Source: a virus. Taken from it: a stretch of 64,000 bases of DNA. The position numbers were made by a program, and so were the translations under genes. Shown here one piece after another: positions 1 through 64,000 of this stretch. Where the stretch lies: the IMG/VR virus record IMGVR_UViG_3300010403_000705, positions 248,001 through 312,000 of that record; one strand, given 5' to 3'. Positions within the stretch are counted from its first letter, which is position 1. The number at the start of each line of letters is the position of its first letter. Below the pieces are notes generated by a model that was not told the origin of the DNA, made no database searches, and was given only the letters and a program-made list of their open reading frames with translations.

Positions 1-1
1 T

Positions 2-202
2 GGTACAGTGGCTATCATAGTGATGAGCAATCACCAAGCTGATATGTTGCAACTGTATAACAACCATCAGTTGCCGTTGCTTATCGGGGCTTCCATCATT
101 CCCATCATCTCTATTATGATTAGCCGGTGGTGGGGACTATTCTTCTATCTGTTCGCTTCTATAGCAGTCACGGCTCTTGTCATAGCTACTGTCGTGGTCT
201 AA
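2..202 (+). CDS. Small membrane protein, N-terminus outside window
   Basis: The frame is open from base 2, so the start lies upstream of the window. The visible 66 or so residues hold two hydrophobic segments around the motif ISRWWGL. The same pattern (NHQ followed by SRWWGL) recurs in the next gene at 335-637, so the two are tandem paralogues. A terminator hairpin follows immediately. Probably an inner-membrane protein of unknown role. Confidence 0.7.
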   Translation, partial: GTVAIIVMSNHQADMLQLYNNHQLPLLIGASIIPIISIMISRWWGLFFYLFASIAVTALVIATVVV

Positions 203-205
203 TGA

Positions 206-234
206 AGAGGGGGACTAGCGCCCCCTCTGTTGTT
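206..234 (+). terminator. Intrinsic terminator
   Basis: An 8-bp G/C stem (AGAGGGGG paired with CCCCCTCT) is followed by a T-rich run, directly after the stop codon at 202. Confidence 0.7.
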
Positions 235-246
235 AGAGTTGTGACT

Positions 247-281
247 TGGTACATCACTTGCAGATTGCATATTCAATGCCA
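247..281 (+). promoter_or_regulatory. 35-bp dyad element, copy 1 of 14
   Basis: First of a family with invariant length. Positions 1-5 read TGGYA, 12-16 TTGCA, 20-23 often TGCA, and 31-35 TRCCA, giving near-perfect twofold symmetry about position 18. GG at 2-3 and GC at 14-15 are 10 nt apart, exactly as in sigma-54 promoters (TGGCAC-N5-TTGCW). It sits between the terminator at 206-234 and the gene at 335; CCCATC follows 24 nt after it. It could be a sigma-54-type promoter, a phage-specific promoter or an operator. Confidence 0.75.
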
Positions 282-334
282 AGTGATGTAGATGATTGTT
301 AGAGACCCATCAAGTAATCAATCTGAAATTAACT

Positions 335-637
335 ATGCTCCTCATCTCGATCCTCTCCTTGGTTCTGTCAATCACCTCGATCTTCGTGGGTGGTGGCAAA
401 GGAATTGCTATGTGGGTGATTGGCACGATTGCCTTAATCATCGCTGGCAACTTTCTGGGGAATGTGATTCAGATGTACAGCAATCATCAGGGACCCATCC
501 TCCTGGCAACTGCGGGGATTCAGGTAGTGGCGATTCTCATCTCGCGGTGGTGGGGTTTGGTTTTTTACTTCGTTGCTTCGGTGGGTCTTACCCTGGTTCT
601 TTTCCTCGGTGCCCTGGCTACCATGACGGTTGGTTGA
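335..637 (+). CDS. Multi-pass membrane protein (100 aa)
   Basis: Almost entirely hydrophobic, with about four predicted transmembrane segments. It shares the NHQ and ISRWWGL landmarks with the preceding truncated gene, so it is a tandem duplicate. ATG at 335 is preferred over an in-frame TTG at 296, because the protein becomes membrane-like exactly from this Met. No clear Shine-Dalgarno is visible. First gene after dyad copy 1. Function unknown. Confidence 0.7.
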   Translation: MLLISILSLVLSITSIFVGGGKGIAMWVIGTIALIIAGNFLGNVIQMYSNHQGPILLATAGIQVVAILISRWWGLVFYFVASVGLTLVLFLGALATMTVG

Positions 638-671
638 TAGACCCATCTACTTGTTGCTCGGAGAGATAGCA

Positions 672-815
672 ATGCTAACCATCTTTTGGCTGATTGGTCT
701 GCTTTACTGTTGCATTAAGTCCGGTTCGGAAGGAGTAGCTTTTTACCTGCTGGCAACCTTCCTGTTTTTTCTTCTGTTAGGTCGTGTCAATTACAGCTTG
801 CATAGTGGGTTCTAA
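672..815 (+). CDS. Small membrane protein (47 aa)
   Basis: Two hydrophobic segments separated by a short KSGSEG loop. ATG at 672 has GGAGAG 7-8 nt upstream, which decides the start over an in-frame codon at 630. It follows the 100-aa membrane gene in the same unit and is closed by the hairpin at 836-870. Unknown role. Confidence 0.65.
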   Translation: MLTIFWLIGLLYCCIKSGSEGVAFYLLATFLFFLLLGRVNYSLHSGF

Positions 816-835
816 CCAATCTGTTGTATGCTGGT

Positions 836-870
836 AGTCCTGGATCCTCCTAAAATAAGGATCCAGGACT
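836..870 (+). terminator. Strong hairpin, probable terminator
   Basis: A perfect 13-bp stem (836-848 with 858-870) and 9-nt loop after the small membrane gene. No T-tract follows, so termination may need a factor, or it may act as an RNA-end stabiliser. Confidence 0.6.
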
Positions 871-890
871 TACCTGTCATCTATTCTTGT

Positions 891-925
891 TGGCATATCA
901 ATTGCAATATACAGTATCTATACCA
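891..925 (+). promoter_or_regulatory. 35-bp dyad element, copy 2
   Basis: TGGCA at 891, TTGCA at 902, TACCA at 921-925. It lies 20 nt after a hairpin; CCCATC begins 25 nt past its end and the ATG at 979 follows. Confidence 0.75.
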
Positions 926-978
926 AGGTGCAAAAAAGACTACTGCAAACCCATCCATTATTGATCTTGCTCTAAGTT

Positions 979-1134
979 ATGAAGAACCTCTTTTGGTACG
1001 GTGTGGTCTTCGTGGGCGGTTTGTTCGTTGGGACGCAGTACATCTCTCCCATCCTGCCGCAGTTGAATCATACTGTGACGGCGATTTCGGATGGCGCCAG
1101 TAGCGTCAAGTCGTCTCTTCCCAAGGTCAAGTAA
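979..1134 (+). CDS. Single-pass membrane peptide (51 aa)
   Basis: One N-terminal hydrophobic segment with the motif GGLFVGTQYISPILPQ, then a polar Ser/Lys tail. The next gene carries a matching GGMYVGVKYVAPIVPQ, so the two are tandem paralogues. Start chosen as the first ATG after dyad copy 2; the ribosome site is weak. Probably membrane-anchored; function unknown. Confidence 0.65.
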   Translation: MKNLFWYGVVFVGGLFVGTQYISPILPQLNHTVTAISDGASSVKSSLPKVK

Positions 1135-1169
1135 GTCCTGCGCCGACTCTTACATTACGATAAGCGACA

Positions 1170-1358
1170 ATGAAGACCATCTTTCTGACTTTGACTCTGG
1201 TTGTTGGTGGAATGTATGTGGGCGTCAAGTATGTGGCACCTATTGTGCCGCAAGCTCACATTCCGACGGCGGTAGAGTTCAAGGATGCTTTGCATAAGCT
1301 GCATCAGGAAGTCTCTTGTCCGGTCGGACCCAATCAGAGTAAGTGTCGCAAGATGTAA
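1170..1358 (+). CDS. Single-pass membrane peptide (62 aa), paralogue of 979-1134
   Basis: N-terminal hydrophobic segment with GGMYVGVKYVAPIVPQ, then a soluble tail with two Cys residues (SCP and SKC) near the end that could form a disulfide if exported. Co-transcribed with its smaller paralogue 35 nt upstream. No known domain recognised. Confidence 0.7.
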   Translation: MKTIFLTLTLVVGGMYVGVKYVAPIVPQAHIPTAVEFKDALHKLHQEVSCPVGPNQSKCRKM

Positions 1359-1388
1359 CCCATCACGATCGAAAGGATACTCAATATC

Positions 1389-1589
1389 ATGAATTATTCT
1401 CCGCAGAAGCGTGCTGCCCGTACTCGTGAGCTGAACCGGCTGATTGACGCGCAGCTCAAAGATGACGACGCTCGACCCGCCCGCGTCAAGCGTCTTCGGG
1501 CTCCCATCGACGACACCGATCTGCTGCCTGATCTCTACCGCTCTCCACGCGGTCGGCGTAAGCAGAAGCCGCACCATACCCACGACTGA
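1389..1589 (+). CDS. Small basic protein (66 aa)
   Basis: Very rich in Arg and Lys (runs such as RKQK and SPRGRR), polar throughout and without hydrophobic segments, so nucleic-acid binding is possible. Last gene of its unit, just upstream of a terminator. Not recognised. Confidence 0.65.
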   Translation: MNYSPQKRAARTRELNRLIDAQLKDDDARPARVKRLRAPIDDTDLLPDLYRSPRGRRKQKPHHTHD

Positions 1590-1596
1590 ACCAACT

Positions 1597-1633
1597 ATGC
1601 CTGGCACCTTTTAGGTTGCCAGGCATTATTATT
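1597..1633 (+). terminator. Intrinsic terminator
   Basis: A perfect 10-bp stem (ATGCCTGGCA with TGCCAGGCAT) followed by a T-rich run. Confidence 0.8.
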
Positions 1634-1646
1634 TAAACTAGTTGTT

Positions 1647-1681
1647 TGGCATATGAGTTGCAATTAGCACAAGCTGTACCA
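1647..1681 (+). promoter_or_regulatory. 35-bp dyad element, copy 3
   Basis: TGGCA, TTGCA and TACCA at the canonical offsets. First of three tandem copies spaced about 62 and 42 bp apart. Confidence 0.75.
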
Positions 1682-1708
1682 AGGGCAAATTTAATAAGCC
1701 TGCACTTA

Positions 1709-1743
1709 TGGCACGGAAGTTGTAATTAGCATAAGCTGTTCCA
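1709..1743 (+). promoter_or_regulatory. 35-bp dyad element, copy 4 (diverged)
   Basis: TGGCACG start, but TTGTA replaces TTGCA and TTCCA replaces TRCCA. It is the only copy losing the -12-like GC, so it may be a weaker site. Confidence 0.65.
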
Positions 1744-1750
1744 AGTCTTA

Positions 1751-1785
1751 TGGCACGCTAGTTGCTAACTACAAGTCTTGTACCA
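1751..1785 (+). promoter_or_regulatory. 35-bp dyad element, copy 5
   Basis: TGGCACG, TTGCT and TACCA; the left half is close to the textbook sigma-54 consensus. It begins only 7 nt after copy 4. CCCATC starts 24 nt beyond its end. Confidence 0.75.
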
Positions 1786-1978
1786 AGCTCTGTGATGTCT
1801 TAGAAGACACCCATCAATTACTATGATGTTGCTTAGACACCGGTTGACGCTAAGCAAAGCGCGAAACCGAAGCGGTGGCGAATAGCTGCTGCGCCCCTTA
1901 CGGTGGTTTCTCTCTCCCATCCCGTAAAGGGGTGATCCAATAAGAGAGACAGATTCCAGCAACCAAAAGGAGCGCATC
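1786..1978 (+). promoter_or_regulatory. Structured 5' leader of the 459-aa gene
   Basis: 193 nt without a gene. I see a stem GCTTAG/CTAAGC, and near the end a longer helix CCCCTTACGG with CCGTAAAGGGG (one bulge), overlapping a TCTCTC/GAGAGA pairing. The Shine-Dalgarno AAAGGAG lies just downstream, so alternative folding could control translation. No known riboswitch class recognised. Confidence 0.45.
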
Positions 1979-3358
1979 ATGAATTCTCGCACCGACCACA
2001 ACTCTCTTCTCGCCGCTCTCGATTCCAGTGCTCTCAACTTCGTGACCGCCGCCTACGGTGCACCGGCGGCTCCCATCAAGCCGACCTTCTCGATCGTCAG
2101 CAACGTCAGCGCTTCGGATCTCCGAACGCCCAAGGCTCCCAAGACGGGCACCAAAGAAGTGATCCACACTGTCAAGCCGTGCAAGCTGCCCTCGCAAGGC
2201 ACCCTCGACGCGGCGAGCTTCCTGGTTGCCACACGGCAGGCTGGCAAGAGACCGGCGACGTACATCCAAGATACCACCGATCTGGAGACGGGCGAGTTTC
2301 ATGCCGCTGGTTCTCCGCGACTGTCGGATAACGGCAGTCCCATTCTGGTTCACGATCCCAAGGTGCAGGTCGCTGATGAAGCCGCCAACATCGCTGCTTT
2401 CTGCGGTTACGATCTCTCGCTGCCCCACGGCACTCAGCTTGATAACGCGGTCAGGATCGCTCGAAGCACGCTGCAATCGCGGCACGATCATCGCGGCAAC
2501 GGGCAATCCTCCAAGCCAGCGGCTGGCGATTGGTCTCGCGATTCTACTCACTTCACCTATGGCGCAAAGCGCCATGCGGTCACGGTAACGCATCACATCG
2601 CGGCACAGCAGATCACCCCGGGTGCCGCCCATCGTTCGCCAGAGGCGCATCAGAATAGGTGGAGCATCGCTGGTTACGTGGCTGGGCGTCCCAATGCCCT
2701 TGCCAAGCTGGTCTCTGACCTGGAGGGGCGTGAGCGTCTGGCGGTGAGCGACAAGATCACGTTCGTCAACCTGCGCGAGCACGTGATGAAGAATGAGCTT
2801 GACGCCTATACCAAGCGTCTCGCCGCCGAGTTTCCTTCGACCGTCGCCTTGCGCGAGACGCTCAATGAGAATGGCGACGTGGTGGGATACGAGAAGGTCG
2901 AGATCAAGAATCCCATCGCCGCGTCTCTGCATGGGCTTCCGTGGAGGAGCGAGAAGCTGATCAACGCTCTTGCCAGTCTTCAAGCTCTGGCGGAAGCCCG
3001 TCTGGAAGCGATTCGCGCCGACAAGACAGGCGTGGATGTGGATGTGGAAACGGCTTACCAAACGGTTGCCCGTATCGCCGAGGAAGAGGCGACCGCTCCC
3101 ATCCGTCAGGGAGAAGAGATCGAGATCGAGAGCATCAATGTCAAGGGCATGCCTGCCAAGATGAGCCGTTATCAGGTGCGCTTGGCGGAAGCTAGCCGGC
3201 TTGCCAATCTCTCGAATCTCGCCGCCGAAGGTGACGCCATCTCTCAGCAAGAGTGCTTCGAGATCGTCTGCTCCCGTACGCGTCAGTCCCTGTCACAGCG
3301 TGGCGCGCCCACGATTGAGGAAGAGCTGACTCTCCTCAACTCTCTTCCCAAGGGATGA
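1979..3358 (+). CDS. Abundant hypothetical protein (459 aa)
   Basis: Largest GC-rich gene of the left part, preceded by three dyad elements, a long leader and a strong AAAGGAG site 7 nt before ATG, all pointing to high expression. Codons favour C and G third bases, unlike neighbours. The N-terminal 60 residues are Ala/Pro/Ser-rich, the middle is His-rich and polar, and the C-terminal 150 residues are strongly helical and Glu/Ala-rich. No signal peptide or membrane segment. No family recognised; a structural or DNA-coating protein is possible but unsupported. Confidence 0.85.
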   Translation: MNSRTDHNSLLAALDSSALNFVTAAYGAPAAPIKPTFSIVSNVSASDLRTPKAPKTGTKEVIHTVKPCKLPSQGTLDAASFLVATRQAGKRPATYIQDTTDLETGEFHAAGSPRLSDNGSPILVHDPKVQVADEAANIAAFCGYDLSLPHGTQLDNAVRIARSTLQSRHDHRGNGQSSKPAAGDWSRDSTHFTYGAKRHAVTVTHHIAAQQITPGAAHRSPEAHQNRWSIAGYVAGRPNALAKLVSDLEGRERLAVSDKITFVNLREHVMKNELDAYTKRLAAEFPSTVALRETLNENGDVVGYEKVEIKNPIAASLHGLPWRSEKLINALASLQALAEARLEAIRADKTGVDVDVETAYQTVARIAEEEATAPIRQGEEIEIESINVKGMPAKMSRYQVRLAEASRLANLSNLAAEGDAISQQECFEIVCSRTRQSLSQRGAPTIEEELTLLNSLPKG

Positions 3359-3372
3359 GAAACTCTGAGATT

Positions 3373-3409
3373 TGGGAGAGGGGCTCGGTCCCTCTCCCAT
3401 CTCTTCTTA
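3373..3409 (+). terminator. Intrinsic terminator
   Basis: A 9-bp stem GGGAGAGGG with CCCTCTCCC (3374-3382 with 3390-3398) and 7-nt loop, followed by a CT-rich tail. A CCCATC copy overlaps the 3' arm. Confidence 0.7.
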
Positions 3410-3528
3410 AGATTCGATGTTATCGAAGATAATTGAAACAGCACAGGTTCCTGCCAAAGACGCGCATGCGTATATCAGAGCCTATGACTGTTGCAATTCT
3501 CTTCAATAGAATTGAGTTTAGGAGAACC

Positions 3529-3912
3529 ATGAAACAGTTTAAGAGAAACATGAAACAGTTTAAGCTGTATTGGTTGTCTGGTAAGATCGAGGCTGACGCT
3601 TGTCGAAGAGCGGGCGTTGGTGGTTCATCACTTGCCGCACTTGATTACTCCTATAAGGAGTTAAAGGCTGAAGTCAAAGCCTTGACCAACCAAGAGCTTG
3701 CTGATCTCTGTCGGAGCTTCGCAGACATCTGGTCTGATAATATCGAAGATGACAGGCAACCGGTTCTTGCGCAACTCTCTGAGTATGCAAAGACGGATGT
3801 GAGTCTGCACGCCAGGTTGGTTGCTATGATCTCGCTGTATATCTTCGGTCGGTCGCAATCGACTGTGGCGGTAGAAGAATTCCTGGACAATATCTATCAA
3901 CCAGAAGGTTGA
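3529..3912 (+). CDS. Hypothetical protein (127 aa)
   Basis: ATG at 3529 has AGGAG 5 nt upstream, which decides it over an in-frame upstream TTG. The first 21 bases are nearly repeated at once (ATGAAACAGTTTAAG at 3529 and 3550), giving MKQFK twice, so a start-site duplication is likely. Soluble and helical. Not recognised. Confidence 0.7.
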   Translation: MKQFKRNMKQFKLYWLSGKIEADACRRAGVGGSSLAALDYSYKELKAEVKALTNQELADLCRSFADIWSDNIEDDRQPVLAQLSEYAKTDVSLHARLVAMISLYIFGRSQSTVAVEEFLDNIYQPEG

Positions 3913-3919
3913 CCCATCC

Positions 3920-4063
3920 ATGCGTCAATGGCTACGTGATCGTTATCGTCGGAGAGACCTGACCATCAAGCTGCGACGTAAGGAGTCAGGTCTTCGTCGG
4001 TTTCGAATCAAAGATGATCGGTATGCAATACCGCGAGAGCGGTGGCAACAGGAGCCCATCTGA
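3920..4063 (+). CDS. Arg-rich small protein (47 aa)
   Basis: More than a quarter of its residues are Arg (e.g. RDRYRRRDL), so nucleic-acid binding is plausible. Its TGA overlaps the next ATG by one base at 4063, indicating translational coupling. An AAGG lies about 12 nt upstream of the ATG. Confidence 0.55.
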   Translation: MRQWLRDRYRRRDLTIKLRRKESGLRRFRIKDDRYAIPRERWQQEPI

Positions 4064-4284
4064 TGTCAAGTGGTTTTAATTGCTACCTCAGTCAGGTCAA
4101 GTTGACCGTGGATGGCTACGAGCATGGACCGTGTGGCAAACATTGGGGCGTGGGTAAGCCACTGTACAAGATGGATATCAAGATGGCAGACTTCTGGAAG
4201 ACCGCCCATCTGCGCGCGGATGATCGTGAGGATGCCAAAAAGAAAGTGCTAAAGCAGTATCCTAAAGCGCTGTTCTTCATCTGA
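4063..4284 (+). CDS. Hypothetical protein (73 aa)
   Basis: ATG at 4063 overlaps the preceding stop, and AGGAG lies 8-9 nt upstream inside the previous gene; this is preferred to an in-frame GTG at 4042. Soluble, Lys-rich C-terminal half ending KALFFI. Not recognised. Confidence 0.7.
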   Translation: MSSGFNCYLSQVKLTVDGYEHGPCGKHWGVGKPLYKMDIKMADFWKTAHLRADDREDAKKKVLKQYPKALFFI

Positions 4285-4319
4285 TACCCATCTCTGTGTC
4301 TAAGTGAGGTCAAAGCATC

Positions 4320-4517
4320 ATGGCAAAGCCGGTGTGGCAGCAGAGGTTGCAGGACAAGCTGAATAGTAACCCGCTGTGTTTCGTCGGAGACACGCATCTG
4401 GTCAAGCACGTCTCTTGTCTCAAACAGGGTGAGAGCAAAGGAAAAAAGGTTACTCTGAGATTGGCGGTTAACTTCAGCTTCAATACCTGTGCGGAATGTA
4501 AGGTCTCGGTCAGGTAA
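4320..4517 (+). CDS. Hypothetical protein with CxxC (65 aa)
   Basis: Small basic protein ending TCAECKVSVR; two further Cys residues (at about 20 and 32) could complete a zinc site. GAGGT lies 11 nt before ATG. Last gene before a 525-nt gene-free stretch. Function unknown. Confidence 0.6.
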   Translation: MAKPVWQQRLQDKLNSNPLCFVGDTHLVKHVSCLKQGESKGKKVTLRLAVNFSFNTCAECKVSVR

Positions 4518-5042
4518 CGACGTGTGTCTGTAGGTGCGGAAGCGAGAACGCTTGGAAGGAACACCCGAAGGATTCGGTGGTAATTGCGTCCAGTTGGTAA
4601 GATACAGATCGGTTAAGTTCCGAGTCTGACACTGGGTCTATCACTCTGCTTCAGCAATAGAGTTGTACCTAATAAGCTAATCCAATTATCAAACCCATCT
4701 GGGTTGGTTGGAACGCGAGCTTGGGTTGAGCTGAAAAAAGAGATAGCAATCTGTTAACGCGATTGATGATGGTCCAATCGACAGGTCATACCGCTGTAAG
4801 ATCGGAAGTTTTGCGGCGGACATTGGAGAGTTTGAGTCTCTCCCATCAATCTCCCACTGACAGAATGAAACGCGGTTTTAATATTCTCCGGTAACCCCGG
4901 ATAGGTGTGGGGTCTGTGACAGCACCGAGGGAGCCCCATAGTTCTGTACAGTGACGTGTGAACGCACACGTCACCCTCATCCAAGCGTTTTCCCTTCCGC
5001 ATCTAGAAACAACTCTAGCAACTCTTATCCGAGGCTGGCATC
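4518..5042 (+). other. Gene-free stretch with many hairpins
   Basis: No convincing ORF in 525 nt. Visible helices include AAGCG/CGCTT near 4,540, CGATTG/CAATCG near 4,770, and a perfect 10-bp hairpin GTGACGTGTG/CACACGTCAC with loop AACG at 4951-4974. The density of helices suggests one or more structured RNAs or a very long leader for the gene at 5043. No known family recognised. Confidence 0.45.
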
Positions 5043-5378
5043 ATGTCAAAAGTTTCTGGTTTCGTTAACGTTGTCAGGGGTTACGTAGGCATCCTGTCTA
5101 AATTCGTCAGAAACTCATTGTTTCATGAATGCTCCAGCGTCGAGATGCTGAAAGAACGCCTGTCTCGCGGCAATTGGTGCCTTGCCCAGGCTTTCTACTG
5201 GCAGGATCTTTGTTTCATCAACCAAGTCGACGGTGGCGATGAATGGCTCGTCATCAAGGGCGATCTCGTGTTCGAGAGTTTGACTGTCGAGCCGATGATC
5301 GCTAGCGGTCGCTTCGACGACTTCCTTCGAAGGGTGATGACGGCGAGTCGTGAACAACTTCTAACGCTTCAATACTAG
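5043..5378 (+). CDS. Conserved phage hypothetical protein (111 aa)
   Basis: Contains the block QDLCFINQVDGGDEWLVIK, which I recall from many phage hypothetical proteins of this size; no function is established. Soluble alpha/beta composition. It starts 4 nt after a GAGGC-containing site and is the first gene after the structured stretch 4518-5042. Confidence 0.75.
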   Translation: MSKVSGFVNVVRGYVGILSKFVRNSLFHECSSVEMLKERLSRGNWCLAQAFYWQDLCFINQVDGGDEWLVIKGDLVFESLTVEPMIASGRFDDFLRRVMTASREQLLTLQY

Positions 5379-5439
5379 ATCTAAAGAGAACCCATCGACC
5401 AACCATTAATAGAGACCTTAGTAAAGGTAAAGAATAGCT

Positions 5440-5715
5440 ATGAGTTCCTATCAGGTCCTGGCGAGATTGGAATTGCCAGGCGTAAAGGATGATAATATCT
5501 CCTGTACTGTTTCCACGTTGGAAACAGGTCTTTCGAACGTAATGTCAGTAGTGCAGATCGGAGAAAAAGTTTGGCGAGAGATACATCCTCGTGCGCCTGA
5601 AGATGTGTGTGGGTTTCTGGACATGATGAAGAAATGTATCAAACGTGCCCATCACGATCTAGGAATGGCAAAAAAGGAACTTCAATTTCTCAATCTTGAT
5701 CCCAATCAGGAGTAA
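5440..5715 (+). CDS. Hypothetical protein (91 aa)
   Basis: N-terminal beta-rich part and Lys-rich helical C-terminal part (from about residue 60). AAAGG lies upstream of the ATG. Last gene before a perfect-palindrome terminator. Not recognised. Confidence 0.7.
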   Translation: MSSYQVLARLELPGVKDDNISCTVSTLETGLSNVMSVVQIGEKVWREIHPRAPEDVCGFLDMMKKCIKRAHHDLGMAKKELQFLNLDPNQE

Positions 5716-5740
5716 AAAGACAGAAGCTAGTCCAGCGTGC

Positions 5741-5785
5741 AAAGAAGAGAGACGGTGCGTACGCACCGTCTCTCTTCTTTGTTTT
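5741..5785 (+). terminator. 40-bp perfect palindrome terminator
   Basis: 5741-5780 is self-complementary over 20+20 bases without mismatch, followed by GTTTTT. As RNA it forms a very stable hairpin; as DNA it could extrude a cruciform. Confidence 0.85.
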
Positions 5786-5793
5786 TAATTGGT

Positions 5794-5828
5794 TGGTATG
5801 AAGATTGCAAATTGCAAAGTCTAAGCCA
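5794..5828 (+). promoter_or_regulatory. 35-bp dyad element, copy 6
   Basis: TGGTA, TTGCA, TTGCA and AGCCA at the canonical offsets, 14 nt after the palindrome. CCCATC begins 13 nt past its end. Confidence 0.75.
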
Positions 5829-5887
5829 ATCTATCGGAGACCCATCAACCAAACCTACCTTTGCGTGAAGGAAAGGAATTGATTTTC

Positions 5888-6142
5888 ATGACTCTGAGAC
5901 TGGATCAGTTTTATAAAGATTGTCTGGCTCGTTACATGCAAACAGGCGAGCGATATGGGCAAGCTGCCTTTAACCATTTGCTAGAGGTGCGCCCATCACT
6001 GGCAGAACAAGTTCGAGGAACAGAATGCGATCCCTTCCATTGCACTCGACAGGCTGATACCTCTGTTGCTCCGGCGGGGATGCGAAAGGTCTGGGATAAC
6101 TTCGTGGAATTCCTTTCCCAGCACTGGGATGATTCCGCTTAA
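5888..6142 (+). CDS. Hypothetical protein (84 aa)
   Basis: ATG at 5888 has AAGGAA about 10 nt upstream, preferred to an in-frame TTG at 5861. It contains GERYGQAAFNHLLEVRP followed by RGTECDPF, a pattern I associate with small phage proteins of unknown role. Helical and soluble. Confidence 0.7.
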   Translation: MTLRLDQFYKDCLARYMQTGERYGQAAFNHLLEVRPSLAEQVRGTECDPFHCTRQADTSVAPAGMRKVWDNFVEFLSQHWDDSA

Positions 6143-6203
6143 ACGTTAAGTCTTGTTTATCCTTCATCCCATCTCTCACAAGAGAAGATAGAGAGTAGCA
6201 TCT

Positions 6204-6677
6204 ATGAAGACCGTCAAAGAGATTCTGATTGAGGCTTCCAATCTTCTTTCTGAGGATACATGGTATCAGGGATCTTTTTTCAATACACGATGGCAGGAAG
6301 ATACAGAGTGTACTGTGCTATGCTATTGCGCGCATGGCGCGGTTCAGGCTGTTGGTAATGAAAAAGTAGCTGAGATCTTGTCATCACCCATATGTATCGA
6401 GATTGCTGTGACCAGTGATGCACAGGATGTCGCGGGCGACACCCGAGCCCGTGACGCTTGGCGTCTGGGCGCCCAAAACACGCTTTTTGGGCTGTCTGTA
6501 CAAGACAACTGGAATTCCAGACCGTTCTTCTGTAACGATCCAACAATGGCAGCTCACTACGTTTTGGGTATGGTGGGCTTGACTTCTGTCTTTAACGATC
6601 TTGGTTCAACTACTTTTCAGATGATCAAGCAGAAGTTTACGCTGGCTATCGAGACCGCCAAACGGCTCGACATCTAA
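6204..6677 (+). CDS. DUF6197-like protein A (157 aa)
   Basis: Matches the family layout: N-terminal helix ILIEASNLLSEDTWYQGSF, a Cys/Gly block CYCAHGAVQA, and a C-terminal FNDLGSTTFQMIKQKF helix. It has two paralogues in the window (11321-12097 and 13066-13527). Family function unknown. Between CYCAHGA and the tail lies a variable 80-residue middle. Closed by a terminator at once. Confidence 0.75.
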   Translation: MKTVKEILIEASNLLSEDTWYQGSFFNTRWQEDTECTVLCYCAHGAVQAVGNEKVAEILSSPICIEIAVTSDAQDVAGDTRARDAWRLGAQNTLFGLSVQDNWNSRPFFCNDPTMAAHYVLGMVGLTSVFNDLGSTTFQMIKQKFTLAIETAKRLDI

Positions 6678-6680
6678 TAA

Positions 6681-6711
6681 AAAAGGAACGGCACCCCGCC
6701 GTTCCTTTTGA
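6681..6711 (+). terminator. Intrinsic terminator
   Basis: A 12-bp stem AAAAGGAACGGC with GCCGTTCCTTTT and a 5-nt loop; the 3' arm ends in T4. Confidence 0.85.
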
Positions 6712-6717
6712 AAGTTC

Positions 6718-6752
6718 TGGCACTGACATTGCAGATTGCATTTAATATACCA
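6718..6752 (+). promoter_or_regulatory. 35-bp dyad element, copy 7
   Basis: The best single match to the consensus: TGGCACTGACATTGCA, with TTGCA repeated at 19-23 and TACCA at the end. CCCATC begins 24 nt past its end, then the ATG at 6805. Confidence 0.8.
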
Positions 6753-6804
6753 ACAGCGATTAACACTGATAAGCACCCATCAGTTAATAAGATCTTCTAC
6801 AACT

Positions 6805-6957
6805 ATGGCTCGCATGAATATCAACGGTCTGACCTTCAATGACTGGCTGTCTGCCGCAGGATGCTCTTCGGATAAAGGCAAAGGAATCATCACTCTGATG
6901 TTGATCTCTGCCTGGCAAGGTGGGGAAGATCCGTGTGAGTGGAAGCAAGATAGCTAA
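6805..6957 (+). CDS. Hypothetical protein (50 aa)
   Basis: Short soluble protein with TFNDWLSAAGC and a C-terminal AWQGGEDPCEW pattern of the kind seen in small phage ORFs. First gene after dyad copy 7. The ribosome site is weak. Not recognised. Confidence 0.6.
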   Translation: MARMNINGLTFNDWLSAAGCSSDKGKGIITLMLISAWQGGEDPCEWKQDS

Positions 6958-6994
6958 GCTTTCCCATCCTACAGCATAAGGACAGATATCTATC

Positions 6995-7447
6995 ATGAAA
7001 GTCTATATTCTCGCGGGCGCCAGTGGCAGCGGTAAGAGTCATCTAGCTTCGAAGATATGGGCTAGCCATCCAAAGGTGCTGGTATGTAGCGCCGACGACT
7101 ACCTCTATGATAGCCATGGCACTTATGTGTGGGGCGCGGATAAGCTCGCCGCTGCACACAACGAATGTCTGAAGAAGTTCATTGCTGCTGTTCAAGAAGA
7201 AGTGCCTGTGGTGGTGGTGGATAATACCAATACCACCATAGCAGAGATCGCGCCTTACTACAGCATTGCAGCCGCCTACGGCGCTGAGGTTGAGCTTGTC
7301 ATCCTCTTCTGCAATCCAGAAAAAGCCGTCAACCGTAACAAGCATAATACGCCGGCACCGGTAGTAACTGCCCAGATAAAGCGCCTCGGATGTCAAGAGC
7401 TTCCTTCGTTCTGGAAGTGTTCTATTCAAGTGATGTGCACAGATTGA
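6995..7447 (+). CDS. P-loop kinase, AAA_33/zeta-toxin-like (150 aa)
   Basis: Walker A GASGSGKS at residues 8-15, a CSADDYLYDSHGTYVWG block (DDY acidic pair typical of AAA_33/polynucleotide-kinase-like proteins) and VVVDNTNTT (Walker B-like, DNTN) near 70. This pattern is known from small nucleotide or polynucleotide kinases and 2',3'-phosphate repair proteins. ATG follows a short leader with CCCATC. It is complete but lacks a phosphatase domain. Likely phosphorylates a small molecule or RNA 5' end; substrate unknown. Confidence 0.8.
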   Translation: MKVYILAGASGSGKSHLASKIWASHPKVLVCSADDYLYDSHGTYVWGADKLAAAHNECLKKFIAAVQEEVPVVVVDNTNTTIAEIAPYYSIAAAYGAEVELVILFCNPEKAVNRNKHNTPAPVVTAQIKRLGCQELPSFWKCSIQVMCTD

Positions 7448-7454
7448 ACCACTG

Positions 7455-7484
7455 AGGCGAGGGGAGCATCCCCTCGCCTTTTTT
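7455..7484 (+). terminator. Intrinsic terminator
   Basis: An 11-bp stem AGGCGAGGGGA with TCCCCTCGCCT, 3-nt loop, followed by T6. Confidence 0.9.
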
Positions 7485-7490
7485 GCTGAA

Positions 7491-7525
7491 TGGCGCAGTG
7501 ATTGCTAGTTGCAAAGTAGATGCCA
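7491..7525 (+). promoter_or_regulatory. 35-bp dyad element, copy 8
   Basis: TGGCG (A5 replaced by G), TTGCT, TTGCA and TGCCA. It lies 7 nt after the terminator; CCCATC begins 29 nt past its end. Confidence 0.75.
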
Positions 7526-7595
7526 TCAACCATCCAGGTAATAAACTAATAAACCCATCGATTAATAAGAGATCCAATATCTGAGAGGTGCAACG

Positions 7596-7865
7596 ATGTT
7601 TCAGATCACGGGCGAGCATGGTCATGTGGATGGCGATGACGAATTTTATCTGATGCAGTTGCGTGATACCCATCAGCTCCAAGAGCTTCTCCACGGAGCC
7701 TGCGATGATGATGTGGAAAGCAAGTGCCCTTATATCGGTCTTCTGCCGCAAGAGAGCGAGAAAGAAAACGGGTCTCCCATCAATTGGGGCATCAGTTTCC
7801 GGCACGAGACTGATGCCGAGATCGATGAACAGATTCGATATGCAATGCTTTTAGTCTCAGTGTGA
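7596..7865 (+). CDS. Acidic hypothetical protein (89 aa)
   Basis: GAGAGG lies upstream of ATG. Rich in Asp and Glu (e.g. GHVDGDDEF, ACDDDVESK). It contains two CCCATC copies in different frames. First of a run of five closely spaced small genes before the helicase. Not recognised. Confidence 0.7.
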   Translation: MFQITGEHGHVDGDDEFYLMQLRDTHQLQELLHGACDDDVESKCPYIGLLPQESEKENGSPINWGISFRHETDAEIDEQIRYAMLLVSV

Positions 7866-7912
7866 GCTGAAGCAGAGCATCAACCCATCAAGCCATAGAA
7901 GAGAAAGTTGGT

Positions 7913-8254
7913 ATGGAAAACATCGGACCTGTTGCATCTTACACCGAAGGGCTGCGAGCCATCAAGTTCCTCGCCAGGCTGTCGAGGTTGCCAATCATCT
8001 TCTTTGGGTTGGATCCCAGTCCTCACAGCAATCAGCTTTGGCTGACCTATAATAAACGTCGCCACGAAGAGCTGTTTCGAGAGGGCTCGGTTGGCATGGG
8101 GATGGGTTCTCATGAATTGGCTGGCGCCTTGGATGCCTGGCGATGTCTTAATCGCACCCATCAGCGACGCAAAATCTCTAACCCAAGAGCTGTAAAGCCT
8201 CGGACTTTTAATGACGTGAAGTTATCGTTCCAATATGATGAGGAAAAAACATGA
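7913..8254 (+). CDS. Hypothetical protein (113 aa)
   Basis: Basic, with a helical N-terminal third (GLRAIKFLARLSRLPIIFF) and a Gly/Met stretch GMGMGSHELAGA. Its stop overlaps the next ATG (ATGA at 8251), so the two are translationally coupled. Not recognised. Confidence 0.7.
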   Translation: MENIGPVASYTEGLRAIKFLARLSRLPIIFFGLDPSPHSNQLWLTYNKRRHEELFREGSVGMGMGSHELAGALDAWRCLNRTHQRRKISNPRAVKPRTFNDVKLSFQYDEEKT

Positions 8255-8490
8255 GTTCATCTCCCATCAGCAGCGAGGTCCCGACCTCGCGAGAGTTGAC
8301 CTATCAGCAAGTACAGCAGCAGTTTCCGGAAGCTTGGGAAGAGCTTCCCAAATCTTATCAAGCAGATAGCTGTCTGACCTTTTACTTGCAGGACCATGAG
8401 TTGTCGGCGGACCATGACCTGCACGCGGAAACGTATGTGTGGCTTCCCACCCAGTCTTTCTGGACTCTCGTTAACAGACGGCATCGATAA
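8251..8490 (+). CDS. Hypothetical protein (79 aa)
   Basis: Overlaps the upstream gene by 4 bases. Gln-rich N-terminal helix (YQQVQQQFPEAWEELP) and acidic His-rich middle. Unknown. Confidence 0.7.
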   Translation: MSSSPISSEVPTSRELTYQQVQQQFPEAWEELPKSYQADSCLTFYLQDHELSADHDLHAETYVWLPTQSFWTLVNRRHR

Positions 8491-8547
8491 TCACAACTTC
8501 ACAGTCTCTTATTCCTGAGGAAGGCTCAATACAAGGATGTGACATCT

Positions 8548-8787
8548 ATGGAGCCCATCGTCATTGAAGTGTCTGAGGAACCTGGACTAACGGGGCTTCA
8601 AGAGATTGTACGACGTATCAAGAGTCTCATCAATCCGGATCCTTGGGCGGAGTCAGCACCCATCATTCTGCGTGGTACGGCAAAAACTCTGGCGCTGGTT
8701 AAACTGCTGCGACTGAATCAAGTACAGGGGATTCAGATGGAGGTGATATCTTCTGCCTCACCTCCAGATCCCATCATGAATACCTAA
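8548..8787 (+). CDS. Hypothetical protein (79 aa)
   Basis: ATG at 8548 is preferred to GTG at 8539, because AAGGA lies 11 nt upstream of the ATG but only 2 nt from the GTG. A pattern of alternating strands and helices suggests a small alpha/beta fold. Ends only 9 nt before the next gene. Confidence 0.65.
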   Translation: MEPIVIEVSEEPGLTGLQEIVRRIKSLINPDPWAESAPIILRGTAKTLALVKLLRLNQVQGIQMEVISSASPPDPIMNT

Positions 8788-8796
8788 GTAGACATC

Positions 8797-9063
8797 ATGA
8801 AAAAACTAGTCAGACTGACTATCATCTATCTGCATCACAAGTCATCTGCTGTGGTAACGGCGGATGTGCAAACCAAGGATGGTTGGGATACTCTGACAGT
8901 ACCAGACCATATCATGAATGACATGGCAACTGAGTTGGGTTGCCCATCTGGAACTTACTTCACCTATATTATTAGCGAGGATCTTTGCGCCTCGTTTGAT
9001 GATTCTGGTGTCTTCAGATCATGTCATGATTCTGATCAGAGCTGTTGGCGCAAGTGCCTCTGA
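8797..9063 (+). CDS. Cys-rich hypothetical protein (88 aa)
   Basis: A beta-rich N-terminal half (VRLTIIYLHHKSSAVVTADV) and a C-terminal Cys cluster (SCHDSDQSCWRKC) that could bind metal. Lies between the small-gene run and the helicase. Not recognised. Confidence 0.65.
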   Translation: MKKLVRLTIIYLHHKSSAVVTADVQTKDGWDTLTVPDHIMNDMATELGCPSGTYFTYIISEDLCASFDDSGVFRSCHDSDQSCWRKCL

Positions 9064-9132
9064 GGCGTGGTAGAAAACCATAACCCATCCGCAAACTTCA
9101 GACATTATGTAGTTGGTGTGAGGTCAATCAAG

Positions 9133-11301
9133 ATGAAGAATCAGCCGCTGCCGATCGATGCCTTCTTGCCTGTTATTCTCGAAAGCGTTTCTTCTAATCC
9201 AGTCACGATCATTGTTGCCGAAACTGGCGCTGGGAAAAGCACGCGGGTTCCGCGTGCCTTGCTGGAAGCTGGCAAAAAAGTAGTGGTCACCCAACCGCGT
9301 CGTCTGGCTGCCGAATTGGTGGCTGAAAGAGTGGCGGCAGAGCACGGGTCTCCCATCGGTTCTTCTGTGGGATACAGGTTGGGCGGCGGGGTGCGAGTTG
9401 ATAACTCCAAGACTCGATGTTTGTTCATCACAGAGGGTCTGGCTCTGGTGCGTGAGCTGATGTCTTCTCAGGACTCCCATCACTCCTATGATGTGCTGGT
9501 GCTCGACGAAGTGCACGAATGGCACGAAGACATGGAGATTCTGGTTGCCTGGTGCCGGCGCGCTCTGGCAAGCAATGCGAAGTTTCGGTTGGTGCTGATG
9601 AGTGCCACCCTGGAAGCGCACAAGCTTTCTGAATACTTCGACGGAGCACCCATCATCAATGTTCCTGGTCGTATTTTTCCCGTGACGGTACAGGAACCCG
9701 AGGCGATGATTGAGGGCGATCAGAACCTGTGGAATCCCATCGTGCGCGACGTGACGCGATTGGTACAGCAAGGACGCAATGTCTTGGTCTTCGTTCCCGG
9801 CAAGCCCGAGATCTCTCAAGTCTGTGAAATGCTCAAGTTTACTGGGGCGAACGTTTTCCCTCTGCACGGCGAATTGGATAAAACAGAACGGCAGAAGTGT
9901 TTTGCCAGCTACTCCCATCCCAAGGTGATCGTCTCGACCAACGTATCACAGACTAGCATCACCATCGATGATATTGATGCAGTGGTGGATTCCGGTCTGG
10001 AGCGACGGGTGGAAGTGGTCAATGGTGTAGAGGGTCTGCGGCTGCGGTTGATCTCCAAAGCAGATTCTGCCCAGCGCCGCGGGCGCGCCGGTCGTTGTCG
10101 GGCAGGTATCTATATCGATCACAGCGATAACGCTTTTCGCACCATGCCCGGCGTGGGTTTTCGAGAAGAGTTTCCCATCCCCGAGATCTCTCGCGTCTTG
10201 CTTGACCGTGCGGTTCTTCGTCTGGCAATGGCGGATCTGGATCTGGAAGCTCTGGATCTGTTTCATGGTGTTTCTACATCTGAGGTGCATCTTGCCAAGG
10301 AAGTGCTTCGTGCGCTGGGTTGCCTGGGTGAGGGAATCCAGGTCACAGAGATTGGGCGACGCGTCTATCAGCTTCCCATCGGCGTTCGCTCTGCGCGGAT
10401 GCTGATAGAGGCTGAGAAGCGAGGATGCCTGAGTGAGGTGATGACCATTGCCGCCATCATCGAAAGCGGCGGAATCGTTGACAATAAAAACATCAACGAA
10501 GCAACTGGCATTCCCATCTGGCGCAATTTGGGCAGTGATAGCACCAGCGATCATCTGACCATGCTGAGAATCTTTCAGCATGCCACGGCAGGAAAGACCC
10601 CGTGGCGACAGCTTGGTTTGCACGGCAAAGGAATGTCGCAAGCCATAGAGACGCGCAAGGCATTGGAGTCCGCCAGCAAGAGAATCCTTGCCAGCGATTC
10701 CCATCGCAAAGGTACAACGGAAGATATCATTAAGAGCGTTTTGAGCGGCTTGGTTGATCAATTCCGAGCACGAACCACCAATCGTTGGGGAGAGTACACC
10801 TACGGCACTGACTGCCGGAAGCTCGGACAGACCTCCAGCGTTGTTGCCAGCGCCCATCAGTTTGTGGTAGGCATGCCTTTTGATATCTCTACCAAGAAGG
10901 GTGGGATCTTGGGTCTGCTGCAATTCGCTTCTGGAGTGAAGGTAGAGTGGGTGTTGGAGCTTGCTCCACATCTCTTCAAGGTACAGCGCGAAGCGCCGAA
11001 GTACGATCCGAATCTGGATCAGGTTGCTCGCACTACTACTGTTAAGTTCAGGGATCGCGTGGTGGCTAGCTTTGCCGATCCTTGCAATGAAGGAGATACT
11101 CTGGCGCAATATCTCTCGGAAGTTGTCAGTTTCAGCGATGCCTATGGCTATGGTTTTTATAGTTTGCCCGAGGCGTACCGCCGTGCTCTTCGAACTTTGC
11201 AGGGTCGTCCACGTCAGGTAGTACACACCCATCTCCGAAGTGTTTTGAGTGGGGTAGGTCGCCTGGCGAATGTAACGCCTTCTAGTTTGATGATGCAATG
11301 A
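9133..11301 (+). CDS. DEAH-box helicase, HrpB-like (722 aa)
   Basis: Superfamily 2 helicase: Walker A AETGAGKST at about 34, TQPRRLAAE (Ia), DEVHEWHEDME (DExH) at about 140, SATLEAHKLS (III), VSTNVSQTSITIDD (V) and QRRGRAGRCRAG (VI) near 320, then a ratchet/HA2-like region. This order matches bacterial HrpA/HrpB ATP-dependent RNA helicases; the length is shorter than HrpB (about 800). ATG at 9133 has GAGGT 9 nt upstream and is preferred to an in-frame GTG at 9067. Eleven CCCATC copies lie inside. Role in phage RNA handling is inferred. Confidence 0.9.
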   Translation: MKNQPLPIDAFLPVILESVSSNPVTIIVAETGAGKSTRVPRALLEAGKKVVVTQPRRLAAELVAERVAAEHGSPIGSSVGYRLGGGVRVDNSKTRCLFITEGLALVRELMSSQDSHHSYDVLVLDEVHEWHEDMEILVAWCRRALASNAKFRLVLMSATLEAHKLSEYFDGAPIINVPGRIFPVTVQEPEAMIEGDQNLWNPIVRDVTRLVQQGRNVLVFVPGKPEISQVCEMLKFTGANVFPLHGELDKTERQKCFASYSHPKVIVSTNVSQTSITIDDIDAVVDSGLERRVEVVNGVEGLRLRLISKADSAQRRGRAGRCRAGIYIDHSDNAFRTMPGVGFREEFPIPEISRVLLDRAVLRLAMADLDLEALDLFHGVSTSEVHLAKEVLRALGCLGEGIQVTEIGRRVYQLPIGVRSARMLIEAEKRGCLSEVMTIAAIIESGGIVDNKNINEATGIPIWRNLGSDSTSDHLTMLRIFQHATAGKTPWRQLGLHGKGMSQAIETRKALESASKRILASDSHRKGTTEDIIKSVLSGLVDQFRARTTNRWGEYTYGTDCRKLGQTSSVVASAHQFVVGMPFDISTKKGGILGLLQFASGVKVEWVLELAPHLFKVQREAPKYDPNLDQVARTTTVKFRDRVVASFADPCNEGDTLAQYLSEVVSFSDAYGYGFYSLPEAYRRALRTLQGRPRQVVHTHLRSVLSGVGRLANVTPSSLMMQ

Positions 11302-11320
11302 GCAAAAAGGAAAGAGTGAT

Positions 11321-12097
11321 ATGACGCATAAGATAACTCAGATTCTCATTGATTCCAAGGGCATCCTTTCCCCTGACAATTGGAGACAAGGCTCTTACTT
11401 CAAAGCTGAATCCGATTCTCTTTGCATGTGCGCTCACGGCGCTGTGCAAGTCTTTGCAAACGAGCGAGTCTTTAGCATTGTCGCGCCGTTTCTGAAACAG
11501 TCTTCTACCCATCACTCATCGCCGTCGACAGTGGAACGAGCGGTGTTGATGGCAGAGGCGGCATCCGCAGCGGATAGTCCTGGAAAGGCGGCGTCGATGG
11601 CATGTGGCACCGCAAAGACGCCGATTGATGCGGCATCGTTGGCAGCGACGGCGGCATCACGGGTAGAGGCGTCACTGGCGGCGCGACGTGGGGCGGCGTC
11701 GGCGGTAGGAGCGGTGGACAGCGCCGTCGCTGCGGCGGCTTCCGTGGCGGTTACAGAAGCGTTGGCTTCAGCGGCGGGTTATGAGGCGGATGATGTTGGC
11801 GCCGCTGATGTGGCGTTTGCAGGAATTAAAGCATCGCACATGGGAGCGACGGCAGCATCAGAGGGTGCGCAGCATGCTGAAGATGCAGCAGTTACACCTA
11901 CGAACGCCAGCACTGACGCCTTTACAATGGCGTGGAATACCCGTTCTTCGTGGGTGAAAGGTAATCTAGAGGCTCACTATATCCTTGGAATGGTTGGTCT
12001 GACCACATCTTTTAATGATTCTGCCAAGAGTCTGCAAGAGGTGCTGGTCAAGTTTGACGAAGCCATTGCTTTGAGCAAGGTTCTTCTGCCTGAGTAA
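11321..12097 (+). CDS. DUF6197-like protein B with Ala-rich insertion (258 aa)
   Basis: N- and C-termini match the two shorter paralogues (ILIDSKGILSPDNWRQGSY; CMCAHGAVQVFANE; TTSFNDSAKSLQEVLVKF). The middle (about residues 66-190) is a low-complexity Ala/Ser/Asp region made of degenerate A-A-S type repeats with GCG-rich codons, adding about 100 residues. The 615-nt span from about 11,507 to 12,122, including this insertion, has no CCCATC, one of the longest gaps in the left part, consistent with recent expansion. Function unknown. Confidence 0.8.
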   Translation: MTHKITQILIDSKGILSPDNWRQGSYFKAESDSLCMCAHGAVQVFANERVFSIVAPFLKQSSTHHSSPSTVERAVLMAEAASAADSPGKAASMACGTAKTPIDAASLAATAASRVEASLAARRGAASAVGAVDSAVAAAASVAVTEALASAAGYEADDVGAADVAFAGIKASHMGATAASEGAQHAEDAAVTPTNASTDAFTMAWNTRSSWVKGNLEAHYILGMVGLTTSFNDSAKSLQEVLVKFDEAIALSKVLLPE

Positions 12098-12824
12098 AGG
12101 ATTGTTGCCTATAAGCTCGTTACCCATCAGGGTCGCGAGCTTGTGGCATTGATCGGATAGCTGAGGCTTCCGGGATTCGATAGATTAGTAAGGGAGATCG
12201 TAGGTGGTGGTGTCCTACTGTTGCAATCATCAGCAAAACGTTGAAGGTGGCAATATAGGGAAGAATACATATCCTGACCGTTTGAATTACTCTATCGGAG
12301 TCGCTGTGGGTGAGGGCGTCTTAAATACTTACCCATCATGTGGGGACCCAATGTTAGGTTGGATCTGATGGATGCGTTGGTTGGGGCTGCCCATCAATTC
12401 TATCAAAAGGTTGGCTTAGAAGCAGCCATCCTCTAAGGAGTGCCGCCGTAGAAAGGAGCTGCCCGCCGAAAGGCTAACCCATCACTACCGCTATAAAGAG
12501 GTGATGGAGTACGGGGAGCAACGGTTAAAAAATACCTCCACAAATCAATAGATGAATCTAAAAGTAGTTTATTGAGGAATAGTGGTTGCGGATTCTGTGT
12601 AGCTTTGGCGTAACAGCACATTGATAGAGTTTTCTCTTAGGTTTTGGTATGTGTACCTTTTTAATCACTGCTAGGTATTATGCAACCTATATAAAAGCAT
12701 AACCCTGTTTGCTAAATTGCCTGTCTGACGCATTACGGGGTATAACTGACTGTGCCGACAACTACCCATCGTTAGAGTCCACCTTTGTCAATGAAGCGTG
12801 GTTAAGGGTAGAGCATTGACGCAA
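12098..12824 (+). other. Gene-free stretch before tRNA genes
   Basis: 727 nt without a convincing gene. A 32-codon ORF at 12338-12436 lacks a ribosome site. Just before the tRNA-Leu a 7-bp helix GTCAATG/CATTGAC (12787-12793 with 12814-12820) closes a 34-nt hairpin. Five CCCATC copies occur. It may carry structured RNA or leader sequence; nothing known recognised. Confidence 0.4.
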
Positions 12825-12912
12825 GGGCGAATGGCGAAACTGGTAGACGCAGTGGTTTCAAAAACCGCCGAGGTAAAATCTCGTGGGGGTTCGATTCCCC
12901 CTTTGCCCACCA
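12825..12912 (+). tRNA. tRNA-Leu (CAA), CCA encoded
   Basis: Cloverleaf by eye: acceptor GGGCGAA/TTTGCCC, D arm GCG...CGC with GGTAGA loop, anticodon stem GTGGT/ACCGC with loop TTCAAAA (anticodon CAA), long variable arm CGAG...CTCG typical of Leu, T arm GGGGG-TTCGATT-CCCCC, discriminator A and encoded CCA at 12910-12912. Decodes UUG. Confidence 0.92.
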
Positions 12913-12937
12913 TGGGATTACTTTGTAATTCCCATCT

Positions 12938-13040
12938 GTCGAGCAGTGGCGGAAACGGATAGACGCTAAGGCAGTATGGCTGAGCTTAGTGATGATAAAC
13001 TATCACTAAGCATGCTGGTTCAAGTCCAGCCCTCGACACC
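12938..13040 (+). tRNA. tRNA-like sequence, anticodon arm not foldable
   Basis: Acceptor-like GTCGAG/CTCGAC, D arm GCG...CGC with GGATAGA, T arm GCTGG-TTCAAGT-CCAGC and a very long variable-type hairpin GCTTAGTGAT/ATCACTAAGC. Between the D arm and this hairpin I cannot form a 5-bp stem with a 7-nt loop, so no anticodon can be assigned. About 16 nt longer than a normal class II tRNA. Either a degenerate Leu/Ser-type tRNA or one with an insertion. CCCATC lies between it and the tRNA-Leu. Confidence 0.5.
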
Positions 13041-13065
13041 GATAGATTCCAATCATGGGAAATAA

Positions 13066-13527
13066 ATGAAAATTTCAGAAAAACTGATTGAAGCAAAATC
13101 ATATTTAACTGAGGAGACATGGCTACAAGGTCGACTTTTTCTCATTGAATTTGACAGTGGTAATATTCGTTTATGTGCTCATGCCTCTTGCGCTGTTGCA
13201 AGTAATGAAGCGATAAAAGCGCACTATGATAAAGCATGTGCGATAGTGGCTGCAAAGCAATATGCCTATGCTGACATCAGCAAAGCTACCGAACTAGGTG
13301 AGCTAACTTTGCTGATTGTTGCGTCTGATAAAGGAAACCAGTTAGCCAAAGATGGTGTTATGGTGGCTTGGAAAAACCGCCCATCATGGCTTAATGAAAA
13401 TAATCAGGTAAGTTACGTAGCAGGCATGGCGGGACTAACCATCGATTACAATGACACACATAGTTTACCAGAAGTTCTAGCCAAGTTTGATGAAGCTATT
13501 GCTGTAGCGCAATCTCTGGGCATCTAG
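13066..13527 (+). CDS. DUF6197-like protein C (153 aa)
   Basis: Same layout as the genes at 6204 and 11321: LIEAKSYLTEETWLQGRLF, LCAHASCAVASNE and DYNDTHSLPEVLAKFDEAI. AT-rich compared with its paralogues, so it probably has a separate history. It is the minimal version without long ins. Starts 26 nt after the tRNA-like element. Confidence 0.75.
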   Translation: MKISEKLIEAKSYLTEETWLQGRLFLIEFDSGNIRLCAHASCAVASNEAIKAHYDKACAIVAAKQYAYADISKATELGELTLLIVASDKGNQLAKDGVMVAWKNRPSWLNENNQVSYVAGMAGLTIDYNDTHSLPEVLAKFDEAIAVAQSLGI

Positions 13528-13550
13528 CCTTTTCTCAAAGGAAAAATATT

Positions 13551-13841
13551 ATGTCATGGATCAGGTCATTTCGTTCCCATCGAGAAGCTTGTGACATGAG
13601 GGATGTGCTCACGAAGCATGGTTTTGGAAAACGAGAAGATTTCGATGTTGTGACATCCAAGACTGCTTCAAGACTTTTTGATCTCAGTTATAATCACACC
13701 GCTTTTATGGTGCGCCCATGCAACAAGGAAACACAAGATCTCAATAGCAAGTACCTTTTGCTAGCAGTGCAAGCCAGTAACTTCTTGCATGGCTGGATTG
13801 CCTGCACCAACACCAAGAAGCCGCGCCCGAAGGTATCGTAA
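13551..13841 (+). CDS. Hypothetical protein (96 aa)
   Basis: AAGGAAAAA precedes the ATG. Basic, mixed alpha/beta composition, ending NTKKPRPKVS. Closed by a strong terminator. Not recognised. Confidence 0.7.
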   Translation: MSWIRSFRSHREACDMRDVLTKHGFGKREDFDVVTSKTASRLFDLSYNHTAFMVRPCNKETQDLNSKYLLLAVQASNFLHGWIACTNTKKPRPKVS

Positions 13842-13845
13842 CTGC

Positions 13846-13880
13846 AAGGTTGGAGGAGGGGTTCCCTCCTCCAACCTTTG
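13846..13880 (+). terminator. Intrinsic terminator
   Basis: A perfect 14-bp stem AAGGTTGGAGGAGG with CCTCCTCCAACCTT (13846-13859 with 13865-13878) and 5-nt loop. Confidence 0.8.
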
Positions 13881-13892
13881 CTATATGGCTTA

Positions 13893-13927
13893 TGGTACAA
13901 CTTTTGCATTATGCACAATGAATGCCA
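13893..13927 (+). promoter_or_regulatory. 35-bp dyad element, copy 9
   Basis: TGGTA, TTGCA, ATGCA and TGCCA at canonical offsets, 15 nt after the terminator stem; CCCATC begins 28 nt past its end. Confidence 0.8.
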
Positions 13928-14002
13928 ACATAAAAGTTTATAGGGTTTGCACTTCCCATCAGCTTTTGTTTGGTGATATTGATCGAGGAGTGCCAGAGAA
14001 TT

Positions 14003-14323
14003 ATGTGTGAGTTTCAAGTTGCTCTAACGTTATCCCAGATTGACTCCCCAAACGATGATCGTCAGATCATCGCTGCATTGGTCAAAGCCGGGCGTTTCGT
14101 CATAGTAGCTGAATTTCCACGATACTGTCATCTGACCGATGCTCTTATTGGAAGCGGAAAGATGATGGTCTCCGATCATGCAACTCGCGAAGAAGCGCTA
14201 GCAGCAATGCCTGCTGACGAGGAAGAGTTGTATCATTATGTACTTCCCAAACCTCAGGCGAATAACGTCAAGGTGGTAAACGAGGAAAAACAATCATCCG
14301 TGGAAGATGAGATTCCTTTCTAA
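14003..14323 (+). CDS. Small protein with SSB-like acidic C-terminal tip (106 aa)
   Basis: The last residues, SSVEDEIPF, copy the acidic tail ending (I/L)PF by which bacterial SSB recruits partner proteins. They follow a flexible linker (PKPQANNVKVVNEEKQ). The first 80 residues do not obviously form an OB fold. Known tail function is established for SSB; here it is inferred. It may be a divergent phage SSB or a decoy binding host SSB partners. ATG at 14003 preferred to TTG at 13970; GAGGAG lies about 14 nt upstream. Confidence 0.7.
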   Translation: MCEFQVALTLSQIDSPNDDRQIIAALVKAGRFVIVAEFPRYCHLTDALIGSGKMMVSDHATREEALAAMPADEEELYHYVLPKPQANNVKVVNEEKQSSVEDEIPF

Positions 14324-14364
14324 AGACCCATCAAGATGAACATACGCAAAAGAAAGACCTGAAT

Positions 14365-14610
14365 ATGAATGTAGGTTTGTCCTACCGCGGCGCCGTCATC
14401 CTGGATATGCTTAAAGCGAAAAACGGCAAGGTGCTTTCCCATCGTGCCATTGGACGGCGGCTTTGGAAAACCGATGCTCCTGCATCGTGGACTACCATGA
14501 TTGCAATTGAGATTGGCAAGCTGCGACGGATTGATTCCAATCTGCGTCGTCAGATTGTCAATGTACATGGCAAGGGTTACATGTTTGGATGCACTGTGCT
14601 CCACAAGTAA
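14365..14610 (+). CDS. Stand-alone OmpR/PhoB-type winged helix protein (81 aa)
   Basis: The whole protein fits the Trans_reg_C wing: helix ILDMLKAKNGKVLSHRAIGRRLW, recognition region TMIAIEIGKLRRID, and the terminal hairpin IVNVHGKGYMFG matching the family's (V/I)xTVRGxGYxF ending. No receiver domain is present. Likely a DNA-binding regulator, and a candidate to bind the 35-bp dyad elements, though this is speculation. Confidence 0.8.
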   Translation: MNVGLSYRGAVILDMLKAKNGKVLSHRAIGRRLWKTDAPASWTTMIAIEIGKLRRIDSNLRRQIVNVHGKGYMFGCTVLHK

Positions 14611-14675
14611 CCCATCAATCACAGATACATCACATAGACAGCAGTAACCAACATCAAGAAAAGGGAGACCTGAAT

Positions 14676-15041
14676 ATGAAGACCTACAGCAATCGTGACG
14701 GCAAGGTGACTGAGACCCGTGAGAGCGCCATGCGAAGGATCAGCACGGGCGACACGACCGCAAACGATCTTTCCCATCCGAATCAGCATGTCCGTCGAGC
14801 GGCGTGGCTGGCGAGCGACGCTCAGTTGCCGGAAGAGCCTGTCGCGCTGAAGCATCTGTTCGCTTCGCTGTGCCCTGGGGCTTTCAACAGGGTTTGCGCT
14901 CTCAAGAACGAAGGCGTTTCGCATGAGCCTCAGGAGGGAACCGATATCCCCATCAGTCTGATCTACTACAACGCGGCGGGAAGTTCCAAGCTCGCGGCGG
15001 CGTTCGTGGAGAAGCTTCCCATCTTCTTCGATCAGATCTAA
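14676..15041 (+). CDS. GC-rich hypothetical protein (121 aa)
   Basis: ATG at 14676 has GGGAGA 9 nt upstream; an in-frame earlier codon at 14589 is rejected because it overlaps the previous gene. Codon use is GC-rich like the genes at 1979, 25882 and 29476, suggesting high expression. Soluble, no recognised domain. Confidence 0.75.
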   Translation: MKTYSNRDGKVTETRESAMRRISTGDTTANDLSHPNQHVRRAAWLASDAQLPEEPVALKHLFASLCPGAFNRVCALKNEGVSHEPQEGTDIPISLIYYNAAGSSKLAAAFVEKLPIFFDQI

Positions 15042-15097
15042 AAATATGACGATGTGAGGCGTGGGAACTGAAAGATAGTAGTCAGGCACAATGACAG

Positions 15098-15131
15098 GTC
15101 ATAAGGAAGAATTAAAATTCTTCCTTATGAC
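15098..15131 (+). terminator. Hairpin, probable terminator
   Basis: A 15-16 bp perfect stem GTCATAAGGAAGAAT with ATTCTTCCTTATGAC after the gene ending at 15041; no T-tract follows. Confidence 0.6.
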
Positions 15132-15247
15132 GCTTAGTGCCATGCGCTTATTCTGACCCTGTAATGACTACCATTGGAGCGCAGCGCCTTACATCACGAT
15201 TTAATCCCATCTTTTGAGATGGCTTGAGCAAGGGTTAAAGGTGACCT

Positions 15248-15493
15248 ATGATTCTCGTGTCAAACATTAGACAAGATCTTAATAACAGTGGGCTTAACAG
15301 CCAATTGTCAGATGCTGATCTTCTGGGTGTATACGAAAAACTGTTTGCCAAAGGATATGATTATCACAATCATATTCTTTATATCCTTGCAGAGCTTCGT
15401 GGTACATCTCAACGCGAATTGCAAGAGACAATAGACTGGTGTGGTCCTGGTAGCTCCGAGGATATGGCATACTTTGACAAGGTATGTCCGTAA
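15248..15493 (+). CDS. Hypothetical protein (81 aa)
   Basis: AAAGGTG 4-9 nt upstream of the ATG. Helical, with Leu-rich segments (SDADLLGVYEKLFAKG) and a C-terminal acidic part. Last gene before 1.2 kb without genes. Not recognised. Confidence 0.7.
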   Translation: MILVSNIRQDLNNSGLNSQLSDADLLGVYEKLFAKGYDYHNHILYILAELRGTSQRELQETIDWCGPGSSEDMAYFDKVCP

Positions 15494-16669
15494 ACCTCAT
15501 CAAGCAATAAGCACCAAGAGATTGTCATGCCACATCAAAAAAGGATCCCAGGGATCCCATCGGATATATAAACCTATACGATACTTGCGAAATGCAGAAA
15601 GAAAAGGTTTAACATTATGTTCTTCACGTGATGTGAGCGCTAAACTCTGTCAATGGGCTTGGATTTAGCTTTATAGGTAGCTCTCAGTAAAAAGTGAGCT
15701 TAGGATACAAGCTACGTCTGGTAAGATTGACAGAGACTCTAAGAGGGCGGCGCTAACATAAAAAGCCCTGCTAGTTTGTATCACCCATCAAATTAGGAGA
15801 ATACCTAGGAGAATATCAGCCATCAATACGATGGCGCTAATCTCGGATTACCCTCTCACTTGGCGGCTGTAATTTGGGGGTTCGAATCCCTCTGTGCTTT
15901 AGGCATAGCTCAATCGGTAAGAGCAATCGCTTTTAAGCGATCATTACAGTGTACCTTGTGAGTAAGGCGAAACTATTAGCTCTCCTATCAAAGCTCCCAT
16001 CCAAACACAGGATAAATCAATCCAAGTGCAATTCCTGTTTCCTGTTTTTTTGGAACCGTAAAAACGGTATGATTTACTCCTGACATAATTGTACGCCCGA
16101 TTCACTAACTAGGGCTATAGATACCATAGGGATAACTTAACGCTCTCCCATCAGATCGTAGCGTTACACGGGATGCAAGAGGCTTGCTGGGCGGACAAGG
16201 ATCCATCCGCAATATTGAAGATGCTGAGCATGCCATATATCACCAGGGTTTCCGGCTCAATGGGTTTGGAAACACTTTGATAGATGCAGATCATGACTGA
16301 ATACTCATTCAATAAAACCACCTAACACTTGCTATAACACCCATCATATAAGGCGGGTTAGATAAAGCTGAGGAAACCGTTGGGAAGTTGAGTTTTGATC
16401 GAGACCTTATGATGATTGCGCCTCGCGCATGAGGGTTGGTAGGATACCCATCTATCTACCAAGGCAATGTAGATCAAGACAACCGATATACCACGTCTTG
16501 AAGAACGTGGATCGCCAACGGAGCATTAGGGCTACGCTCAGCGCCCGCCTAATGTTTAACTTGTGGTTAGTGTATAGTTAACAAGAGACCCTTGTATTGT
16601 ACCCATCAATCTTGTTGATTATGTACTGTTCACAAGCTCATTGAAAAGTTATCATATCGAGGTGATATC
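15494..16669 (+). other. 1.2-kb gene-free stretch with structured and tRNA-like RNA
   Basis: No convincing ORF. Contents seen: a GGATCC palindrome pair near 15,543; the permuted tRNA-like element at 15,867-15,949; hairpins TTGGTAG/CTACCAA (16436-16462, with CCCATC in its loop), CCACGT/ACGTGG (16491-16510) and CATTAGG/CCTAATG (16524-16554). Seven or so CCCATC copies. Likely a cluster of non-coding RNAs; none matches a family I know. Confidence 0.5.
15867..15949 (+). tRNA. Circularly permuted tRNA-like element
   Basis: Order is reversed: a T arm GGGGG-TTCGAAT-CCCTC (15876-15892) and acceptor-like TGTGCTT come first, then after one base AGGCATA, a D arm GCTC...GAGC (15908-15924) and an anticodon-like hairpin ATCGC/GCGAT (15926-15941). 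AGGCATA pairs with TGTGCTT over 7 bp (two G-U). The outer flanks CTGTAAT (15867) and ATTACAG (15943) are perfectly complementary and would act as a variable-arm stem. Both halves resemble the tRNA-Ile at 42541. Weak points: 6-nt anticodon loop, no spare U8/A9, no CCA. Confidence 0.5.
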
Positions 16670-17008
16670 ATGACGCGCGAAGCACCCAAAGGTTTTGAGA
16701 TCATTGTGGCTCCTGTCTGTGGCAGTGAGGAGAATGGCTGGAGAATCTGCGGAAACGATAAATTGCGTCAGGTTGTTCTTGATCCCATCAGCGCGGAGGC
16801 TCTGGCACTCTCAGAGCGTGGTTCTGGGTTGGTGGTCATTTTGCGCCCGCAGTTCAATGAGCCTCATCTGGGCAAATATGCTTTCCGGGAGTATCGCAGT
16901 TTTGATGGTGGTCTGTTTGAGGAGATTCATTTTACCCTCGGCGCCAACACTTCCAAGCAGAAGCGATTGGACAATGAGATCGTTCTTCCTTCGCCGCCCA
17001 TCTCTTAA
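16670..17008 (+). CDS. Hypothetical protein (112 aa)
   Basis: GAGGTG 7 nt upstream of ATG. Soluble, mixed alpha/beta; ends in PSPPIS encoded around a CCCATC. First gene after the long gene-free stretch. Not recognised. Confidence 0.7.
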   Translation: MTREAPKGFEIIVAPVCGSEENGWRICGNDKLRQVVLDPISAEALALSERGSGLVVILRPQFNEPHLGKYAFREYRSFDGGLFEEIHFTLGANTSKQKRLDNEIVLPSPPIS

Positions 17009-17045
17009 CACCTCTCATGGTGTGTAATGGTCTTGAAAGGTCATC

Positions 17046-17609
17046 ATGCATTGTTACGATCCTTACAACGTATCACATGTGATTGCTTACTTTGGTTACG
17101 AACAAGTTTTTTGCCGCGTTGGCAATTACGATGATGCTGAAGTTCATGGGAACAAGATAGACCGTACCTTCACCCAAGGTCTTGAGAATCATCTTGCCCA
17201 TCGAGTAGGGATACACCCCGAAAACAAGCAGGGCTTTTTGTGGGTTGATAACAGTAAAAAAATCCATTACGGGATGTTCTATGATTGTGACTTTGTGCAC
17301 ATCGAATGGCACACCCATCGTGTATTCAAAGAGTCGGTGCCTAACAACTTCTCCCGCGGCAAATTCATGGTACAAGCCGCTTATCTAGAATATCTGCGGT
17401 TTCCCAATCATGGATCCACCATTCGAGTCACGCAGTACGTTGATGGTCCTAGAGACTTTATTAGGACTTCCAACAGATTCCATAATGAAACGCCCATCGG
17501 TGCTGTTCGTTTTGTAGTAGGTGTTGACAATTCTTTTTGGAAGCTGACTAACTGCGGCGACCAAGGTCTCACAACTACACGAATTAACATTCAGACACAA
17601 GGATACTAA
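17046..17609 (+). CDS. Hypothetical protein (187 aa)
   Basis: AAAGG precedes the ATG by about 7 nt. His-, Tyr- and Asn-rich beta-type protein with repeated aromatic patterns (e.g. HVIAYFGYEQVF, YDCDFVHIEWHTHRVF). The many His/Asp residues would suit metal binding, but no known motif is complete. Ends one base before the next gene. Confidence 0.75.
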   Translation: MHCYDPYNVSHVIAYFGYEQVFCRVGNYDDAEVHGNKIDRTFTQGLENHLAHRVGIHPENKQGFLWVDNSKKIHYGMFYDCDFVHIEWHTHRVFKESVPNNFSRGKFMVQAAYLEYLRFPNHGSTIRVTQYVDGPRDFIRTSNRFHNETPIGAVRFVVGVDNSFWKLTNCGDQGLTTTRINIQTQGY

Positions 17610-17610
17610 G

Positions 17611-17823
17611 ATGACTGAGAGAGTGAAGCTGTGGCGTCGACGAGATTTGATGTCAAGTAAACGCTTGGCGTCGTCATTGCTGACCGGATTGATGAGCAAT
17701 ACATCTGAGGCATGGAAGAATCCCATCAAGCTGGTTGAGATGTGCTATGCTATCTCTGATGAGTTCGTTCGTCAGTCCAACCGTCGTGGAGAAGGAACGG
17801 GGAAAAAGCGTCGCAAACGCTGA
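17611..17823 (+). CDS. Basic hypothetical protein (70 aa)
   Basis: Arg-rich N-terminus (ERVKLWRRRDLMSSKR) and a C-terminal GKKRRKR tail suggest nucleic-acid binding. Starts directly after the preceding stop. Not recognised. Confidence 0.65.
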   Translation: MTERVKLWRRRDLMSSKRLASSLLTGLMSNTSEAWKNPIKLVEMCYAISDEFVRQSNRRGEGTGKKRRKR

Positions 17824-17868
17824 TTAAACCTGGCGTTATCATTGTTCCCATCTTTAATGGAGAGTTTC

Positions 17869-18051
17869 ATGGCTAAGGATCTGTTTATCGCAGCGGTATT
17901 TCTCTTGTGGGGCGGCGTCTATTTTGCAACGCCAAAGACGTATTATAATCCTCTCGTGGGATATTATACCGGACGATACACCAATGCCGCGTGGCTATGT
18001 TTCTTTGCGTCACTGGTGTGTGTCTGTGTGGGTCTAAGTGTGCTTCACTAA
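17869..18051 (+). CDS. Two-pass membrane protein (60 aa)
   Basis: Two hydrophobic segments (residues 4-20 and about 38-58) joined by a Tyr/Gly-rich loop. ATG at 17869 has GGAG 7 nt upstream, which rules out the earlier in-frame TTG at 17842. Unknown. Confidence 0.7.
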   Translation: MAKDLFIAAVFLLWGGVYFATPKTYYNPLVGYYTGRYTNAAWLCFFASLVCVCVGLSVLH

Positions 18052-18082
18052 TTCCCATCTCTAACATGTGGGAAGATAAAAC

Positions 18083-18430
18083 ATGAGCAAAGATTTTCCC
18101 ATTCCGGTGGTGGTGCTTCGCAAAGAGTTTTCACAGATACGCGGGCGCTCACATGCGGCAACCCGTCAGGAATTTCTGCAAGCTTGTCAAGCATATCTTA
18201 AAGAATACAAGCTACCTGAGACTCCTGACAATTGGGTACATGCTGCGAAGACGTGTCGTATTCACTGTCGTCGATGTGATGGCACGGGAATGTTTATTAC
18301 TGGCATGAGCAATGGTCAGCCCATCGGACCTGGTGGACCTTGTTATCGATGTAACGGCAAGGGTTGGCAGAATGATGCGGATGCTCGGCGCAACTTTGGT
18401 GCTGATATGCATCAAAAAGTAATTCTCTAA
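18083..18430 (+). CDS. DnaJ-type zinc-finger protein (115 aa)
   Basis: Two CxxCxGxG repeats (CRRCDGTGMF and CYRCNGKGW) about 25 residues apart form one DnaJ-like zinc-binding unit; DnaJ itself has four. The N-terminal 55 residues are helical and basic. No J domain. Zinc-dependent protein or nucleic-acid binding is expected; target unknown. Confidence 0.75.
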   Translation: MSKDFPIPVVVLRKEFSQIRGRSHAATRQEFLQACQAYLKEYKLPETPDNWVHAAKTCRIHCRRCDGTGMFITGMSNGQPIGPGGPCYRCNGKGWQNDADARRNFGADMHQKVIL

Positions 18431-18455
18431 CAGACCATCGGAAAAAGGAGATGTC

Positions 18456-18674
18456 ATGTTCCTTGAGGAAAATCACGAGTATCTCCAAGTAAGTCGAGCG
18501 CTGAGCGAATTGGTAGCTGCCCTGACCCATCTGGACATTGCTATCCTGTGTAGTGACGCCACTTTGACAGATGCTCGCGCAGCAGTCGTCAAAGGAAAAC
18601 GGCAGCTTGAATTGCGAAAGGCAGAGATTCTGGCAAACCATTATCAATTGTTGGAGAAACATGGTATGCTGTGA
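18456..18674 (+). CDS. Helical hypothetical protein (72 aa)
   Basis: AAGGAG 5 nt before ATG. Almost entirely alpha-helical with heptad-like Leu spacing, so a small coiled coil is likely. Its stop overlaps a GTG start (GTGA at 18671). Confidence 0.7.
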   Translation: MFLEENHEYLQVSRALSELVAALTHLDIAILCSDATLTDARAAVVKGKRQLELRKAEILANHYQLLEKHGML

Positions 18675-18760
18675 CAGATAGCATTGTCCTGAAGCCCACT
18701 GCTAAAGAAGAGCATCAGGCAAAAAGGCGATCTAAAAAAGAACGTAAGGGAAAATCTTAA
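18671..18760 (+). CDS. Lys-rich mini-protein (29 aa)
   Basis: GTG start overlaps the preceding stop. Ends KRRSKKERKGKS, very basic. No ribosome site of its own at proper distance, so it would rely on coupling. Small enough to be chance. Confidence 0.4.
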   Translation: MTDSIVLKPTAKEEHQAKRRSKKERKGKS

Positions 18761-18795
18761 CGTTTCCCATCCACCGCACACTAAATAAGGCTCAT

Positions 18796-19020
18796 ATGAT
18801 CAATCAGATTGTTGAACAGTTTCTCATTGCTGCTTGTATCGCTACCATTGAGGCATCGGATCGTCTGACTGAGGAGTTTAACAACGCTATGAAAAACAGC
18901 ATCGCCAGCAATGGCTGGGGGATGTTTTCTCCTCCGGATATGGGCAAGATGCATGCCATGGCGGCGCTGGACTATAATGAAAAGCGATGGGTGCCGATGC
19001 TGAGCCTCATCGAATGCTAG
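18796..19020 (+). CDS. Hypothetical protein (74 aa)
   Basis: AAGG about 7 nt before ATG. Helical with Met-rich middle (NGWGMFSPPDMGKMHAM). Not recognised. Confidence 0.65.
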   Translation: MINQIVEQFLIAACIATIEASDRLTEEFNNAMKNSIASNGWGMFSPPDMGKMHAMAALDYNEKRWVPMLSLIEC

Positions 19021-19042
19021 CCCATCAGAAGGATTCTATACT

Positions 19043-19249
19043 ATGAATATGAAGTGCGCTCCTGATAATCCCAATGCTGTCTTTTTTGTTATCGATGGAT
19101 TGCGTTGCATAGGCTCCAACCATCGTTGTCGGATGCCCATCATTGAGGATGATGCAATCTGGTGCGGAAGTACCACGGCTCCAGATATGGATAGCTTGTA
19201 CTATACAGATTTTGATGACGAAGAGGATGATCCTGTGGACCACACCTAG
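19043..19249 (+). CDS. Acidic hypothetical protein (68 aa)
   Basis: AAGGA upstream of ATG. Beta-type core with four Cys and a very acidic tail (DFDDEEDDPVDHT), the kind of tail seen in nucleic-acid mimics. Closed by a terminator. Not recognised. Confidence 0.65.
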   Translation: MNMKCAPDNPNAVFFVIDGLRCIGSNHRCRMPIIEDDAIWCGSTTAPDMDSLYYTDFDDEEDDPVDHT

Positions 19250-19278
19250 GACCTTCTGGCGTTAACTGTTAAGACTTG

Positions 19279-19320
19279 AAAGTGGCGGGTAGCACAACGC
19301 TCCCGCCACTTTTTTGTTTT
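19279..19320 (+). terminator. Intrinsic terminator
   Basis: An 11-bp stem AAAGTGGCGGG with CCCGCCACTTT and a T-rich tail. Confidence 0.9.
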
Positions 19321-19329
19321 ATTATGAAT

Positions 19330-19364
19330 TGGTATAGTATTTGCAATATACATTAACCATGCCA
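19330..19364 (+). promoter_or_regulatory. 35-bp dyad element, copy 10
   Basis: TGGTA, TTGCA and TGCCA at canonical offsets, directly after the terminator. CCCATC begins 10 nt past its end. Confidence 0.8.
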
Positions 19365-19436
19365 ATTCTATCTCCCATCGTTTTTCCTACATCAGTAAGG
19401 TAAGACCTAACAAGACATTTAAGAGGGTCAAGAAAA

Positions 19437-19592
19437 ATGAGATTCAGGGAGATTGGTAATTTGGGGGTTGCTGTCTTGATTGCCGAAGATGTCCCATCGC
19501 TCAAGATGGATCAGACAGCTTGGCTTTATGCCATAGGCTGTGTGTCAGCTATCTTCAGTGGTATTACCATGCTTTCCACCATTGTTTTTTAA
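19437..19592 (+). CDS. Small membrane protein (51 aa)
   Basis: Amphipathic N-terminal part followed by a hydrophobic segment (WLYAIGCVSAIFSGITML) near the C-terminus. First ATG after dyad copy 10; GAGGGT lies about 11 nt upstream. Unknown. Confidence 0.6.
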   Translation: MRFREIGNLGVAVLIAEDVPSLKMDQTAWLYAIGCVSAIFSGITMLSTIVF

Positions 19593-19621
19593 CCCATCAT
19601 CGATAAGTTTAAACAACTGTT

Positions 19622-19702
19622 ATGAATACAAGTATCAACATCCTTCATGTTTCGATGATTTTGGTGGGCTTGTTGTCTCTGTTGGTTCCCATCCTGTCAT
19701 GA
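19622..19702 (+). CDS. Single-pass membrane peptide (26 aa)
   Basis: Consists of little more than one hydrophobic helix (SMILVGLLSLLVPILS). Its stop overlaps the next ATG (ATGA at 19699), arguing that it is translated. No clear ribosome site. Confidence 0.45.
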   Translation: MNTSINILHVSMILVGLLSLLVPILS

Positions 19703-20322
19703 GTCCAGTCGAAGGTTACCGTTATTTAACGGATGCAGAACTATTGGGATCTTTAATTCCTTGGGGACACAACTTTTCTCCCTCTGTTTCTCACGCGGTG
19801 TTAAAAGCACCATGGGAATTGCTAGATGGTGAACAGTTAGGAACTCAGGTGTTAGTCCCATCAGGTCATTATCTGTTGCAGCGTATGCCCAATCCTTTTG
19901 GCTACGCCGCTCATTGGTATGTGCTGGCTGGAACATCGGTTGGCATGACATGCTCTGCTTGGGCGCAATGGGTGAATGGCGGTATTGATAAGCACGGCAA
20001 ACCCATCAATTGGGGAGTTCGCGAGATTATTCTTTATGTAGGTGGAAAGAAATTTCCTCCTCTTAATATAGAAGTAGCTCGCAAAAAAAGGATGGTTCCT
20101 GTGGCTGACAGTCGACCGCCTAGCAGAAAAATCCCATCCATGCTTGAAGTTCCTCTGTTGGAGCAGCATGAGCTTGATGCTCTAGCTGCTTGTCGGAGTG
20201 AGCAACAGTGGATTGATGTGTGTTTTCAGGTTACCAGCAAGCGCGGCGGAGCCTTCCCATCTGATTGGCATGCTCGCGTTATGTGTGGTCTGAAGCAAAA
20301 AGTTTTCAAGCGCTGGGAGTAG
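19699..20322 (+). CDS. Hypothetical protein (207 aa)
   Basis: Start chosen for the ATGA overlap with the upstream peptide; the frame is open further back but that part is not protein-like. Trp/Gly/Pro-rich beta-type N-terminal domain to about residue 115, then a basic linker (ARKKRMVP, RPPSRK) and a helical C-terminal 60 residues. No known motif. Confidence 0.7.
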   Translation: MSPVEGYRYLTDAELLGSLIPWGHNFSPSVSHAVLKAPWELLDGEQLGTQVLVPSGHYLLQRMPNPFGYAAHWYVLAGTSVGMTCSAWAQWVNGGIDKHGKPINWGVREIILYVGGKKFPPLNIEVARKKRMVPVADSRPPSRKIPSMLEVPLLEQHELDALAACRSEQQWIDVCFQVTSKRGGAFPSDWHARVMCGLKQKVFKRWE

Positions 20323-20324
20323 TC

Positions 20325-20582
20325 GTGAAAATCTGCCTCAATCAATTTGAACATAATCGTCAGTTGCGTGATCGTGCCGTTCTTTGTCAACCCACCCATC
20401 AGTTGACCAATTGGTGGGAGGATGAGATTGATAATGTGCAGGAACTGATCCCCATTATCTGCGACTCCATTGACAAGTCTGGTGAAGTCGTGACCATTGT
20501 TGCCCTGAGAGATTCTGGACTGCACTCTAGGAGCTTGGTGGAGATCAAGCACTTTGTTCAATGGTGTGTAGGTGTATCATAA
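20325..20582 (+). CDS. Hypothetical protein (85 aa), GTG start
   Basis: GTG at 20325 has GGGAG 7 nt upstream and follows the previous stop by 2 nt; the longer frame from 20265 would overlap it. Helical, acidic middle (NWWEDEIDNVQEL). Unknown. Confidence 0.65.
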   Translation: MKICLNQFEHNRQLRDRAVLCQPTHQLTNWWEDEIDNVQELIPIICDSIDKSGEVVTIVALRDSGLHSRSLVEIKHFVQWCVGVS

Positions 20583-20609
20583 GCTGATCCTATAACTGGA
20601 TTAAATGTT

Positions 20610-20849
20610 ATGACTAACAGAGAAATGCTTACCTTCATATCAAGTGATGTAAAACAAGCTTTCAAAGATGCTGAGCATGCCTTGAACCAGTGTCCTGAAA
20701 AATCATATTCTGCGGCTTCTACTGCTTTGTTTTTCGGTGTTTCTATAGGGACGGGTATCATCATCCCACCCTCATCCGAAAATGATCTTGAAATGGAAGC
20801 TTTCAGAAAAATGTGCATTTACTACACAGTAGTGTTGAGTAAGGAATAG
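20610..20849 (+). CDS. Hypothetical protein (79 aa)
   Basis: Helical N-terminal half with acidic residues and a Gly/Ile/Pro stretch (GVSIGTGIIIPPSSEN). No clear motif. In a run of small genes. Confidence 0.65.
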   Translation: MTNREMLTFISSDVKQAFKDAEHALNQCPEKSYSAASTALFFGVSIGTGIIIPPSSENDLEMEAFRKMCIYYTVVLSKE

Positions 20850-20855
20850 TAAAAG

Positions 20856-20981
20856 ATGGCATACTCGATATATGTATACAGCAAGCGCCCATCCAATTCA
20901 TTTTGGAAGTGCCCCAAGTGTGGCAAGACCATGCGAGCGCATAGCGCTTATCATCTCAAGAGCTGTAAAGGTTCTTTCTAG
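20856..20981 (+). CDS. Zinc-finger mini-protein (41 aa)
   Basis: CPKCGKTMRAHSAYHLKSC is a compact C2HC-type zinc finger (CxxC, then H and C about 11 and 15 residues on). AAGGA lies about 12 nt before ATG. Probable nucleic-acid or protein binder. Confidence 0.65.
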   Translation: MAYSIYVYSKRPSNSFWKCPKCGKTMRAHSAYHLKSCKGSF

Positions 20982-20993
20982 AAAATTCCCATC

Positions 20994-21344
20994 ATGAATA
21001 AAACGCTGCAAAACTTACATCCTAATGCCAGTCGGCATATGATACGTCCAGCGCGGGTGTTGTTGAACTTTATCCATCCCGATATCACGGTACGCACTCA
21101 TTGTCAGGGTGAAGAGTTTTTGTTTGATTGTGCAGCCACACATACTGTGTATGCCAAAATCATTATTGGTTGCCACCATTATCATCTTCACTTTTCAGCC
21201 TACGGTAAGAAACCAAAATTTGAATTGGAACTTTCCCGTGGCAGACTGGACGACAGCAATCTTATCAAGTTAGCTGACGCTTTGAATGCTTTGGCTGCTC
21301 TGGGAAGAGTTATGAGTCTAGCCGTTAACCCATCAGAGGAATAA
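20994..21344 (+). CDS. Hypothetical protein (116 aa)
   Basis: His-rich N-terminal half (CHHYHLHFSAYG), helical C-terminal half (DSNLIKLADALNALAALGRV). Its TAA overlaps the next ATG by one base. Not recognised. Confidence 0.7.
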   Translation: MNKTLQNLHPNASRHMIRPARVLLNFIHPDITVRTHCQGEEFLFDCAATHTVYAKIIIGCHHYHLHFSAYGKKPKFELELSRGRLDDSNLIKLADALNALAALGRVMSLAVNPSEE

Positions 21345-21523
21345 TGATTACAGAGAAAGAGTTGACTGAACTTGTAGAAAAGGTTCGAAGAACCGAGAGG
21401 ATCTGTTGTGTGGCTAGAGATACTCGACATGATCTTGATTGGGATCTTTGGAAGTATGCTAATCAAGAGGAGGGAAAATTCCTTCAGTCTCTCAAAGATA
21501 AACTGAAGCCCATCGGTCAGTAA
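21344..21523 (+). CDS. Charged helical protein (59 aa)
   Basis: AGAGGA 4-9 nt before ATG and one-base overlap with the upstream stop. Highly charged coiled-coil-like sequence with a CC pair in the middle. Unknown. Confidence 0.65.
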   Translation: MITEKELTELVEKVRRTERICCVARDTRHDLDWDLWKYANQEEGKFLQSLKDKLKPIGQ

Positions 21524-21533
21524 AGACAATTAA

Positions 21534-21779
21534 ATGTACAAAGACTCAGAATTGAACTTCATTTTGATGAAGATGTATTTGAGCCATGTCAGAACTGGGT
21601 CACCCATCCCAGAAAGTTTCTTGTATCTGGGAGAGATGTTCACCATCAAGGTTTGTCGCGCTAATAATATCGTTGGCAATCCCATCAGTATGTTGTCTGC
21701 TTTCAATCAAGAGACCGAAGCTTATCAATCACAGATAACTTTCTGGGATAGACAATGGAAATATAAGTCACGTTCCTGA
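21534..21779 (+). CDS. Hypothetical protein (81 aa)
   Basis: Helical, Met/Leu-rich N-terminus and aromatic C-terminus (FWDRQWKYKS). Ends 10 nt before tRNA-Arg. Not recognised. Confidence 0.65.
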   Translation: MYKDSELNFILMKMYLSHVRTGSPIPESFLYLGEMFTIKVCRANNIVGNPISMLSAFNQETEAYQSQITFWDRQWKYKSRS

Positions 21780-21789
21780 TTCTTTATTA

Positions 21790-21863
21790 GTCCTCTTAGC
21801 TCAGTCGGATAGAGCAATGGGTTTCTAACCCATCGGTCGGGAGTTCGAATCTCTCAGGGGACG
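21790..21863 (+). tRNA. tRNA-Arg (TCT)
   Basis: Acceptor GTCCTCT/AGGGGAC, D arm GCTC...GAGC, anticodon stem ATGGG/CCCAT with loop TTTCTAA (anticodon TCT), T arm GGGAG-TTCGAAT-CTCTC, discriminator G. CCA is not encoded (CCG follows). Decodes AGA. A CCCATC copy lies within the anticodon stem and another just downstream. Confidence 0.93.
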
Positions 21864-21909
21864 CCGCAAGACGATGTATCCCATCAATTTATTGATTAGG
21901 TGTTATACC

Positions 21910-22092
21910 ATGGAAGTTCGTGAGTTAAGGAAGTTTCTCAATTGGTGTGCGGAACATAATATCGCTCTGGTCAAGGTGAACGCTATCAACGTGGCACCAC
22001 CAGAAGAAGTGGCATATCTGTTGCCTGACCAAGTGAGTGCTTTGTGCGGACAATTCAATAATCGTCCCATCCAACCTTATCGTCACGGGTGA
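21910..22092 (+). CDS. Hypothetical protein (60 aa)
   Basis: ATG at 21910 with AGGT about 11 nt upstream is preferred to 21874, which abuts the tRNA. Helical start (VRELRKFLNWCAEHNIALV). Unknown. Confidence 0.6.
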   Translation: MEVRELRKFLNWCAEHNIALVKVNAINVAPPEEVAYLLPDQVSALCGQFNNRPIQPYRHG

Positions 22093-22096
22093 CAAG

Positions 22097-22387
22097 ATGA
22101 TCAATCAAGCCTTTGACCGACTTGCCCAGGAAGTTCGCGATAACGATCGCCAGACTTTTACTTTCTCGGAAGCTCAAGGCTGGGCAGAAGAGTTAGGATA
22201 TAGCGCTGAACGCCCATCTGAGGTTATCAAAGCTCTCAAGTCACGAGGACTACAGATGGTAGAGAGGCATCCGCCCAAGACTTTTCGTACGTTAAACAGC
22301 AATCCACATGATCGTTGGATTGTTTCCAAGACACATGGTGGCGGCGGCGGCTCTAGTATTACTGGAATGGCTGGCTATGAAGGATAA
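22097..22387 (+). CDS. Hypothetical protein, possible wHTH (96 aa)
   Basis: Helical pattern with TFSEAQGWAEELGYSAERPSEVIKALKSRGLQMVERH resembles a small helix-turn-helix with a wing, but this is a weak impression. A Gly5 stretch lies near the C-terminus. Starts 5 nt after the previous stop and overlaps the next start by 11 bases. Confidence 0.65.
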   Translation: MINQAFDRLAQEVRDNDRQTFTFSEAQGWAEELGYSAERPSEVIKALKSRGLQMVERHPPKTFRTLNSNPHDRWIVSKTHGGGGGSSITGMAGYEG

Positions 22388-22586
22388 TCATTGTGGCGAT
22401 GAATGTCATGGTTGGTCCGCCGTGTGGTGTGCCGGATGTGGATCGGTTGCGCCATGCGCCCGAAACGATTGCCCATCCTGTCATGACGTGCTACAGGAAA
22501 CCCAGGCGCGACGAGAAGAAATGAAAAGTTTCGGTGGTTCAAGGGTTTTCGCTTCGCGACCTTTACGTCTCCAAAAGCGCCTTTAA
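22377..22586 (+). CDS. Cys-rich zinc-binding protein (69 aa)
   Basis: Seven Cys in the first 40 residues (CGDEC, CAGC, CARNDCPSC) suggest two zinc sites; the tail is Arg-rich. It overlaps the preceding gene by 11 bases. An earlier in-frame codon exists but lies deep in that gene. Confidence 0.6.
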   Translation: MKDNHCGDECHGWSAVWCAGCGSVAPCARNDCPSCHDVLQETQARREEMKSFGGSRVFASRPLRLQKRL

Positions 22587-22633
22587 CCCATCACCTTACA
22601 ATAAACATTTACCTCAGATCGAAGAACCAAGTG

Positions 22634-22912
22634 ATGAAAAAGACCCTTTCTCAGCGCAACCGTTTTATTTCTCCCAAAGCTGCACAGCAAGCCCTTCGTC
22701 GCCGTTTGCCGGCTTTGATGAAGAAGCTGAATGCTATGATAAGGAATGGTAGACGATGGTTTGGGTCGAACATCGACTTTGAACCTCCTTTCATGCCATT
22801 GGTTCATAAAGCTTTGATCAACGCTGGCTGGGAAGTGTCCGAAGAAAAAATTGGCATGGGACATACATTGAGTTTCCGCGCCAAGAATGAAAAAGATATC
22901 ATCAGGTTCTAA
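22634..22912 (+). CDS. Basic hypothetical protein (92 aa)
   Basis: Arg/Lys-rich N-terminal 40 residues (QQALRRRLPALMKKL) then an aromatic, acidic C-terminal part. A GTG at 22631 is an equal alternative start. Unknown. Confidence 0.65.
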   Translation: MKKTLSQRNRFISPKAAQQALRRRLPALMKKLNAMIRNGRRWFGSNIDFEPPFMPLVHKALINAGWEVSEEKIGMGHTLSFRAKNEKDIIRF

Positions 22913-22956
22913 TAAGAGCCGCTGCACCATCATCAATTGTATTAAATAAGGATACC

Positions 22957-23469
22957 ATGATCGAACAGATGATTCGTCAAGCGATTGAAGATGAAAAAGA
23001 TTATCTGCTTCGCATTGCTCGCCTTAACAAGCTGCGGATGTTTTTGGATGCGCTAGAGAATGAGGCACAACGAATCAAGAAAATCGATCTTCCGTTATGG
23101 TATGTACAAGAGAATCGAAGCTATTACGGATATCATACGCATAACGGTGGCATCGAAAGCGGATCTTGGTTGATGATTCGTCAGGATGTAGATCCTGAGA
23201 TCCTAGAGTGGGTCAACGATTGTTGCAATAGTTGCCGGTATCTTGTTTCTGGATCTGAGGGATGGAAAGGTTCGCATCCCATCTATCACGGATTCTGTGA
23301 TAAGATGGTTGAAATTGGTAACAAGGTAACGCCATCCAAGCTTTATTATAAGGCAACTAATCTTCGTTATAGCAGCCAAAGCATTCGCGAAGGCTTAGTC
23401 AAGCGACTGGGAAGTCATACGTGGACACAGTGTCCACGCGATGTCAATGATCTGCCCATTTATCGCTGA
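22957..23469 (+). CDS. Hypothetical protein (170 aa)
   Basis: Helical, charged N-terminal 45 residues, then an aromatic His/Tyr-rich region (YYGYHTHNGG) and two Cys pairs (DCCNSC and a later single Cys), hinting at metal binding. Last gene before a terminator. Not recognised. Confidence 0.75.
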   Translation: MIEQMIRQAIEDEKDYLLRIARLNKLRMFLDALENEAQRIKKIDLPLWYVQENRSYYGYHTHNGGIESGSWLMIRQDVDPEILEWVNDCCNSCRYLVSGSEGWKGSHPIYHGFCDKMVEIGNKVTPSKLYYKATNLRYSSQSIREGLVKRLGSHTWTQCPRDVNDLPIYR

Positions 23470-23485
23470 GGAATTTCTGTTACGT

Positions 23486-23532
23486 CTTTGAGGAGCGTGG
23501 GATTACCCCACGCTCCTCAAAGTTATTGTTTA
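23486..23532 (+). terminator. Intrinsic terminator
   Basis: A 16-bp stem CTTTGAGGAGCGTGGG with CCCACGCTCCTCAAAG and T-rich tail. Confidence 0.9.
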
Positions 23533-23534
23533 AT

Positions 23535-23569
23535 TGGCACTAGCATTGCAATATGCGAAGAGTATGCCA
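23535..23569 (+). promoter_or_regulatory. 35-bp dyad element, copy 11
   Basis: TGGCACTAGCATTGCA and TGCCA. CCCATC begins 9 nt past its end. The next supported gene is only at 24037, so the transcript would start with about 470 nt of non-coding RNA. Confidence 0.8.
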
Positions 23570-24036
23570 GTTATTTTCCCATCATCATAATGATCTCTGA
23601 TAACTTACTATATGGCGCTATCAAAAGCGTTCCTCACTAAGCGTTGCCTATCTTTGCGCTGGTGAATGTTATAAGGTCGGAACAATCCATCATGTTTTCT
23701 ATCTGTGGAGCCGATTGCACATCGGACGGTCGAATCGCGGGTCTAGAACCACGACTAAGAGCTGAAAAAGGCGAAAGCGGCGGTCAGCCAACCCATCCGT
23801 TGGAGGCATTGAAGCAGAGGAGAATGATTGGTGGTTTATTTCGTTAAATGTCGAATCTAGTTGGCAGAGGATATGCGGATGCACTTTAATTCGAGCTAGG
23901 CACATGCTCAATTGAAGTGGGAGGGGTTCGATTCCCATCCTGAAATATCATCGGTGCAAAGAGTATGCTTAACTAGGTGCCATTCAACATTTAACGAAAC
24001 AAGCTACCCATCAAAAACTAGACGTAATGAATAACC
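23570..24036 (+). other. Gene-free transcript start with tRNA-like T-arm
   Basis: No convincing gene; a 51-codon frame from 23692 has no ribosome site. A hairpin CACTTTAATT/AATTGAAGTG continuing into GAGC/GCTC spans 23882-23919. Right after it lies a T-arm-like AGGGG-TTCGATT-CCCAT (23922-23938), but no matching D arm or acceptor is found. Possibly a structured RNA or a decayed tRNA. Confidence 0.45.
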
Positions 24037-24345
24037 ATGAATAAGAAAAAAGAGATTGAATTGCTTCTTGGGTGGCTGGCTAACATTCCGATGCGAACGC
24101 GACATGTTGTAGCTTGTTACAACGTGGATCTATATAAGCAGCTCCTTCAGATTGAAAGTCAATGCTTGACTTTGGCGGCTGGAATCACCGGCTCCCATCT
24201 TATTCCCAATGGTGTTCATCTACTGATGAGCGTCGAAGACCTTGCGAATGTGTTGAGGCGCAATCCAGAATTCGCCGACAACTGCGCTGCGGCTTTAGTA
24301 ATGACACGTAGTCTTCCCATCCAGACTGACAACTCGGAAAAGTAA
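24037..24345 (+). CDS. Hypothetical protein (102 aa)
   Basis: Helical, Leu-rich protein with a basic start (NKKKEIELLLGWLANIP). Ends 15 nt before the next gene. Not recognised. Confidence 0.7.
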   Translation: MNKKKEIELLLGWLANIPMRTRHVVACYNVDLYKQLLQIESQCLTLAAGITGSHLIPNGVHLLMSVEDLANVLRRNPEFADNCAAALVMTRSLPIQTDNSEK

Positions 24346-24360
24346 AGGACACTACATCAC

Positions 24361-24807
24361 ATGGCATACACCGTTTTTTATGATATGCTTGGTTTGGTGA
24401 TGGTGCGGATTGAGAATACTTTGGGTGCAGAAAACGAAATGATCTTCGTTGCTCAAAGCGGACGACGCTTTCGTTTCTGGCATGAAAACGATTGCTGCGA
24501 GAATGTTCAGATCGAAGAGATTGTTGGTGATCTTAATGATCTGATTGGTACTCCCATCCTGATGGCAGAAGAAGTGAGCAATGAAGATGCTCCAGTTTAT
24601 AACGGAAGCGAAAGTTATACTTGGACCTTCTATAAGTTCGCCACTGTTAAAGGTAACGTAACAGTGCGCTGGTTGGGAGAGTCAAGCGGTTATTACTCCG
24701 AAAGCGTGAGCTATGAGGAGATGGCGCCCGAGTCTTTCTTCGAAGAAGAGATAGCTCCCGAGACACATCGTAATAGTCAACCCATCAATCCTTTCGAGGA
24801 AGCTTAA
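24361..24807 (+). CDS. DUF7448-like phage protein (148 aa)
   Basis: The sequence follows a phage family layout I recall: F.F.H..DCCE.V.IE.I.GDL.DLIG.PI, then TWTFYKFATVKG and VRWLGESSGYYSESVS. Family function unknown. Acidic C-terminal tail after residue 118 is extra. AAAGGA about 10 nt before ATG. Confidence 0.75.
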   Translation: MAYTVFYDMLGLVMVRIENTLGAENEMIFVAQSGRRFRFWHENDCCENVQIEEIVGDLNDLIGTPILMAEEVSNEDAPVYNGSESYTWTFYKFATVKGNVTVRWLGESSGYYSESVSYEEMAPESFFEEEIAPETHRNSQPINPFEEA

Positions 24808-24864
24808 TACGTCTCGGTCAGCTCTCACATCCGCGATTAATTTTCCTCTTGATGTGAGCCCATC

Positions 24865-25095
24865 ATGAATACCTGGGAAGAACAAATTAGTGTTGGACAA
24901 TGGCGCTGGCATGCCAATCAAGAAAGCCTAGCATTCTTAGTAGAAAAATGCGATACTATGTTTTGCGTGATCTGCTATCATGGCGGCAATCCAATTGGAG
25001 AGTATTGGTATAATGCCTTTGATCTTCAAAGAATTTATCCTCAACCCATCAGCTCTGATCAGATTGCCAAAGCGCTGACATCATGTAAAGACTAG
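24865..25095 (+). CDS. Hypothetical protein (76 aa)
   Basis: Trp/Cys-rich alpha/beta-type protein (GQWRWHANQESLAFLVEKC). Unknown. Ends before an 80-nt gap. Confidence 0.65.
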   Translation: MNTWEEQISVGQWRWHANQESLAFLVEKCDTMFCVICYHGGNPIGEYWYNAFDLQRIYPQPISSDQIAKALTSCKD

Positions 25096-25174
25096 CAAGT
25101 TAATAAAGCTTTTCCCATCAACGTCAAAACATCAATAACGGTAGCTAAGAGATAACAAGGGAGCAGAAAAAACC

Positions 25175-25375
25175 ATGAATACTGGAAGCAAGGTTGCGGT
25201 TGTTGCGGGTCGTCATCGTCGGGCACTGGAGGGTTATGCGGGCACGGTGGATACCGTAGTTCGAGAGAGCGGTAAGGTTTGCGCTACCTTCGTCGATGGT
25301 CATGGCGAAGATGCCAAGCGCGTTTCGTTGCTCTTTGGTTTTGGTGAGCTCAGCGAGCTTGGTCTCAAGAAGTAA
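25175..25375 (+). CDS. KOW/SH3-like small protein (66 aa)
   Basis: Pattern GSKVAVVAGRHRRALEGYAGTVDTVV resembles a KOW motif (hydrophobic strand, Gly, then GxxGxV), followed by a second strand pair KVCATFVDGHGED. Such folds bind RNA or ribosomes; assignment is tentative. GC-rich codons. Confidence 0.65.
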   Translation: MNTGSKVAVVAGRHRRALEGYAGTVDTVVRESGKVCATFVDGHGEDAKRVSLLFGFGELSELGLKK

Positions 25376-25444
25376 TTCAAAACCCATCAGCGTTCACAGT
25401 TTCGGTTAAACCACAAGATTAACGATAGAACATCGAGGTTTATT

Positions 25445-25633
25445 ATGAGCATTGATTCCAGCAAGTCGGCACCGGTTACTCGTTACGTTTCCAAGGGCTA
25501 TTTGAGGTTCGATGTCTTCGTCACCCATCGTGACCAGGGCACGGTGCAGTACACCATGGGGAATGACGATACGGTCTACGAGAAGAGTCCGGAGGCATTC
25601 GATACCTGCTATGGTGTTCCTGGCAAGCGCTGA
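25445..25633 (+). CDS. Hypothetical protein (62 aa)
   Basis: Beta-rich, with Thr/Val/Tyr strands; GC-rich codons like its neighbour. GAGG about 7 nt before the ATG. Unknown. Confidence 0.65.
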   Translation: MSIDSSKSAPVTRYVSKGYLRFDVFVTHRDQGTVQYTMGNDDTVYEKSPEAFDTCYGVPGKR

Positions 25634-25639
25634 CCCATC

Positions 25640-25732
25640 ATGAAACAGATTCTATTAGGTTTCGGAGTTGGATGCATAGCCACCGCGATGTTTCTTGTTC
25701 TCGCAGCGACTGTGTATATACTTCTCAAGTAG
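25640..25732 (+). CDS. Single-pass membrane peptide (30 aa)
   Basis: One hydrophobic helix covering residues 4-28 with a basic end (LLK). Starts 7 nt after the upstream stop; CCCATC lies between. No strong ribosome site. Confidence 0.5.
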   Translation: MKQILLGFGVGCIATAMFLVLAATVYILLK

Positions 25733-25736
25733 AACC

Positions 25737-25808
25737 CAACGCTCGGCGGCAACTGGTGCTTTGGCACTGGTGCCGCCAATGGGCGTTGCAAGAAGACGGT
25801 TTTTAGAT
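25737..25808 (+). terminator. Nested hairpin, terminator or leader element
   Basis: Two stacked helices, CAACGC/GCGTTG (25737-25742 with 25783-25788) enclosing GGCGGCA/TGCCGCC (25745-25751 with 25771-25777), followed 8-13 nt later by TTTTTA. It could end the upstream unit or belong to the leader of the gene at 25882. Confidence 0.5.
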
Positions 25809-25881
25809 GTCCCATCGGACATCAAGATAACTAAGAGAAGCGACGCAATCAAGCGTTAAACGATACTAAGGAGACACGACA

Positions 25882-26337
25882 ATGAAGGTTGACAATATCT
25901 CGGTGATCAAGGCTGCTGACGGTACTATCGACTTCGATGCCCTGAAGGTGCAGTTCGATGCGAAGTACACCGCTGAATACGAGAACGCGCTGACGGCGTT
26001 TCTCAAGAAGGTCGAGGAAGCGGATGCTGAGTTCAAGAAGGTTCTTAACGGCGACCCCGAGGCTATTTTCAGCAATGCCGCGGAGTGGTTCTTCGATACT
26101 TACGGTGCTGCGGCTCCCAAGCACAGCAAGCTGTCGATTGTGGAGATGACCGTTGGTAATCTGGTCACGACGGGCAAGATCAAGATGACCGACATGAAGG
26201 TGGTGAAGGAGCACTTCGCGGAGTGGCTGACCGAGAATACCGACAAGCCCGGCGCGGGGGCGCGCTTCACGCAGAATTCCAAGCAGGGACGCGATGCTGG
26301 TCTGTATCGCACTCGCAAGAACCCTGAGATTGTCTGA
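25882..26337 (+). CDS. Probably abundant hypothetical protein (151 aa)
   Basis: Strong AAGGAGAC site 8-15 nt before ATG and GC-rich codon choice mark high expression. Helical, Lys/Glu/Ala-rich, with the C-terminal 35 residues basic and disordered-looking (PGAGARFTQNSKQGRDAG). No family recognised. Confidence 0.8.
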   Translation: MKVDNISVIKAADGTIDFDALKVQFDAKYTAEYENALTAFLKKVEEADAEFKKVLNGDPEAIFSNAAEWFFDTYGAAAPKHSKLSIVEMTVGNLVTTGKIKMTDMKVVKEHFAEWLTENTDKPGAGARFTQNSKQGRDAGLYRTRKNPEIV

Positions 26338-26351
26338 TAGGGACTGATGCA

Positions 26352-26390
26352 AGATGTCCGGGGCTTCTTTCAGAAGCCCCGGACATCTTT
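26352..26390 (+). terminator. Intrinsic terminator
   Basis: A 17-bp perfect stem around a 3-nt loop (26352-26368 with 26372-26388), starting 14 nt after the stop. Confidence 0.85.
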
Positions 26391-26424
26391 GCTTTCCCAT
26401 CAGACAATCAGAAAGACTATTCAC

Positions 26425-26589
26425 ATGAAGTATTTTGTTCTTATATTAACTGGAGGTTTGTTCTTTCTTGCATGTTCCTTAGTGTGGCATTACTGTTCTG
26501 AATGGTGGCACGCCTTGCTTGCGTGCGTGTTTCTGTTTTTCTTTTCATTCTTCTCTATACTAAGTGGTATGGTTATACAGGATGATTGA
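26425..26589 (+). CDS. Two-pass membrane protein (54 aa)
   Basis: Two hydrophobic stretches (FVLILTGGLFFLACSLVW and LLACVFLFFFSFFSILSG) around a short HYCSEWWH loop. ATG at 26425 taken because the longer frame from 26347 crosses the terminator. Unknown. Confidence 0.65.
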   Translation: MKYFVLILTGGLFFLACSLVWHYCSEWWHALLACVFLFFFSFFSILSGMVIQDD

Positions 26590-26633
26590 CCCATCACTTA
26601 TTCTTTTGGCTATCTTTAAGAGAGGAGTAGATT

Positions 26634-26822
26634 ATGACAAATGAATGGGGAATGGTTCCAGTCTTCAATCGACACAATATGCAAATTGGCGAGTCTCTGT
26701 ACGAAGGAGATATCATCATGGTTCCGCGCGATAACAGTTATCGCGTTTTCAAATATGAGATTACTGGATCTTATGTAGAGACTTCGCATCAAATCATCGG
26801 TCTTGATTTGAAGGACGATTAA
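26634..26822 (+). CDS. Hypothetical protein (62 aa)
   Basis: GAGGAG about 9 nt before ATG. Beta-rich with an acidic C-terminus. Unknown. Confidence 0.7.
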   Translation: MTNEWGMVPVFNRHNMQIGESLYEGDIIMVPRDNSYRVFKYEITGSYVETSHQIIGLDLKDD

Positions 26823-26837
26823 GATAGATTCTCACGA

Positions 26838-26866
26838 ATGGGCGCGTATGCGCCCATGATATTTAT
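26838..26866 (+). terminator. Hairpin, probable terminator
   Basis: 8-bp stem ATGGGCGC with GCGCCCAT, GTAT loop, AT-rich tail. Confidence 0.6.
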
Positions 26867-26876
26867 ATTTATTGAT

Positions 26877-26911
26877 TGGCATCATCATTGCATTTTGCAT
26901 ATGCTATACCA
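26877..26911 (+). promoter_or_regulatory. 35-bp dyad element, copy 12
   Basis: TGGCA, TTGCA, TTGCA and TACCA at canonical offsets; CCCATC begins 18 nt past its end; next ATG 26972. Confidence 0.8.
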
Positions 26912-26971
26912 AATCTGTGATGAATCAACCCATCACACAATGAGTTGATAATAGATCAGGAGATTTGAGTC

Positions 26972-27121
26972 ATGAGAAAATTTTTATGTTGGCTTGGTTT
27001 CCATGACTGGATCTGGAATGCTTCGATTTTTGTTCCTAACAAGGGAATGTATCACCTTGCCGAATGTTCTGGTTGTAAGAAAAACAACACAGTCAGAAAA
27101 TCTAGAATGGTGTTGAAGTAA
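26972..27121 (+). CDS. DUF1660-like zinc protein (49 aa)
   Basis: LCWLGFHDW near the N-terminus and ECSGC later resemble small phage proteins of the DUF1660 type (LC.LFGHKW followed by CxxC). AGGAG 9 nt before ATG. Probably zinc-binding; function unknown. Confidence 0.6.
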   Translation: MRKFLCWLGFHDWIWNASIFVPNKGMYHLAECSGCKKNNTVRKSRMVLK

Positions 27122-27145
27122 CCCATCTTCGAAAAACGTAGATTT

Positions 27146-27454
27146 ATGAAAGTTCCTCGACGTTTTTATCCACAAGTAACTGCTCTTCTCGCCTATCTTC
27201 GAAAAATGCAAGTCTTGGAAACAATAGCCAATTCATTGCATAGCAAGTTGGAGGATGATTCCGCCACTGATGCGGATCGATCCCATCTGTTGGAAGTTTT
27301 GGATGAGATGCAAGGTGCTGTGGCTACCTATGAGGAACATTTAGCTCAGGGACCACTTTTAACTTGCATAGCCAAAACTCAGATTGCTATGTTAAGAAAA
27401 CTTTCTGAGAGCAATCAACCCATCACTAATAAAAAATATCAGAAAAATAGATAG
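27146..27454 (+). CDS. Helical hypothetical protein (102 aa)
   Basis: Long amphipathic helices (LEVLDEMQGAVATYEEHLAQ) suggest a coiled coil or helical bundle; basic C-terminus. Ends 8 nt before the next start. Not recognised. Confidence 0.7.
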   Translation: MKVPRRFYPQVTALLAYLRKMQVLETIANSLHSKLEDDSATDADRSHLLEVLDEMQGAVATYEEHLAQGPLLTCIAKTQIAMLRKLSESNQPITNKKYQKNR

Positions 27455-27462
27455 CTAATACA

Positions 27463-27651
27463 ATGTTCATCGTTCAACCAACCCATCAAGTTCATAGGCA
27501 GATGCAAGATCGTGCAGTAGCTTTTCAGCATGCACGCCAAGTGAGCTACCTTTATCCCATCCAAGTGATAGTGGTTGATGAAGGTGATGAGAAGTACGGA
27601 CCGGCTTCAATAGCAAGGTTCTTGAACGGCAAACAAACTTTTCCCATCTGA
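27463..27651 (+). CDS. Hypothetical protein (62 aa)
   Basis: Gln/His-rich N-terminal half, alpha/beta C-terminal half. Contains three CCCATC-derived dipeptides (TH, PI, PI). Unknown. Confidence 0.6.
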   Translation: MFIVQPTHQVHRQMQDRAVAFQHARQVSYLYPIQVIVVDEGDEKYGPASIARFLNGKQTFPI

Positions 27652-27663
27652 GGTTCAGCAATT

Positions 27664-27948
27664 ATGAATTCTTTTGAGCGCAATCTTCGACGCACCGATC
27701 CCATCGCAGCTAGCCTTCTTGATGATGTGTTTGGCATTAGCGACCAAGAGAGTGCTCGATTGTTCCGAGAGGCTAACACTCAGAAGCAAGGAAAATTTCC
27801 TAGACTGGTGATGAACGGACATTTCACTATTGATAGTCAAGAAGCTGCTCCATATCTGGAGCGAGCTGCCGAGATGGCAGGGGAATTTAATCTGCCCATC
27901 CACTTGCAAGATCCGCGAGAGTACACGATACACATCGTTTATCCATAA
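27664..27948 (+). CDS. Hypothetical protein (94 aa)
   Basis: Soluble, helical middle (DQESARLFREANTQKQG) and C-terminal strands. A competing frame at 27830-28075 is rejected because it overlaps two better-supported genes. Unknown. Confidence 0.7.
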   Translation: MNSFERNLRRTDPIAASLLDDVFGISDQESARLFREANTQKQGKFPRLVMNGHFTIDSQEAAPYLERAAEMAGEFNLPIHLQDPREYTIHIVYP

Positions 27949-27975
27949 CGGAAGAACTTTCCATCGAGGTGTCAC

Positions 27976-28293
27976 ATGTCTCAAGTTGTTTCTAGATCCC
28001 TGGCACCAGATGCACCCAAGGATTCATATTTTCCCAATAATCCGCAAGCTGATCATGCCCCTGGGTGTTTGGTAAATCAATCAACATATAGTTGTTCATG
28101 TGGTTTAACCTCCCATCAGCTTGATACAGGATGTTTCGTTTTATACGATCCTTACAGCATGTATCGAGCCAATCATCTTCCCAAGATTCAGAAATATCAA
28201 CCCATCACAGACATGGAAGGTTTTTTGGCTGGATTGAGAATCAAGAGCCGAGAGTTCGATATGGAGAGCTTCCGTCGAGAGGAAGAAAAATAA
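27976..28293 (+). CDS. Hypothetical protein (105 aa)
   Basis: GAGGTG 7 nt before ATG. Cys-rich centre (CLVNQSTYSCSCGL...C) may bind zinc; basic helical C-terminus. Not recognised. Confidence 0.65.
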   Translation: MSQVVSRSLAPDAPKDSYFPNNPQADHAPGCLVNQSTYSCSCGLTSHQLDTGCFVLYDPYSMYRANHLPKIQKYQPITDMEGFLAGLRIKSREFDMESFRREEEK

Positions 28294-28298
28294 CCTTC

Positions 28299-28667
28299 AT
28301 GTCCAAAGTTGAAAATAATTCCAACCCTCAGTTAATTGAGGGTTGGTGGGATCGGCAATCTCGTCTATATGGTTCTGATCAGTCAAAATGGTGGGCACAC
28401 ATGCCCATCCACGAACGCGTAGAGATGGTAGCAGATATTATTAAGAGTGGTGCCATCCCTCTTTACACTGCTGTGGGAGCTAATACTCTGTATCTCCGTG
28501 GTGCTCCCATCCATGAAGTAATTGACTGCATCATCATTCTGTTGCTGAATGACAAAGACCCACAGATACTTAAATGGTTTGAAGATTTACAGTCAAGCTA
28601 TTCCAGTCGTCTGTTGGTTTTGGAACTTGGCTGGCGTGGCTGGTTGAAAACTCTATCTGTCATCTAA
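28299..28667 (+). CDS. Hypothetical protein (122 aa)
   Basis: ATG at 28299, 5 nt after the preceding stop, with AGAGGAAG about 20 nt upstream; the longer frame from 28131 overlaps the previous gene. Mixed polar N-terminus, then Ile/Leu-rich helices. Unknown. Confidence 0.7.
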   Translation: MSKVENNSNPQLIEGWWDRQSRLYGSDQSKWWAHMPIHERVEMVADIIKSGAIPLYTAVGANTLYLRGAPIHEVIDCIIILLLNDKDPQILKWFEDLQSSYSSRLLVLELGWRGWLKTLSVI

Positions 28668-28685
28668 CCCATCAAAAGAATAAAT

Positions 28686-28970
28686 ATGGATAAGAAAACG
28701 ATAGAAGATTTCATCGAAGCTTTCGCTTGGTTCGGATCGAATACCGATAAGATTGTAGCCCATCTGAAAACAGATAATGGTGCTATCAAAGCTGTAGCGA
28801 ATTGGTTTACCCGAGCTTATTCCAACCCTCAGAGTTTCACCATGGTAAACGGTTTCATAGTTTCATCCACGGTGATTCGTCGGATCTATTGTTGGAACCC
28901 CATCAATCCTGAGAAATTGTCAGAAGCCCGGGATGCCATCCAAAACTTGTTTCCATCGTTGTATCAGTAA
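28686..28970 (+). CDS. Hypothetical protein (94 aa)
   Basis: Helical with aromatic clusters (FIEAFAWFGSNTDK). CCCATC in the short leader. Not recognised. Confidence 0.7.
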   Translation: MDKKTIEDFIEAFAWFGSNTDKIVAHLKTDNGAIKAVANWFTRAYSNPQSFTMVNGFIVSSTVIRRIYCWNPINPEKLSEARDAIQNLFPSLYQ

Positions 28971-29005
28971 TAACCCATCTCTGCAAAGAAGGAATCACAT
29001 ACGTT

Positions 29006-29242
29006 ATGCTCTTCAAGATTACTCCGGTTGTTTGTGCCCTGACTTTTCTCATTGTTCTGTCCGGTTGCGGCACCCGTGAGGTGCAGCCTCAGTTCCCTTC
29101 GCCCGATCCTCGGACGGTGGATCGGCTTGAGACGGACGCAGTGGAAGCCAACAAGAAGCTGGCGAATGCTTATTGGGATAGCAGCAAGGCATGGGCAGAG
29201 ATGCAGTATCTTCGTGCCAAGGCGTCTTACTGTCAGCCTTAA
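29006..29242 (+). CDS. Small lipoprotein (78 aa)
   Basis: Signal peptide ALTFLIVLSGC with a clear lipobox (LSGC) at residues 18-21, so the mature protein would start at Cys21 and be lipid-anchored. The mature part is Pro-rich at first (QPQFPSPDP), then helical. Size and layout would suit an outer-membrane spanin or a surface-exclusion lipoprotein, but no partner gene is adjacent. Confidence 0.75.
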   Translation: MLFKITPVVCALTFLIVLSGCGTREVQPQFPSPDPRTVDRLETDAVEANKKLANAYWDSSKAWAEMQYLRAKASYCQP

Positions 29243-29475
29243 CCCATCCCGAACTTTTACAACCCCAGAAGAGGCTTCAGATGAAGCTCTGCTGAAAAGC
29301 AAAAGGTTATAGATAATATACACCTCTTCTGTAATTCTTAGGTTCGGTGTTCCGTAAGCGTGTGCGTGAGTCGGTAGGACGCATAAGTTTCCCTGTTAAA
29401 AACACCTCTTTCTTATCTCTCATTGTACTCCGAGTTTTTATAAACCACCAATAATTCTGAAGGAGACTACACACC
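29243..29475 (+). promoter_or_regulatory. Structured leader of gene 29476
   Basis: 233 nt with no gene. A perfect 9-bp helix CAGAAGAGG/CCTCTTCTG closes a roughly 70-nt domain containing the hairpin CTTCA/TGAAG. It precedes a strong AAGGAG site. Could regulate the downstream gene; no known riboswitch recognised. Confidence 0.4.
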
Positions 29476-30192
29476 ATGGCGAAAGATCCCAAGAGGAGCG
29501 ACGATACCAGCACCGGCGTCAAGAGCATCAGTCGCTCGGCAATGAATGCCGCCAAGAGAGCAGCAGCCAAGGCGAAACAGAATCCCATCCTTCGAGGAGG
29601 AGTCTGCTCGTCCTGCGGACAGAAGTCCACGTCATGCAGCACCAATACCGCACACATGGGATGCCTGGGTTACTTCGCCGGTCCGTCAATGACAACCAAC
29701 AAAACCTTTGATGATCCTCTTTTTGATGCTCTGGCGCAGCATGATTCGCTAAGCTATGATGGCACCATTCTCCGACAGCCCATCGAGGGGACCTGGATCA
29801 ACGAGAGTGTTCTTCAGCAGCGTCGCGCTGAACGTCGGCAGGAAGCTCTTCTGCGCGCCAGTAAGCGAGTGATCCTGACCTCTGTTTTTGAGAAGTGTCA
29901 AGGCGAGGATGAGAACGGCGCCTATGAGTTTGACAAGTGTGTGCGCGTCAACGTGACTAATGGTCTGGGCGAAGCGGTGTCGTGGCTGGATGGCGCATGG
30001 CGCACCGAAGTTGAGCAGCAGGAATATGCCGCTCAGAAAGAAGCCAAGCTGCGTGCCAGCATTATTGAGGTGGCTTCTCCAGAAGAAGATCAACTTTTGT
30101 CGGGTCTCAGTGATCTCCCGGAATGTCCGGATGATTCTTACGAGAAGCTCCTTCTGCAACCTCAGGTTGATATCATTATCGCTGCGTGCTAG
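29476..30192 (+). CDS. Probably abundant hypothetical protein (238 aa)
   Basis: AAGGAG about 11 nt before ATG, a long structured leader and GC-rich codons mark high expression. The N-terminal 35 residues are basic and Ala/Lys-rich, then CSSCGQK and a second Cys pair, suggesting zinc binding. The rest is acidic and helical. No family recognised. Confidence 0.8.
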   Translation: MAKDPKRSDDTSTGVKSISRSAMNAAKRAAAKAKQNPILRGGVCSSCGQKSTSCSTNTAHMGCLGYFAGPSMTTNKTFDDPLFDALAQHDSLSYDGTILRQPIEGTWINESVLQQRRAERRQEALLRASKRVILTSVFEKCQGEDENGAYEFDKCVRVNVTNGLGEAVSWLDGAWRTEVEQQEYAAQKEAKLRASIIEVASPEEDQLLSGLSDLPECPDDSYEKLLLQPQVDIIIAAC

Positions 30193-30263
30193 CATTATGA
30201 AGGTTGATTTATTTATCAACCCTGAAAACGTTAACTAAAGAAATCAACTGATCATTATCTGGT

Positions 30264-30300
30264 TGTTGATGGGGATCTAAAATAAAGATCCCCATCAACA
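30264..30300 (+). terminator. Hairpin, probable terminator
   Basis: A 15-bp perfect stem TGTTGATGGGGATCT with AGATCCCCATCAACA, loop of 7. One of the few places where GATGGG occurs on the + strand. Confidence 0.7.
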
Positions 30301-30319
30301 CACACACGGACGCAAAGAT

Positions 30320-30538
30320 ATGAATTTCGATCAAATGTCAATTCGTATTGCTGCTAAGATTGAGAATCCTGCGCATTGGATGTTGGAGCTTCGTCGTATC
30401 GCTACTGAGCTTCGTCTTGATGTGCGTCGGTGTCTTCCTTTGGCGCCTGAATCTTTGCAAATCGCTTGCCGGGCGCTGCTTGATGAGGCAGGCAAACAGA
30501 GACGTACGCCTGCGGAAATCCTTCGCGCTGTTGATTAA
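30320..30538 (+). CDS. Helical hypothetical protein (72 aa)
   Basis: Arg/Leu-rich helices (LELRRIATELRLDVRRCLPL). The last gene before the terminator at 30546. Not recognised. Confidence 0.7.
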   Translation: MNFDQMSIRIAAKIENPAHWMLELRRIATELRLDVRRCLPLAPESLQIACRALLDEAGKQRRTPAEILRAVD

Positions 30539-30545
30539 AGGAATC

Positions 30546-30580
30546 ATGGGGCGGCTTCTCAGAAGCCGCCCCATTTTTAT
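30546..30580 (+). terminator. Intrinsic terminator
   Basis: ATGGGGCGGCTTCT with AGAAGCCGCCCCAT, followed by T5. Confidence 0.9.
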
Positions 30581-30594
30581 TTCTTGTTTAAGAA

Positions 30595-30629
30595 CGGCAC
30601 AGATTTTGCATAGTGCATAATACATGCCG
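30595..30629 (+). promoter_or_regulatory. 35-bp dyad element, copy 13
   Basis: Starts CGGCA and ends TGCCG: the first and last bases are both changed from the usual T...A, keeping the symmetry. This compensatory pair supports the dyad as the functional unit. CCCATC begins 8 nt past its end. Confidence 0.8.
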
Positions 30630-30665
30630 CATTTTTCCCATCCAGAATCAAACATAACTAAAAGT

Positions 30666-30947
30666 ATGGATAACACTACAGTTCATATTATCAATTGGTC
30701 TATCATGCGCTTTGTGGGACCAGGATATGATCCCATTGTATTGCATGGTGATTTTTGCGGACATCCGAGTCTTGATCGTGGCACGCCTAGTTCTTTTTTA
30801 TCATTCGATAAGAAAAATTTGCTTGGCAAAAGTATAAGCGGAAAAGTCTATATTTTGGAAGCTTGTTCTTTTCGTCCGACTGGGTTTGCGCGCACGCTGG
30901 AAGATGCGTGTGATTGGATCGAGCAGAATTGGGTGAGAAAAAAATAA
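30666..30947 (+). CDS. Hypothetical protein (93 aa)
   Basis: ATG at 30666 chosen because an earlier in-frame ATG (30624) lies inside dyad copy 13. Alpha/beta composition with basic C-terminus. Unknown. Confidence 0.7.
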   Translation: MDNTTVHIINWSIMRFVGPGYDPIVLHGDFCGHPSLDRGTPSSFLSFDKKNLLGKSISGKVYILEACSFRPTGFARTLEDACDWIEQNWVRKK

Positions 30948-30999
30948 AATAATTTACCGCCCATCTATCAGATTTATTTTTCTAATATGAAGGATACTT

Positions 31000-31446
31000 A
31001 TGATTACTCTGGCAAGATTTGATGTTTCTGAAATCCTCCCTCTAATAGGAGCAGGACAGGAGCCCATCATGCTCAAAGGTCATAGGGTTAAAGTTGGATC
31101 CACTAGATTAGAGTGTCTCAAAAGAAATCAGAAATGTGTTTCTTGTCATCGGGTTGGTACTGTCTTTCTTTTGCAGAGTCACCGTGGAGAAACACCACAT
31201 CTAAATCTTTTCCATGTGATGGCAGATAAAGAGCCAGAAAACTGGAACTTAGTTGCATGGAAATCAATGTGGAAAAATTTGATGACTCAAGATCATATCA
31301 TTCCTAAATGGTCTGGAGGATCTGATAGTATTGATAATTTACAGACTATGTGTTCGTCGTGTAACCATAAAAAAGGTGGTAGCACTCCAGAAGATCCTAG
31401 TCGGGATCCAAATTGCGCGACGCGAAAAAAGAAAAAAAGAAAGTAA
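31000..31446 (+). CDS. HNH endonuclease (148 aa)
   Basis: C-terminal HNH/zinc core DHIIPKWSGGSDSIDN then MCSSCNHKKGG; with the upstream CVSCH it provides the CxxC pairs typical of HNH nucleases. The N-terminal 75 residues are probably target-binding. Free-standing phage HNH proteins often act as homing endonucleases or in packaging; which applies is unknown. It sits at the border where composition turns AT-rich. Confidence 0.85.
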   Translation: MITLARFDVSEILPLIGAGQEPIMLKGHRVKVGSTRLECLKRNQKCVSCHRVGTVFLLQSHRGETPHLNLFHVMADKEPENWNLVAWKSMWKNLMTQDHIIPKWSGGSDSIDNLQTMCSSCNHKKGGSTPEDPSRDPNCATRKKKKRK

Positions 31447-31554
31447 AAGACAAGAATCTATCTCTATTGTCTTTTACGATCGGGTGCATGTATGAGAGTG
31501 TCTGTTATCTGATGCGCAATTATTTTAACACAATAGAAAATGAACGGTTAACAT

Positions 31555-31788
31555 ATGTCAAATTATTGGCTGATCTTTATAGTAACTTGGCTATTTACCT
31601 CTAGTGCATTACATCTTGTTACCTGGTTTATAGCGCAAGCTAAAATGAGGAATAAGATCAGTGATGCCTGGCTGGATGGCTGTATTGCCGCGCATAAAAG
31701 TGTATCTGTCTGTCCTTTTGAGCAAGGAACCGTGCAATCTATTTGGTGGCATCGTGGGTTCAAGCATATCAACCTTTTAGGGCAGTAG
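31555..31788 (+). CDS. Membrane-anchored protein (77 aa)
   Basis: N-terminal hydrophobic segment (WLIFIVTWLFTSSALHLVTWF) followed by a soluble 45-residue tail. Overlapping frame at 31413-31604 rejected. Unknown. Confidence 0.65.
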   Translation: MSNYWLIFIVTWLFTSSALHLVTWFIAQAKMRNKISDAWLDGCIAAHKSVSVCPFEQGTVQSIWWHRGFKHINLLGQ

Positions 31789-31792
31789 AGTA

Positions 31793-32392
31793 ATGGGAGC
31801 TGATGGCGGTGTCTGTTGGGTTGCATTGCACGATGCTTCTCAATATAAAAGAGTAACCCATCTCTTAATGCCTTTCTATTTTCTTACCGAATATGGAAAT
31901 GCTAATTGGCAAGAAGAAGCTAACGATGTTTTTCGTGATGCCAATGATTTTGGTCCCCCGAAGTATTTGGTAGGTACTTATGGTTCTTTTCAGGACTTTA
32001 GTATCTATGAGGACTTGCAAGAAATTCTGCAATCAGAAGACCAAATTTGTCTTGATCCATCTCTGACATTTACAGAATTAGTAGATGATTTAGTTTGTAG
32101 ACCTCTAATGTGCTATGAAGAGGGTTCAACTAAAGGTAGTAGATGGCAATACGTCTTGGAGGGAATCTTTGGAAAGAACCTATTATACTATTATGATGTC
32201 AATGGTCAACACCCTTCCTTATTAGAAGCTATGTTATGGGAGGCAGTTCATTCTACATATTATGTATATGGTCGAGCCAAAGCGATTGATAAATTATTTC
32301 CAATCGCTGACATGCGCGTGTGTGATTGGGTGGATGAATTAAAATCTTTGCTTGATTATAAACATGTCTTGCATGAAGAAACATGGACATAA
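31793..32392 (+). CDS. Hypothetical protein (199 aa)
   Basis: Starts MGADGGVCWVAL, a Gly/Asp-rich N-terminus. Acidic and aromatic (many Tyr, Trp, Glu), soluble. Starts 5 nt after the preceding stop. No family recognised. It heads the operon leading into the NAD genes. Confidence 0.75.
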   Translation: MGADGGVCWVALHDASQYKRVTHLLMPFYFLTEYGNANWQEEANDVFRDANDFGPPKYLVGTYGSFQDFSIYEDLQEILQSEDQICLDPSLTFTELVDDLVCRPLMCYEEGSTKGSRWQYVLEGIFGKNLLYYYDVNGQHPSLLEAMLWEAVHSTYYVYGRAKAIDKLFPIADMRVCDWVDELKSLLDYKHVLHEETWT

Positions 32393-32454
32393 CTGGTCCA
32401 ATTATTTGATTGATAAATTAAGCTCTGGATTGATTCTGCAATTATAGAGTAAAG

Positions 32455-33714
32455 ATGTGGTTCCAAAATCTTTCTGATACCGAAGAAGCTGGGTGGTTTC
32501 CTGAAACACATGCACACCCAGATAAGTTTGGAGATCTGTGGGCAATGACGCCTACATATAAACTTCAGAAATCATCTGGGCAAAAAGACATTGTTCTATT
32601 GTCTACTGGTGGTTTTACTCCTCTTCATGATGGTCATATTTGCATGATGGAAGCCGCAAAGATTCACATGGAATCTCAAGGCTTTCGTGTGCGTGGAGGA
32701 TATATTTCTCCAGGTCATGATGATTATGTAGTTCAACATAAAGGCGTACGCATCTACGCGCCTGAACGTTTAGTGTATGCTAATAACAAGTTAAAGGATC
32801 ATCCTTGGTTAATGGTTGATCCTTGGGAAGCTATTGGTTGTTCTTGTAGTGTTAATTTTACGACAGTCATTGATCATTTGGAAAAATTTCTTAACTGTCG
32901 TGTTTGTTTTGTTGTAGGATCGGATAACGCCAGATTTTCTTTGGCTTTCCAAGAGCATGGACTTTTGTGTATTGTACCTCGTTCGGCAGAAGTTTTACCT
33001 AATCCTAAATACCGAACTCGATCGTACATGCATAAGTCGCAAAATGTTTTTATTGCTAACAATGAGCCAATTATAGGTAGCAGTACAGACACGCGCAGAG
33101 AGATGAGTTTTGGTAACTTGCAAGAAAAAAAGAAATTAATTCTGCGTGTAGATGCCGATTCAGAGTCATATCTGAGTCGGTTACTTGCTATTCTAGTAGA
33201 TTATTATGCTGAAATAAGTATTGTTAGAGTAGCTGAGCAAGAACTACCACATGGTATAGCTAATCTAGTTAGTTTAGATCAGATGATGGTATCATCTTTC
33301 GGTAACTTGGGTATCTCTAGAAACTATGCCGAAGGTGGCTACATCAAACTAGGATATATTAATCGTCCTGGTACTTCTGCTTTAGGGCAGCAAATAAAGT
33401 TTTTTACCAATCAATCCGTTTCTCTTTTTGATGATGATGTGGTGACTGGTAGCACGATGCGTAAAGTAAGCGCTTTACTTAAAGAAGTAAATTGTAAAGT
33501 GGTCTCGTATCATGCTTTGTCTTTTACTGATGAAGGTATGTATGAGATTTTAGATAGCAGAGATTTCCTTCCGATTTCCGAAGGTGGTTTAGTGGTACGT
33601 GGGATGAGAGTGCCATACATTTATCCATACGTGTGTCCACACGCACGTGCGTCCATATTATCTAATCAGGCTGTTGAATTTTCTGATCGTATTTATAAAG
33701 AATTCTGGAGCTAA
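32455..33714 (+). CDS. NMN/NaMN adenylyltransferase fused to a phosphoribosyltransferase-like domain (419 aa)
   Basis: Residues about 45-215 form an NMNAT/NadD-type nucleotidyltransferase: GGFTPLHDGHICMM carries the HxGH signature and SSTDTRR the terminal (I)SSTxxR motif. Residues about 240-419 contain SLFDDDVVTGSTMRKV, a type I PRTase PRPP-binding loop. Known families: NMNAT joins ATP with (nicotinate) mononucleotide; PRTases make such mononucleotides from PRPP. A two-step pyridine salvage enzyme is inferred. NadE lies 2 kb downstream in the same run of genes. Confidence 0.8.
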   Translation: MWFQNLSDTEEAGWFPETHAHPDKFGDLWAMTPTYKLQKSSGQKDIVLLSTGGFTPLHDGHICMMEAAKIHMESQGFRVRGGYISPGHDDYVVQHKGVRIYAPERLVYANNKLKDHPWLMVDPWEAIGCSCSVNFTTVIDHLEKFLNCRVCFVVGSDNARFSLAFQEHGLLCIVPRSAEVLPNPKYRTRSYMHKSQNVFIANNEPIIGSSTDTRREMSFGNLQEKKKLILRVDADSESYLSRLLAILVDYYAEISIVRVAEQELPHGIANLVSLDQMMVSSFGNLGISRNYAEGGYIKLGYINRPGTSALGQQIKFFTNQSVSLFDDDVVTGSTMRKVSALLKEVNCKVVSYHALSFTDEGMYEILDSRDFLPISEGGLVVRGMRVPYIYPYVCPHARASILSNQAVEFSDRIYKEFWS

Positions 33715-33726
33715 TAGAATGTAGAT

Positions 33727-34059
33727 ATGCTCAAGGAAAAATATCTAATTTTATACTATTTTAACATGATTATTGGTTCAGATAACGATTTGTTTGATTC
33801 AAATGATTCATTGAGTAAATCTCTTGTACTTTCATGGATTAAATATTTGGAAGACAAGAGTTATGATATATTATCTAAGCATTACCCCAAAGATGAAGCG
33901 CAGGTTGAGGTAACTAACGGTTCGCAAAACTTTATAGGAAAAATTGTTCGTTATCCCAAATCTTTAGGAGAATCAACAGGATGTCTATTTGTAATCGATA
34001 GAGAGTATGGCGGCGGTTCTTGGGTGCCGTACCTATGTATTACTGAAATAAATGGATAA
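33727..34059 (+). CDS. Hypothetical protein (110 aa)
   Basis: Soluble, Ser/Asp-rich; an internal ATG at 33766 is a possible alternative start because neither has a strong ribosome site. Lies between the NMNAT-PRTase gene and NadE. Unknown. Confidence 0.6.
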   Translation: MLKEKYLILYYFNMIIGSDNDLFDSNDSLSKSLVLSWIKYLEDKSYDILSKHYPKDEAQVEVTNGSQNFIGKIVRYPKSLGESTGCLFVIDREYGGGSWVPYLCITEING

Positions 34060-34064
34060 TTAAT

Positions 34065-34631
34065 ATGATTATTTCTAAACTCTTAAAAGATAAGATGCAT
34101 AATAGAGGTGTACCTGGTTGGTTTATTCATGAAATATTTGATCGTAATTATCATATTAACGATGGAGAATTGTTGTCTTGGACATTGATTCCATTGCTAG
34201 ATCAAATGCCCATCTTATCATCTCATAAAGATAGATATGGAGTTAAGGCGGCTGAGCAAGCAAGAGTATTAACAGATGCGGCGATGCAAATATCTTTGCA
34301 GTGTTTTCAAATCACACCTGGTTTTAAAAAGCTTAGTGATGAATTTAAGAATTATCTTAATGAATCTTCAACTTGGCATCTTCAATCTTTTTTTAGTGGA
34401 ATTAGATTGAAGTATAATCACACTAAGTTGAAAAGTGTCATTGAAGCTAGCTTTTGGTCTAGTCACGATTATGGTGTTAAGATAAATGATTGGGGATTTA
34501 ACCCAATGAATCAAGCTGCACATGCAGCGCATGTTTTTACACAATCCGCTACTATTCTTGATAGTGAATTTGTTTGGTCAGAAGCTGCGAAACTCTTACA
34601 GAAGATTAGTAAAAACAATGAAGATTCCTGA
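34065..34631 (+). CDS. Hypothetical protein (188 aa)
   Basis: Helical, soluble, no motif recognised (segments such as WTLIPLLDQMPILSSHKDR). Overlaps the next gene by 14 bases, so it belongs to the same transcript as the NAD genes. Confidence 0.7.
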   Translation: MIISKLLKDKMHNRGVPGWFIHEIFDRNYHINDGELLSWTLIPLLDQMPILSSHKDRYGVKAAEQARVLTDAAMQISLQCFQITPGFKKLSDEFKNYLNESSTWHLQSFFSGIRLKYNHTKLKSVIEASFWSSHDYGVKINDWGFNPMNQAAHAAHVFTQSATILDSEFVWSEAAKLLQKISKNNEDS

Positions 34632-34821
34632 ACATAGGCGTTGTATTCATGATCGTAATAAAAACCAAATTGGATATGTTTGGTATAGTGGTCCAGTAAT
34701 TTCTATTGAAGGAAAATTGTACCATTGTTCAGATTATGATGATGGTTATTTTGAAGTAGTTCCCATCATTGTAGAAGGTGGGATCCATTATTGTCTTGGC
34801 GATTCTCGAATGAGTGATTAA
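34618..34821 (+). CDS. Hypothetical protein (67 aa)
   Basis: Starts inside the preceding gene (34618), with AAGATTAG upstream. Beta-rich, acidic, two Cys-containing strands (KLYHCSDYDDGYFEVV). Unknown. Confidence 0.65.
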   Translation: MKIPEHRRCIHDRNKNQIGYVWYSGPVISIEGKLYHCSDYDDGYFEVVPIIVEGGIHYCLGDSRMSD

Positions 34822-34831
34822 AAAAAATATA

Positions 34832-35695
34832 ATGAGTAAATCAAAAGGTAAGCAACAGGTAAATATTACTATTCTTTACGGTCTGCCTGGTAGTGGAAAA
34901 TCCTTTTATAGTCAACGAAACAAAGAGACTAGAGTTGACTTTGATGCTATCATTAAGTCACATGGACCAAATAAATTTGCTGTTTTAAAAGAGCTTAATA
35001 GGCAAACAGAAATAAAATTATCAAGAAATTATTACTACACTAGAAACCATGCCGTAACTATTGATGGTTTGGTTACTACCAATCAACAGCTTCGAGATTT
35101 GATCGATTCCTTTACCAGTTACTTCCAACAATATCAGATCATTTTTAGGTTAGTATATTGGAATGAAGACCGAGAAGCTTGTCTTCATAACGATAAAAAC
35201 CGTCGTACAATTTCTGCGGCAGCGGCAATTAAATCTATGCCGTATGAAAAACCGCATTTTGATTCTTTTCCTGAACTATCCCAGAAAAGAATTCAACCTA
35301 TGAAGGTAGTGAAAAAGCATAATGCTATTTCATGGATCTCCCATCTGTTAAGAGAGTTGGATTATGATCCTATTCAGATCGAAACTATTACTGACACTAT
35401 GCAATTGGAATCTAAAAGCTGGTGTTTGGGCGGAGAATGTTGCACTTGGGATGATCAATCTTCTGTAGTAGAAGCACAGGCTCCGCGGCAGTTCGAGGAG
35501 CTTGATAGGCTGCTTGTATATATTAATCCTGAGATTACAGCTATAGATTTTAGACAGATAAAGGATATCTGTTGTAGTCTATTTCATTTTTCCGAATCAG
35601 ATTATTATGGCGGCAGCACCGATAATGCCAGACATGTATGTGATCTAAAACAGTTATATGAATGTTTACTAAATCTTCAATTCATAAATGAATGA
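34832..35695 (+). CDS. P-loop kinase-like protein, paralogue A (287 aa)
   Basis: Walker A LYGLPGSGKS at residues 16-25, a VDFDAI acidic motif and VTIDGLVTTN (Walker B-like) near 77; an AAA_33/polynucleotide-kinase-like N-terminal domain. The C-terminal 90 residues share SKSWCLGGE and a Cys/Asp pattern with the second copy at 39995. It overlaps NadE by 4 bases (ATGA). ATG at 34832 preferred to GTG at 34814. Substrate unknown; RNA 5'-end phosphorylation is one possibility. Confidence 0.75.
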   Translation: MSKSKGKQQVNITILYGLPGSGKSFYSQRNKETRVDFDAIIKSHGPNKFAVLKELNRQTEIKLSRNYYYTRNHAVTIDGLVTTNQQLRDLIDSFTSYFQQYQIIFRLVYWNEDREACLHNDKNRRTISAAAAIKSMPYEKPHFDSFPELSQKRIQPMKVVKKHNAISWISHLLRELDYDPIQIETITDTMQLESKSWCLGGECCTWDDQSSVVEAQAPRQFEELDRLLVYINPEITAIDFRQIKDICCSLFHFSESDYYGGSTDNARHVCDLKQLYECLLNLQFINE

Positions 35696-36612
35696 GATAC
35701 TATAATCATATGCTTTTTAATCCTAGTGATTATCTGGTACAGAAAATTTCTTTGCTAGAAGACTATTTCATTCAATTCGGAATTGATGCAGTAGTTTTTG
35801 GAATGTCTGGTGGTGTAGATTCAGCAGTAGTTGCTGGAATTCTCAAGCGTTGTCAATCACTCAAACGAGTGATTGCAGTGGCTGCACCCATCTCTTCTAA
35901 GGGAGCTACTAATCAAGATGTGGCGGCAAATCGAGCGGTCAAACAATGTGAGGCTTTTGACCTTGAAGTATGGAAGCTTGATCTTACCCCCGCTCAGTTT
36001 TGTTATGAAGGCATCATGAGATGTTCCCCATCTAATGCAGAGGGTGAGAGAAGAGTATGGGCAGACGGACAGATCCTTTCAATTGCTCGAACTCCTTTGT
36101 TTTATGGTGTGGCTGCGCATCTGCAAGCTGAAGGATATCGGGCTGTGGTTTCTGGCACCACGAATCGTTCCGAGGGATCATATATTGGATTCTACGGTAA
36201 AGGTTCAGACGGTATGAATGACATCCAACCTATCTCAGATATGTGGAAGTCTCAGGTCTTTGCACTAGCCAATCATCTGGGAGTGATTCCTGAAATTATC
36301 AATGAGAAACCGCGTGGAGATGTTTGGGATTCTCGTTGTGATGAAGAGATGATTGGCGCCACTTATCCTCAGATAGAAGCTTATCTAGAAGCTAAATGTC
36401 TTAGTTTTTCAATGAACCCATTTTCGCCCGCAGCCACGTCTTACCAAAAAATGGTTGGTGCTGAAGCGATAGAAAAACTTCATAGCATCAATCGTCATAA
36501 ATATCTAGTCGGGTCCCCTGCTATTCATTTTGATATTCTTGATCGCCATATACCGGGTGGATGGTCTGAAATGAATAGTTATACCCATGTCCTTGGAAGA
36601 CGTTATGTCTAA
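35692..36612 (+). CDS. nadE: NAD synthetase (306 aa)
   Basis: ATP-pyrophosphatase signature FGMSGGVDSAVVAG at residues 36-49; GTTNRSEGSYIGFYGKGSD and IQPISDMWKSQV match the NadE adenylate-binding and K-containing motifs, and EKPRGDVWD the later loop. NadE converts nicotinate adenine dinucleotide to NAD with ammonia (or glutamine through a separate domain, absent here). Length fits the ammonia-dependent type. It overlaps the P-loop gene and shares its transcript with the NMNAT-PRTase fusion, so the products could rebuild NAD. Confidence 0.9.
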   Translation: MRYYNHMLFNPSDYLVQKISLLEDYFIQFGIDAVVFGMSGGVDSAVVAGILKRCQSLKRVIAVAAPISSKGATNQDVAANRAVKQCEAFDLEVWKLDLTPAQFCYEGIMRCSPSNAEGERRVWADGQILSIARTPLFYGVAAHLQAEGYRAVVSGTTNRSEGSYIGFYGKGSDGMNDIQPISDMWKSQVFALANHLGVIPEIINEKPRGDVWDSRCDEEMIGATYPQIEAYLEAKCLSFSMNPFSPAATSYQKMVGAEAIEKLHSINRHKYLVGSPAIHFDILDRHIPGGWSEMNSYTHVLGRRYV

Positions 36613-36625
36613 AGGTAGAAGGTAA

Positions 36626-36916
36626 ATGAAGCTAAATATAGCTGACTTACGTTATTATTCGATTGCTAATAGAACGCAAATCCAAGCACAGGAAAGATGT
36701 GCTTGTTACTATTGTATTAAAATCTATCAATCAAATCTGATTGTAGAGTGGCATTTGGAAAAACGTGGTCAATATAAAGGGGAAGAAACAGCTATTTGTC
36801 CTTTCTGTGGAATTGATTCAGTGATTCAATTCGAGCATTCTTTCCATGAAGAAATTGATATTTCTTTTCTGAAGTCCGCCAGAGATTATTGGTTTCATAA
36901 CAATAGCTCTAAATGA
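36626..36916 (+). CDS. Zinc-ribbon protein of a conserved 'cytoplasmic' family (96 aa)
   Basis: RCACYYCIKIY and AICPFCGIDSVIQ provide two CxxC pairs; this arrangement is a widespread small bacterial and phage family without known function. 14 nt after NadE. Confidence 0.75.
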   Translation: MKLNIADLRYYSIANRTQIQAQERCACYYCIKIYQSNLIVEWHLEKRGQYKGEETAICPFCGIDSVIQFEHSFHEEIDISFLKSARDYWFHNNSSK

Positions 36917-36955
36917 TTTTGGATTCAAAATACAATAACTAAAAGTAATAAAATT

Positions 36956-37771
36956 ATGCTTAATCTTGGATTCAAAGGTTCTGTGCCTGGCGCTTGGCGT
37001 GTCCCAGAAAACTTCAAACTAACAGCACATTGTTGCAGTGGATTGTCAAAGTCAATCCTTCCCAATCTTGCCTTATACATTCCAGACGCCTTATCAAAGA
37101 AGGATTGTGATCTTCTTATAAAACTATTTCGCAAACAAAAAACTGCTCCTGTAGCAGTATCAGGATACCAAACTGCTGATCCAAATGAAATTGGCAGTGT
37201 GCGTGCGACAGGTTGGGGACCAGAGCTGAGTGCACAATTGTGGGAGAAACTGTGTGCAGCATGCAGCGCATTTGGTGTTGCACTTGGCAGTGAGTATGGT
37301 CCTGTTTCAGTAAATCAATTTACACCCACTGACTGGTACGCTATCCCAGGCAAACGCAAAGAGCATACTAGATGGATAGAATCCGGAATTTCTCCAGTGC
37401 TTAGGTTTATGGAATACAGACATGGGGGACGTCATAATACCCATTATGATATGGGATTTGATTATGAAGCTCATAATCCAAACGATCATCGACGCACTCT
37501 TATGTCTGTGGTATGGTATTTGAATGAAGAACCTCATTCAGGAGGTTGTACTAGATTTATTGAAGACGGTCAATCCCATCTACCGATTTGGAATAGAAAG
37601 CTAGATGATTGGGAGCGTTCTGCTAGTGAAGATGAAGTATTAGCTACGCAACAGCCGCATCGTGGGGGTGCTTTGATTTTTTGGCACCGAATGGCTCATG
37701 ATGTGCAAGAATTTACTGGTAATTCTCGCATCATTATCCGTGGTGATATTGAATTCACTGCGCTGAACTAA
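36956..37771 (+). CDS. 2-oxoglutarate/Fe(II) dioxygenase (271 aa)
   Basis: Prolyl-hydroxylase-type fold: HYDMGFD gives the HxD iron ligands, VVWYLNEEPHSGGCTRFI the family's central strand pair, and HDVQEFTGNSRIIIRGD the distal His plus the Arg that binds 2-oxoglutarate. The N-terminal 90 residues are a separate region. Known enzymes hydroxylate proteins or nucleic-acid bases; the target here is unknown. Confidence 0.85.
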   Translation: MLNLGFKGSVPGAWRVPENFKLTAHCCSGLSKSILPNLALYIPDALSKKDCDLLIKLFRKQKTAPVAVSGYQTADPNEIGSVRATGWGPELSAQLWEKLCAACSAFGVALGSEYGPVSVNQFTPTDWYAIPGKRKEHTRWIESGISPVLRFMEYRHGGRHNTHYDMGFDYEAHNPNDHRRTLMSVVWYLNEEPHSGGCTRFIEDGQSHLPIWNRKLDDWERSASEDEVLATQQPHRGGALIFWHRMAHDVQEFTGNSRIIIRGDIEFTALN

Positions 37772-37804
37772 GTTAACCCCTCACTTTTATTTAGTGAATA
37801 AAAT

Positions 37805-37906
37805 ATGGATCCCATCATAGAACACATTTTGTTATCTTATACAAGTACCGGATTGGCTTTCTTTATAATTAGAGAGATGTTTATCTATCTTGATGGTGGT
37901 CGATAA
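37805..37906 (+). CDS. Single-pass membrane peptide (33 aa)
   Basis: Hydrophobic stretch TGLAFFIIREMFIYL. Its start includes a CCCATC (Pro-Ile). No clear ribosome site; context only. Confidence 0.4.
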   Translation: MDPIIEHILLSYTSTGLAFFIIREMFIYLDGGR

Positions 37907-37929
37907 CCTTTTATAAGGATCATAACTCT

Positions 37930-38328
37930 ATGAGTTACATTGCAATTATCAATCCCTCCAGTTGCATGGTAGTTACATTGGGACAAGGCACTCAAATCAT
38001 TGATGCCAATCCTTCATTCTTTTTGCTTGATCTTATCAGACGTGGTTATGATATTGCTGTTATTTCTTCTTCAAATAAATTTTCTGATGTTGAGAAGTGT
38101 TGGCTTGATTTGATTCCGAGCGAAAATATCTTCCTGCCCATTGGTGAGAATGAAGAGTGTTTTGGGGTTTATAATTCCTCTGTTATTGCCGCTTGGGCGG
38201 CGGCTTTTAAGAAGTTTGGATTGAAACCACCCATCGATCAAACTCGTTGGACCAACTATAAGAGAGCTGCTCAAGAACAAGGAGTAGTAACGGATCCATC
38301 GGATCTACTTCCACAGGATAATTCTTAA
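37930..38328 (+). CDS. Hypothetical protein (132 aa)
   Basis: AAGGA about 10 nt before ATG. Rossmann-like alternation of strands and helices (FFLLDLIRRGYDIAVISSSNK), resembling a HAD-like fold but without the catalytic DxD motif. Unknown. Confidence 0.7.
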   Translation: MSYIAIINPSSCMVVTLGQGTQIIDANPSFFLLDLIRRGYDIAVISSSNKFSDVEKCWLDLIPSENIFLPIGENEECFGVYNSSVIAAWAAAFKKFGLKPPIDQTRWTNYKRAAQEQGVVTDPSDLLPQDNS

Positions 38329-38392
38329 TCTTTTAACGCATAAAATTACAGGATCATAGTGATCCGACAGCTTGGGCGGGTGAATATTTACA

Positions 38393-38683
38393 ATGAAAAT
38401 ATCTTACGAGTCCACAGCGGCTGCTATTTTTCTCCTTGAAGTAAAAATGGTTGTTGCTCATTTAGCTAGCGATTATATTTCGGAGCTAGAAAATAGATGC
38501 AGCTATCTTTCAATATTAGAAGGATGTGGCTGGACAGAGCAACAATTTGATCAAGAAACACTACGTCGTGTGGATGCAGGATGGAAATTTCTTCGTCCAT
38601 CACCTCGTGGTAATCATCCAATGCATGCGTTGATGCCTGTCTCCCTTAACGGGATGGCGGGCATTCCGCCTTTAAGCATTTAA
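38393..38683 (+). CDS. Hypothetical protein (96 aa)
   Basis: Helical N-terminal 60 residues, Pro-rich C-terminus. Weak ribosome site. Not recognised. Confidence 0.65.
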   Translation: MKISYESTAAAIFLLEVKMVVAHLASDYISELENRCSYLSILEGCGWTEQQFDQETLRRVDAGWKFLRPSPRGNHPMHALMPVSLNGMAGIPPLSI

Positions 38684-38707
38684 GGGGCATTAAATAGCAT
38701 ACATGAT

Positions 38708-39097
38708 ATGTTTAATGTACAGATCAAGAATCTCAATACTGAAACATGGATGTATGAAAATGTTGCCGTAATATCTTTTTTACTTTCTATATGGTGGCTG
38801 ACTGGTCATCAAGCAGTTGAACTTATTGGTAGTGCAGCAGTGTTTTTTGGTTTTTGTTGCTCGTCAATTAGTGACCGTATGGTTGAGAGAGAAGCAGCCA
38901 GAACCAAACCTTTAGTACATTGTTATAGAATGTATTGGTGGTTCTTTTGGGCAAAAGAATGCAGTTTTGCTATCTATTTTGCCCTGCATGGCGCATGGAG
39001 CGCTATTGCTGGATGTATAGTGTTTGGTTTATACCCACTATGGCGTAAATACTGGCGTTACATTCACCCTTTGCGGCTTTCTAAAAGTAAGTCTTAA
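38708..39097 (+). CDS. Membrane protein (129 aa)
   Basis: Three to four hydrophobic segments (e.g. VAVISFLLSIWWL; GSAAVFFGFCC; FAIYFALHGAWSAIAGCIVFG) and a basic C-terminus (LSKSKS), so the tail is likely cytoplasmic. Unknown. Confidence 0.75.
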   Translation: MFNVQIKNLNTETWMYENVAVISFLLSIWWLTGHQAVELIGSAAVFFGFCCSSISDRMVEREAARTKPLVHCYRMYWWFFWAKECSFAIYFALHGAWSAIAGCIVFGLYPLWRKYWRYIHPLRLSKSKS

Positions 39098-39106
39098 TAG
39101 AAGACA

Positions 39107-39130
39107 CGCGCCTAAAATTTAATAGGCGCG
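39107..39130 (+). terminator. Weak hairpin, possible terminator
   Basis: CGCGCCT with AGGCGCG around a 10-nt AT loop; no T-tract. Confidence 0.5.
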
Positions 39131-39189
39131 CACTTTGCAGAACCGCAATCTTACCAAAGGCTAGCGATTTTGCAAGTTTTCTTATGAAT

Positions 39190-39224
39190 TGGTATATATT
39201 TTGCATAGTGCAATTAGTATGCCA
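39190..39224 (+). promoter_or_regulatory. 35-bp dyad element, copy 14 (last found)
   Basis: TGGTA, TTGCA, TGCA and TGCCA at canonical offsets; CCCATC begins 8 nt past its end. I found no further copy in the remaining 24 kb. Confidence 0.8.
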
Positions 39225-39281
39225 CATCTTTCCCATCACCTAATTGATTAGGACTTCCGAACATCTGAAAGAAAATTGATT

Positions 39282-39623
39282 ATGGAAAGATCACTCACTA
39301 AAATTGTATATAATAGTTGTTTTGGTATATTCGGACTATCTCAAACTGCGATTGAAAAACTAGAACAACTGGGGGCGGGTAAAATTGGTATTGATTTTGA
39401 TGAGCATTTTTGCAATCTGCCACGACATCATGCGCTTCTAGTACAAGTTGTAGAGGAGCTTGGTACTCAAGCTAGTAGTTATTATTCTGATTTAGTAATT
39501 GCTAAGATCGAAGGCAATAGATACATTATTGATTCGTATGATGGATGCGAATGTGTACAAGTCCCATCAAGTATCGAATGGGTACAGGACCCATCGAGTA
39601 TCGAATGGGTGATTATAGACTAG
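39282..39623 (+). CDS. Hypothetical protein with tandem C-terminal repeat (113 aa)
   Basis: ATG at 39282 follows AAAGAAAA; the in-frame codon at 39276 is weaker. The C-terminus repeats PSSIEWV twice, from a 27-nt tandem duplication (39561-39614) in which each unit carries CCCATC. Otherwise alpha/beta and soluble. Unknown. Confidence 0.7.
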   Translation: MERSLTKIVYNSCFGIFGLSQTAIEKLEQLGAGKIGIDFDEHFCNLPRHHALLVQVVEELGTQASSYYSDLVIAKIEGNRYIIDSYDGCECVQVPSSIEWVQDPSSIEWVIID

Positions 39624-39757
39624 AGTTTGGAGAAGTGATCGCAGTTACGAGATCCTAAGACGTAGCCTCAGAAATATCTCACTGTCGGATAGCTGGCAAC
39701 GCAAGTTGTTGTAGGTCGCAGATTCATGATAGGCTTTGATGTTTTAGCTCCAATTCA

Positions 39758-39886
39758 TAGATATTAAACGTAATTTTGCTTGCACATTAATCAACTAAGT
39801 TACTTAGCTCTGAAGCGCAATCTTCTAACATTCATGTGGAATGTGAAAAGGCTTAGATACCGATGTTGAATTACGTTTGATATTTA
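39758..39886 (+). ncRNA. Structured RNA abutting tRNA-Leu
   Basis: An 18-bp helix (39758-39775 with 39869-39886, two G-U pairs) closes a 93-nt domain with the hairpin ACATTC/GAATGT inside. It ends one base before the tRNA-Leu. A processing signal or independent small RNA is possible. Confidence 0.5.
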
Positions 39887-39887
39887 T

Positions 39888-39970
39888 GCCGAAGTGGTGG
39901 AATGGCAGACACAGCGGACTCAAAATCCGCCGCCCATAAGGGCATGAGGGTTCAAGTCCCTCCTTCGGTA
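39888..39970 (+). tRNA. tRNA-Leu (CAA), second copy
   Basis: Acceptor GCCGAAG/CTTCGGT, anticodon stem GCGGA/TCCGC with loop CTCAAAA (CAA), variable arm GCCC/GGGC, T arm GAGGG-TTCAAGT-CCCTC, discriminator A; CCA not encoded. Same anticodon as 12825-12912 but clearly different sequence. Confidence 0.92.
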
Positions 39971-39994
39971 CTAATCAATTTTAGGAGATGGTAT

Positions 39995-40810
39995 ATGTCT
40001 AAAGGTAAAAAATCAAAATCCATTACTATTCTATACGGTTTGCCAGGAAGTGGTAAATCTACATACGCCAAGGATACTGGTATTTCTGTAGTAGATGCTG
40101 ATGAAATTGGACATAAATTCTTTGCATCTACAAATGAGAGATTTGCGTACTTAGCTAGCAAAGTAGAGTATGTATTGACCTCTAAATATACAGACTCTGT
40201 TATTATTGATGGATTATTTACCACCAATGAACAGTTGAGAAGGATTATAGATTCTCTTTCTTTTCTTTCGGAAAAATGGCAAATCACATTTAAATTGGTT
40301 TACTGGGTCGAGGATCGAGCAGCGTGTCTTGTTAATGATCAAGGAAGGAGAGCAAAAAGTTCCGCTATTTCAATTAATAATCTTCCTTTTGAAAAGCCTG
40401 ATCCTTCAGTAGTTCCTGAGTTTTTCGTTAGCAAAAATAGAATTAAAGAAATGCAAGTAGTGCAAAGATCTCCTGCTCAAATTTGGGCGAAATCACTTGA
40501 TCTTGATTCAAATAAAATGGAATTAAGATCTGAAAGTTGGTCTTTAGGAGGAACATCCGGCAATTGTTGGGACAATGAGTTGAGAAGAATCAGTCCAAGT
40601 TCGCCACTAGAATTTGTGGAGTTCGACGAGCTATTGCAAAAGGTTTGTCCTAACCTTTCTTATTTGCAATATAAAGAGATCAATAGATCTTGTTGCAGAC
40701 TTGATGAACACGAATCAACTGATTATTATAGTGGTTCGGAAACAATTGTCCAACATGTGTGCGATATAAATGCATTATATAATAAACTTTCTAACTTAGG
40801 GATTATTTAA
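39995..40810 (+). CDS. P-loop kinase-like protein, paralogue B (271 aa)
   Basis: MSKGKKSKSITILYGLPGSG aligns with the gene at 34832 throughout: same Walker A, VIIDGLFTTNEQLR and SESWSLGG blocks. AGGAG lies about 6 nt before ATG. It sits next to tRNA-Leu, as paralogue A sits next to NadE. Divergent enough to be an old duplication. Function as for paralogue A. Confidence 0.75.
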   Translation: MSKGKKSKSITILYGLPGSGKSTYAKDTGISVVDADEIGHKFFASTNERFAYLASKVEYVLTSKYTDSVIIDGLFTTNEQLRRIIDSLSFLSEKWQITFKLVYWVEDRAACLVNDQGRRAKSSAISINNLPFEKPDPSVVPEFFVSKNRIKEMQVVQRSPAQIWAKSLDLDSNKMELRSESWSLGGTSGNCWDNELRRISPSSPLEFVEFDELLQKVCPNLSYLQYKEINRSCCRLDEHESTDYYSGSETIVQHVCDINALYNKLSNLGII

Positions 40811-41229
40811 TAAGATCTCCGAAATAGAAAATCAAATGTTTGATAGCAGGGGCGCCGCTCCCATCGTAGATGTTTGGATGACGTAGATGAAGTCATTGTA
40901 GTAAAATATATTGTCAAAATGACTAATTCTTTGAATGGCATATTACAACTTATCAACTACATGCGATAAGAATTATGTAATGTGGACCGGAGCAGAGAAA
41001 AGAGAACAGGACAATCTTCTAATTCTTTGGGTCGACACCACGTGCCCTTAGAAAATTTAGTGCGAGCTTTAAGCGATCGGCAAACGTGGTTATTTTTAGT
41101 TGAAGATGCTCAGGGAAGCTTATATGTCCTAATGCTATGATACCTAGCGCTGGAAGAGTGATGTGACTTGCATAGGAGAGACTATGCTTAATAACTACAA
41201 TTAAATATTTTTGTTTCAGAGAAAATAAT
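40811..41229 (+). other. Gene-free stretch with helices
   Basis: 419 nt. Hairpin ATTACA/TGTAAT stacked on CTTATC/GATAAG (40942-40981), and ACCACGT/ACGTGGT (41037-41043 with 41084-41090). No ORF with support. Possible structured RNA(s). Confidence 0.4.
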
Positions 41230-41517
41230 ATGTCACCAGAGTTGGTTCGACCAAATCTTGAAGTATGGGTACATAGTCATTATCGGATGCCACAACGTGG
41301 CACATTAACAACTGGTCATATCATGACTAGTAAAGAGAAACCATATTCTTGGCTGACTGTCAATATCAATGGTCATTGTAGTGATTATGAGATCGGAAGA
41401 ATTACTATTTATGGTAATAACCACGATCTAGCGTATTATTACCATAATGGTAAAAAGTTGTTTTATGAACATCAAGCAGCACATTTAGTGCCAGGAATCA
41501 TGTATGATTGCGTATGA
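41230..41517 (+). CDS. Hypothetical protein (95 aa)
   Basis: Tyr/His-rich beta-type protein. Overlaps the next gene by 14 bases. Not recognised. Confidence 0.65.
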   Translation: MSPELVRPNLEVWVHSHYRMPQRGTLTTGHIMTSKEKPYSWLTVNINGHCSDYEIGRITIYGNNHDLAYYYHNGKKLFYEHQAAHLVPGIMYDCV

Positions 41518-41938
41518 TCCTCATTATGACAGACTATTTAGGGATAATGAACATATTTATCCCAAATTAGAATGTGATAAATATATTTATAGCAGTGATG
41601 GATCCCCTAACGGTGACTCATCAATTTGGTATGTACATGATTGTCAGACTTTCGACTATCTTTGTGATTCTTATTGTGATGACTCTGGTGAGCTAATTCT
41701 TCGTCCAGAATGGCAGAACAAGCGTAAGGCAGAGTTAAAAGAACTATATATTCCTGGATACTGGTCTTATCCTGATATTTATACTCTATCTATAGTTGTA
41801 TTTACTTCGCTTGAAGCAATTACTAGTTGGTTTGAGAAGATAGATTATACTAGGATGCCAAGTGTAATTTCTGATCCTAAAGGTCAAAAATATAAACTTT
41901 ACTGTCGTAAGATTGTAACTGCTGAGAGAATAGTTTAA
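41504..41938 (+). CDS. Hypothetical protein (144 aa)
   Basis: Asp/Tyr-rich N-terminal half (YVHDCQTFDYLCDSYCDD) and alpha/beta C-terminal half. Overlaps the upstream gene and ends 3 nt before the ATPase, so the three are one unit. Confidence 0.7.
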   Translation: MIAYDPHYDRLFRDNEHIYPKLECDKYIYSSDGSPNGDSSIWYVHDCQTFDYLCDSYCDDSGELILRPEWQNKRKAELKELYIPGYWSYPDIYTLSIVVFTSLEAITSWFEKIDYTRMPSVISDPKGQKYKLYCRKIVTAERIV

Positions 41939-41941
41939 ATT

Positions 41942-42508
41942 ATGTTAGAAAAAGTTTTCTTTAAAAAAGATTTTAGGATCTTCAGTCATAAAGATGAATT
42001 TATTTTTCATCCTGGTGTTAATCTATTAGTAGGTGATCAAGGCACTGGTAAAAGTACATTGTTTTATTTACTGGCTGGTAATCGTCAATTTTCAAATGTA
42101 ATTCAATATACTACTACAGCCAATAGCAGTGTTCCCATCAGATTCTTTGACTTTGAGAAACATAATCCTCGCTCATCCAGCGCATTATATACTGAAAATG
42201 AGGATAAGCTCAACGCTCAATTAGGTTTGATGTTCTCCTCTCATGGTCAAGGTGTAAATGCTATTATCAAGGCAGCAACCCAATTCAAAGCACCAATGGT
42301 GCTAATGATGGATGAACCTGATATGGCTTTATCCCCACGTTCCGCTAAGAAATTGGTAGAAACTTTCCAATTACTTTCACAGAAAGGAATTCAGATTATT
42401 GCCGCAGTACATAATCCCATCGTCATTGAATCCGTAGATCAGGTGTTATCTCTGGAACATAAGAAATGGATGTCTTCTAGAGAGTTCTTAACTCAACATT
42501 TAAAATGA
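41942..42508 (+). CDS. Small ABC/SMC-type ATPase (188 aa)
   Basis: Walker A VGDQGTGKST at residues 31-40, Walker B MVLMMDEPDMAL at about 125 followed by the D/H-loop IIAAVHNPIV, as in AAA_21 or RecF/SMC-like ATPases. No recognisable signature LSGGQ. Very short for the family, so it probably works as a dimer with another protein. Directly before tRNA-Ile. Role unknown. Confidence 0.8.
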   Translation: MLEKVFFKKDFRIFSHKDEFIFHPGVNLLVGDQGTGKSTLFYLLAGNRQFSNVIQYTTTANSSVPIRFFDFEKHNPRSSSALYTENEDKLNAQLGLMFSSHGQGVNAIIKAATQFKAPMVLMMDEPDMALSPRSAKKLVETFQLLSQKGIQIIAAVHNPIVIESVDQVLSLEHKKWMSSREFLTQHLK

Positions 42509-42540
42509 CAATGATGTAGAGATTATAAATTAAACAATTT

Positions 42541-42632
42541 GGGAGCATAGCTCAATGGTTAGAGCAACCGCCTTATAAGCGGTTTACCGGCTGATTACCG
42601 GAAGCGTGGGGGTTCAAGTCCCTCTGCTCCTA
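42541..42632 (+). tRNA. tRNA-Ile (TAT) with unusually long variable region
   Basis: Acceptor GGGAGCA/TGCTCCT, D arm GCTC...GAGC, anticodon stem ACCGC/GCGGT with loop CTTATAA (TAT), T arm GGGGG-TTCAAGT-CCCTC, discriminator A; CCA not encoded. The variable region is 24 nt (42584-42607) and holds CCGG...CCGG, whereas Ile tRNAs normally have about 5 nt. Decodes AUA. Confidence 0.8.
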
Positions 42633-42669
42633 CTAAGACCCATCGGCTTACATCTTTAGGTGAATAATT

Positions 42670-42888
42670 ATGGATACAGGAACTATATCATATCATCCTG
42701 ATAATATAGGCGGAAAGCTTATTATTAGCGTTATGTCAAATGGTAAACTTGCAATAGATGTAAAATCACATGGATATAATCTTTACATGTTTACTTTTGA
42801 TTTGGAGTCAGCCAAGAATTTGAGAGATGCTCTTTGTTCTGCCATTGAACAAATGGCAATTAACATAAATTTTCCGTCAGATTCATAA
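42670..42888 (+). CDS. Hypothetical protein (72 aa)
   Basis: Beta-rich first half, helical second half (LESAKNLRDALCSAIEQMA). CCCATC lies between tRNA-Ile and this gene. Unknown. Confidence 0.65.
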   Translation: MDTGTISYHPDNIGGKLIISVMSNGKLAIDVKSHGYNLYMFTFDLESAKNLRDALCSAIEQMAININFPSDS

Positions 42889-42944
42889 TCATCTTCCTGC
42901 TATCTTTTTATAAGAGCAAAGTGATTGTTGAGAGTAGACTTTCC

Positions 42945-43292
42945 ATGAAAATAAAAGAGATGATTCGATTGGCTGCGGACTTTGCCAAGTCCGGCGATCC
43001 GAAAAGAAGTTATTTTCTGGGTGCTATTGGAGTACGTAGTGATGGTGTAGTCGTTATGGCACGCAATGATATGATTCAAACACCAGAACCCTCTGCTCAT
43101 GCGGAAGCAAGATTGGTCCGTAAACTTGGCAAGGATGCTTCTATGGTAGTGGTGGTGCGTGTTATGAAGGGTAGCGGACAGCTTGCCATGGCAAAGCCGT
43201 GTAAACACTGCCGCACGGCTCTGAAAAATTATAGAGTGAAGAAAGTATATTTTACTGCCGATAATGGCAAGTTGTCTGTATTTGAAATGTGA
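42945..43292 (+). CDS. Cytidine deaminase-like protein (115 aa)
   Basis: SAHAEARLV carries the HAE zinc and proton-shuttle motif and AKPCKHCRTAL the PCxxC zinc pair, in the order of the CDA superfamily. Length is close to small phage and toxin-type deaminases. ATG at 42945 preferred over GTG at 42921. Substrate (nucleoside, nucleotide or RNA/DNA base) cannot be told. Confidence 0.8.
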   Translation: MKIKEMIRLAADFAKSGDPKRSYFLGAIGVRSDGVVVMARNDMIQTPEPSAHAEARLVRKLGKDASMVVVVRVMKGSGQLAMAKPCKHCRTALKNYRVKKVYFTADNGKLSVFEM

Positions 43293-43306
43293 GTAGGGAA
43301 AACACA

Positions 43307-43549
43307 ATGCTGATTGCTAAAATTGGTTCCGATTTTCAAATCACACTTGACGAATCAGAAGCTCCTGCTTTGAAGAGAGCACTGAAGATCTATCACGCAC
43401 AATGTGTTGCCTGTGCTGGTAAACGCACTGCTAGACCTTCTCAAGGTCTTATGCAGATGCAAAATGATCTGAGTGTTATTAATGAATTGCTAGACGGAAT
43501 TGATACTTTTCTCTCATGTGACGGAGTAAACACTACTTATGATCAATAG
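43307..43549 (+). CDS. Hypothetical protein (80 aa)
   Basis: ATG at 43307 after AGGGAAAA; GTG at 43289 is an alternative that overlaps the deaminase stop. Contains CVACAGK (CxxC) in a basic helical context, possible zinc site. Unknown. Confidence 0.65.
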   Translation: MLIAKIGSDFQITLDESEAPALKRALKIYHAQCVACAGKRTARPSQGLMQMQNDLSVINELLDGIDTFLSCDGVNTTYDQ

Positions 43550-43660
43550 GTTTACATAGCCTAAAAAGTTGACATAAAAGAGCTTGAAGTTGAATGATGA
43601 ATAGAGTCTCATCAATTAATTCAAGATGATTCCCATCACCCTATAGCCAAAGGTATAATC

Positions 43661-45223
43661 ATGGCATACCAACGACGAAATAATGGTTACCGTGGCAATA
43701 ACAAAGGCTATAAAGCCGTTACAACTTCTTCAAAACCGAAGCCTCGTTTGTCCCGTCCTTCTGAATATCAGATTGCTATTTTTGAGGCAGTAACGAAAGC
43801 TGCCGAACAAGTTATTAATAACTTTCGTTCGGGTATTAAAACTGTCATTGGTATTCATGTGGATGCGCTGGCAGGATGTGGAAAGACCTCCACGACAGTA
43901 GAAAAAGATTACTATCTGCCTGCTGAATTGCGACAAGACGCGGTTAGTGTAGCTTTTAATAGCGATATTGCATCTGTTTTGAAAGAAAGAGTTGCTGATG
44001 GTGTAGAATCAAAGACCATTCACGCTCTGGGGCGAGCTGCTTTGGTTCGTGCTTTTCCAAGGTTGAATTCTTACTCAGCACTAGATACCAGGAAGTATGA
44101 TGGTTATCTTAATGCTGAGCTAGGCAACTGGGAGCCGCGCACTATGGTTGCACGAGAAAATGTCATAAAAATGATTGATCGGGCTCGTGATTACATGGCA
44201 TGGACCGCTGAAGCTATGGATCCGTTGTTCGATCAATATGATATGGACTCAGGTCATTTGACTAGGGATGAGTTTTTGCGTCTGGCTCAAAAAGTTTTGG
44301 TCGCTGGTTTGCAAGATACTAATCGCATGGATTATGGCGATATGATTGCTATGCCACTTTACCATAACCTTGAGCTGCGACGATATTCTCTTCTATCTGT
44401 GGACGAATATCAGGATCTCTGCCCATCACAGCATGAATTGTTGGATAGGAGTATTAGACCTGGTGGACTGTTTGTTTCCGTAGGAGATGAGAATCAAGCC
44501 ATTTATATGTGGCGTGGCGCTGATTGCGACTCTATTGCTCACGGAGTGGCTAGATACAATTCTACTCGTTATCTTCTTCCAAGAACCTACCGATGTGGGA
44601 AAGCTATTGTAGCTTCTGCGCAGGAATTTGTTCCTGCTTTGGAGTGTCCATCTAACGCCCATGAAGGCGAAGTAAGAGAAATGGCTATCGATAAATTGGT
44701 TGATGAAGCGCAACCTGGCGATGCCATTCTTTCGCGTCTTAATGCGCCTCTGGTTAAATTGTGTTTTGCTTTAATTCGCGCCGGCATTCCCGCCAATATC
44801 CAAGGGCGAGATGTCTCGGATAGGCTTAAATTTATGATTAAGCGAAGTGAAGCAAAAACCATTGATGCTTTGCTGGCGTGGATCGAGAAATGGCGAGAAA
44901 CTGAAGTTGCTAGGCTGACACGTCAACACAAGCCAATTGAGACAGCCAATGATTATGCAGAGTGTCTTTCAACTCTTTGTGAAGGTAGATTTGAGATTGT
45001 TGAAGTAATACAGGCAATTGATGATCTATTTCCCAAGAATATGCCAGAGCGTATTGTCATTCTTTCTTCTGTACATCGTGCAAAAGGAAAAGAGTGGAAG
45101 AGAGTTTTTGTACTCGAAGATACATTTTTTCTGAAGAATGGTAATCCACGGGAGGAAGTTAATCTGGCGTATGTAGCTCGCACTCGTGCGATGAATATGT
45201 TAATTAAAGTGAAGAGTCGCTAA
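43661..45223 (+). CDS. UvrD/Rep-family helicase (520 aa)
   Basis: SF1A motifs in order: DALAGCGKTSTTVE (Walker A, about 68-81), LLSVDEYQDLCPSQ (Walker B, VDEYQD), GDENQAIYMWRGA (III), TYRCGKAIV (IV) and VHRAKGKEWKRVFV (V) with YVARTRAMN (VI). The set is complete, so it should be an active DNA translocase. The first 25 residues are Arg/Gly/Asn-rich and disordered-looking. Likely role in phage replication or repair. Confidence 0.9.
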   Translation: MAYQRRNNGYRGNNKGYKAVTTSSKPKPRLSRPSEYQIAIFEAVTKAAEQVINNFRSGIKTVIGIHVDALAGCGKTSTTVEKDYYLPAELRQDAVSVAFNSDIASVLKERVADGVESKTIHALGRAALVRAFPRLNSYSALDTRKYDGYLNAELGNWEPRTMVARENVIKMIDRARDYMAWTAEAMDPLFDQYDMDSGHLTRDEFLRLAQKVLVAGLQDTNRMDYGDMIAMPLYHNLELRRYSLLSVDEYQDLCPSQHELLDRSIRPGGLFVSVGDENQAIYMWRGADCDSIAHGVARYNSTRYLLPRTYRCGKAIVASAQEFVPALECPSNAHEGEVREMAIDKLVDEAQPGDAILSRLNAPLVKLCFALIRAGIPANIQGRDVSDRLKFMIKRSEAKTIDALLAWIEKWRETEVARLTRQHKPIETANDYAECLSTLCEGRFEIVEVIQAIDDLFPKNMPERIVILSSVHRAKGKEWKRVFVLEDTFFLKNGNPREEVNLAYVARTRAMNMLIKVKSR

Positions 45224-45230
45224 CACTAAA

Positions 45231-45265
45231 TATATGGGGGAGGATTCATGCCTCCCCCATATAGG
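45231..45265 (+). terminator. Hairpin, probable terminator
   Basis: A 13-bp stem TATATGGGGGAGG with CCTCCCCCATATA; 7-nt loop; no T-tract. Confidence 0.65.
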
Positions 45266-45272
45266 TATCTAT

Positions 45273-45947
45273 ATGAAGCAAAATAAATCTCCTGGAATTA
45301 TTGAAAATAGCTTTCGTCCTAGTGATGAAGAAATAGCCTCTATACGGACAGAGATATCTGACAGTATTATTAACGCAGAAAGAGTACGTCTTTTTGGTAT
45401 TGTCTGGGATTCAAATTCTAATTGCTGGATGAACTTATGTCATTCTGAAATTAAATCTAATGTAGAATACTTTATAGATGATGCGAAGCGTCGCGCTAAT
45501 ATACTACTTAGCAGAATGGCATTACCATCACAGCCTTTAATCTCGCTACTTAAACAAGCTGATTTGCTAGAAGCTGAAGCCATCTCTCTTGATGATAGGT
45601 CAACTAAGTTACGTAAACTCGCTAATGGTCTACGTAAATGTGCCAACGATGATACAATAAAACAGCACAACGAACCCATCCATAATTTACGTACCCAGGT
45701 TGACGAGATTGCCGTAGCCCACCAAGAGCGACTCTATAAGGTGCAGGAGTTCTGCACCATTCCCCGGACGATCACTGAGATTGCCGACGCGCTCTTCGGC
45801 GCGAATGAGGGGTATGGAAAGATGCCTGCCTACGCGTTGGCAGGTGCCCACATTGAGTACCTTCATGCTCAAGGCAAGATCCGTATCGATAATTTGAATG
45901 ATGTTGAAAAAGGGCGAGCGTTAGCGATTCGCTATAAGAAGAGTTAG
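45273..45947 (+). CDS. Hypothetical protein with composite composition (224 aa)
   Basis: Start at ATG 45273, because the earlier frame crosses the hairpin. Residues 1-135 are AT-rich in codons and helical. From about base 45,690 the gene turns clearly GC-rich and encodes a winged-helix-like end (VQEFCTIPRTITEIADALFG...YLHAQGKIRI). This suggests fusion or recent acquisition of the C-terminal DNA-binding-like module. Function unknown. Confidence 0.75.
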   Translation: MKQNKSPGIIENSFRPSDEEIASIRTEISDSIINAERVRLFGIVWDSNSNCWMNLCHSEIKSNVEYFIDDAKRRANILLSRMALPSQPLISLLKQADLLEAEAISLDDRSTKLRKLANGLRKCANDDTIKQHNEPIHNLRTQVDEIAVAHQERLYKVQEFCTIPRTITEIADALFGANEGYGKMPAYALAGAHIEYLHAQGKIRIDNLNDVEKGRALAIRYKKS

Positions 45948-46043
45948 GTTCTACACAATTGCCGTACGTATGTATGGACATGCGAGTATTTGTTTACCCA
46001 TCTTCATCAGTGATTTAGAGCCAGTTAAAGAAAGAAGGCTAGC

Positions 46044-46757
46044 ATGAGTGATCTCAACAATATTATTGAACGTGTTCATCGCCTTTTGTCATTATCGAAA
46101 AGTTCTAATGCTAATGAGGCAGCAGCGGCAGCGGCAGTTGCCAACCGGCTAATTGATACTTATCGTTTATCAGAAGCTGATCTTGAATGTCGTCGTGAGG
46201 CGACGGAACCGATTGAGGAAGATACTGATTACGTCTATCAATCTGGTAGGATTAATCCATGGAAGGTTGAGTTAGTCTCTGTTCTGGTTGGTCATTATGG
46301 TCTAAGCTTCTGGAACGATGTTGATTTTAGTTCTGGTCGCAAAGTAACTCGCTATAAGATGTTAGGTCGTAAATCTGACATTACTATTGCAAAATATATG
46401 TTCGCTTGGTTATCCACTGAATGTCAACGTTTGTGTGATATGGAAGCTAAAGGCAAAGGACATATTTTTGCCGGATCTTATTGTCTTGGTTTTGTACAAG
46501 GAATTGCAGCACAATTAAAGAACAGTCGAGCTGAAGCGCAAAAAGATGCCACTAGTTCATCCATTGTTAAAATTGATGCTAGAGGTGTAGAGGCAGAACG
46601 GTTGATGTACAGATTGCATCCAAATCTTCGAATGTCTTATAGTCGTTCTAATATGAGATATGATAGTGATGCCTTGATTGCGGGGAAAAACAAAGGTAAA
46701 TCTATGCATTTAGGTGCTTCTTTTGGTACAGGCGGAACTCGCTTGCTATCACGATAG
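46044..46757 (+). CDS. DUF2786-like protein (237 aa)
   Basis: N-terminal RVHRLLSLSKSSNANEAAAA, NRLIDTYRLSEADLE is the DUF2786 signature. The remainder (residues 70-237) fits the domain usually attached to it, with basic C-terminus. Common in phages and plasmids; function unknown. AAGAAGG about 8 nt before ATG. Confidence 0.8.
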   Translation: MSDLNNIIERVHRLLSLSKSSNANEAAAAAAVANRLIDTYRLSEADLECRREATEPIEEDTDYVYQSGRINPWKVELVSVLVGHYGLSFWNDVDFSSGRKVTRYKMLGRKSDITIAKYMFAWLSTECQRLCDMEAKGKGHIFAGSYCLGFVQGIAAQLKNSRAEAQKDATSSSIVKIDARGVEAERLMYRLHPNLRMSYSRSNMRYDSDALIAGKNKGKSMHLGASFGTGGTRLLSR

Positions 46758-46770
46758 TAATAAGATACTA

Positions 46771-46843
46771 GCGCCGGAATGAATAATGTCGAGAATCCTT
46801 CGACGATAAAATAACGGGGCTTAATAAGATTCATTCCTGGCGC
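46771..46843 (+). terminator. Long imperfect hairpin
   Basis: GCGCCGGAATGAAT pairs with ATTCATTCCTGGCGC (one bulge) around a 44-nt region. It may terminate the DUF2786 unit or be a small RNA; no T-tract. Confidence 0.45.
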
Positions 46844-46868
46844 ACGTACTTGAAAGTTACGGTTATAT

Positions 46869-47078
46869 ATGGCTACACAACTACCTCAACAATTTGATTG
46901 GTTGAAAATCCACCTTGGATTTTATGATAGATTAGAACTATCTCATACTGCATCTAAGCAGAAACTGTGGGAAGAATTGTTAGGTGACGCCTTAGATAGA
47001 TATGTAGTACAATCGGTAGGCTTCATGAAGACTCCCATCCCTCAAAAATACTTACCTAAGGATAGGCAGAATGTATAA
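46869..47078 (+). CDS. Hypothetical protein (69 aa)
   Basis: Helical, aromatic, ends VGFMKTPIPQKYLPKDRQNV. Overlaps the next gene by 8 bases. Unknown. Confidence 0.65.
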   Translation: MATQLPQQFDWLKIHLGFYDRLELSHTASKQKLWEELLGDALDRYVVQSVGFMKTPIPQKYLPKDRQNV

Positions 47079-47382
47079 ACATGCTTGGTTTAGCAAATTG
47101 CATGAACCATGGATTGGTTCATGGGAGGTTGATACAATAGATCAACGTGTTGTTCGTGCCACATATATGACTGATGTCTATAGTGCTACATATATTTTTC
47201 ATGACAAAGTATATTTAGGACTAGTGAAGTATGATTCGCGAAGAGACTTTTCAATGAAAAGCTCATTCAATCCAACTTCATCTGTTATTCCTACTCCAGG
47301 AATAAACTTATGTTATAAGTGCGGACACGAAATAAAACTTCGAGAACTTTTTTTTAGTACCTACATCGGTTGTTGGTGCTAA
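47071..47382 (+). CDS. Hypothetical zinc-ribbon-like protein (103 aa)
   Basis: Beta-rich, with LCYKCGHEIKL and a terminal GCWC that together could bind zinc. Overlaps the upstream gene. Not recognised. Confidence 0.65.
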   Translation: MYKHAWFSKLHEPWIGSWEVDTIDQRVVRATYMTDVYSATYIFHDKVYLGLVKYDSRRDFSMKSSFNPTSSVIPTPGINLCYKCGHEIKLRELFFSTYIGCWC

Positions 47383-47425
47383 ATTTTTGCGATTTAACAA
47401 TTTAAAATCAATTTGGAAAGAAAAA

Positions 47426-47605
47426 ATGCGAGAGGATAAGGTTCCCAGTTCTTACAGAACTCCACTGAAGGGTCATCGAAATTTTGATCACGACGAGGAT
47501 TCTGGTCGTCAAGCGGAAAAGATTCGCCGTCAGCGACCACATAGCTCGGAACAATATGATAAGAAACCACGACGACCAAATCGTCATGGCAAACCTTTGT
47601 GGTGA
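47426..47605 (+). CDS. Basic disordered protein (59 aa)
   Basis: ATG at 47426 with GGAAAG about 7 nt upstream. Rich in Arg, Lys, Asp and Pro, little hydrophobic content (e.g. EKIRRQRPHSSEQYDKKPRR), probably disordered and nucleic-acid binding. Confidence 0.6.
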   Translation: MREDKVPSSYRTPLKGHRNFDHDEDSGRQAEKIRRQRPHSSEQYDKKPRRPNRHGKPLW

Positions 47606-47616
47606 AAGACTCAAAA

Positions 47617-47757
47617 ATGCGCGACTTATTTACTCCGGGCACGGTGTTTGTTTTGGGCGTTCTAATTCTATATTTTGGTGCACATATTGCACTTCAATAT
47701 ATAGCAACCCATCCAGAATATCCAGGGCAGTTACCTTGTAAATGTGAGTCTAAGTGA
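47617..47757 (+). CDS. Single-pass membrane peptide (46 aa)
   Basis: Hydrophobic segment GTVFVLGVLILYFGAHIAL then a polar tail with PCKCESK at the end. GTGAAAGA upstream. Unknown. Confidence 0.55.
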   Translation: MRDLFTPGTVFVLGVLILYFGAHIALQYIATHPEYPGQLPCKCESK

Positions 47758-48478
47758 ATCTCCAATAGATTTTGTTCTCCCGCCTTTAATGCTGGATCCA
47801 CAAGTAAAGCATTATTGTTTCGTCTAAGTTGCTCCACGCAACATCCATCATTGTCAATGATGTGCGACGTGACATAAAAATATGACAGAGATTTTCCACC
47901 CAATTGCTTTTGCTTTGGGCAAAGAGGATATTATTTAGTATTTAATCCATGAATTATGCGAGGTTGAAATTGGTTTCTTCCTGAGTATAAACTCTGCTTG
48001 AAGAGATTTATCTTAACGTAAACCTACCAATTCCTCTAGTTCCAGAGAATGGATTTGATAACGCATAACTAGGAATGATAAAAATAATAAATAGTTTCGG
48101 CATTTGTTCAATATAGCAATTAAAAGCAACACTCGGCTCTGGATACTTCAGACATCTAAGTCATATTTTTAAGACTTCTTGCACTGAACTCGCGCAGGTC
48201 TAAATAAACCTCTCATGGTGATACAGAATCACTTCTGCAACCGGAAATGGGTTTAGCCTGGGTCAATCTGTTCATGATGACAGATACATAGTAGATAGCC
48301 AAAGTGATAGGCTAACTCTGACAAAGATAGCATGGTAGACCCATTTATCTACGTCGGAGTCTTGTCTTACTACAGTAATGTTCAGAATTTTATTCTGAAT
48401 TAGGGGCGCGAGCTTTTGAAGTAGATGACCTAAGTGCATGTTTTTTTGATGACCAGTACAATTTTTAGAGGATGAATT
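47758..48478 (+). other. Gene-free stretch with several hairpins
   Basis: 721 nt with no ORF supported by a ribosome site. Hairpins: CATCATTG/AATGATG near 47,850, TAGCC/GGCTA near 48,300, an 8-bp ACTCTGAC/GTCGGAGT helix (48315-48360) enclosing GTAGA/TCTAC, and TTCAGAA/TTCTGAA (48381-48399). Probably one or more non-coding RNAs plus a leader. Confidence 0.45.
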
Positions 48479-48664
48479 ATGTTACCCGAAGAAATAATGT
48501 CTGCTGTTAGGAGAGACAATAAATTCAAAGTAGTAGACATGGAAATTCGACGACGGTTTGAATCGAAACGAGATGAAGTGATAGCTGCATTTTCAGCTCT
48601 TTCAGATCTCGATAAGCAGATGGCTGTCGCTTATCTAATAAAACTGTTAGGCTCCAAGCTGTAA
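48479..48664 (+). CDS. Helical hypothetical protein (61 aa)
   Basis: AGAGGATG about 8 nt before ATG. Entirely helical and charged; small dimer or DNA-binding protein possible. Unknown. Confidence 0.7.
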   Translation: MLPEEIMSAVRRDNKFKVVDMEIRRRFESKRDEVIAAFSALSDLDKQMAVAYLIKLLGSKL

Positions 48665-48682
48665 AGATAAGGAAAATTGTAC

Positions 48683-48958
48683 ATGAGTCTTCCTAAGATT
48701 ACACATGTCGCTATCAGGTTTAGGGGTAAGATTTATTCTCTACCTGCTCCCAATAGGCATCATCATGTGATTGCTGATATTGTACGACAAACAGGTGTAA
48801 ATTGTGTAGATTCCTATGGAGAAAACCAAGGTTTCTTAGACGAGCACGGAAATTATTTGAACAGGCATCAAGCATTAATAAATGCCTTAGATAATAAACA
48901 AGTAAAAAATGTAAAAGAGATTCGTATGAATCTTCTTTTCTCAGAAGACGTTTGGTGA
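48683..48958 (+). CDS. Conserved phage hypothetical protein (91 aa)
   Basis: KIYSLPAPNRHHHVI, QGFLDEHGNYLNRHQAL and SEDVW form a pattern I recall from many phage proteins of about this size; function unknown. ATG at 48683, 18 nt after the preceding stop, with AAGGAAAA upstream. Confidence 0.75.
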   Translation: MSLPKITHVAIRFRGKIYSLPAPNRHHHVIADIVRQTGVNCVDSYGENQGFLDEHGNYLNRHQALINALDNKQVKNVKEIRMNLLFSEDVW

Positions 48959-49025
48959 ATGGCTATATTGATGCAGATCATATAGATAAAAAAACCGTGT
49001 GACGAATACCTGCGGTGCCATTCAT

Positions 49026-49099
49026 GGGAGTTGTAATGCTCAATGGTAGAGCTACCAATAGAAGCTTGGTGGTTGAAGGTTCAACTCCTTCTGACTCCC
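49026..49099 (+). tRNA. tRNA-like, anticodon GAA (Phe)
   Basis: Acceptor GGAGTTG/TGACTCC (two G-U), D arm GCTC...GAGC, anticodon stem ACCAA/TTGGT with loop TAGAAGC (GAA at 34-36), T arm GAAGG-TTCAACT-CCTTC. Oddities: four bases instead of two between acceptor and D stem, and A at position 33 where T is almost universal. Possibly a diverged but working tRNA-Phe. Confidence 0.6.
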
Positions 49100-49126
49100 C
49101 TAACCTTATCTAGAAAGAATCTATAT

Positions 49127-49336
49127 ATGATTTTCAATGATTTTAGAAATCTTCATGTTGGAAATGTAGTACGCGAAAAATTATCTGGTCGCCTTGGAAA
49201 GATAGTTCTTTTAGTAGTGGGTCGGTCATTTGATGAATCTGAGATTCATGTTATTAATGATAAAAAAGATCATGAGTTTTCTATTTTTCCAGATGAATAT
49301 TCAATTGTTAGTTCGGTCACTTCTGATTCGATGTAA
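49127..49336 (+). CDS. Hypothetical protein (69 aa)
   Basis: ATG at 49127 with AGAAAGAA upstream; the longer frame starts inside the tRNA. Beta-rich; Gly/Val-rich centre (GRLGKIVLLVVGRS) resembles an SH3/KOW-type fold weakly. Unknown. Confidence 0.65.
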   Translation: MIFNDFRNLHVGNVVREKLSGRLGKIVLLVVGRSFDESEIHVINDKKDHEFSIFPDEYSIVSSVTSDSM

Positions 49337-49360
49337 TATCTTTGAATGATTTAGAGAAAC

Positions 49361-49645
49361 ATGAAAGTTAAAAAAGCTATACATCTTCTTTCTAAAATGG
49401 ATCCAGATGCGGATGTTTGTCTTGATCTTTCTGCATTAGGTTCTGTGTCACAAGGAGTTACTGGTGATGCTAGACTCGTAAGTGAATTCTCTACAGGTTG
49501 GTATGTAGTAGACAGTCCAGGTATGGCATTTGGATGCCACGTAGATTATAATTCTGCATCAACAATTCAAGTAGATGGTAAACCATTACTAGACTTGACT
49601 TCACCTAATATCACGCCCGCAATTTTTATTAGATGGAGAAAGTAA
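49361..49645 (+). CDS. Hypothetical protein (94 aa)
   Basis: Basic helix at the start (VKKAIHLLSKMDPDADV), then beta-rich. The 'LLSK.DPDADV' start is common in small phage proteins. Unknown. Confidence 0.7.
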   Translation: MKVKKAIHLLSKMDPDADVCLDLSALGSVSQGVTGDARLVSEFSTGWYVVDSPGMAFGCHVDYNSASTIQVDGKPLLDLTSPNITPAIFIRWRK

Positions 49646-49658
49646 TTAACGGAATGTT

Positions 49659-49811
49659 ATGGCAATCATAGTTTTCTTTTCTGTTCTTAATGTTTTGATT
49701 GGTCAAATTAAAACTACCGCAGTTTTCCCTATGATTACTTCTTTTGTGTGTATAGTAGGTTGGATTATTTATTCACTGCCTCCTCCACCTCCACCATTTG
49801 TACCATCATGA
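49659..49811 (+). CDS. Membrane protein with Pro-rich tail (50 aa)
   Basis: Two hydrophobic segments and a C-terminal PPPPPPFVPS tail. The stop overlaps the next ATG (ATGA at 49808). Unknown. Confidence 0.55.
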   Translation: MAIIVFFSVLNVLIGQIKTTAVFPMITSFVCIVGWIIYSLPPPPPPFVPS

Positions 49812-50080
49812 GCTCTGATATAAATAAAATAGCAAGCAGGTTATCTGTTATAATTGGTGATATCGCGCGTATGGAAGATAGCATGGCAGCCGATGTACTA
49901 TGGAGAATGGCATGTGATTACATGAGAGTTGCTAGAGATTTTAATTCTGGCGATTCTTGTCAAGAGAAAAATAATCGTATTGTAGTGGCACAACAGATGA
50001 TGCTTCGTAAAGATATTTTTCATCGGTACTACGACAGATTCGCGAAAGAAATTGCTTGCCTTAGCAAGACAAACAAATGA
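49808..50080 (+). CDS. Helical hypothetical protein (90 aa)
   Basis: Charged helices throughout (NKIASRLSVIIGDIARMEDS). Overlaps both neighbours by 4 bases, so it is in a coupled unit. Not recognised. Confidence 0.7.
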   Translation: MSSDINKIASRLSVIIGDIARMEDSMAADVLWRMACDYMRVARDFNSGDSCQEKNNRIVVAQQMMLRKDIFHRYYDRFAKEIACLSKTNK

Positions 50081-50274
50081 CAATTTGTATTATTGTATTT
50101 TGTATAGTTATTGTATATATCATTTGTAGAATTACCTGGAACATTTTTAAATGGCTATTGATCGCCTTAGTGATCGGATCTCTGTATTATTGGTATTCTA
50201 CTAACAAAGACAATAACAATCTTCACATAAATTCTTATAAACTTACAACTATTATCACTCCCATCCATAATTAG
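50077..50274 (+). CDS. Membrane protein (65 aa)
   Basis: Two hydrophobic segments covering residues 2-42 (ICIIVFCIVIVYIICRI; WLLIALVIGSLYYW), polar Asn-rich tail. ATGA overlap with the upstream gene. Confidence 0.65.
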   Translation: MTICIIVFCIVIVYIICRITWNIFKWLLIALVIGSLYYWYSTNKDNNNLHINSYKLTTIITPIHN

Positions 50275-50329
50275 ATTTGTAAATAGAAGTGTGGTTACGT
50301 TTTAACATTTGACCTAAGGATAATCTCAT

Positions 50330-50572
50330 ATGTCTCTTCCGTATACATCTGATCAGCGACGGGCAGCAAACACTGTTCAAGCACGTATTCATAACGCTCG
50401 TGTTGCTCAACGTGATGCCAAACATAATCTCCGATTAGCTCGGCTTGAGTTTATGTGCGCGAAGGCAATTGCGGATGCGCAAGCTTCAGCGCAAGCTGCT
50501 GAGGCAGAGGTAGTTAGTTTTAAAGCGCGGGTTGAAATTCTTAATCGTCGTGGACGACATGATGGTCCGTAA
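50330..50572 (+). CDS. Coiled-coil protein (80 aa)
   Basis: AAGGATAA precedes ATG. Ala/Arg/Gln-rich heptads across residues 15-70 (AKAIADAQASAQAAEAEVV) predict one long coiled coil. Followed by a terminator. Confidence 0.7.
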   Translation: MSLPYTSDQRRAANTVQARIHNARVAQRDAKHNLRLARLEFMCAKAIADAQASAQAAEAEVVSFKARVEILNRRGRHDGP

Positions 50573-50592
50573 ATTTCTTAAAATATAAGATT

Positions 50593-50633
50593 TAGGGCGG
50601 TGATATTTTAATTAATTCACCGCCCTATTTTTT
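50593..50633 (+). terminator. Intrinsic terminator
   Basis: An 11-bp stem TAGGGCGGTGA with TCACCGCCCTA and T6. Confidence 0.9.
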
Positions 50634-50663
50634 ATGCATTATACAAATGAGAGACGAGAAAAT

Positions 50664-50840
50664 ATGATTCCTAATGTCTTTATAAGCACGCTGATATTTT
50701 TCTTATATTTTTACGCCATTGTACATAGCCCAAGCGAATTTATCACAACTGTGTTGGTTATGATAATGCTTATGTATCATCATTTTTATTGTCTTTTAAA
50801 TAAAATTATTGATTCTAGAAAGTATAAACAAAATGTCTAA
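50664..50840 (+). CDS. Membrane protein (58 aa)
   Basis: Two hydrophobic stretches (STLIFFLYFYAIV; TTVLVMIMLMYHHFYCLL) and basic C-terminus. ATG at 50664 after GAGACGAG. No dyad element precedes it. Overlaps the next gene by 8 bases. Confidence 0.65.
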   Translation: MIPNVFISTLIFFLYFYAIVHSPSEFITTVLVMIMLMYHHFYCLLNKIIDSRKYKQNV

Positions 50841-51222
50841 TTTTCCTTCTCCCCTCGAAGACGACTGGATTGGTCATCCTAATGTTTTATCTGATCATAC
50901 AAATGAAGATACAAAGTATTTAATTACCCATCGCGATCGTATTGAAGTGCTTGGTGGCTGGAGTGATCCTGAAGCTTGTTATAGTTATGACGAAATTGCA
51001 TTGATTCGTTTATCTAATCATGTTACCAGCGAAGTATGTTACTATGCTTTAAATACTGCCGGATGCTCTTGCCCTTCTCCTACTGAAACTTGGCAAATTG
51101 ATTTTGGTCCAGCAACCCTTGATGAGCTTCGCGAATGGTGTTCTAAAGGAAATCAATCATCAATTCTTTCTCCTCTATTGACTGATGAAGCTTTGGGATT
51201 TGCTCCATCAAATAAATTTTAA
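50833..51222 (+). CDS. Hypothetical protein (129 aa)
   Basis: Acidic, soluble; Cys-containing C-terminal half (AGCSCPSPTETWQ). ATG at 50833 overlaps the upstream stop. Unknown. Confidence 0.7.
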   Translation: MSNFPSPLEDDWIGHPNVLSDHTNEDTKYLITHRDRIEVLGGWSDPEACYSYDEIALIRLSNHVTSEVCYYALNTAGCSCPSPTETWQIDFGPATLDELREWCSKGNQSSILSPLLTDEALGFAPSNKF

Positions 51223-51240
51223 TAATAAGGACGGTTTATT

Positions 51241-51510
51241 ATGGCGCGCGGAAAAAATAAAATTGTTCAAAAGAAGTCTCCTTCATTGCGAGATAACATC
51301 AAGACGTATCGCCGAGAGTTGCATGGTGATATTGCAGAAGCATTTGATACAGCTTTCTGCACACTGGCAGGCACTGGTCCCTTTAAGAAAGCCCTCAATA
51401 GCGGTACAGATCTACAAAAAGCTTTTGTGGCTGCTAAGCTAGCAGCACAAGAAGCTCGTAAGCTACATCCTATTGTTGATGTCCCTAATCTTCCCGAAGA
51501 GGATGAATAA
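51241..51510 (+). CDS. Hypothetical protein (89 aa)
   Basis: Basic N-terminus (ARGKNKIVQKKSPS), Ala-rich helices, acidic tail PEEDE. AAGGACG upstream. Not recognised. Confidence 0.7.
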   Translation: MARGKNKIVQKKSPSLRDNIKTYRRELHGDIAEAFDTAFCTLAGTGPFKKALNSGTDLQKAFVAAKLAAQEARKLHPIVDVPNLPEEDE

Positions 51511-51513
51511 AAA

Positions 51514-51834
51514 ATGTACATCAGACTTCTAAAAATCTCTCCTGTGGAAGATTCCTTGGTTGTGGATCCTAATTCTATTGATGGAACCTCTTATATTCGG
51601 GTTAGTAATCCAGATGTTATCTCCTCACTATTAGAATGTGTTGAGGTGCCAGCTCTTCCTATTCGTGATCAAGAGTTACAGTTTGATGGATTTGATAGCG
51701 TGGATCCTGCTGTAATATTTCGAGTACATCAAGTACAGCAACATATTAAATTAGTTAAAGAAGTATCGCGTCAACGATTAGTTTCTCGACGAGAACCACC
51801 ACCTCATATTGATGCGACTGTGTGGGTACGTTAA
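51514..51834 (+). CDS. Hypothetical protein (106 aa)
   Basis: Beta-rich N-terminal 50 residues then charged helix. Its last base is the first base of the next ATG (TAATG). Unknown. Confidence 0.7.
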   Translation: MYIRLLKISPVEDSLVVDPNSIDGTSYIRVSNPDVISSLLECVEVPALPIRDQELQFDGFDSVDPAVIFRVHQVQQHIKLVKEVSRQRLVSRREPPPHIDATVWVR

Positions 51835-52025
51835 TGTATTGCTCTTTTTTAGCTTTTGTCTACGGTCTATTTGTAGTAATTGTTTGGGTAGCCCTACAAC
51901 AAAGGGCACCTATGAGACTTCGCGATTATTGCGCTGTCATCTTTATTGGATGGCTTGCTTCACCTTTTATTTTCCTTATCTGGTTGATGAATAAAATCAT
52001 CAAATTAATTCACCATCATTGGTAA
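51834..52025 (+). CDS. Membrane protein (63 aa)
   Basis: Two hydrophobic segments (SFLAFVYGLFVVIVWVAL; AVIFIGWLASPFIFLIWL) separated by a basic loop. One-base overlap with the upstream gene. Confidence 0.65.
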   Translation: MYCSFLAFVYGLFVVIVWVALQQRAPMRLRDYCAVIFIGWLASPFIFLIWLMNKIIKLIHHHW

Positions 52026-52031
52026 TTTTTC

Positions 52032-52220
52032 ATGTCTCTTAAGAATACTCTTAAATATAATAATGAACAACTTAGGTTGTATGCTGCTTGGTTTAACTCT
52101 CTGATGGCGTTAGAGAGTTTATCCACAGACTCCAGTATAGAAGAAAAATCAAAAGTTTTGATTAGTTTTAATAAAGCTCGACAAGCAGCAGTCGCTGCTG
52201 GCGTTCCTGGTATTTATTGA
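52032..52220 (+). CDS. Helical hypothetical protein (62 aa)
   Basis: Soluble, all-helical, Ser/Leu/Ala-rich. Unknown. Last gene before a 231-nt gap with palindromes. Confidence 0.65.
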   Translation: MSLKNTLKYNNEQLRLYAAWFNSLMALESLSTDSSIEEKSKVLISFNKARQAAVAAGVPGIY

Positions 52221-52451
52221 ATTCATAGTCTTTGTCGTAAATTTTATCAAAACTTACATGGCTCTCACCCACATTACCAGTCGTATGTAATCTTATAACT
52301 TACAGTTACTTGCTAGCAAGTAACTCTCGACAAAAAGTTGGGGACTATATAATAGGGGAAGTATATTATTTAGTATGTAAAAATTAGAGGGTAGAGTAAA
52401 ACCATAACATTATAGATCAGTGTATTTGATTTATTGAAAGTGGAATAATAC
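52221..52451 (+). other. Intergenic gap with 22-bp perfect palindrome
   Basis: 52304-52325 is a perfect 11+11 palindrome; upstream lies TTACAT/ATGTAA around 28 nt. No gene. Could be a terminator, operator or small RNA. Confidence 0.45.
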
Positions 52452-52676
52452 ATGACTAGCAAAATAAATTTGATTAGCTCAGTTGGGTTCCCTTATATGA
52501 TAAAAGATATGCGTGGTCGATTGTCTAATAAAGCTGACTACATCAGATATATTTGGTTGATGTATAATTTACATCAACCGTATATTATAGTAATACGAGA
52601 TTACAATCCCGTACCTTATGTGCGTGATCAAGATGACAAAGATTTAAAATCTGAAGAAAAAATTCTGCTCAGTTAA
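52452..52676 (+). CDS. Hypothetical protein (74 aa)
   Basis: Soluble, Tyr/Asp-rich, ends EEKILLS. Weak ribosome site. Unknown. Confidence 0.6.
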   Translation: MTSKINLISSVGFPYMIKDMRGRLSNKADYIRYIWLMYNLHQPYIIVIRDYNPVPYVRDQDDKDLKSEEKILLS

Positions 52677-52751
52677 GAAAAGAAAATTCTCATTTCTCAA
52701 AATTACGAGTACGGATTAATTATAATAAACCCTATGTCTAAATGAGAAATT

Positions 52752-53039
52752 ATGTGGTATTATATTCCTATCAGTCTCACCAAAGGTGATAGATTTCAGG
52801 ATAAAAAAGATCCTAGTATCATAATCGAATTTGAACGCGTTGAAGGTGATGCCAATGATCCTATATTTGTTTTCAATACCTCAGATGGACAACTTCGTAT
52901 AACAAGATCTGTTTTCAGTTCTGTATATGAAACTTGGATTGATCCATGGGCATCACAAAAAAAGTTTGCGTTAAAGCATGGTTTTACATGGTATGATGAG
53001 GAGATTCCCGCTATACCTAAAGTTAAGATGGAATTTTAA
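52752..53039 (+). CDS. Hypothetical protein (95 aa)
   Basis: Beta-rich with many Asp/Lys; the 'GDRFQDKKDPSIIIEFERV' block suggests a small beta domain. Unknown. Confidence 0.65.
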   Translation: MWYYIPISLTKGDRFQDKKDPSIIIEFERVEGDANDPIFVFNTSDGQLRITRSVFSSVYETWIDPWASQKKFALKHGFTWYDEEIPAIPKVKMEF

Positions 53040-53041
53040 CC

Positions 53042-53341
53042 GTGACCTTTAATGATAAAATTTTTACGGCTGCTCATCGCTTAGGTCAATTAAGTTTATT
53101 CGATAAACTTAATTCAATTAAATATTTCTGTACGCCCCGTCCAATAGTTAAGTTTATTATTACTATATCTGGAAATGGTACAAGTGGCAATCATGCTGAA
53201 ACTATTAAAAATGGTAAGATTGTTTTTGATGTACAGGTAAAAAATACTTCTATTTTTGGTGGATGGTATTGGGTCTTAAAATATTACGATCCTTTTTATA
53301 TAGATTCACTTATAATTAAACAAGGTAACAAGGAAGATTAA
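53042..53341 (+). CDS. Hypothetical protein (99 aa), GTG start
   Basis: Starts 2 nt after the preceding stop at GTG. Beta-rich, Gly/Asn turn-rich (ISGNGTSGNH). Unknown. Confidence 0.6.
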   Translation: MTFNDKIFTAAHRLGQLSLFDKLNSIKYFCTPRPIVKFIITISGNGTSGNHAETIKNGKIVFDVQVKNTSIFGGWYWVLKYYDPFYIDSLIIKQGNKED

Positions 53342-53343
53342 AT

Positions 53344-53691
53344 ATGCATGGGTGTCAACCATTTTTTTCAACTAGTTCTTTGAAAGAAGCAAAGCGTCTT
53401 CTTTCCGTTATCGTAAAAGATACTGGCGGTAAAACTTGTTTCCATGCACATGAGCTATCAGAGCCTCTTCTAGGTGCGCCTAGAAGAAACAGATTTGCTA
53501 TTTATTTCGATGCCGATAAATATACTGTGTTATTTCCTGATACCGCACAACAAAATGTGGCTAGATTCAGGTCTCGTATGGCTTGTTATTTATCTGGATA
53601 TTTGGCTGGTGAAGCCGCACAACGTCGATTAGAGAGTAAAATGATCAGACTAAACCAAAGAAGGAATGAGGAACGTCGCCATGGTCTTTGA
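53344..53691 (+). CDS. Hypothetical protein (115 aa)
   Basis: Basic, with a helical Arg-rich C-terminus (QRRLESKMIRLNQRRNEERR). Overlaps the next gene by 11 bases. Not recognised. Confidence 0.7.
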   Translation: MHGCQPFFSTSSLKEAKRLLSVIVKDTGGKTCFHAHELSEPLLGAPRRNRFAIYFDADKYTVLFPDTAQQNVARFRSRMACYLSGYLAGEAAQRRLESKMIRLNQRRNEERRHGL

Positions 53692-53887
53692 TAATAAGGT
53701 GGCAACAAAACACTCTATTGACATGACGTTAGAGGGTGTTCTTAGGCTGTGTGAGATGAATAAAATTTCACAGGAATTGTATTATGCAGCCAGAGATTGG
53801 CTAATTAATCCTAATAATTTTATTCCTACACGGACAGTTAATCATGCCCTATCATTGTTTGAAAGTAAGGTAAATGGTCGTACGTAG
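53681..53887 (+). CDS. Helical hypothetical protein (68 aa)
   Basis: ATG at 53681 with GAGGAA about 9 nt upstream. Soluble and helical. Overlaps both neighbours. Confidence 0.65.
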   Translation: MVFDNKVATKHSIDMTLEGVLRLCEMNKISQELYYAARDWLINPNNFIPTRTVNHALSLFESKVNGRT

Positions 53888-54083
53888 AATTTTTAGTCTT
53901 TTATATGCTGTCATTTTTTCCTATGTGATTCATGATGATATTTTAATCAATCATTTGAAAAAGACCGAAGCCAAATCGGTTGCTTTATTATGCGTGCTCG
54001 TACTATGGATGCTATTATGTATAGAGTCCCATCTAGCTAATATGGAGCAAGCTATCAATAAGGATAAGAAAAATTCCGATTAA
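53874..54083 (+). CDS. Membrane protein (69 aa)
   Basis: N-terminal hydrophobic segment (FSLLYAVIFSYVI) and a second one (VALLCVLVLWMLLCI), basic tail. Starts inside the previous gene. Confidence 0.65.
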   Translation: MVVRRIFSLLYAVIFSYVIHDDILINHLKKTEAKSVALLCVLVLWMLLCIESHLANMEQAINKDKKNSD

Positions 54084-54097
54084 TTGGAGACGACGAG

Positions 54098-54187
54098 ATG
54101 GCTGATCAGTTAATGGGCGGATCGTTTTGGTTGTTGATTTCGATGATGATTCTCTATCGTATCAATAGACGATCAAGTCGTGGTTGA
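54098..54187 (+). CDS. Single-pass membrane peptide (29 aa)
   Basis: GGAGA about 9 nt before ATG; hydrophobic core SFWLLISMMILY and Arg-rich end (RINRRSSRG), so the C-terminus should face the cytoplasm. Ends 8 nt before tRNA-Tyr. Confidence 0.55.
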   Translation: MADQLMGGSFWLLISMMILYRINRRSSRG

Positions 54188-54195
54188 AGTATTAT

Positions 54196-54283
54196 GCTAA
54201 CTCTGGGCATTGGCGAGCCCAAGGCGAAGTAAACGCCCCGTCAAGTAAAATTGGCTGAGTTAGTTCGAGTCTAACAGTTGGCA
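54196..54283 (+). tRNA. tRNA-Tyr (GTA), A at position 33
   Basis: Acceptor GCTAACT/AGTTGGC, D arm GGGC/GCCC, anticodon stem GGCG/CGCC (4 of 5 pairs) with loop AAGTAAA (GTA), long variable region as expected for Tyr, T arm GTTAG-TTCGAGT-CTAAC, discriminator A; CCA not encoded. Position 33 is A instead of the near-universal T. Confidence 0.8.
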
Positions 54284-54300
54284 CTTAAAAGGAAACATTT

Positions 54301-54558
54301 ATGTCTGTTTCAAATCTAAGTAATGAAATGTCGAGCTTGATTACTTCCAGTCTTAAGGATCCACGGGATTGGTTGACGGCTGTGCGTCAAATTCTGGATC
54401 TAGCTAGTATAAATCCTAGCACTACACTTGCTATCAGTGACGGCACTCTAGATTCTATTTGCTGGTCAACGTTGGATAATGTATCGAAAAAATATTCAAA
54501 TGGGCTTGATAAGATAGCAGTAGCTATTCGAGTTTGGAGAACCAAAAATGAGTCTTAA
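54301..54558 (+). CDS. Hypothetical protein (85 aa)
   Basis: AAAGGAAA upstream of ATG. Soluble Ser/Thr/Asp-rich helical protein. Overlaps the next gene by 11 bases. Unknown. Confidence 0.65.
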   Translation: MSVSNLSNEMSSLITSSLKDPRDWLTAVRQILDLASINPSTTLAISDGTLDSICWSTLDNVSKKYSNGLDKIAVAIRVWRTKNES

Positions 54559-54784
54559 TGAATATGAAATGCAGCGTCAGAAAGTCCTTGAAGCTCAAGC
54601 AGCTCGAAGCGCCAACACAGAAGAACATTCTCCAATATGTTCCCATCCAGAATGTCAAATCGAAAGAGAAGCTCGACGGACATTAGAATCAATGCCCGAG
54701 CATGATTATTATCAGAAATCTTGGGTAATGGAGATGCTACAAGAAAGACTTCGTAGAATTGAGGAAAAGGCTCTACGTGATTAG
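54548..54784 (+). CDS. Hypothetical protein (78 aa)
   Basis: Charged helical protein with a central CSHPEC (Cys/His) element that may bind zinc. Overlaps both neighbours. Confidence 0.65.
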   Translation: MSLNEYEMQRQKVLEAQAARSANTEEHSPICSHPECQIEREARRTLESMPEHDYYQKSWVMEMLQERLRRIEEKALRD

Positions 54785-54962
54785 TGTTAATCATTGGAGA
54801 CCTGCTTGGGCAGACGAAGTAAAGAGATATAGTTTCTGGACAATTTATACGATTCGTCGCCAGAAAATTGCTGTAGTAGATTGTACTTGGGATGAAGCGC
54901 TAAGATTAAGTAAGTTACTTAGTAGTACACTTATTAGTGCAGAAAATATATCTTTATCATAA
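54777..54962 (+). CDS. Hypothetical protein (61 aa), GTG start
   Basis: GTG at 54777 with GAGGAAAAGG 9-13 nt upstream, overlapping the previous stop. Alpha/beta, Trp-rich. Unknown. Confidence 0.6.
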   Translation: MISVNHWRPAWADEVKRYSFWTIYTIRRQKIAVVDCTWDEALRLSKLLSSTLISAENISLS

Positions 54963-54967
54963 ATTAT

Positions 54968-55127
54968 AACGGGGAGAACGACTAGAGACCGTCGTTACGA
55001 CGAAAACAAGAAAATGGTGGTCCGCAGCCACTTTCAAGGTAAATTAACCTTGAATCCTTTAAATGTTGGAAAGAGTTCTTGTTATTAATCGTGCAGGTAG
55101 GTGAACCAATTCCTACCCCCGTCGCCA
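54968..55127 (+). ncRNA. 160-nt tRNA-like/tmRNA-like structured RNA ending in CCA
   Basis: 5' AACGGGG pairs with CCCCGTC (6 of 7 bp), followed by G and an encoded CCA at 55125-55127. Just inside is a T-arm-like hairpin GTAGG/CCTAC with a 10-nt loop. The middle contains an 8-bp helix AACAAGAA/TTCTTGTT enclosing hairpins GTGG/CCAC and TCAAGGT/ACCTTGA. No anticodon arm is evident. The architecture recalls a miniature tmRNA, but no tag ending in Leu-Ala-Ala is visible. Confidence 0.45.
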
Positions 55128-55237
55128 ATTTCAAAGGTATCTAATCCCATCATACTGAGAAATCAGAGTGAATAGATACTGATGTGGTAGTAACCACAAA
55201 ATAATTAATAACCATTAAAAATTAAATGAGGTGTGTC

Positions 55238-55711
55238 ATGAGTAAAATTCTAGTTAAGTGTATCAAACGTGGTTCAGATGGTCAAGTGGATATGCAGCGG
55301 ACGAAGGAAAGTTATGAAAGTGCTCTTCTGGAAGATTTTGCAAAGGCGATGACCTTAGCTGAGCAGAAGCTTCAGAAAGCTTATGAGGAAGGTCGTAGTA
55401 GTTTTGATGCAGATCTAGCTGCATATCTGAGTCAGAGGGCAGAGTGGGACGTACTTTCTAAGACATATATTGATCGAGCATTCGATCGATTCTCTAATTC
55501 AGCTAAGGGAGGCTGTATCACTAAGCCCACACTGATCAATCTTTGTATTACTTCAATGGCTCATGACAAGGTTATTGATATGTCGCAACTACCTAAAGCA
55601 CGAGAGATGGTAGCGGCATTTATTACTGACAATACAGATTCGCTATACACAGTAGAGAAGGGTATTGATGGTGGTGTTCGCCGGATCCCAGTACCTACCG
55701 TAGAAAGCTGA
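55238..55711 (+). CDS. Hypothetical protein (157 aa)
   Basis: ATG at 55238 with GAGGTG 5-6 nt upstream. Helical, charged (LAEQKLQKAYEEGRSSFDADLAAYL), basic start. Ends before a palindromic terminator. Not recognised. Confidence 0.75.
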   Translation: MSKILVKCIKRGSDGQVDMQRTKESYESALLEDFAKAMTLAEQKLQKAYEEGRSSFDADLAAYLSQRAEWDVLSKTYIDRAFDRFSNSAKGGCITKPTLINLCITSMAHDKVIDMSQLPKAREMVAAFITDNTDSLYTVEKGIDGGVRRIPVPTVES

Positions 55712-55730
55712 TCGCTCGTATCAATAATTA

Positions 55731-55768
55731 ATATGACCGGAGGTGTTAACACCTCCGGTCATATCTAT
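55731..55768 (+). terminator. 34-bp perfect palindrome terminator
   Basis: 55731-55764 is 17+17 self-complementary without mismatch, then TCTATT. Same style as the 5741 and 62759 terminators. Confidence 0.8.
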
Positions 55769-55797
55769 TGAAAATTTCAAGCAATTAGGAGCTGTTT

Positions 55798-56442
55798 ATG
55801 AGTGTTAGTGCAAAAGATGTCTTAATTGCTCAAGCAGAGCGCCTGCTTATGGTAATTCCTAATACATATAAGAATTTCTCTCTTGGAAGAATTCAGGAGA
55901 AAATTTTTGAAATGTATGAGTCAGAAAAGCAGAATCCACCAACTGGTATTAGGGCACAAGAGTTAACCACTTTGATGTGGCATTGGTTAGAGGCATACAA
56001 TGCGTTTGTCATGGATCCAAATTTTGAAGAAAGTGTTAGTAATTTTGGAATTATTTCTATTAGACTAATAGAAGGAATAAGTGTCATAACAACTTTTTGT
56101 TGTGACCACGAGCATTTTTTATCTCTACCTTCTGTTGTTTATTATGACAAACTTTACTTAGGAAAAGCTGGTTGGAATAGTTCGGCTAATCGTTGTTATT
56201 ATCGCAGCGATGATGCGATTGTCATTAGTCTTAATAAGAAGAAAATCGAATCAGTCAAGCAAGAGATTTTTAACTGTCCTAAATGTTTAGTTAAATGGAC
56301 AATAAATGGTTCAAAGGCTACCTCTGGCATTTACACAGTTGAAGTACAAGATGTATACAAAGGCATTGGGATGTCTAATAGTAGATGGATGAGATGTTCT
56401 AATTGTAACATTATAAGCTGGATTCCTTATACTAAAAAATAG
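55798..56442 (+). CDS. Hypothetical protein with C-terminal zinc ribbon (214 aa)
   Basis: Residues 1-130 align with the next gene (IAQAERLL, SLGRIQEKI, SLPSVVYYDKLYLGKAGW). The extra C-terminal 80 residues hold NCPKC and RCSNC, a zinc ribbon the paralogue lacks. Function unknown; the pair arose by duplication followed by domain gain or loss. Confidence 0.75.
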   Translation: MSVSAKDVLIAQAERLLMVIPNTYKNFSLGRIQEKIFEMYESEKQNPPTGIRAQELTTLMWHWLEAYNAFVMDPNFEESVSNFGIISIRLIEGISVITTFCCDHEHFLSLPSVVYYDKLYLGKAGWNSSANRCYYRSDDAIVISLNKKKIESVKQEIFNCPKCLVKWTINGSKATSGIYTVEVQDVYKGIGMSNSRWMRCSNCNIISWIPYTKK

Positions 56443-56524
56443 GTTTGTCATCCAACAATGTTTCAATATCTTTTGCGGATAGATCTAAAGTTGATATTCT
56501 TAAACGTGGATCGGGATCCTCGGC

Positions 56525-56920
56525 ATGGTAAAAATATTTCAAAAAATTCTTATAGAGCAAGCTGAAAAAATAGTAAATGCTGATAAGGGTGCTTTACAAG
56601 ACTATACTCTTGATCAAATCAGAGAAATCATTCGAGGCATCTATACTCTAGAGAAACTTCGTAGATTAAAACCAAGATCGGAACTATGGAATTGGCTTTT
56701 AACCTTCGATTACATGATGCGATCTGACTGTCATGATTCAACTATGTATGGGGTATGTAATTTAGAATGGAGCAATAGTTCAGTTTGTTTGATAGTATCG
56801 TGTTATGATTACCATCATTGGGAGTCACTCCCATCAGTAGTTGAATTTAAATCATATTCGCTACAAAAAAGAGGCTGGGATGCAATCGATAATACTTGTC
56901 GATATATGAGTACCAGTTAA
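56525..56920 (+). CDS. Hypothetical protein, short paralogue (131 aa)
   Basis: LIEQAEKIV, YTLDQIREII, ESLPSVVEFKSYSLQKRGW and TCRYMS match the preceding gene's first 130 residues. No zinc ribbon. Unknown. Confidence 0.7.
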   Translation: MVKIFQKILIEQAEKIVNADKGALQDYTLDQIREIIRGIYTLEKLRRLKPRSELWNWLLTFDYMMRSDCHDSTMYGVCNLEWSNSSVCLIVSCYDYHHWESLPSVVEFKSYSLQKRGWDAIDNTCRYMSTS

Positions 56921-56953
56921 AGTTTAGTATAATAAAACTACAGGAAAAATATT

Positions 56954-57184
56954 ATGGCTGGTAAAGGTGCACGACAAGGTAGGCGACTGAGGCGACAAGC
57001 TAAGCTCGGACCTCTTGTTGAACTAATTTCTCAAACAGAACATTCGGATATTCTTTCTTGTGGACATGAGGAGCCAAAAGGACCAGCTAGGCAGTATGGT
57101 CCAGGTAAAATTTGGCGGCATTGTTCTCAATGTCCAGCAGTTGTGATTGATGCAATAAATTCTCATGAATCCACAATTATTTGA
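56954..57184 (+). CDS. Basic zinc-binding-like protein (76 aa)
   Basis: Very basic start (GKGARQGRRLRRQAKL), then SCGHE and HCSQCP, giving a likely zinc site. Overlaps the next gene by 20 bases. Unknown. Confidence 0.65.
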   Translation: MAGKGARQGRRLRRQAKLGPLVELISQTEHSDILSCGHEEPKGPARQYGPGKIWRHCSQCPAVVIDAINSHESTII

Positions 57185-57374
57185 GATATATGACGTAGTA
57201 GTTGATCAAAACACATTGAACGTTAGTTTAAGTTTTCTAGCTAAAACTGGACAGCAAATATCTTTAGAGATGTCCAAAGATGACATCAAACAAATTATTT
57301 CTCTTATTTTAAGGGAAAGTGATATTAGATTGGGTGCTAGTATTGAAGGCACACTCATCTTTGATAATTTTTAA
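57165..57374 (+). CDS. Hypothetical protein (69 aa)
   Basis: Alternating strands then a helix; acidic. Starts inside the previous gene. Unknown. Confidence 0.6.
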   Translation: MNPQLFEIYDVVVDQNTLNVSLSFLAKTGQQISLEMSKDDIKQIISLILRESDIRLGASIEGTLIFDNF

Positions 57375-57388
57375 TCCAGGATAATAAA

Positions 57389-57568
57389 ATGGAAATGACT
57401 GTTGCGATTCCTGTTATTTGGGGAAATGTGTTTTGTGTGGTGCTTCCGGCTCCTCCTAAAGGAGATCAAACAAAATGGAATGCTGATAATTTAGCTTGGA
57501 TTAAGAAACTGATCAACCTTAGTCCTGTGAACGTTGAGCCAACTGAACCCCCAGATGATGTGGCATAA
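57389..57568 (+). CDS. Hypothetical protein (59 aa)
   Basis: Hydrophobic N-terminal 20 residues (VAIPVIWGNVFCVVLP), perhaps a membrane anchor, and a Pro/Glu-rich tail. CCAGG upstream. Unknown. Confidence 0.55.
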   Translation: MEMTVAIPVIWGNVFCVVLPAPPKGDQTKWNADNLAWIKKLINLSPVNVEPTEPPDDVA

Positions 57569-57569
57569 T

Positions 57570-57710
57570 ATGAATCCTTCATTTACTGTTATTGATACAG
57601 CCGAAACTATTATTATTGGATGTGATCAATGGGCAGCGCTTAATATTCGGTTGATTACATTAAGTAATAAACAAATGATTATATCTTTGACCGCTCCATC
57701 GGCTTGGTGA
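57570..57710 (+). CDS. Hypothetical protein (46 aa)
   Basis: Starts one base after the preceding stop. Ile/Thr-rich beta strands. Unknown. Confidence 0.5.
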   Translation: MNPSFTVIDTAETIIIGCDQWAALNIRLITLSNKQMIISLTAPSAW

Positions 57711-57780
57711 ACGGTTAATTGATTGGGCTGATAAGTGTGATAACGAAAGAGCATGAATACTAATATGGCGAGGAAAATAA

Positions 57781-58110
57781 ATGAACTACCGACGTTGGTC
57801 TACACGGTTGCTAAATTGGTTTGAGGCAGTCTGTTCATCCTGGGATATGGGAGTTCATCTTCAACCTCACGATCACGGTGGTGCCCAAGGATTTATTTTT
57901 CTTCTGTGGGGAGAGTTGCATGAATCTCGGTGGGAAGAAAAAGATGGTCGACTAATCTTAATTGAACGTACTATCATGAAGGGACCTGCTTTTGGATATA
58001 TTAAAGCAACCGATGTTCATGATGTATGTGCAGTAAAAAAATCATACGCGGCACAATTATATTTTCCTGTACCAAGAAATGTGAAAGTGTTTCAAAATAC
58101 TGATCATTAA
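57781..58110 (+). CDS. Cupin-like protein (109 aa)
   Basis: LQPHDHGGAQGFIFLLWGEL resembles cupin motif 1 of cysteine dioxygenase-type proteins (HxHxxG...G), with a second strand set after residue 70 (GYIKATDVHDV) where the motif 2 His would lie. Likely metal-binding beta barrel; activity uncertain. Confidence 0.6.
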   Translation: MNYRRWSTRLLNWFEAVCSSWDMGVHLQPHDHGGAQGFIFLLWGELHESRWEEKDGRLILIERTIMKGPAFGYIKATDVHDVCAVKKSYAAQLYFPVPRNVKVFQNTDH

Positions 58111-58226
58111 TGTTTAGGTACATGATACTCCCATCCCGATTAATATTTACTGTGTGGGAGAATGCTGCATGACTTTAGAAAAAAAGCAATGGCAAAATAT
58201 TAAACCTTGCAATTAGGAGAATCATT

Positions 58227-59450
58227 ATGTCAGATTGGAAGCCACAAGTTGTAAAAATCTGCAAAGTAGAAAAGCATTTTAATGCTGATACCTTGGATAT
58301 TGTTTTCACTTCAATTGGTGACTATCCAATTGTTACCAAGCTGGGTGAGTACCACGTAGGTGATTTAGCAGTATATATTCCAATTGACACCATCGTTCCT
58401 GATGTTAATGAATTCTTTTTCCTTTGTCCCAAACATGAAGGAAGTGTCATTCCTAAATATGAATTAGGTTGTGTTCCAGAGCGCTATCGACGAATTAAAG
58501 CAAAGAAGATTCGTGGACAATATTCACAAGGCATGTTGATTGCGTGCCCTCTGTACATTAATGGTCATCTTGTGTCTGCATCTGAGATGATGCAGAGTGG
58601 CATGCCTGAGGAAACAATTCTATCTCTTGATGTAGTTAAGATTTTGGGTCTTACTAAGTGGGAAGAAGAGGAAGAAGAAGCTTCCGATCTTTATGCAAAG
58701 AAAGCTAAAGAACACACGCAAACAGAAAAAAGACCTGAAGGTTGGTCTATTCCTTACTATGATATTGATGGTTTGAGAAAGTGTTCAGATTGTTTGGCTC
58801 CTGATGAAGAGATTGTTTTAACTGAAAAAATTCATGGGGCGAATGGTAGTTTTTGCCATGATGGATCTAGGTTGTGGGTAAAATCTCGCAATTTGTATAA
58901 GAAAGGGGAAATTGAGGTTCCAGTATATGAAGAGTTAGTTAGTGATGTTATTGAAGAAACTGGAGAGCAAATTAAGCAGCATGTGCGTGTAGGAACCAAG
59001 ATGATTCCCTCTACTGATCAGTGGTGGGAAGTTGCACGACGCTTGGGTTTAGAAGACAAGTTATCTCAATATCCAGGTCTGGTTTTCTTTGGCGAGGTAG
59101 CTGGACAGGTTAAAGGTTTCCGATACGATGCTAAAATTGTAGATGAAAAACTACAACCATGTCTATATCTTTTTGATGTATGGGATCTCAAATCCATGAG
59201 GTATTTGGATTATGATGATCGCATTTCATTGATTCAGTCGCTTGATTTAACGCCAGCCCCACAACTTTATAGAGGTCCTTGGCTTGGTAAAGAAAAAATG
59301 TATCCTTATGCTGAAGGAAAAACAACTACTAGCGGTAAGCATATTCGAGAAGGTTTTGTCTTGAATACAATTAAAGAAAGATTTGAGCCGCGATTAAATG
59401 GTAGGATGCAAGCTAAGTTGGTCGGAGAATCCTACAATCTTCTAAAGTAA
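58227..59450 (+). CDS. RNA ligase, DRB0094-like (407 aa)
   Basis: An N-terminal 140-residue domain (VVKICKVEKHFNADTLDIV) typical of the DRB0094/Rnl5-type ligases, then the nucleotidyltransferase core: TEKIHGANGSF (motif I, Lys-x-x-Gly), FFGEVAGQVKGFRYD (III), EGFVLNTI (IV), QAKLVGESYN (V). Known relatives seal nicked RNA or RNA/DNA. All motifs are present, so it should be active. AGGAG about 9 nt before ATG. Confidence 0.85.
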   Translation: MSDWKPQVVKICKVEKHFNADTLDIVFTSIGDYPIVTKLGEYHVGDLAVYIPIDTIVPDVNEFFFLCPKHEGSVIPKYELGCVPERYRRIKAKKIRGQYSQGMLIACPLYINGHLVSASEMMQSGMPEETILSLDVVKILGLTKWEEEEEEASDLYAKKAKEHTQTEKRPEGWSIPYYDIDGLRKCSDCLAPDEEIVLTEKIHGANGSFCHDGSRLWVKSRNLYKKGEIEVPVYEELVSDVIEETGEQIKQHVRVGTKMIPSTDQWWEVARRLGLEDKLSQYPGLVFFGEVAGQVKGFRYDAKIVDEKLQPCLYLFDVWDLKSMRYLDYDDRISLIQSLDLTPAPQLYRGPWLGKEKMYPYAEGKTTTSGKHIREGFVLNTIKERFEPRLNGRMQAKLVGESYNLLK

Positions 59451-59464
59451 AGGTAAATGTGATC

Positions 59465-59650
59465 ATGACAAGAGATAAAAATCTTATCCGTTTTAACTTT
59501 TCTGATATTAAAGAAGCACTACAATTGCTCGGAGAAAAACGCGGGATGAGTGGTTCTTTTGAAGTTTTAGAGAGAATTACAGCTACTATATCTGAATTTG
59601 ATAATAGTATTTTAAAAGCTGGCGTAGAATATATTCTTGTTCCAAAGTGA
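59465..59650 (+). CDS. Hypothetical protein (61 aa)
   Basis: ATG at 59465, 14 nt after the ligase stop. Soluble and helical. Unknown. Confidence 0.6.
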   Translation: MTRDKNLIRFNFSDIKEALQLLGEKRGMSGSFEVLERITATISEFDNSILKAGVEYILVPK

Positions 59651-60086
59651 TAGAAGTTTTTCACAAAATTCATTATTGTGTTCACCTGTGGTAATGAATA
59701 ATTTAGTACGAATTGAGTTCGGCGAACGGTGAAGGTTTTCATAAAGAATAAGGCATGACAAAGAGACAGATGCTAACTAATAGATAGGCGCGAGTTGACT
59801 TGAAATTTGGCACTTTAGACGCAGTGTCAGGTTGGAAAAGAAAAATACTTTCCCCAGTGACCCTATAAGTGCTACTGTCATAGTAGTTATGTCCTAGCGT
59901 GTTGACGTCAATGGTGGCGTAATGTTATCTTGTCTCGATAACATTGACGGTTCGAATCCGTGGACACGTCCCATCACATAAAATAAGTGAATCACAAATA
60001 TGAATCAAGACGAATTTATGAACGAAGTAGATCAGTTTTTTGTTGGTTAGCTTATTCTCAACTTTCTTGATGAAGGATTCGAAATA
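59651..60086 (+). other. Non-coding stretch with structured RNA and tRNA-Asp
   Basis: Contains the tRNA-Asp and, upstream of it, a helix GCACTT/AAGTGC (59810-59872) enclosing GTCA.../...TGAC and GGAAAG/CTTTCC hairpins. A 16-codon ORF after the tRNA is ignored. Confidence 0.4.
59897..59973 (+). tRNA. tRNA-Asp (GTC), CCA encoded
   Basis: Acceptor GCGTGTT/GACACGT (two G-U), D arm CGTC/GGCG with short loop, anticodon loop TTGTCTC (GTC) on an extended stem AATGTTATC/GATAACATT, T arm ACGG-TTCGAAT-CCGT, discriminator C, encoded CCA at 59971-59973. The anticodon stem can extend to 9 bp, absorbing the usual variable loop. The CCA is part of a CCCATC copy. Confidence 0.75.
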
Positions 60087-60707
60087 ATGCGTAAGATGCC
60101 TTGTCTTTTAGTTCGTGAATTTAATGGACCGAATTCATTTACATTAACGGATCAAATTACTACTGGTTGTGAATGGGTATTAAAAGGAGAAGGTATCGCA
60201 TCTCGTAAATGGGATGGTACGGCGTGCATAGTAATTAATGGAGAATTATTCAAAAGGTTTGATGCCAAAAGAAAACCGGACGGATCTTATAAATTGCCGC
60301 CTAATGGTGCCATCCCATGTTGTGATCCAGATCCTATTACTGGACATCACCCACATTGGATCAAGTGTTTACCTAATCATCCCCCTGATCAATATCATAT
60401 ACAAGCCTGGCAAAAACTAGGACAAGCTATTGCTCGTACCAAACAAGATGGAAGACGGTTTGTTAGTCCGCCGGACGGTACTTACGAATTGATTGGTCCT
60501 CAAATTGGAGCTAATGCAGAAGGTGTAGAGCAGTTAATGTTTAAACTTCACGGTGCTGATATCTTGGAGGTTCCAAGAACCTTGGAAGGTATTCGTAAAT
60601 TTATCTCTGATAATATGATGGAAGGTGTAGTATTCTCCAATAAAAATGGTTTAATGTGCAAGATTAGGCGCAAGGACTTTGGTCTTCCCTGGGGAAAAAA
60701 TAAATGA
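60087..60707 (+). CDS. RNA ligase, DUF5565/RLIG1-like (206 aa)
   Basis: SRKWDGTACIVING contains the Lys-x-Asp-Gly nucleotidyltransferase motif I, GTYELIGPQIGANAEG motif III-like, MEGVVFSN motif IV and KIRRKDFGLPW motif V with the ending typical of the RLIG1/DUF5565 family. Relatives join 5'-phosphate and 3'-OH RNA ends. It has no accessory domain. tRNA-Asp lies between this and the DRB0094-like ligase. Confidence 0.8.
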   Translation: MRKMPCLLVREFNGPNSFTLTDQITTGCEWVLKGEGIASRKWDGTACIVINGELFKRFDAKRKPDGSYKLPPNGAIPCCDPDPITGHHPHWIKCLPNHPPDQYHIQAWQKLGQAIARTKQDGRRFVSPPDGTYELIGPQIGANAEGVEQLMFKLHGADILEVPRTLEGIRKFISDNMMEGVVFSNKNGLMCKIRRKDFGLPWGKNK

Positions 60708-60796
60708 ATGCCTTCAAGTATTTGTGTGCAGTAACAGTGATTACTTTCATTTGGTTACTAGGAAAGATTGTAGAGAATCCAAGATGGAAGATTTAA
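60704..60796 (+). CDS. Single-pass membrane peptide (30 aa)
   Basis: ATGA overlap with the ligase stop. Hydrophobic helix (LCAVTVITFIWLLG) and basic end. Overlaps the next peptide by 13 bases. Confidence 0.5.
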   Translation: MNAFKYLCAVTVITFIWLLGKIVENPRWKI

Positions 60797-60870
60797 AGTA
60801 CGCTCTTGGGTTTGCTTTGATAGCATTTGTGTATTGTGCTATTATCATTTTGACGTATCCTGGTCCATAG
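60784..60870 (+). CDS. Single-pass membrane peptide (28 aa)
   Basis: Hydrophobic helix FALIAFVYCAIIIL after an acidic start. It overlaps the previous peptide; two tiny membrane peptides in tandem resemble a two-component pair, but this is only an impression. Confidence 0.5.
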   Translation: MEDLKYALGFALIAFVYCAIIILTYPGP

Positions 60871-60893
60871 ATTATTATTTGTAGGGATAATTA

Positions 60894-61136
60894 ATGTTAC
60901 CAATTAAAATCCAATATGGCACTCTACCCCGTCGAGGGCAATTTAATCGAGCTTTATTAGAAGCTATGCCACCAAATAGACCCATCCGTTTTCGTGGTGA
61001 TAGTAGAATGGGTGATGCAGATGTTTCTGCTACAGATTTTTTTCTAGAACTTCGTAATGCCCATCGCGAAGGCACTGCGGATGCTATGGAATGGATTAGA
61101 CAGCATTTGCTTTTTATTTCTATTCATTGGGTTTAG
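60894..61136 (+). CDS. Hypothetical protein (80 aa)
   Basis: Arg-rich, mixed alpha/beta. AGGGATAA upstream of ATG. Unknown. It lies directly before the COOH-NH2 ligase genes. Confidence 0.65.
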   Translation: MLPIKIQYGTLPRRGQFNRALLEAMPPNRPIRFRGDSRMGDADVSATDFFLELRNAHREGTADAMEWIRQHLLFISIHWV

Positions 61137-61173
61137 ATCAAACGTACAATAACTATATAAGGAAGATATACCT

Positions 61174-62739
61174 GTGACACTCAAGAGAAATGTATCGAAT
61201 GTTCGGGAGAGAGACGCTCTTACTGGAAGATTCAAAAAGAAGTTGGCTGCTCAAGCTCTCGCCGTTGCAAACTCAACCGCTATAGTTGAGACCCAACAAT
61301 TAGCGGCATCAGTGACAAGTAAGCCGCAACCAAAAAATCTTAACTCACAACAACTGTTCAGATTTTTTCATAGAAGTAAAGTTCGTAATCCTATTTACGT
61401 TCGTGTTCTAGAACGTAGTTTATGTGATGTAAGAGATGCTTATGGATCTATTATTCAGCCGATCCATACTCTTTCACATACCGATTTGATGATTAATAAT
61501 ATGCAGAATTATGATTATCGAGTCTATGTCAATTTTTCACCTCTTCAAGGAAATTCTGATAGCAGATATTTTGACAACTCACATCAATTTATCCTTTTTG
61601 CAGAAGGTGATGAAGGGTATGACGAAATATACAAGGCATTCGAATCAGTGCGATTAGCAAATATTTATCGTAATCTGCATCACGATTTTACTATTGGCTG
61701 TGATCCAGAAGTTTTTGTTGAGAAGAAAGAGGGCGGTCTGATTCCCGCTTTTATGTTTCTTCCCAGCAAAGAGCGCCCTACTCTCACTGCTAATAATCGT
61801 GACGGCGGTCGCCTTGGTAATTTCAATGGTTTCGGTGGATGCACTATGTATTGGGATGGTTATCAAGCCGAGTTCACTACTAAGGCGCAGACATGCTTAG
61901 GTCATCATTGTGATTCTATTGCGGCAGGACTTACTGGAGTTTATCGTGCAGCCAATGAAAAATTCCCTGGTGCAAAACTAAGTATGCGATCAGTGTTTCA
62001 TATTGATCCAGAGGCTTTGATGTCAGATGAGGATGAGCATGTTGCTTTTGGCTGCATGCCATCTTTCAATGTGTATGGGTTGAAAGTAAATATGCCTCCT
62101 GCACGTGAGGTGCCTTTTAGGTCTGCCGGCGGTCATATTCACTTCGGTACTAACCGACTGACGCATGCTCAAGCTGAACCAATGGTAAAAGCATTAGATG
62201 CTATTCTGGGAGTAGCGTGCGTGTCTTTGTTCGCAGAGTTTGATGATCCTAATCGTCGAAAGCTGTATGGTCTTCCTGGAGAGTATCGATTGCCTCCGCA
62301 TGGATTAGAGTATCGACCTCTGAGTAACGCTTGGTTGTCGCATCCTATGATTACTAATTTGGTAATCGACCTAGCTCGTAAGTGTGTAGTCTTTGGTCGT
62401 AAGAATCTATTGTCTTCGTTTTGGAAGACAACAGAAGAGGAAACGATTGATACTATCATTCGATGCGATGTGGAAACATCGCATAAAATCTTAGAGCGTA
62501 ACCGAGAAGTTCTCAAACAGCTTCTCAAAGCTTCCTATCAACGTGCTGGTGATAGTGATCTTGAGACATTATTTAATGTCTTCAAGAATGGTATCGGCTC
62601 AGCTATCAAAAATCCTCGTGATTTCGAGACTAATTGGAAGTTCAAAACTGGGTGGATTGCACATTATGGCGGCGCGGGTGAGCCCAATGTTGCGACGTTT
62701 ATGAGTAATCGTCGTCACAATCCCAAGTATCTTATGTGA
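61174..62739 (+). CDS. phiEco32-like COOH-NH2 ligase, type 2, copy A (521 aa)
   Basis: TIGCDPEVFVEKKEGG begins the ligase core; SAGGHIHFGTN and LPGEYRLPPHGLEYR are hallmark blocks of the phage COOH-NH2 ligase family (ATP-grasp-like/GCS2-like). These enzymes are predicted to form peptide-like bonds, often beside amidotransferases. GTG start with AAGGAAG about 8 nt upstream. The N-terminal 165 residues are a separate variable domain. A second copy follows. Confidence 0.85.
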   Translation: MTLKRNVSNVRERDALTGRFKKKLAAQALAVANSTAIVETQQLAASVTSKPQPKNLNSQQLFRFFHRSKVRNPIYVRVLERSLCDVRDAYGSIIQPIHTLSHTDLMINNMQNYDYRVYVNFSPLQGNSDSRYFDNSHQFILFAEGDEGYDEIYKAFESVRLANIYRNLHHDFTIGCDPEVFVEKKEGGLIPAFMFLPSKERPTLTANNRDGGRLGNFNGFGGCTMYWDGYQAEFTTKAQTCLGHHCDSIAAGLTGVYRAANEKFPGAKLSMRSVFHIDPEALMSDEDEHVAFGCMPSFNVYGLKVNMPPAREVPFRSAGGHIHFGTNRLTHAQAEPMVKALDAILGVACVSLFAEFDDPNRRKLYGLPGEYRLPPHGLEYRPLSNAWLSHPMITNLVIDLARKCVVFGRKNLLSSFWKTTEEETIDTIIRCDVETSHKILERNREVLKQLLKASYQRAGDSDLETLFNVFKNGIGSAIKNPRDFETNWKFKTGWIAHYGGAGEPNVATFMSNRRHNPKYLM

Positions 62740-62756
62740 TCATTTGTATATATTTT

Positions 62757-62800
62757 GTTTATGGGGAAGATTGGTTAACCAATCTTCCCCATAATATTTT
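62757..62800 (+). terminator. 36-bp perfect palindrome terminator
   Basis: 62759-62794 is 18+18 self-complementary without mismatch, followed by TATTTT. Confidence 0.85.
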
Positions 62801-62888
62801 GTAATATAGCAATGCTTAGCTTACCCATCCTCACTGTATAAGCATCATGTAAGTACATAATGTAAGCCTTTGGTTAAAAGGATTCAAA

Positions 62889-64000
62889 ATGAAGATTAAA
62901 ATTTCTGATTTGATTAGCACGGGACATTCTGCTGTTGTTCAACATAAGAGTGGATATATTGGTCCGACTTATTATTTGAAGCGAAATAGTAATGAACTTT
63001 CTCGCGATTTGTATGCTGATGGATATTTTTTACCGGATGAAAAGTTTATTATCGTCAATGCTTATAGGCAAGGCGAAGTAACGCATATGTCAGTGGCTAA
63101 TTCATATGATTTTAAAGTACGTGGATATTATGTACCTTATGATCAGGAATTTGATCTGTTAGAGAATGATGATCTTAGTTTTGCTTGGGACGAGGTTAGA
63201 AAATCTAATGTGTCAAGATATCTTCATCATGGATTTACTATTGGTTCTGATCCAGAGATTTTTGTTGAGGATCGAAATGGAAATATGATTCCTGCTTTCC
63301 TATTCCTTGGTTCTAAGGAAGAACCCAATCATACTGCGATAGGTGATCATTATGGTTCCGATGGTGGTCATCCTATGTACTGGGATGGTTTTCAAGCAGA
63401 GTTTACCACTCGTGCCGGACATTGCTTGGAGTATCATACAGACTCAGTAGCTGCTGGTATTAAAGGCGTCTATGATGCAGCTAGGAAAAAATTTCCAGAT
63501 GCACGTCTTAGCTGTCGTAATGTTTTTGATATCTCTAATGATATGCTACAAACTGCTAAAGAAGAGCATGTAGCTTTCGGATGTATGCCGAGCTTTAATG
63601 CTTATGGATTGCAGGTGAATATGCCTCCTGCTCGTGAGGTGTCTTTCAGATCTGCTGGCGGTCATATTCATTTTGGTCTAGGTAAAATTACCAATGACTC
63701 TGCTGTCAGTATTGTTAAAGCATTAGATATGATTGTCGGTGTATCCTGTGTTAGTCTTTTCGATAAATTTGATAATCGAAAAAGAAGAATGATGTATGGT
63801 CTTCCTGGAGAGTATCGATTGCCTCCGCATGGATTAGAGTATCGTACACTTTCCAATGCCTGGCTTATTCATCCTTTCATTATGAATCTGGTGATCGATA
63901 TTGCTAGAAAAGCTGTGGTATTGAGCCAACGTGGTTGGCTAGATCTGTGGGTAAGTGACGAAGAAGAAACGATTGATACTATTATGAGATGCGATGTTGA
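62889..64000 (+). CDS. COOH-NH2 ligase, type 2, copy B (cut by window end)
   Basis: ATG at 62889; 370 codons visible, open to the last base. Same blocks as copy A (TIGSDPEIFVEDRNG, SAGGHIHFG, YGLPGEYRLPPHGLEYR). The N-terminal domain is unrelated in sequence and shorter (about 115 residues). About 49 bases (63795-63843) are identical to copy A 62267-62315, pointing to gene conversion. Confidence 0.85.
   Translation, partial: MKIKISDLISTGHSAVVQHKSGYIGPTYYLKRNSNELSRDLYADGYFLPDEKFIIVNAYRQGEVTHMSVANSYDFKVRGYYVPYDQEFDLLENDDLSFAWDEVRKSNVSRYLHHGFTIGSDPEIFVEDRNGNMIPAFLFLGSKEEPNHTAIGDHYGSDGGHPMYWDGFQAEFTTRAGHCLEYHTDSVAAGIKGVYDAARKKFPDARLSCRNVFDISNDMLQTAKEEHVAFGCMPSFNAYGLQVNMPPAREVSFRSAGGHIHFGLGKITNDSAVSIVKALDMIVGVSCVSLFDKFDNRKRRMMYGLPGEYRLPPHGLEYRTLSNAWLIHPFIMNLVIDIARKAVVLSQRGWLDLWVSDEEETIDTIMRCDV

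Follow-up and report, generated by a model that had tools for sequence, protein, structure and literature searches.

Mirror-image sigma-54-like sites carried by a giant phage and by many unrelated viruses

The general view is that phages begin early transcription through the sigma-70 of the host or through sigma factors or polymerases of their own. At a sigma-54 (RpoN) promoter the docked complex remains closed and has to be opened by an ATP-driven activator. Bacterial sigma-54 promoters have the form TGGCAY-N5-TTGCW, and the consensus for Escherichia coli RpoN is TGGCACnnTTnTTGC (PMC8743547). The repeated phage element described here shares with these promoters the sequence, the spacing and the position upstream of genes and, in four phages, enhancer-like dyads near a single site; unlike them, the phage sites stand head to head in one dyad and in arrays, and bacterial genomes are practically free of the dyad. 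Pseudo-symmetric bidirectional sigma-70 promoters have been described in E. coli and Salmonella (PMC12825309, PMC10268837), where, as would hold for the phage dyads, symmetry admits polymerase in two orientations, one binding excluding the other. The phage dyad differs from these in its apparent sigma family, in being viral and in its far more complete symmetry; moreover, the genes flanking jumbo-phage dyads run one way. The early promoters of phiKZ-like jumbo phages are similar in that a repeated promoter-like motif precedes many operons, but in phiKZ the phage itself supplies the RNA polymerases that transcribe its genes (PMC10612078), whereas the present motif matches a host sigma factor. 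In the literature, which we covered incompletely, we found no report of symmetric sigma-54 sites, of phage sigma-54 arrays or of phage blocks built on them; the sites suggest an apparently undescribed route by which virus genes would be started through sigma-54.

The DNA analyzed (the window) is a 64-kb stretch, bases 248001-312000, of the 432,844-bp phage record IMGVR_UViG_3300010403_000705. An initial annotation had listed fourteen copies of a 35-bp dyad in it, and all of them are present, with exact coordinates, on the + strand. By sequence and matrix scan, copies 1 and 2 lie at 247-281 and 891-925, copies 3 to 5 at 1647-1681, 1709-1743 and 1751-1785 (a tandem trio with starts 62 and 42 bp apart), copies 6 to 8 at 5794-5828, 6718-6752 and 7491-7525, and copies 9 to 14 at 13893-13927, 19330-19364, 23535-23569, 26877-26911, 30595-30629 and 39190-39224. 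Aligned without gaps, they have eight invariant columns and six more above 90%; GG at positions 2-3, TTG at 12-14, C at 22 and CC at 33-34 are identical in 14/14, as had been claimed, and copy 13 has indeed had both end bases altered together, to C...G. Every copy is 35 bp long, as had also been stated; the dyads of other phages span 33-38 bp, and the fixed length is a trait of this phage and not of the class. Most copies have TGCA at 13-16 and 20-23, but this feature is not invariant, with exceptions in the copies at 891, 1647, 1709, 1751, 7491, 19330 and 23535.

A 35-bp position matrix scores the fourteen copies at 26-39 bits forward and 23-36 bits in reverse (14-34 with each copy left out in turn), compared with 9.2 bits for the next best place in the window and maxima of 9.5-14.2 bits in three Markov sequences. 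When the full record was searched with a pattern and with a model, exactly one further true copy emerged, at 335616-335650. The core elements are symmetric both here and in the dyads of other phages, and at the center of many copies a stem of 5 bp with a 3-base loop could form. The dyads might on that account be hairpin promoters or RNA structures, as for the N4 virion RNA polymerase, with the central TTGCA-N3-TGCAA as a short stem. We regard this as very improbable: the central pairs are broken in the copies at 891, 1709 and 1751, identity between the halves at variable positions does not exceed the expectation from base composition, and single half-sites have no stem at all. With stem pairing not conserved and no excess of symmetry at variable positions, an N4-type hairpin promoter was rejected.

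The setting of the dyads is regular. By gene calls from a simple script, which are approximate, nearly all genes around the window dyads lie on the + strand, so that there are no divergent flanking genes there, and a dyad is usually preceded by a stop codon, an intrinsic terminator and a spacer of about 10-19 bases, and followed by a leader and a start codon. The terminators, all on the + strand, were located at 1593-1628 (that of the preceding gene, before copy 3; -20.8 kcal), 5739-5782 (copy 6; -34.3 kcal), 6681-6709 (copy 7), 7454-7480 (copy 8; -23.1 kcal), 13847-13876 (copy 9; -25.5 kcal), 19273-19314 (copy 10; -25.1 kcal), 23486-23522 (copy 11; -31.5 kcal), 26838-26857 (copy 12; -15.5 kcal) and 30546-30574 (copy 13; -25.7 kcal). 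Of the strong terminators that a script detected (-20 kcal or stronger), 8/10 in window positions 1-40000 have a dyad 10-19 bp behind them, as do 0/3 of those beyond 40 kb in the window. The fifteenth copy, at 335616, is likewise preceded by a stop codon, a terminator hairpin and a short gap, and followed by a CCCATC leader and a gene.

In 12 dyad gaps the best match to a sigma-70 promoter was no better than in shuffled sequence, and sigma-70 scans of window regions gave no excess of matches. Because no such match rises above chance, the dyad is the only recognizable promoter-like feature between the terminator and the next operon. No activator (enhancer) sites were recognized in the window. 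Base composition also sets the region apart, with 13/15 copies inside a block of about 45-53% G+C in a genome of ~30%. This block covers window positions 1-32000, coincides with the dyads and with the CCCATC words taken up below, and is embedded in a record that is otherwise about 28-34% G+C.

Each half of the window dyads reads TGGYAY(R)-N4-TTGCW, matching the sigma-54 -24/-12 consensus, with TGGCAY at -24, TTGCW at -12, and GG and GC ten bases apart. Among 126 distinct dyads from other phages the half-site consensus is TGGCAYRR-N3-TTGCW (A being the majority at the last base), and positions 7, 8 and 12, which the search had left free, also agree with sigma-54. The reference consensus here is that of E. 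coli, and VpV262 is the one phage with these sites whose host is known. Outside the 35-bp dyads, the element-bearing contigs contain 158 occurrences of TGGYAYR-N4-TTGC vs 1 of the reversed pattern. A half-site matrix found 492 half-sites vs 15 in reversed sequence at loci that had been picked with the 35-bp pattern, with close head-to-head pairs 34-36 bp long. In an independent locus set, from a gapped scan that permitted dyads of 31-39 bp, the count was 458 vs 18, and distinct pairs of 33, 34, 35, 36, 37 and 38 bp numbered 14, 35, 15, 21, 26 and 3. Because halves also stand singly and dyad length varies over 33-38 bp, we take the half-site as the unit; the same variation means that a rigid dimer of one fixed spacing fails as an explanation. 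Isolated half-sites in one-way gaps point with the gene in 10 cases and against it in 12, and in one contig (L082) the single sites before + genes are all directed toward those genes.

The element also behaves in some respects like an operator. Arrays of inverted repeats in early control regions are familiar from dimeric phage regulators, and the dyads could be bound by a phage-encoded (or host) dimer making two contacts per subunit, the half-site being sigma-54-like by chance or through selected mimicry. Such a regulator would bind dyads strongly and single halves weakly and would control early operons. The strictness of the dyad and the conservation of both its halves, dense arrays in which spacings of 42, 47, 52 and 68 bp are preferred, single half-sites without orientation toward genes, restriction to viruses and, in the contig L067, sigma-70-like promoters close to half-sites are all in keeping with it. 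We consider it a serious rival and still an unlikely one, as the match of the half-site to the full sigma-54 consensus and spacing would then be coincidence, the dyad center differs by 5 bp among phages, and the window gaps would have no promoter at all. Moreover, all-against-all BLAST among 13 element-bearing phages found no protein family, and no regulator gene, shared by all of them, a comparison that a small diverged protein could escape.

A symmetric pattern search of IMG/VR returned 75 stretches, parts of large phages among them. A slightly stricter pattern, run against 257 Gb of bacterial and archaeal sequence, matched once, roughly as often as chance predicts for ~38 bits; this sole bacterial match (L109) is surrounded by ordinary cellular genes and was judged to be chance. 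Given 75 viral stretches vs one cellular match at chance level, the dyad is specific to viruses. Sites were present in 11/11 large records tested, mostly in one compact block per record. Absence of the element upstream of genes in related phages was to have spoken against a promoter role; the element recurs before operons of other jumbo phages, and the order of stop codon, terminator, dyad and leader was found in four of them (L051, L047, L073 and L100). For one window stretch (as DNA) and a 459-aa protein no similarity to annotated phages was found, nor did a TerL fragment used as query match any. Cultured relatives of element-bearing phages (SIO1, ICP2, ICBM1, BcepC6B, Ss1 and others) have no half-site clusters, and therefore the trait is not bound to one phage family. 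Mirror-image sites of sigma-54-like sequence are carried by this giant phage and by many unrelated viruses.

The two halves of a jumbo-phage dyad are not equally well kept. In a sample of 48 dyads oriented by transcription, from 11 loci, T12 is retained in 45/48 upstream (gene-facing) halves vs 27/48 downstream (opposite) halves, and the information content is 19.2 bits in the former and 16.5 bits in the latter. The T12 asymmetry has p = 3e-5, an optimistic value as some of the sequences are related, and p = 0.017 with the window left out. This better conservation of the gene-facing half argues against the dimeric regulator introduced above. The suggestion that the element is a sigma-54 promoter is supported in part. 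The resemblance is far stronger than could be known from the window, because halves stand singly, spacing varies, the gene-facing half is favored and no sigma-70 match in the gaps rises above chance; on the other side, some single sites face away from the nearest gene, L067 has its sigma-70-like promoters, the densest arrays, in which as many as nine half-sites share about 200 bp, cannot have polymerase on every site, and searches of the phage and of 48 and 44 companion records turned up neither an RpoN domain (PF04552) nor a sigma-54 activator domain (PF00158). A sigma-54 promoter does not need either from the phage if the host provides them.

In mid-size phages the sites gather in intergenic control regions, often between divergent gene blocks, with late (terminase) genes on one side and early or replication genes on the other; gene orientation around the sites is - | + in 21 cases vs + | - in 6. 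Four related phages (L035, L049, L087 and L103) have one single site of canonical form 70-100 bp ahead of their first early gene, a dyad array farther upstream and, between the two, copies of a second dyad of the type ACCACAA...TTGTGGT, resembling an activator enhancer. In the cultured Vibrio phage VpV262 (L267) all six half-sites lie at 173-346, four forward and two reverse, directly after the terminal repeat and inside the 0.9-kb left-end leader, where a sigma-70 scan found no match. Directly past this array, at 380-490, VpV262 has repeated ACTGGT...ACC words, which are possibly binding sites of another protein. Many half-sites of a 34-kb phage (L059) have near them a further repeated palindrome, of the type CTGCCAAWWTGGCAG.

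We hypothesize, with a probability of roughly 60%, that the dyads are head-to-head docking sites for host RNA polymerase with sigma-54 and are used as promoters. Each element would comprise two -24/-12 core promoter sites head to head, and we infer that host polymerase carrying RpoN docks on either half, forming one stable closed complex at a time. In jumbo phages the dyad would restart transcription past the terminator, once per operon of the compact block, with the gene-facing half as the working promoter and the mirror half permitting docking in reverse. In mid-size phages the units, single or paired, lie between divergent blocks and could fire both ways. The docked complex would be opened by an activator, presumably the host's because the searches recovered no such gene from the phages, so that the phage program would be tied to the state of the host; the symmetry itself would presumably bring some benefit. 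The sequences themselves establish the sites, their consensus, spacing, placement and directional asymmetry and their restriction to viruses; RpoN binding, promoter activity, firing in both directions and a host activator are inferred from them.

Docking need not lead to transcription, since in E. coli sigma-54 commonly binds DNA silently and the holoenzyme is known to bind without transcribing (PMC4591121). The sites might then be decoys or roadblocks that hold host polymerase closed, starving host sigma-54 genes (e.g. stress responses) or insulating operons, and would have no promoter role. Orientation-blind arrays of many sites and single sites indifferent in orientation fit such a role. 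We nevertheless find it improbable. In jumbo phages the sites hold a regular position between terminator and operon start, the gaps have no other promoter, the halves are directionally asymmetric, and titration would seem to call for more than the six to fifteen sites of a genome.

It is about an even chance that a large set of lytic phages, both jumbo and mid-size, has gone unrecognized and runs its control regions from mirror-image sigma-54 sites, which would couple the expression of phage genes to sigma-54 activators of the host and employ orientation-blind promoters of a kind scarce in cellular genomes. If true, phage operons would await an activator under stress or nutrient control, which would link infection directly to the state of the host, and the phages would offer a natural test of how a symmetric promoter selects its direction. 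With VpV262 in culture, the sigma-54 question can be put to the test.

The leaders that follow the dyads have a repeated word of their own. In window positions 1-31000, the + strand has 149 occurrences of CCCATC and the - strand 3, a bias seen in no other hexamer, and the word stands 15-50 nt before the start codon in 35/65 genes vs about 16% expected; it may serve in the RNA as a signal for translation or processing. The same word or a variant (CCCATCNNNTAACGG, CCCATCCTCTA, CTCCCATTCAC) is found in the post-dyad leaders of L051, L047, L073, L100, L046 and L070, and the leader words of other jumbo phages are strand-biased at 45:0, 0:48, 102:5 and 2:51.

Several genes of the phage were also recognizable. 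Within the dyad block, window positions 14365-14607 encode an 81-aa protein that consists of an OmpR-type DNA-binding domain (PF00486) and is a possible regulator. Three further loci of the window phage's record (L028, L031 and L033) encode proteins resembling, by eye, peptide chain release factor, elongation factor G, IMP dehydrogenase and RtcB. The window genes include an NAD-synthase-like gene and one for an HrpB-like helicase with helicase domains, and those at 6204-6674, 11321-12097 and 13066-13524 are paralogs that share a DUF6197-like start.

Follow-up and report, generated by a model that had tools for sequence, protein, structure and literature searches.

What kind of RNA is encoded by a compact set of tRNA arms that lies in the wrong order in a giant phage genome: a permuted tRNA, the remains of ordinary tRNA genes, or a tRNA mimic? 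The arms occupy positions 15867-15949 of the window, by which we mean the whole 64,000-nucleotide stretch that was analysed (record positions 248001-312000 of a 432,844-base phage record with about 40 tRNA matches). The locus sits in approximately 1.2 kb without a clear gene (15494-16669), and the only open reading frames crossing 15867-15949 are short ones, none of which makes a convincing gene over the site. When the sequence was re-read, the T arm, acceptor strands, D arm and anticodon-like hairpin each lay where the initial annotation had placed them, and in the same order. In the surroundings, a DEAD/DEAH-box helicase with an HA2_C domain, HrpA/HrpB-like, is encoded upstream of the region at 9067-11301; the non-coding stretches 15058-15160 and 16520-16650 are strongly structured (z -4.9 and -4.4), and 16005-16090 also folds well (z -3.2).

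We folded the locus together with its flanks. The resulting model runs from 15836 to 15980, a segment that is most likely a YrlA-like tRNA mimic, a reading we consider probable. Its parts are as follows.

15836..15980, plus strand: putative whole RNA, outer stem to outer stem, in the minimum-energy fold of 15835-16000
15836..15841, plus strand: outer stem, 5' strand GCTAAT, partner of ATTAGC at 15975-15980 (fold only)
15855..15859, plus strand: middle stem, 5' strand CTCAC, partner of GTGAG at 15958-15962 (pair probability 0.95-1.0)
15867..15873, plus strand: closing stem, 5' strand CTGTAAT, at the variable-arm position (7 Watson-Crick pairs; pair probability 0.79-1.0)
15876..15892, plus strand: T arm GGGGG-TTCGAAT-CCCTC (alignment to YrlA core models)
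15893..15907, plus strand: capped acceptor hairpin TGTGCT-TTA-GGCATA (fold, pair probability 0.8-0.99; YrlA alignment)
within 15893..15907, plus strand: alternative acceptor of 4 bp, TGCT/GGCA, leaving UA free as U8/A9 (YrlA alignment)
15908..15924, plus strand: D arm GCTC-AATCGGTAA-GAGC (alignment to YrlA core models)
15926..15941, plus strand: anticodon-like hairpin ATCGC-TTTTAA-GCGAT with a 6-nt loop (fold; similar to phage tRNA-Lys and to tRNA-Ile 42541)
15943..15949, plus strand: closing stem, 3' strand ATTACAG (chance test and pair probabilities)
15958..15962, plus strand: middle stem, 3' strand GTGAG (pair probabilities of the fold)
15975..15980, plus strand: outer stem, 3' strand ATTAGC (fold only)

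For the 84-nt RNA the folding energy is -27.9 kcal/mol (z -3.7), a value equalled by only 1 of 200 shuffled sequences. Over 15835-15983, the closing stem, acceptor hairpin and middle stem have pair probabilities of 0.8-1.0, while those of the T arm, D arm and anticodon-like hairpin are about 0.5-0.66. The flanks CTGTAAT and ATTACAG had been described as perfect complements at the variable-arm position, and so they are: lying no more than 3 nt from the core, they form 7 Watson-Crick pairs, a number that random window flanks reach in 0.1% of trials (0.7% if the stem is counted as 8 pairs including a G-U). Pairing of the whole flank has p 0.0065 against dinucleotide shuffles and p 0.057 against random segments, and we regard the statistical support for closing stem and flank pairing as moderate. 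The acceptor required revision, as the 7 bp with a 1-nt loop proposed initially is impossible for an unbroken strand; the fold instead has 6 bp and a UUA loop. The anticodon loop does have 6 nt as annotated, whereas U8 and A9, thought to be missing, are kept in the 4-bp acceptor variant.

Besides the tRNA genes elsewhere, the best Rfam match in the window is to YrlA (RF02553), found by cmscan at 28.3 bits (E 9.5e-5 in the genome) and spanning the T arm, acceptor and D arm of this RNA; the score falls below the Rfam gathering score of 69, as do those of the Y RNAs adjoining Ro60 in relatives. The Rfam structure of YrlA, as seen on a Gordonia phage match, consists of a T arm, a capped acceptor and a D arm within a closing stem. 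This arm order is identical to that of the window RNA. YrlA is thus itself built as a tRNA mimic with permuted arms, so that the topology first noticed here is a known one. Nor are RNAs of this kind new to phages, where the initial annotation knew of no permuted tRNAs: phages reported to carry YrlA have been mentioned (PMC7765460). In the window RNA, too, a closing stem surrounds the T arm-acceptor-D arm core. A covariance model that we built from 25 other YrlA-like cores, with this RNA left out, aligned to it over the full model length at 48 bits (E 8.7e-13), and the helices of that model covary strongly (score 0.654, compared to 0.147 when shuffled). The same model gives abutting ordinary tRNAs of other phages up to 49 bits; since its score therefore cannot separate YrlA from abutting tRNAs, gap length and flanks were used for this purpose. 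By these measures the window RNA differs from abutting tRNAs in having a 16-nt gap, no outer tRNA halves and a closing stem.

We also searched viral contigs for a T-arm consensus separated by 9-17 nt from a D-arm consensus, a gap too short for intact abutting tRNAs. The scan yielded 119 loci, 60 of them able to form an acceptor hairpin and 59 not. Ro60 was encoded in the same fetched locus (within about 15 kb) for 22 of the 60 loci with the hairpin and for 0 of the 59 without it (Fisher p 4e-8). Loci whose gaps were all 18-19 nt served as a control; they are a mixture in which abutting tRNAs occur alongside YrlA hairpins of greater length, and Ro60 was present in 16 of 98.

The phage itself encodes both Ro60 and RtcB, a point in common with YrlA, and their presence, the match to the YrlA core and the arm anatomy are all direct observations. 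Ro60 lies at approximately 395.1-396.7 kb of the record (Pfam vWA_Ro60 6e-18, TROVE 6e-6; PDB Rsr 2nvo 1.5e-13) and RtcB at 363250-364554, both outside the window. Relatives of this Ro60 are found in Myxococcus phage Mx1 (47%) and in large viral contigs (63-81%), and TROVE proteins of jumbo phages have already been published (PMC7824862). A YrlA gene is usually near Ro60, whereas about 131 kb separate the window RNA from the phage's Ro60. YrlA and the window RNA also differ behind the D arm, where the Rfam model of YrlA proceeds directly to the closing stem and the window RNA keeps an anticodon-like hairpin in between. This extra hairpin has a precedent in L023 and L338, two RNAs of Ro60 phages. 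In the predicted fold of L023, which adjoins Ro60, a closing stem encloses the T arm, the acceptor, the D arm and then a hairpin that directly precedes the 3' strand of the stem, the same topology as here; L338, from a Ro60 phage, likewise has a hairpin after the D arm. The window RNA is unusual in combining a YrlA core with an anticodon-like arm while lacking a recognisable Ro60 site.

A related record, G001, has features in common with the window. Over window positions 1-64000 the plus strand has 183 copies of the hexamer CCCATC and the minus strand has 3; the copies are densest in 1-32000 and lie in both genic and intergenic sequence. The matching region of G001 has the same strand bias, with 133 copies against 3 in one 20-kb stretch and 55 against 0 in another. 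An element at 12191-12275 has a counterpart at 425983-426070 of G001, in the vicinity of that record's Ro60; its hairpin carries a compensatory change (GTAGG/CCTAC here, GTAAG/CTTAC in G001), and the element also contains GCAATATAGGGAAGAATACATATCC, with the order of hairpin and GCAATATAGGGAAGAATACATATCC swapped between the two phages.

The main rival to the YrlA-like mimic is a decayed remnant, either of two abutting tRNA genes or of a tandemly copied gene like tRNA-Ile 42541, that has lost its outer halves; what is left would be the T arm and 3' acceptor strand of one tRNA, followed by the 5' acceptor strand, D arm and anticodon arm that belonged to its neighbour. We consider this possible but rather doubtful. 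Phage tRNAs that abut at 0-1 nt spacing do exist and yield the same arm order, and the initial annotation's claim that both halves match the intact tRNA-Ile at 42541, which has a long variable arm, holds on comparison. The 6-nt anticodon loop and shortened 5' acceptor would likewise suit a decaying gene. On the other hand, intact abutting tRNAs could not have so short a gap, and yet the strands within it form a capped hairpin. Each arm is present in a single copy, and the flanks are perfectly complementary just where the variable arm would be, which chance would produce in 0.1-0.7% of cases, with further stems beyond. An ordinary intact abutting pair was rejected: measured from the CC of the T stem to TAGC, the gap is 16 nt where at least 18 are needed, and no tRNA is called on either outer side. 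The remnant stays the main rival because no ortholog was found in close relatives. Searches by DNA in phages, plasmids and a 446 kb relative gave nothing convincing, and neither did searches by model in 17 records or by patterns in viral contigs; five new viral loci from the pattern search proved, when folded, to be abutting tRNAs.

Several tRNA-like sequences elsewhere in the window depart from the ordinary form. The tRNA-Ile(UAU) at 42541-42633 has a long variable arm, CCGG-CTGATTA-CCGG, which is unusual for an isoleucine tRNA. At 12936-13037 a tRNA-like sequence (z -3.4) combines a T arm, a D arm, a variable arm of at least 10 bp and a damaged anticodon arm, with no ARAGORN call and no match at the Rfam cut-off. 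Finally, 49027-49099 matches the Rfam tRNA model (41 bits) but was missed by ARAGORN; its anticodon loop is odd, and 2 extra nt precede its D arm.

Could the window RNA instead be a true Y RNA, with a diverged stem as its binding site for the phage's Ro60? The genome encodes Ro60 and canonical Y RNAs, which speaks for this reading. Short Y RNAs occur in the genomes of its Ro60 relatives, many amid tRNA genes and often several per genome, and the motif GAATGC...TTACAT...TTGTC is near-invariant across 19 short Y RNAs of this Ro60 clade. A Ro60-motif model, trained partly on the phage's own two copies, finds these canonical Y RNAs at 403209-403280 (70 bits) and 403447-403510 (59 bits), both in a tRNA cluster 6-7 kb downstream of Ro60 and outside the window. 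The window RNA has the YrlA core, and its GGATTACC and CCTTGT bear a faint likeness to GGATTACAT and CTTGTC. However, GAATGC, TTACAT and TTGTC were not found in it, and the dedicated model detects no Ro60-binding motif at the site, its best score being 3 bits with filters off. A canonical Y RNA is accordingly rejected. In lacking this motif the RNA differs from YrlA, which is why we describe it as YrlA-like without classing it among the Y RNAs. A Y RNA with a diverged stem is in our view unlikely; as it would be a special case of the YrlA-like mimic, our confidences in the competing readings partly overlap.

A further known system has the same order of arms. Burroughs and Aravind reportedly described, in 2016, a Band-7-associated tRNA-like molecule of bacteria, in which a T arm, a short acceptor, a D arm and an anticodon arm follow one another as in the window RNA. 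Kinship with these RNAs, which precede bacterial Band-7/SPFH (slipin) genes and keep the anticodon arm, is in our judgement improbable. A search of bacterial sequences for a T arm separated by a short gap from a D arm, with an anticodon arm after it, gave 115 loci. In 63 of them a slipin open reading frame lies close by in the same orientation, usually 0-470 nt downstream, and several have UUU loops like that of the window RNA. The anticodon triplets vary among the permuted-pattern bacterial loci (L389-L506), with CAT, GTT, TTT and GAT the commonest, and the loop CTTTTAA of tRNA-Lys occurs in three bacterial loci that have no overlapping tRNA call. The 5' tRNA half of the window RNA also matches phage tRNA-Lys, at 87-92% over 36 nt. 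Against the kinship, the D half overlaps an ordinary tRNA call in many of the scanned loci, and the 5' motif GCRGTGC..GTATGC/T, seen in five of these bacterial RNAs, is absent from the window RNA. The phage record also has no Band-7 gene (PF01145), and with no slipin gene in the genome, downstream or elsewhere, we rejected membership in that family.

The initial reading is right in that the RNA is tRNA-like, has its arms in circularly permuted order and is closed by a stem. A permuted or two-piece tRNA working in translation is not supported; for this the RNA would have to be cut in the acceptor loop and receive CCA while the variable-arm stem held the pieces together. All four arms and that stem are indeed present. 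In the permuted tRNA genes of algae and archaea the 3' half likewise precedes the 5' half, and an intervening stretch allows circularisation and cutting. In contrast, the window RNA has 1-3 nt between its acceptor strands, which leaves no room for cleavage and CCA addition; CCA is not encoded, and core tRNA features are damaged, with an acceptor of 4-6 bp formed as a hairpin and a 6-nt anticodon loop. ARAGORN makes no call at the site and the Rfam tRNA model reaches only 18.7 bits. Geometry, loop size and the missing tRNA call together rule this out as the likeliest reading, and we give it very little credence. Two-piece tmRNA, which resembles the window RNA in having its ends away from the acceptor and being held together by pairing, was rejected for want of a usable model match: tmRNA models give no gathering-level match and only a 10.5-bit, 17-nt T-arm fragment, and tmRNA_permuted is not among the matches listed.

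How might a YrlA-like mimic act in this phage? If the RNA is transcribed and folds as predicted, the T arm, hairpin-capped acceptor stem and D arm would stack like the top of a tRNA; the D arm would be followed by the anticodon-like hairpin, and a long closing stem would take the place of the variable arm. With its acceptor capped, such an RNA could not be charged or act as a tRNA on the ribosome. The uncut RNA may instead be mistaken for a tRNA by tRNA-binding proteins or tRNA-cutting enzymes, and so serve as a decoy (bait) or tether; YrlA Y RNAs share the topology and need not be cut to work, and a bait role follows the proposal made for YrlA (PMC7790460). The phage that carries this putative decoy also encodes Ro60 and RtcB, besides its two canonical Y RNAs and about 40 tRNAs. 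More speculatively, it may be a free-standing phage tRNA decoy that dropped the Ro60-binding stem of YrlA and kept or regained a Lys/Ile-type anticodon arm, as bait for host anti-phage anticodon nucleases.

Why Y RNAs mimic tRNAs is an open question in the field. In a phage RNA that has the tRNA-like domain and an anticodon-like loop but lacks a recognisable Ro60 site, the mimicry would be set apart from tethering to Ro60, and the YrlA proposal could then be tested in infected cells.
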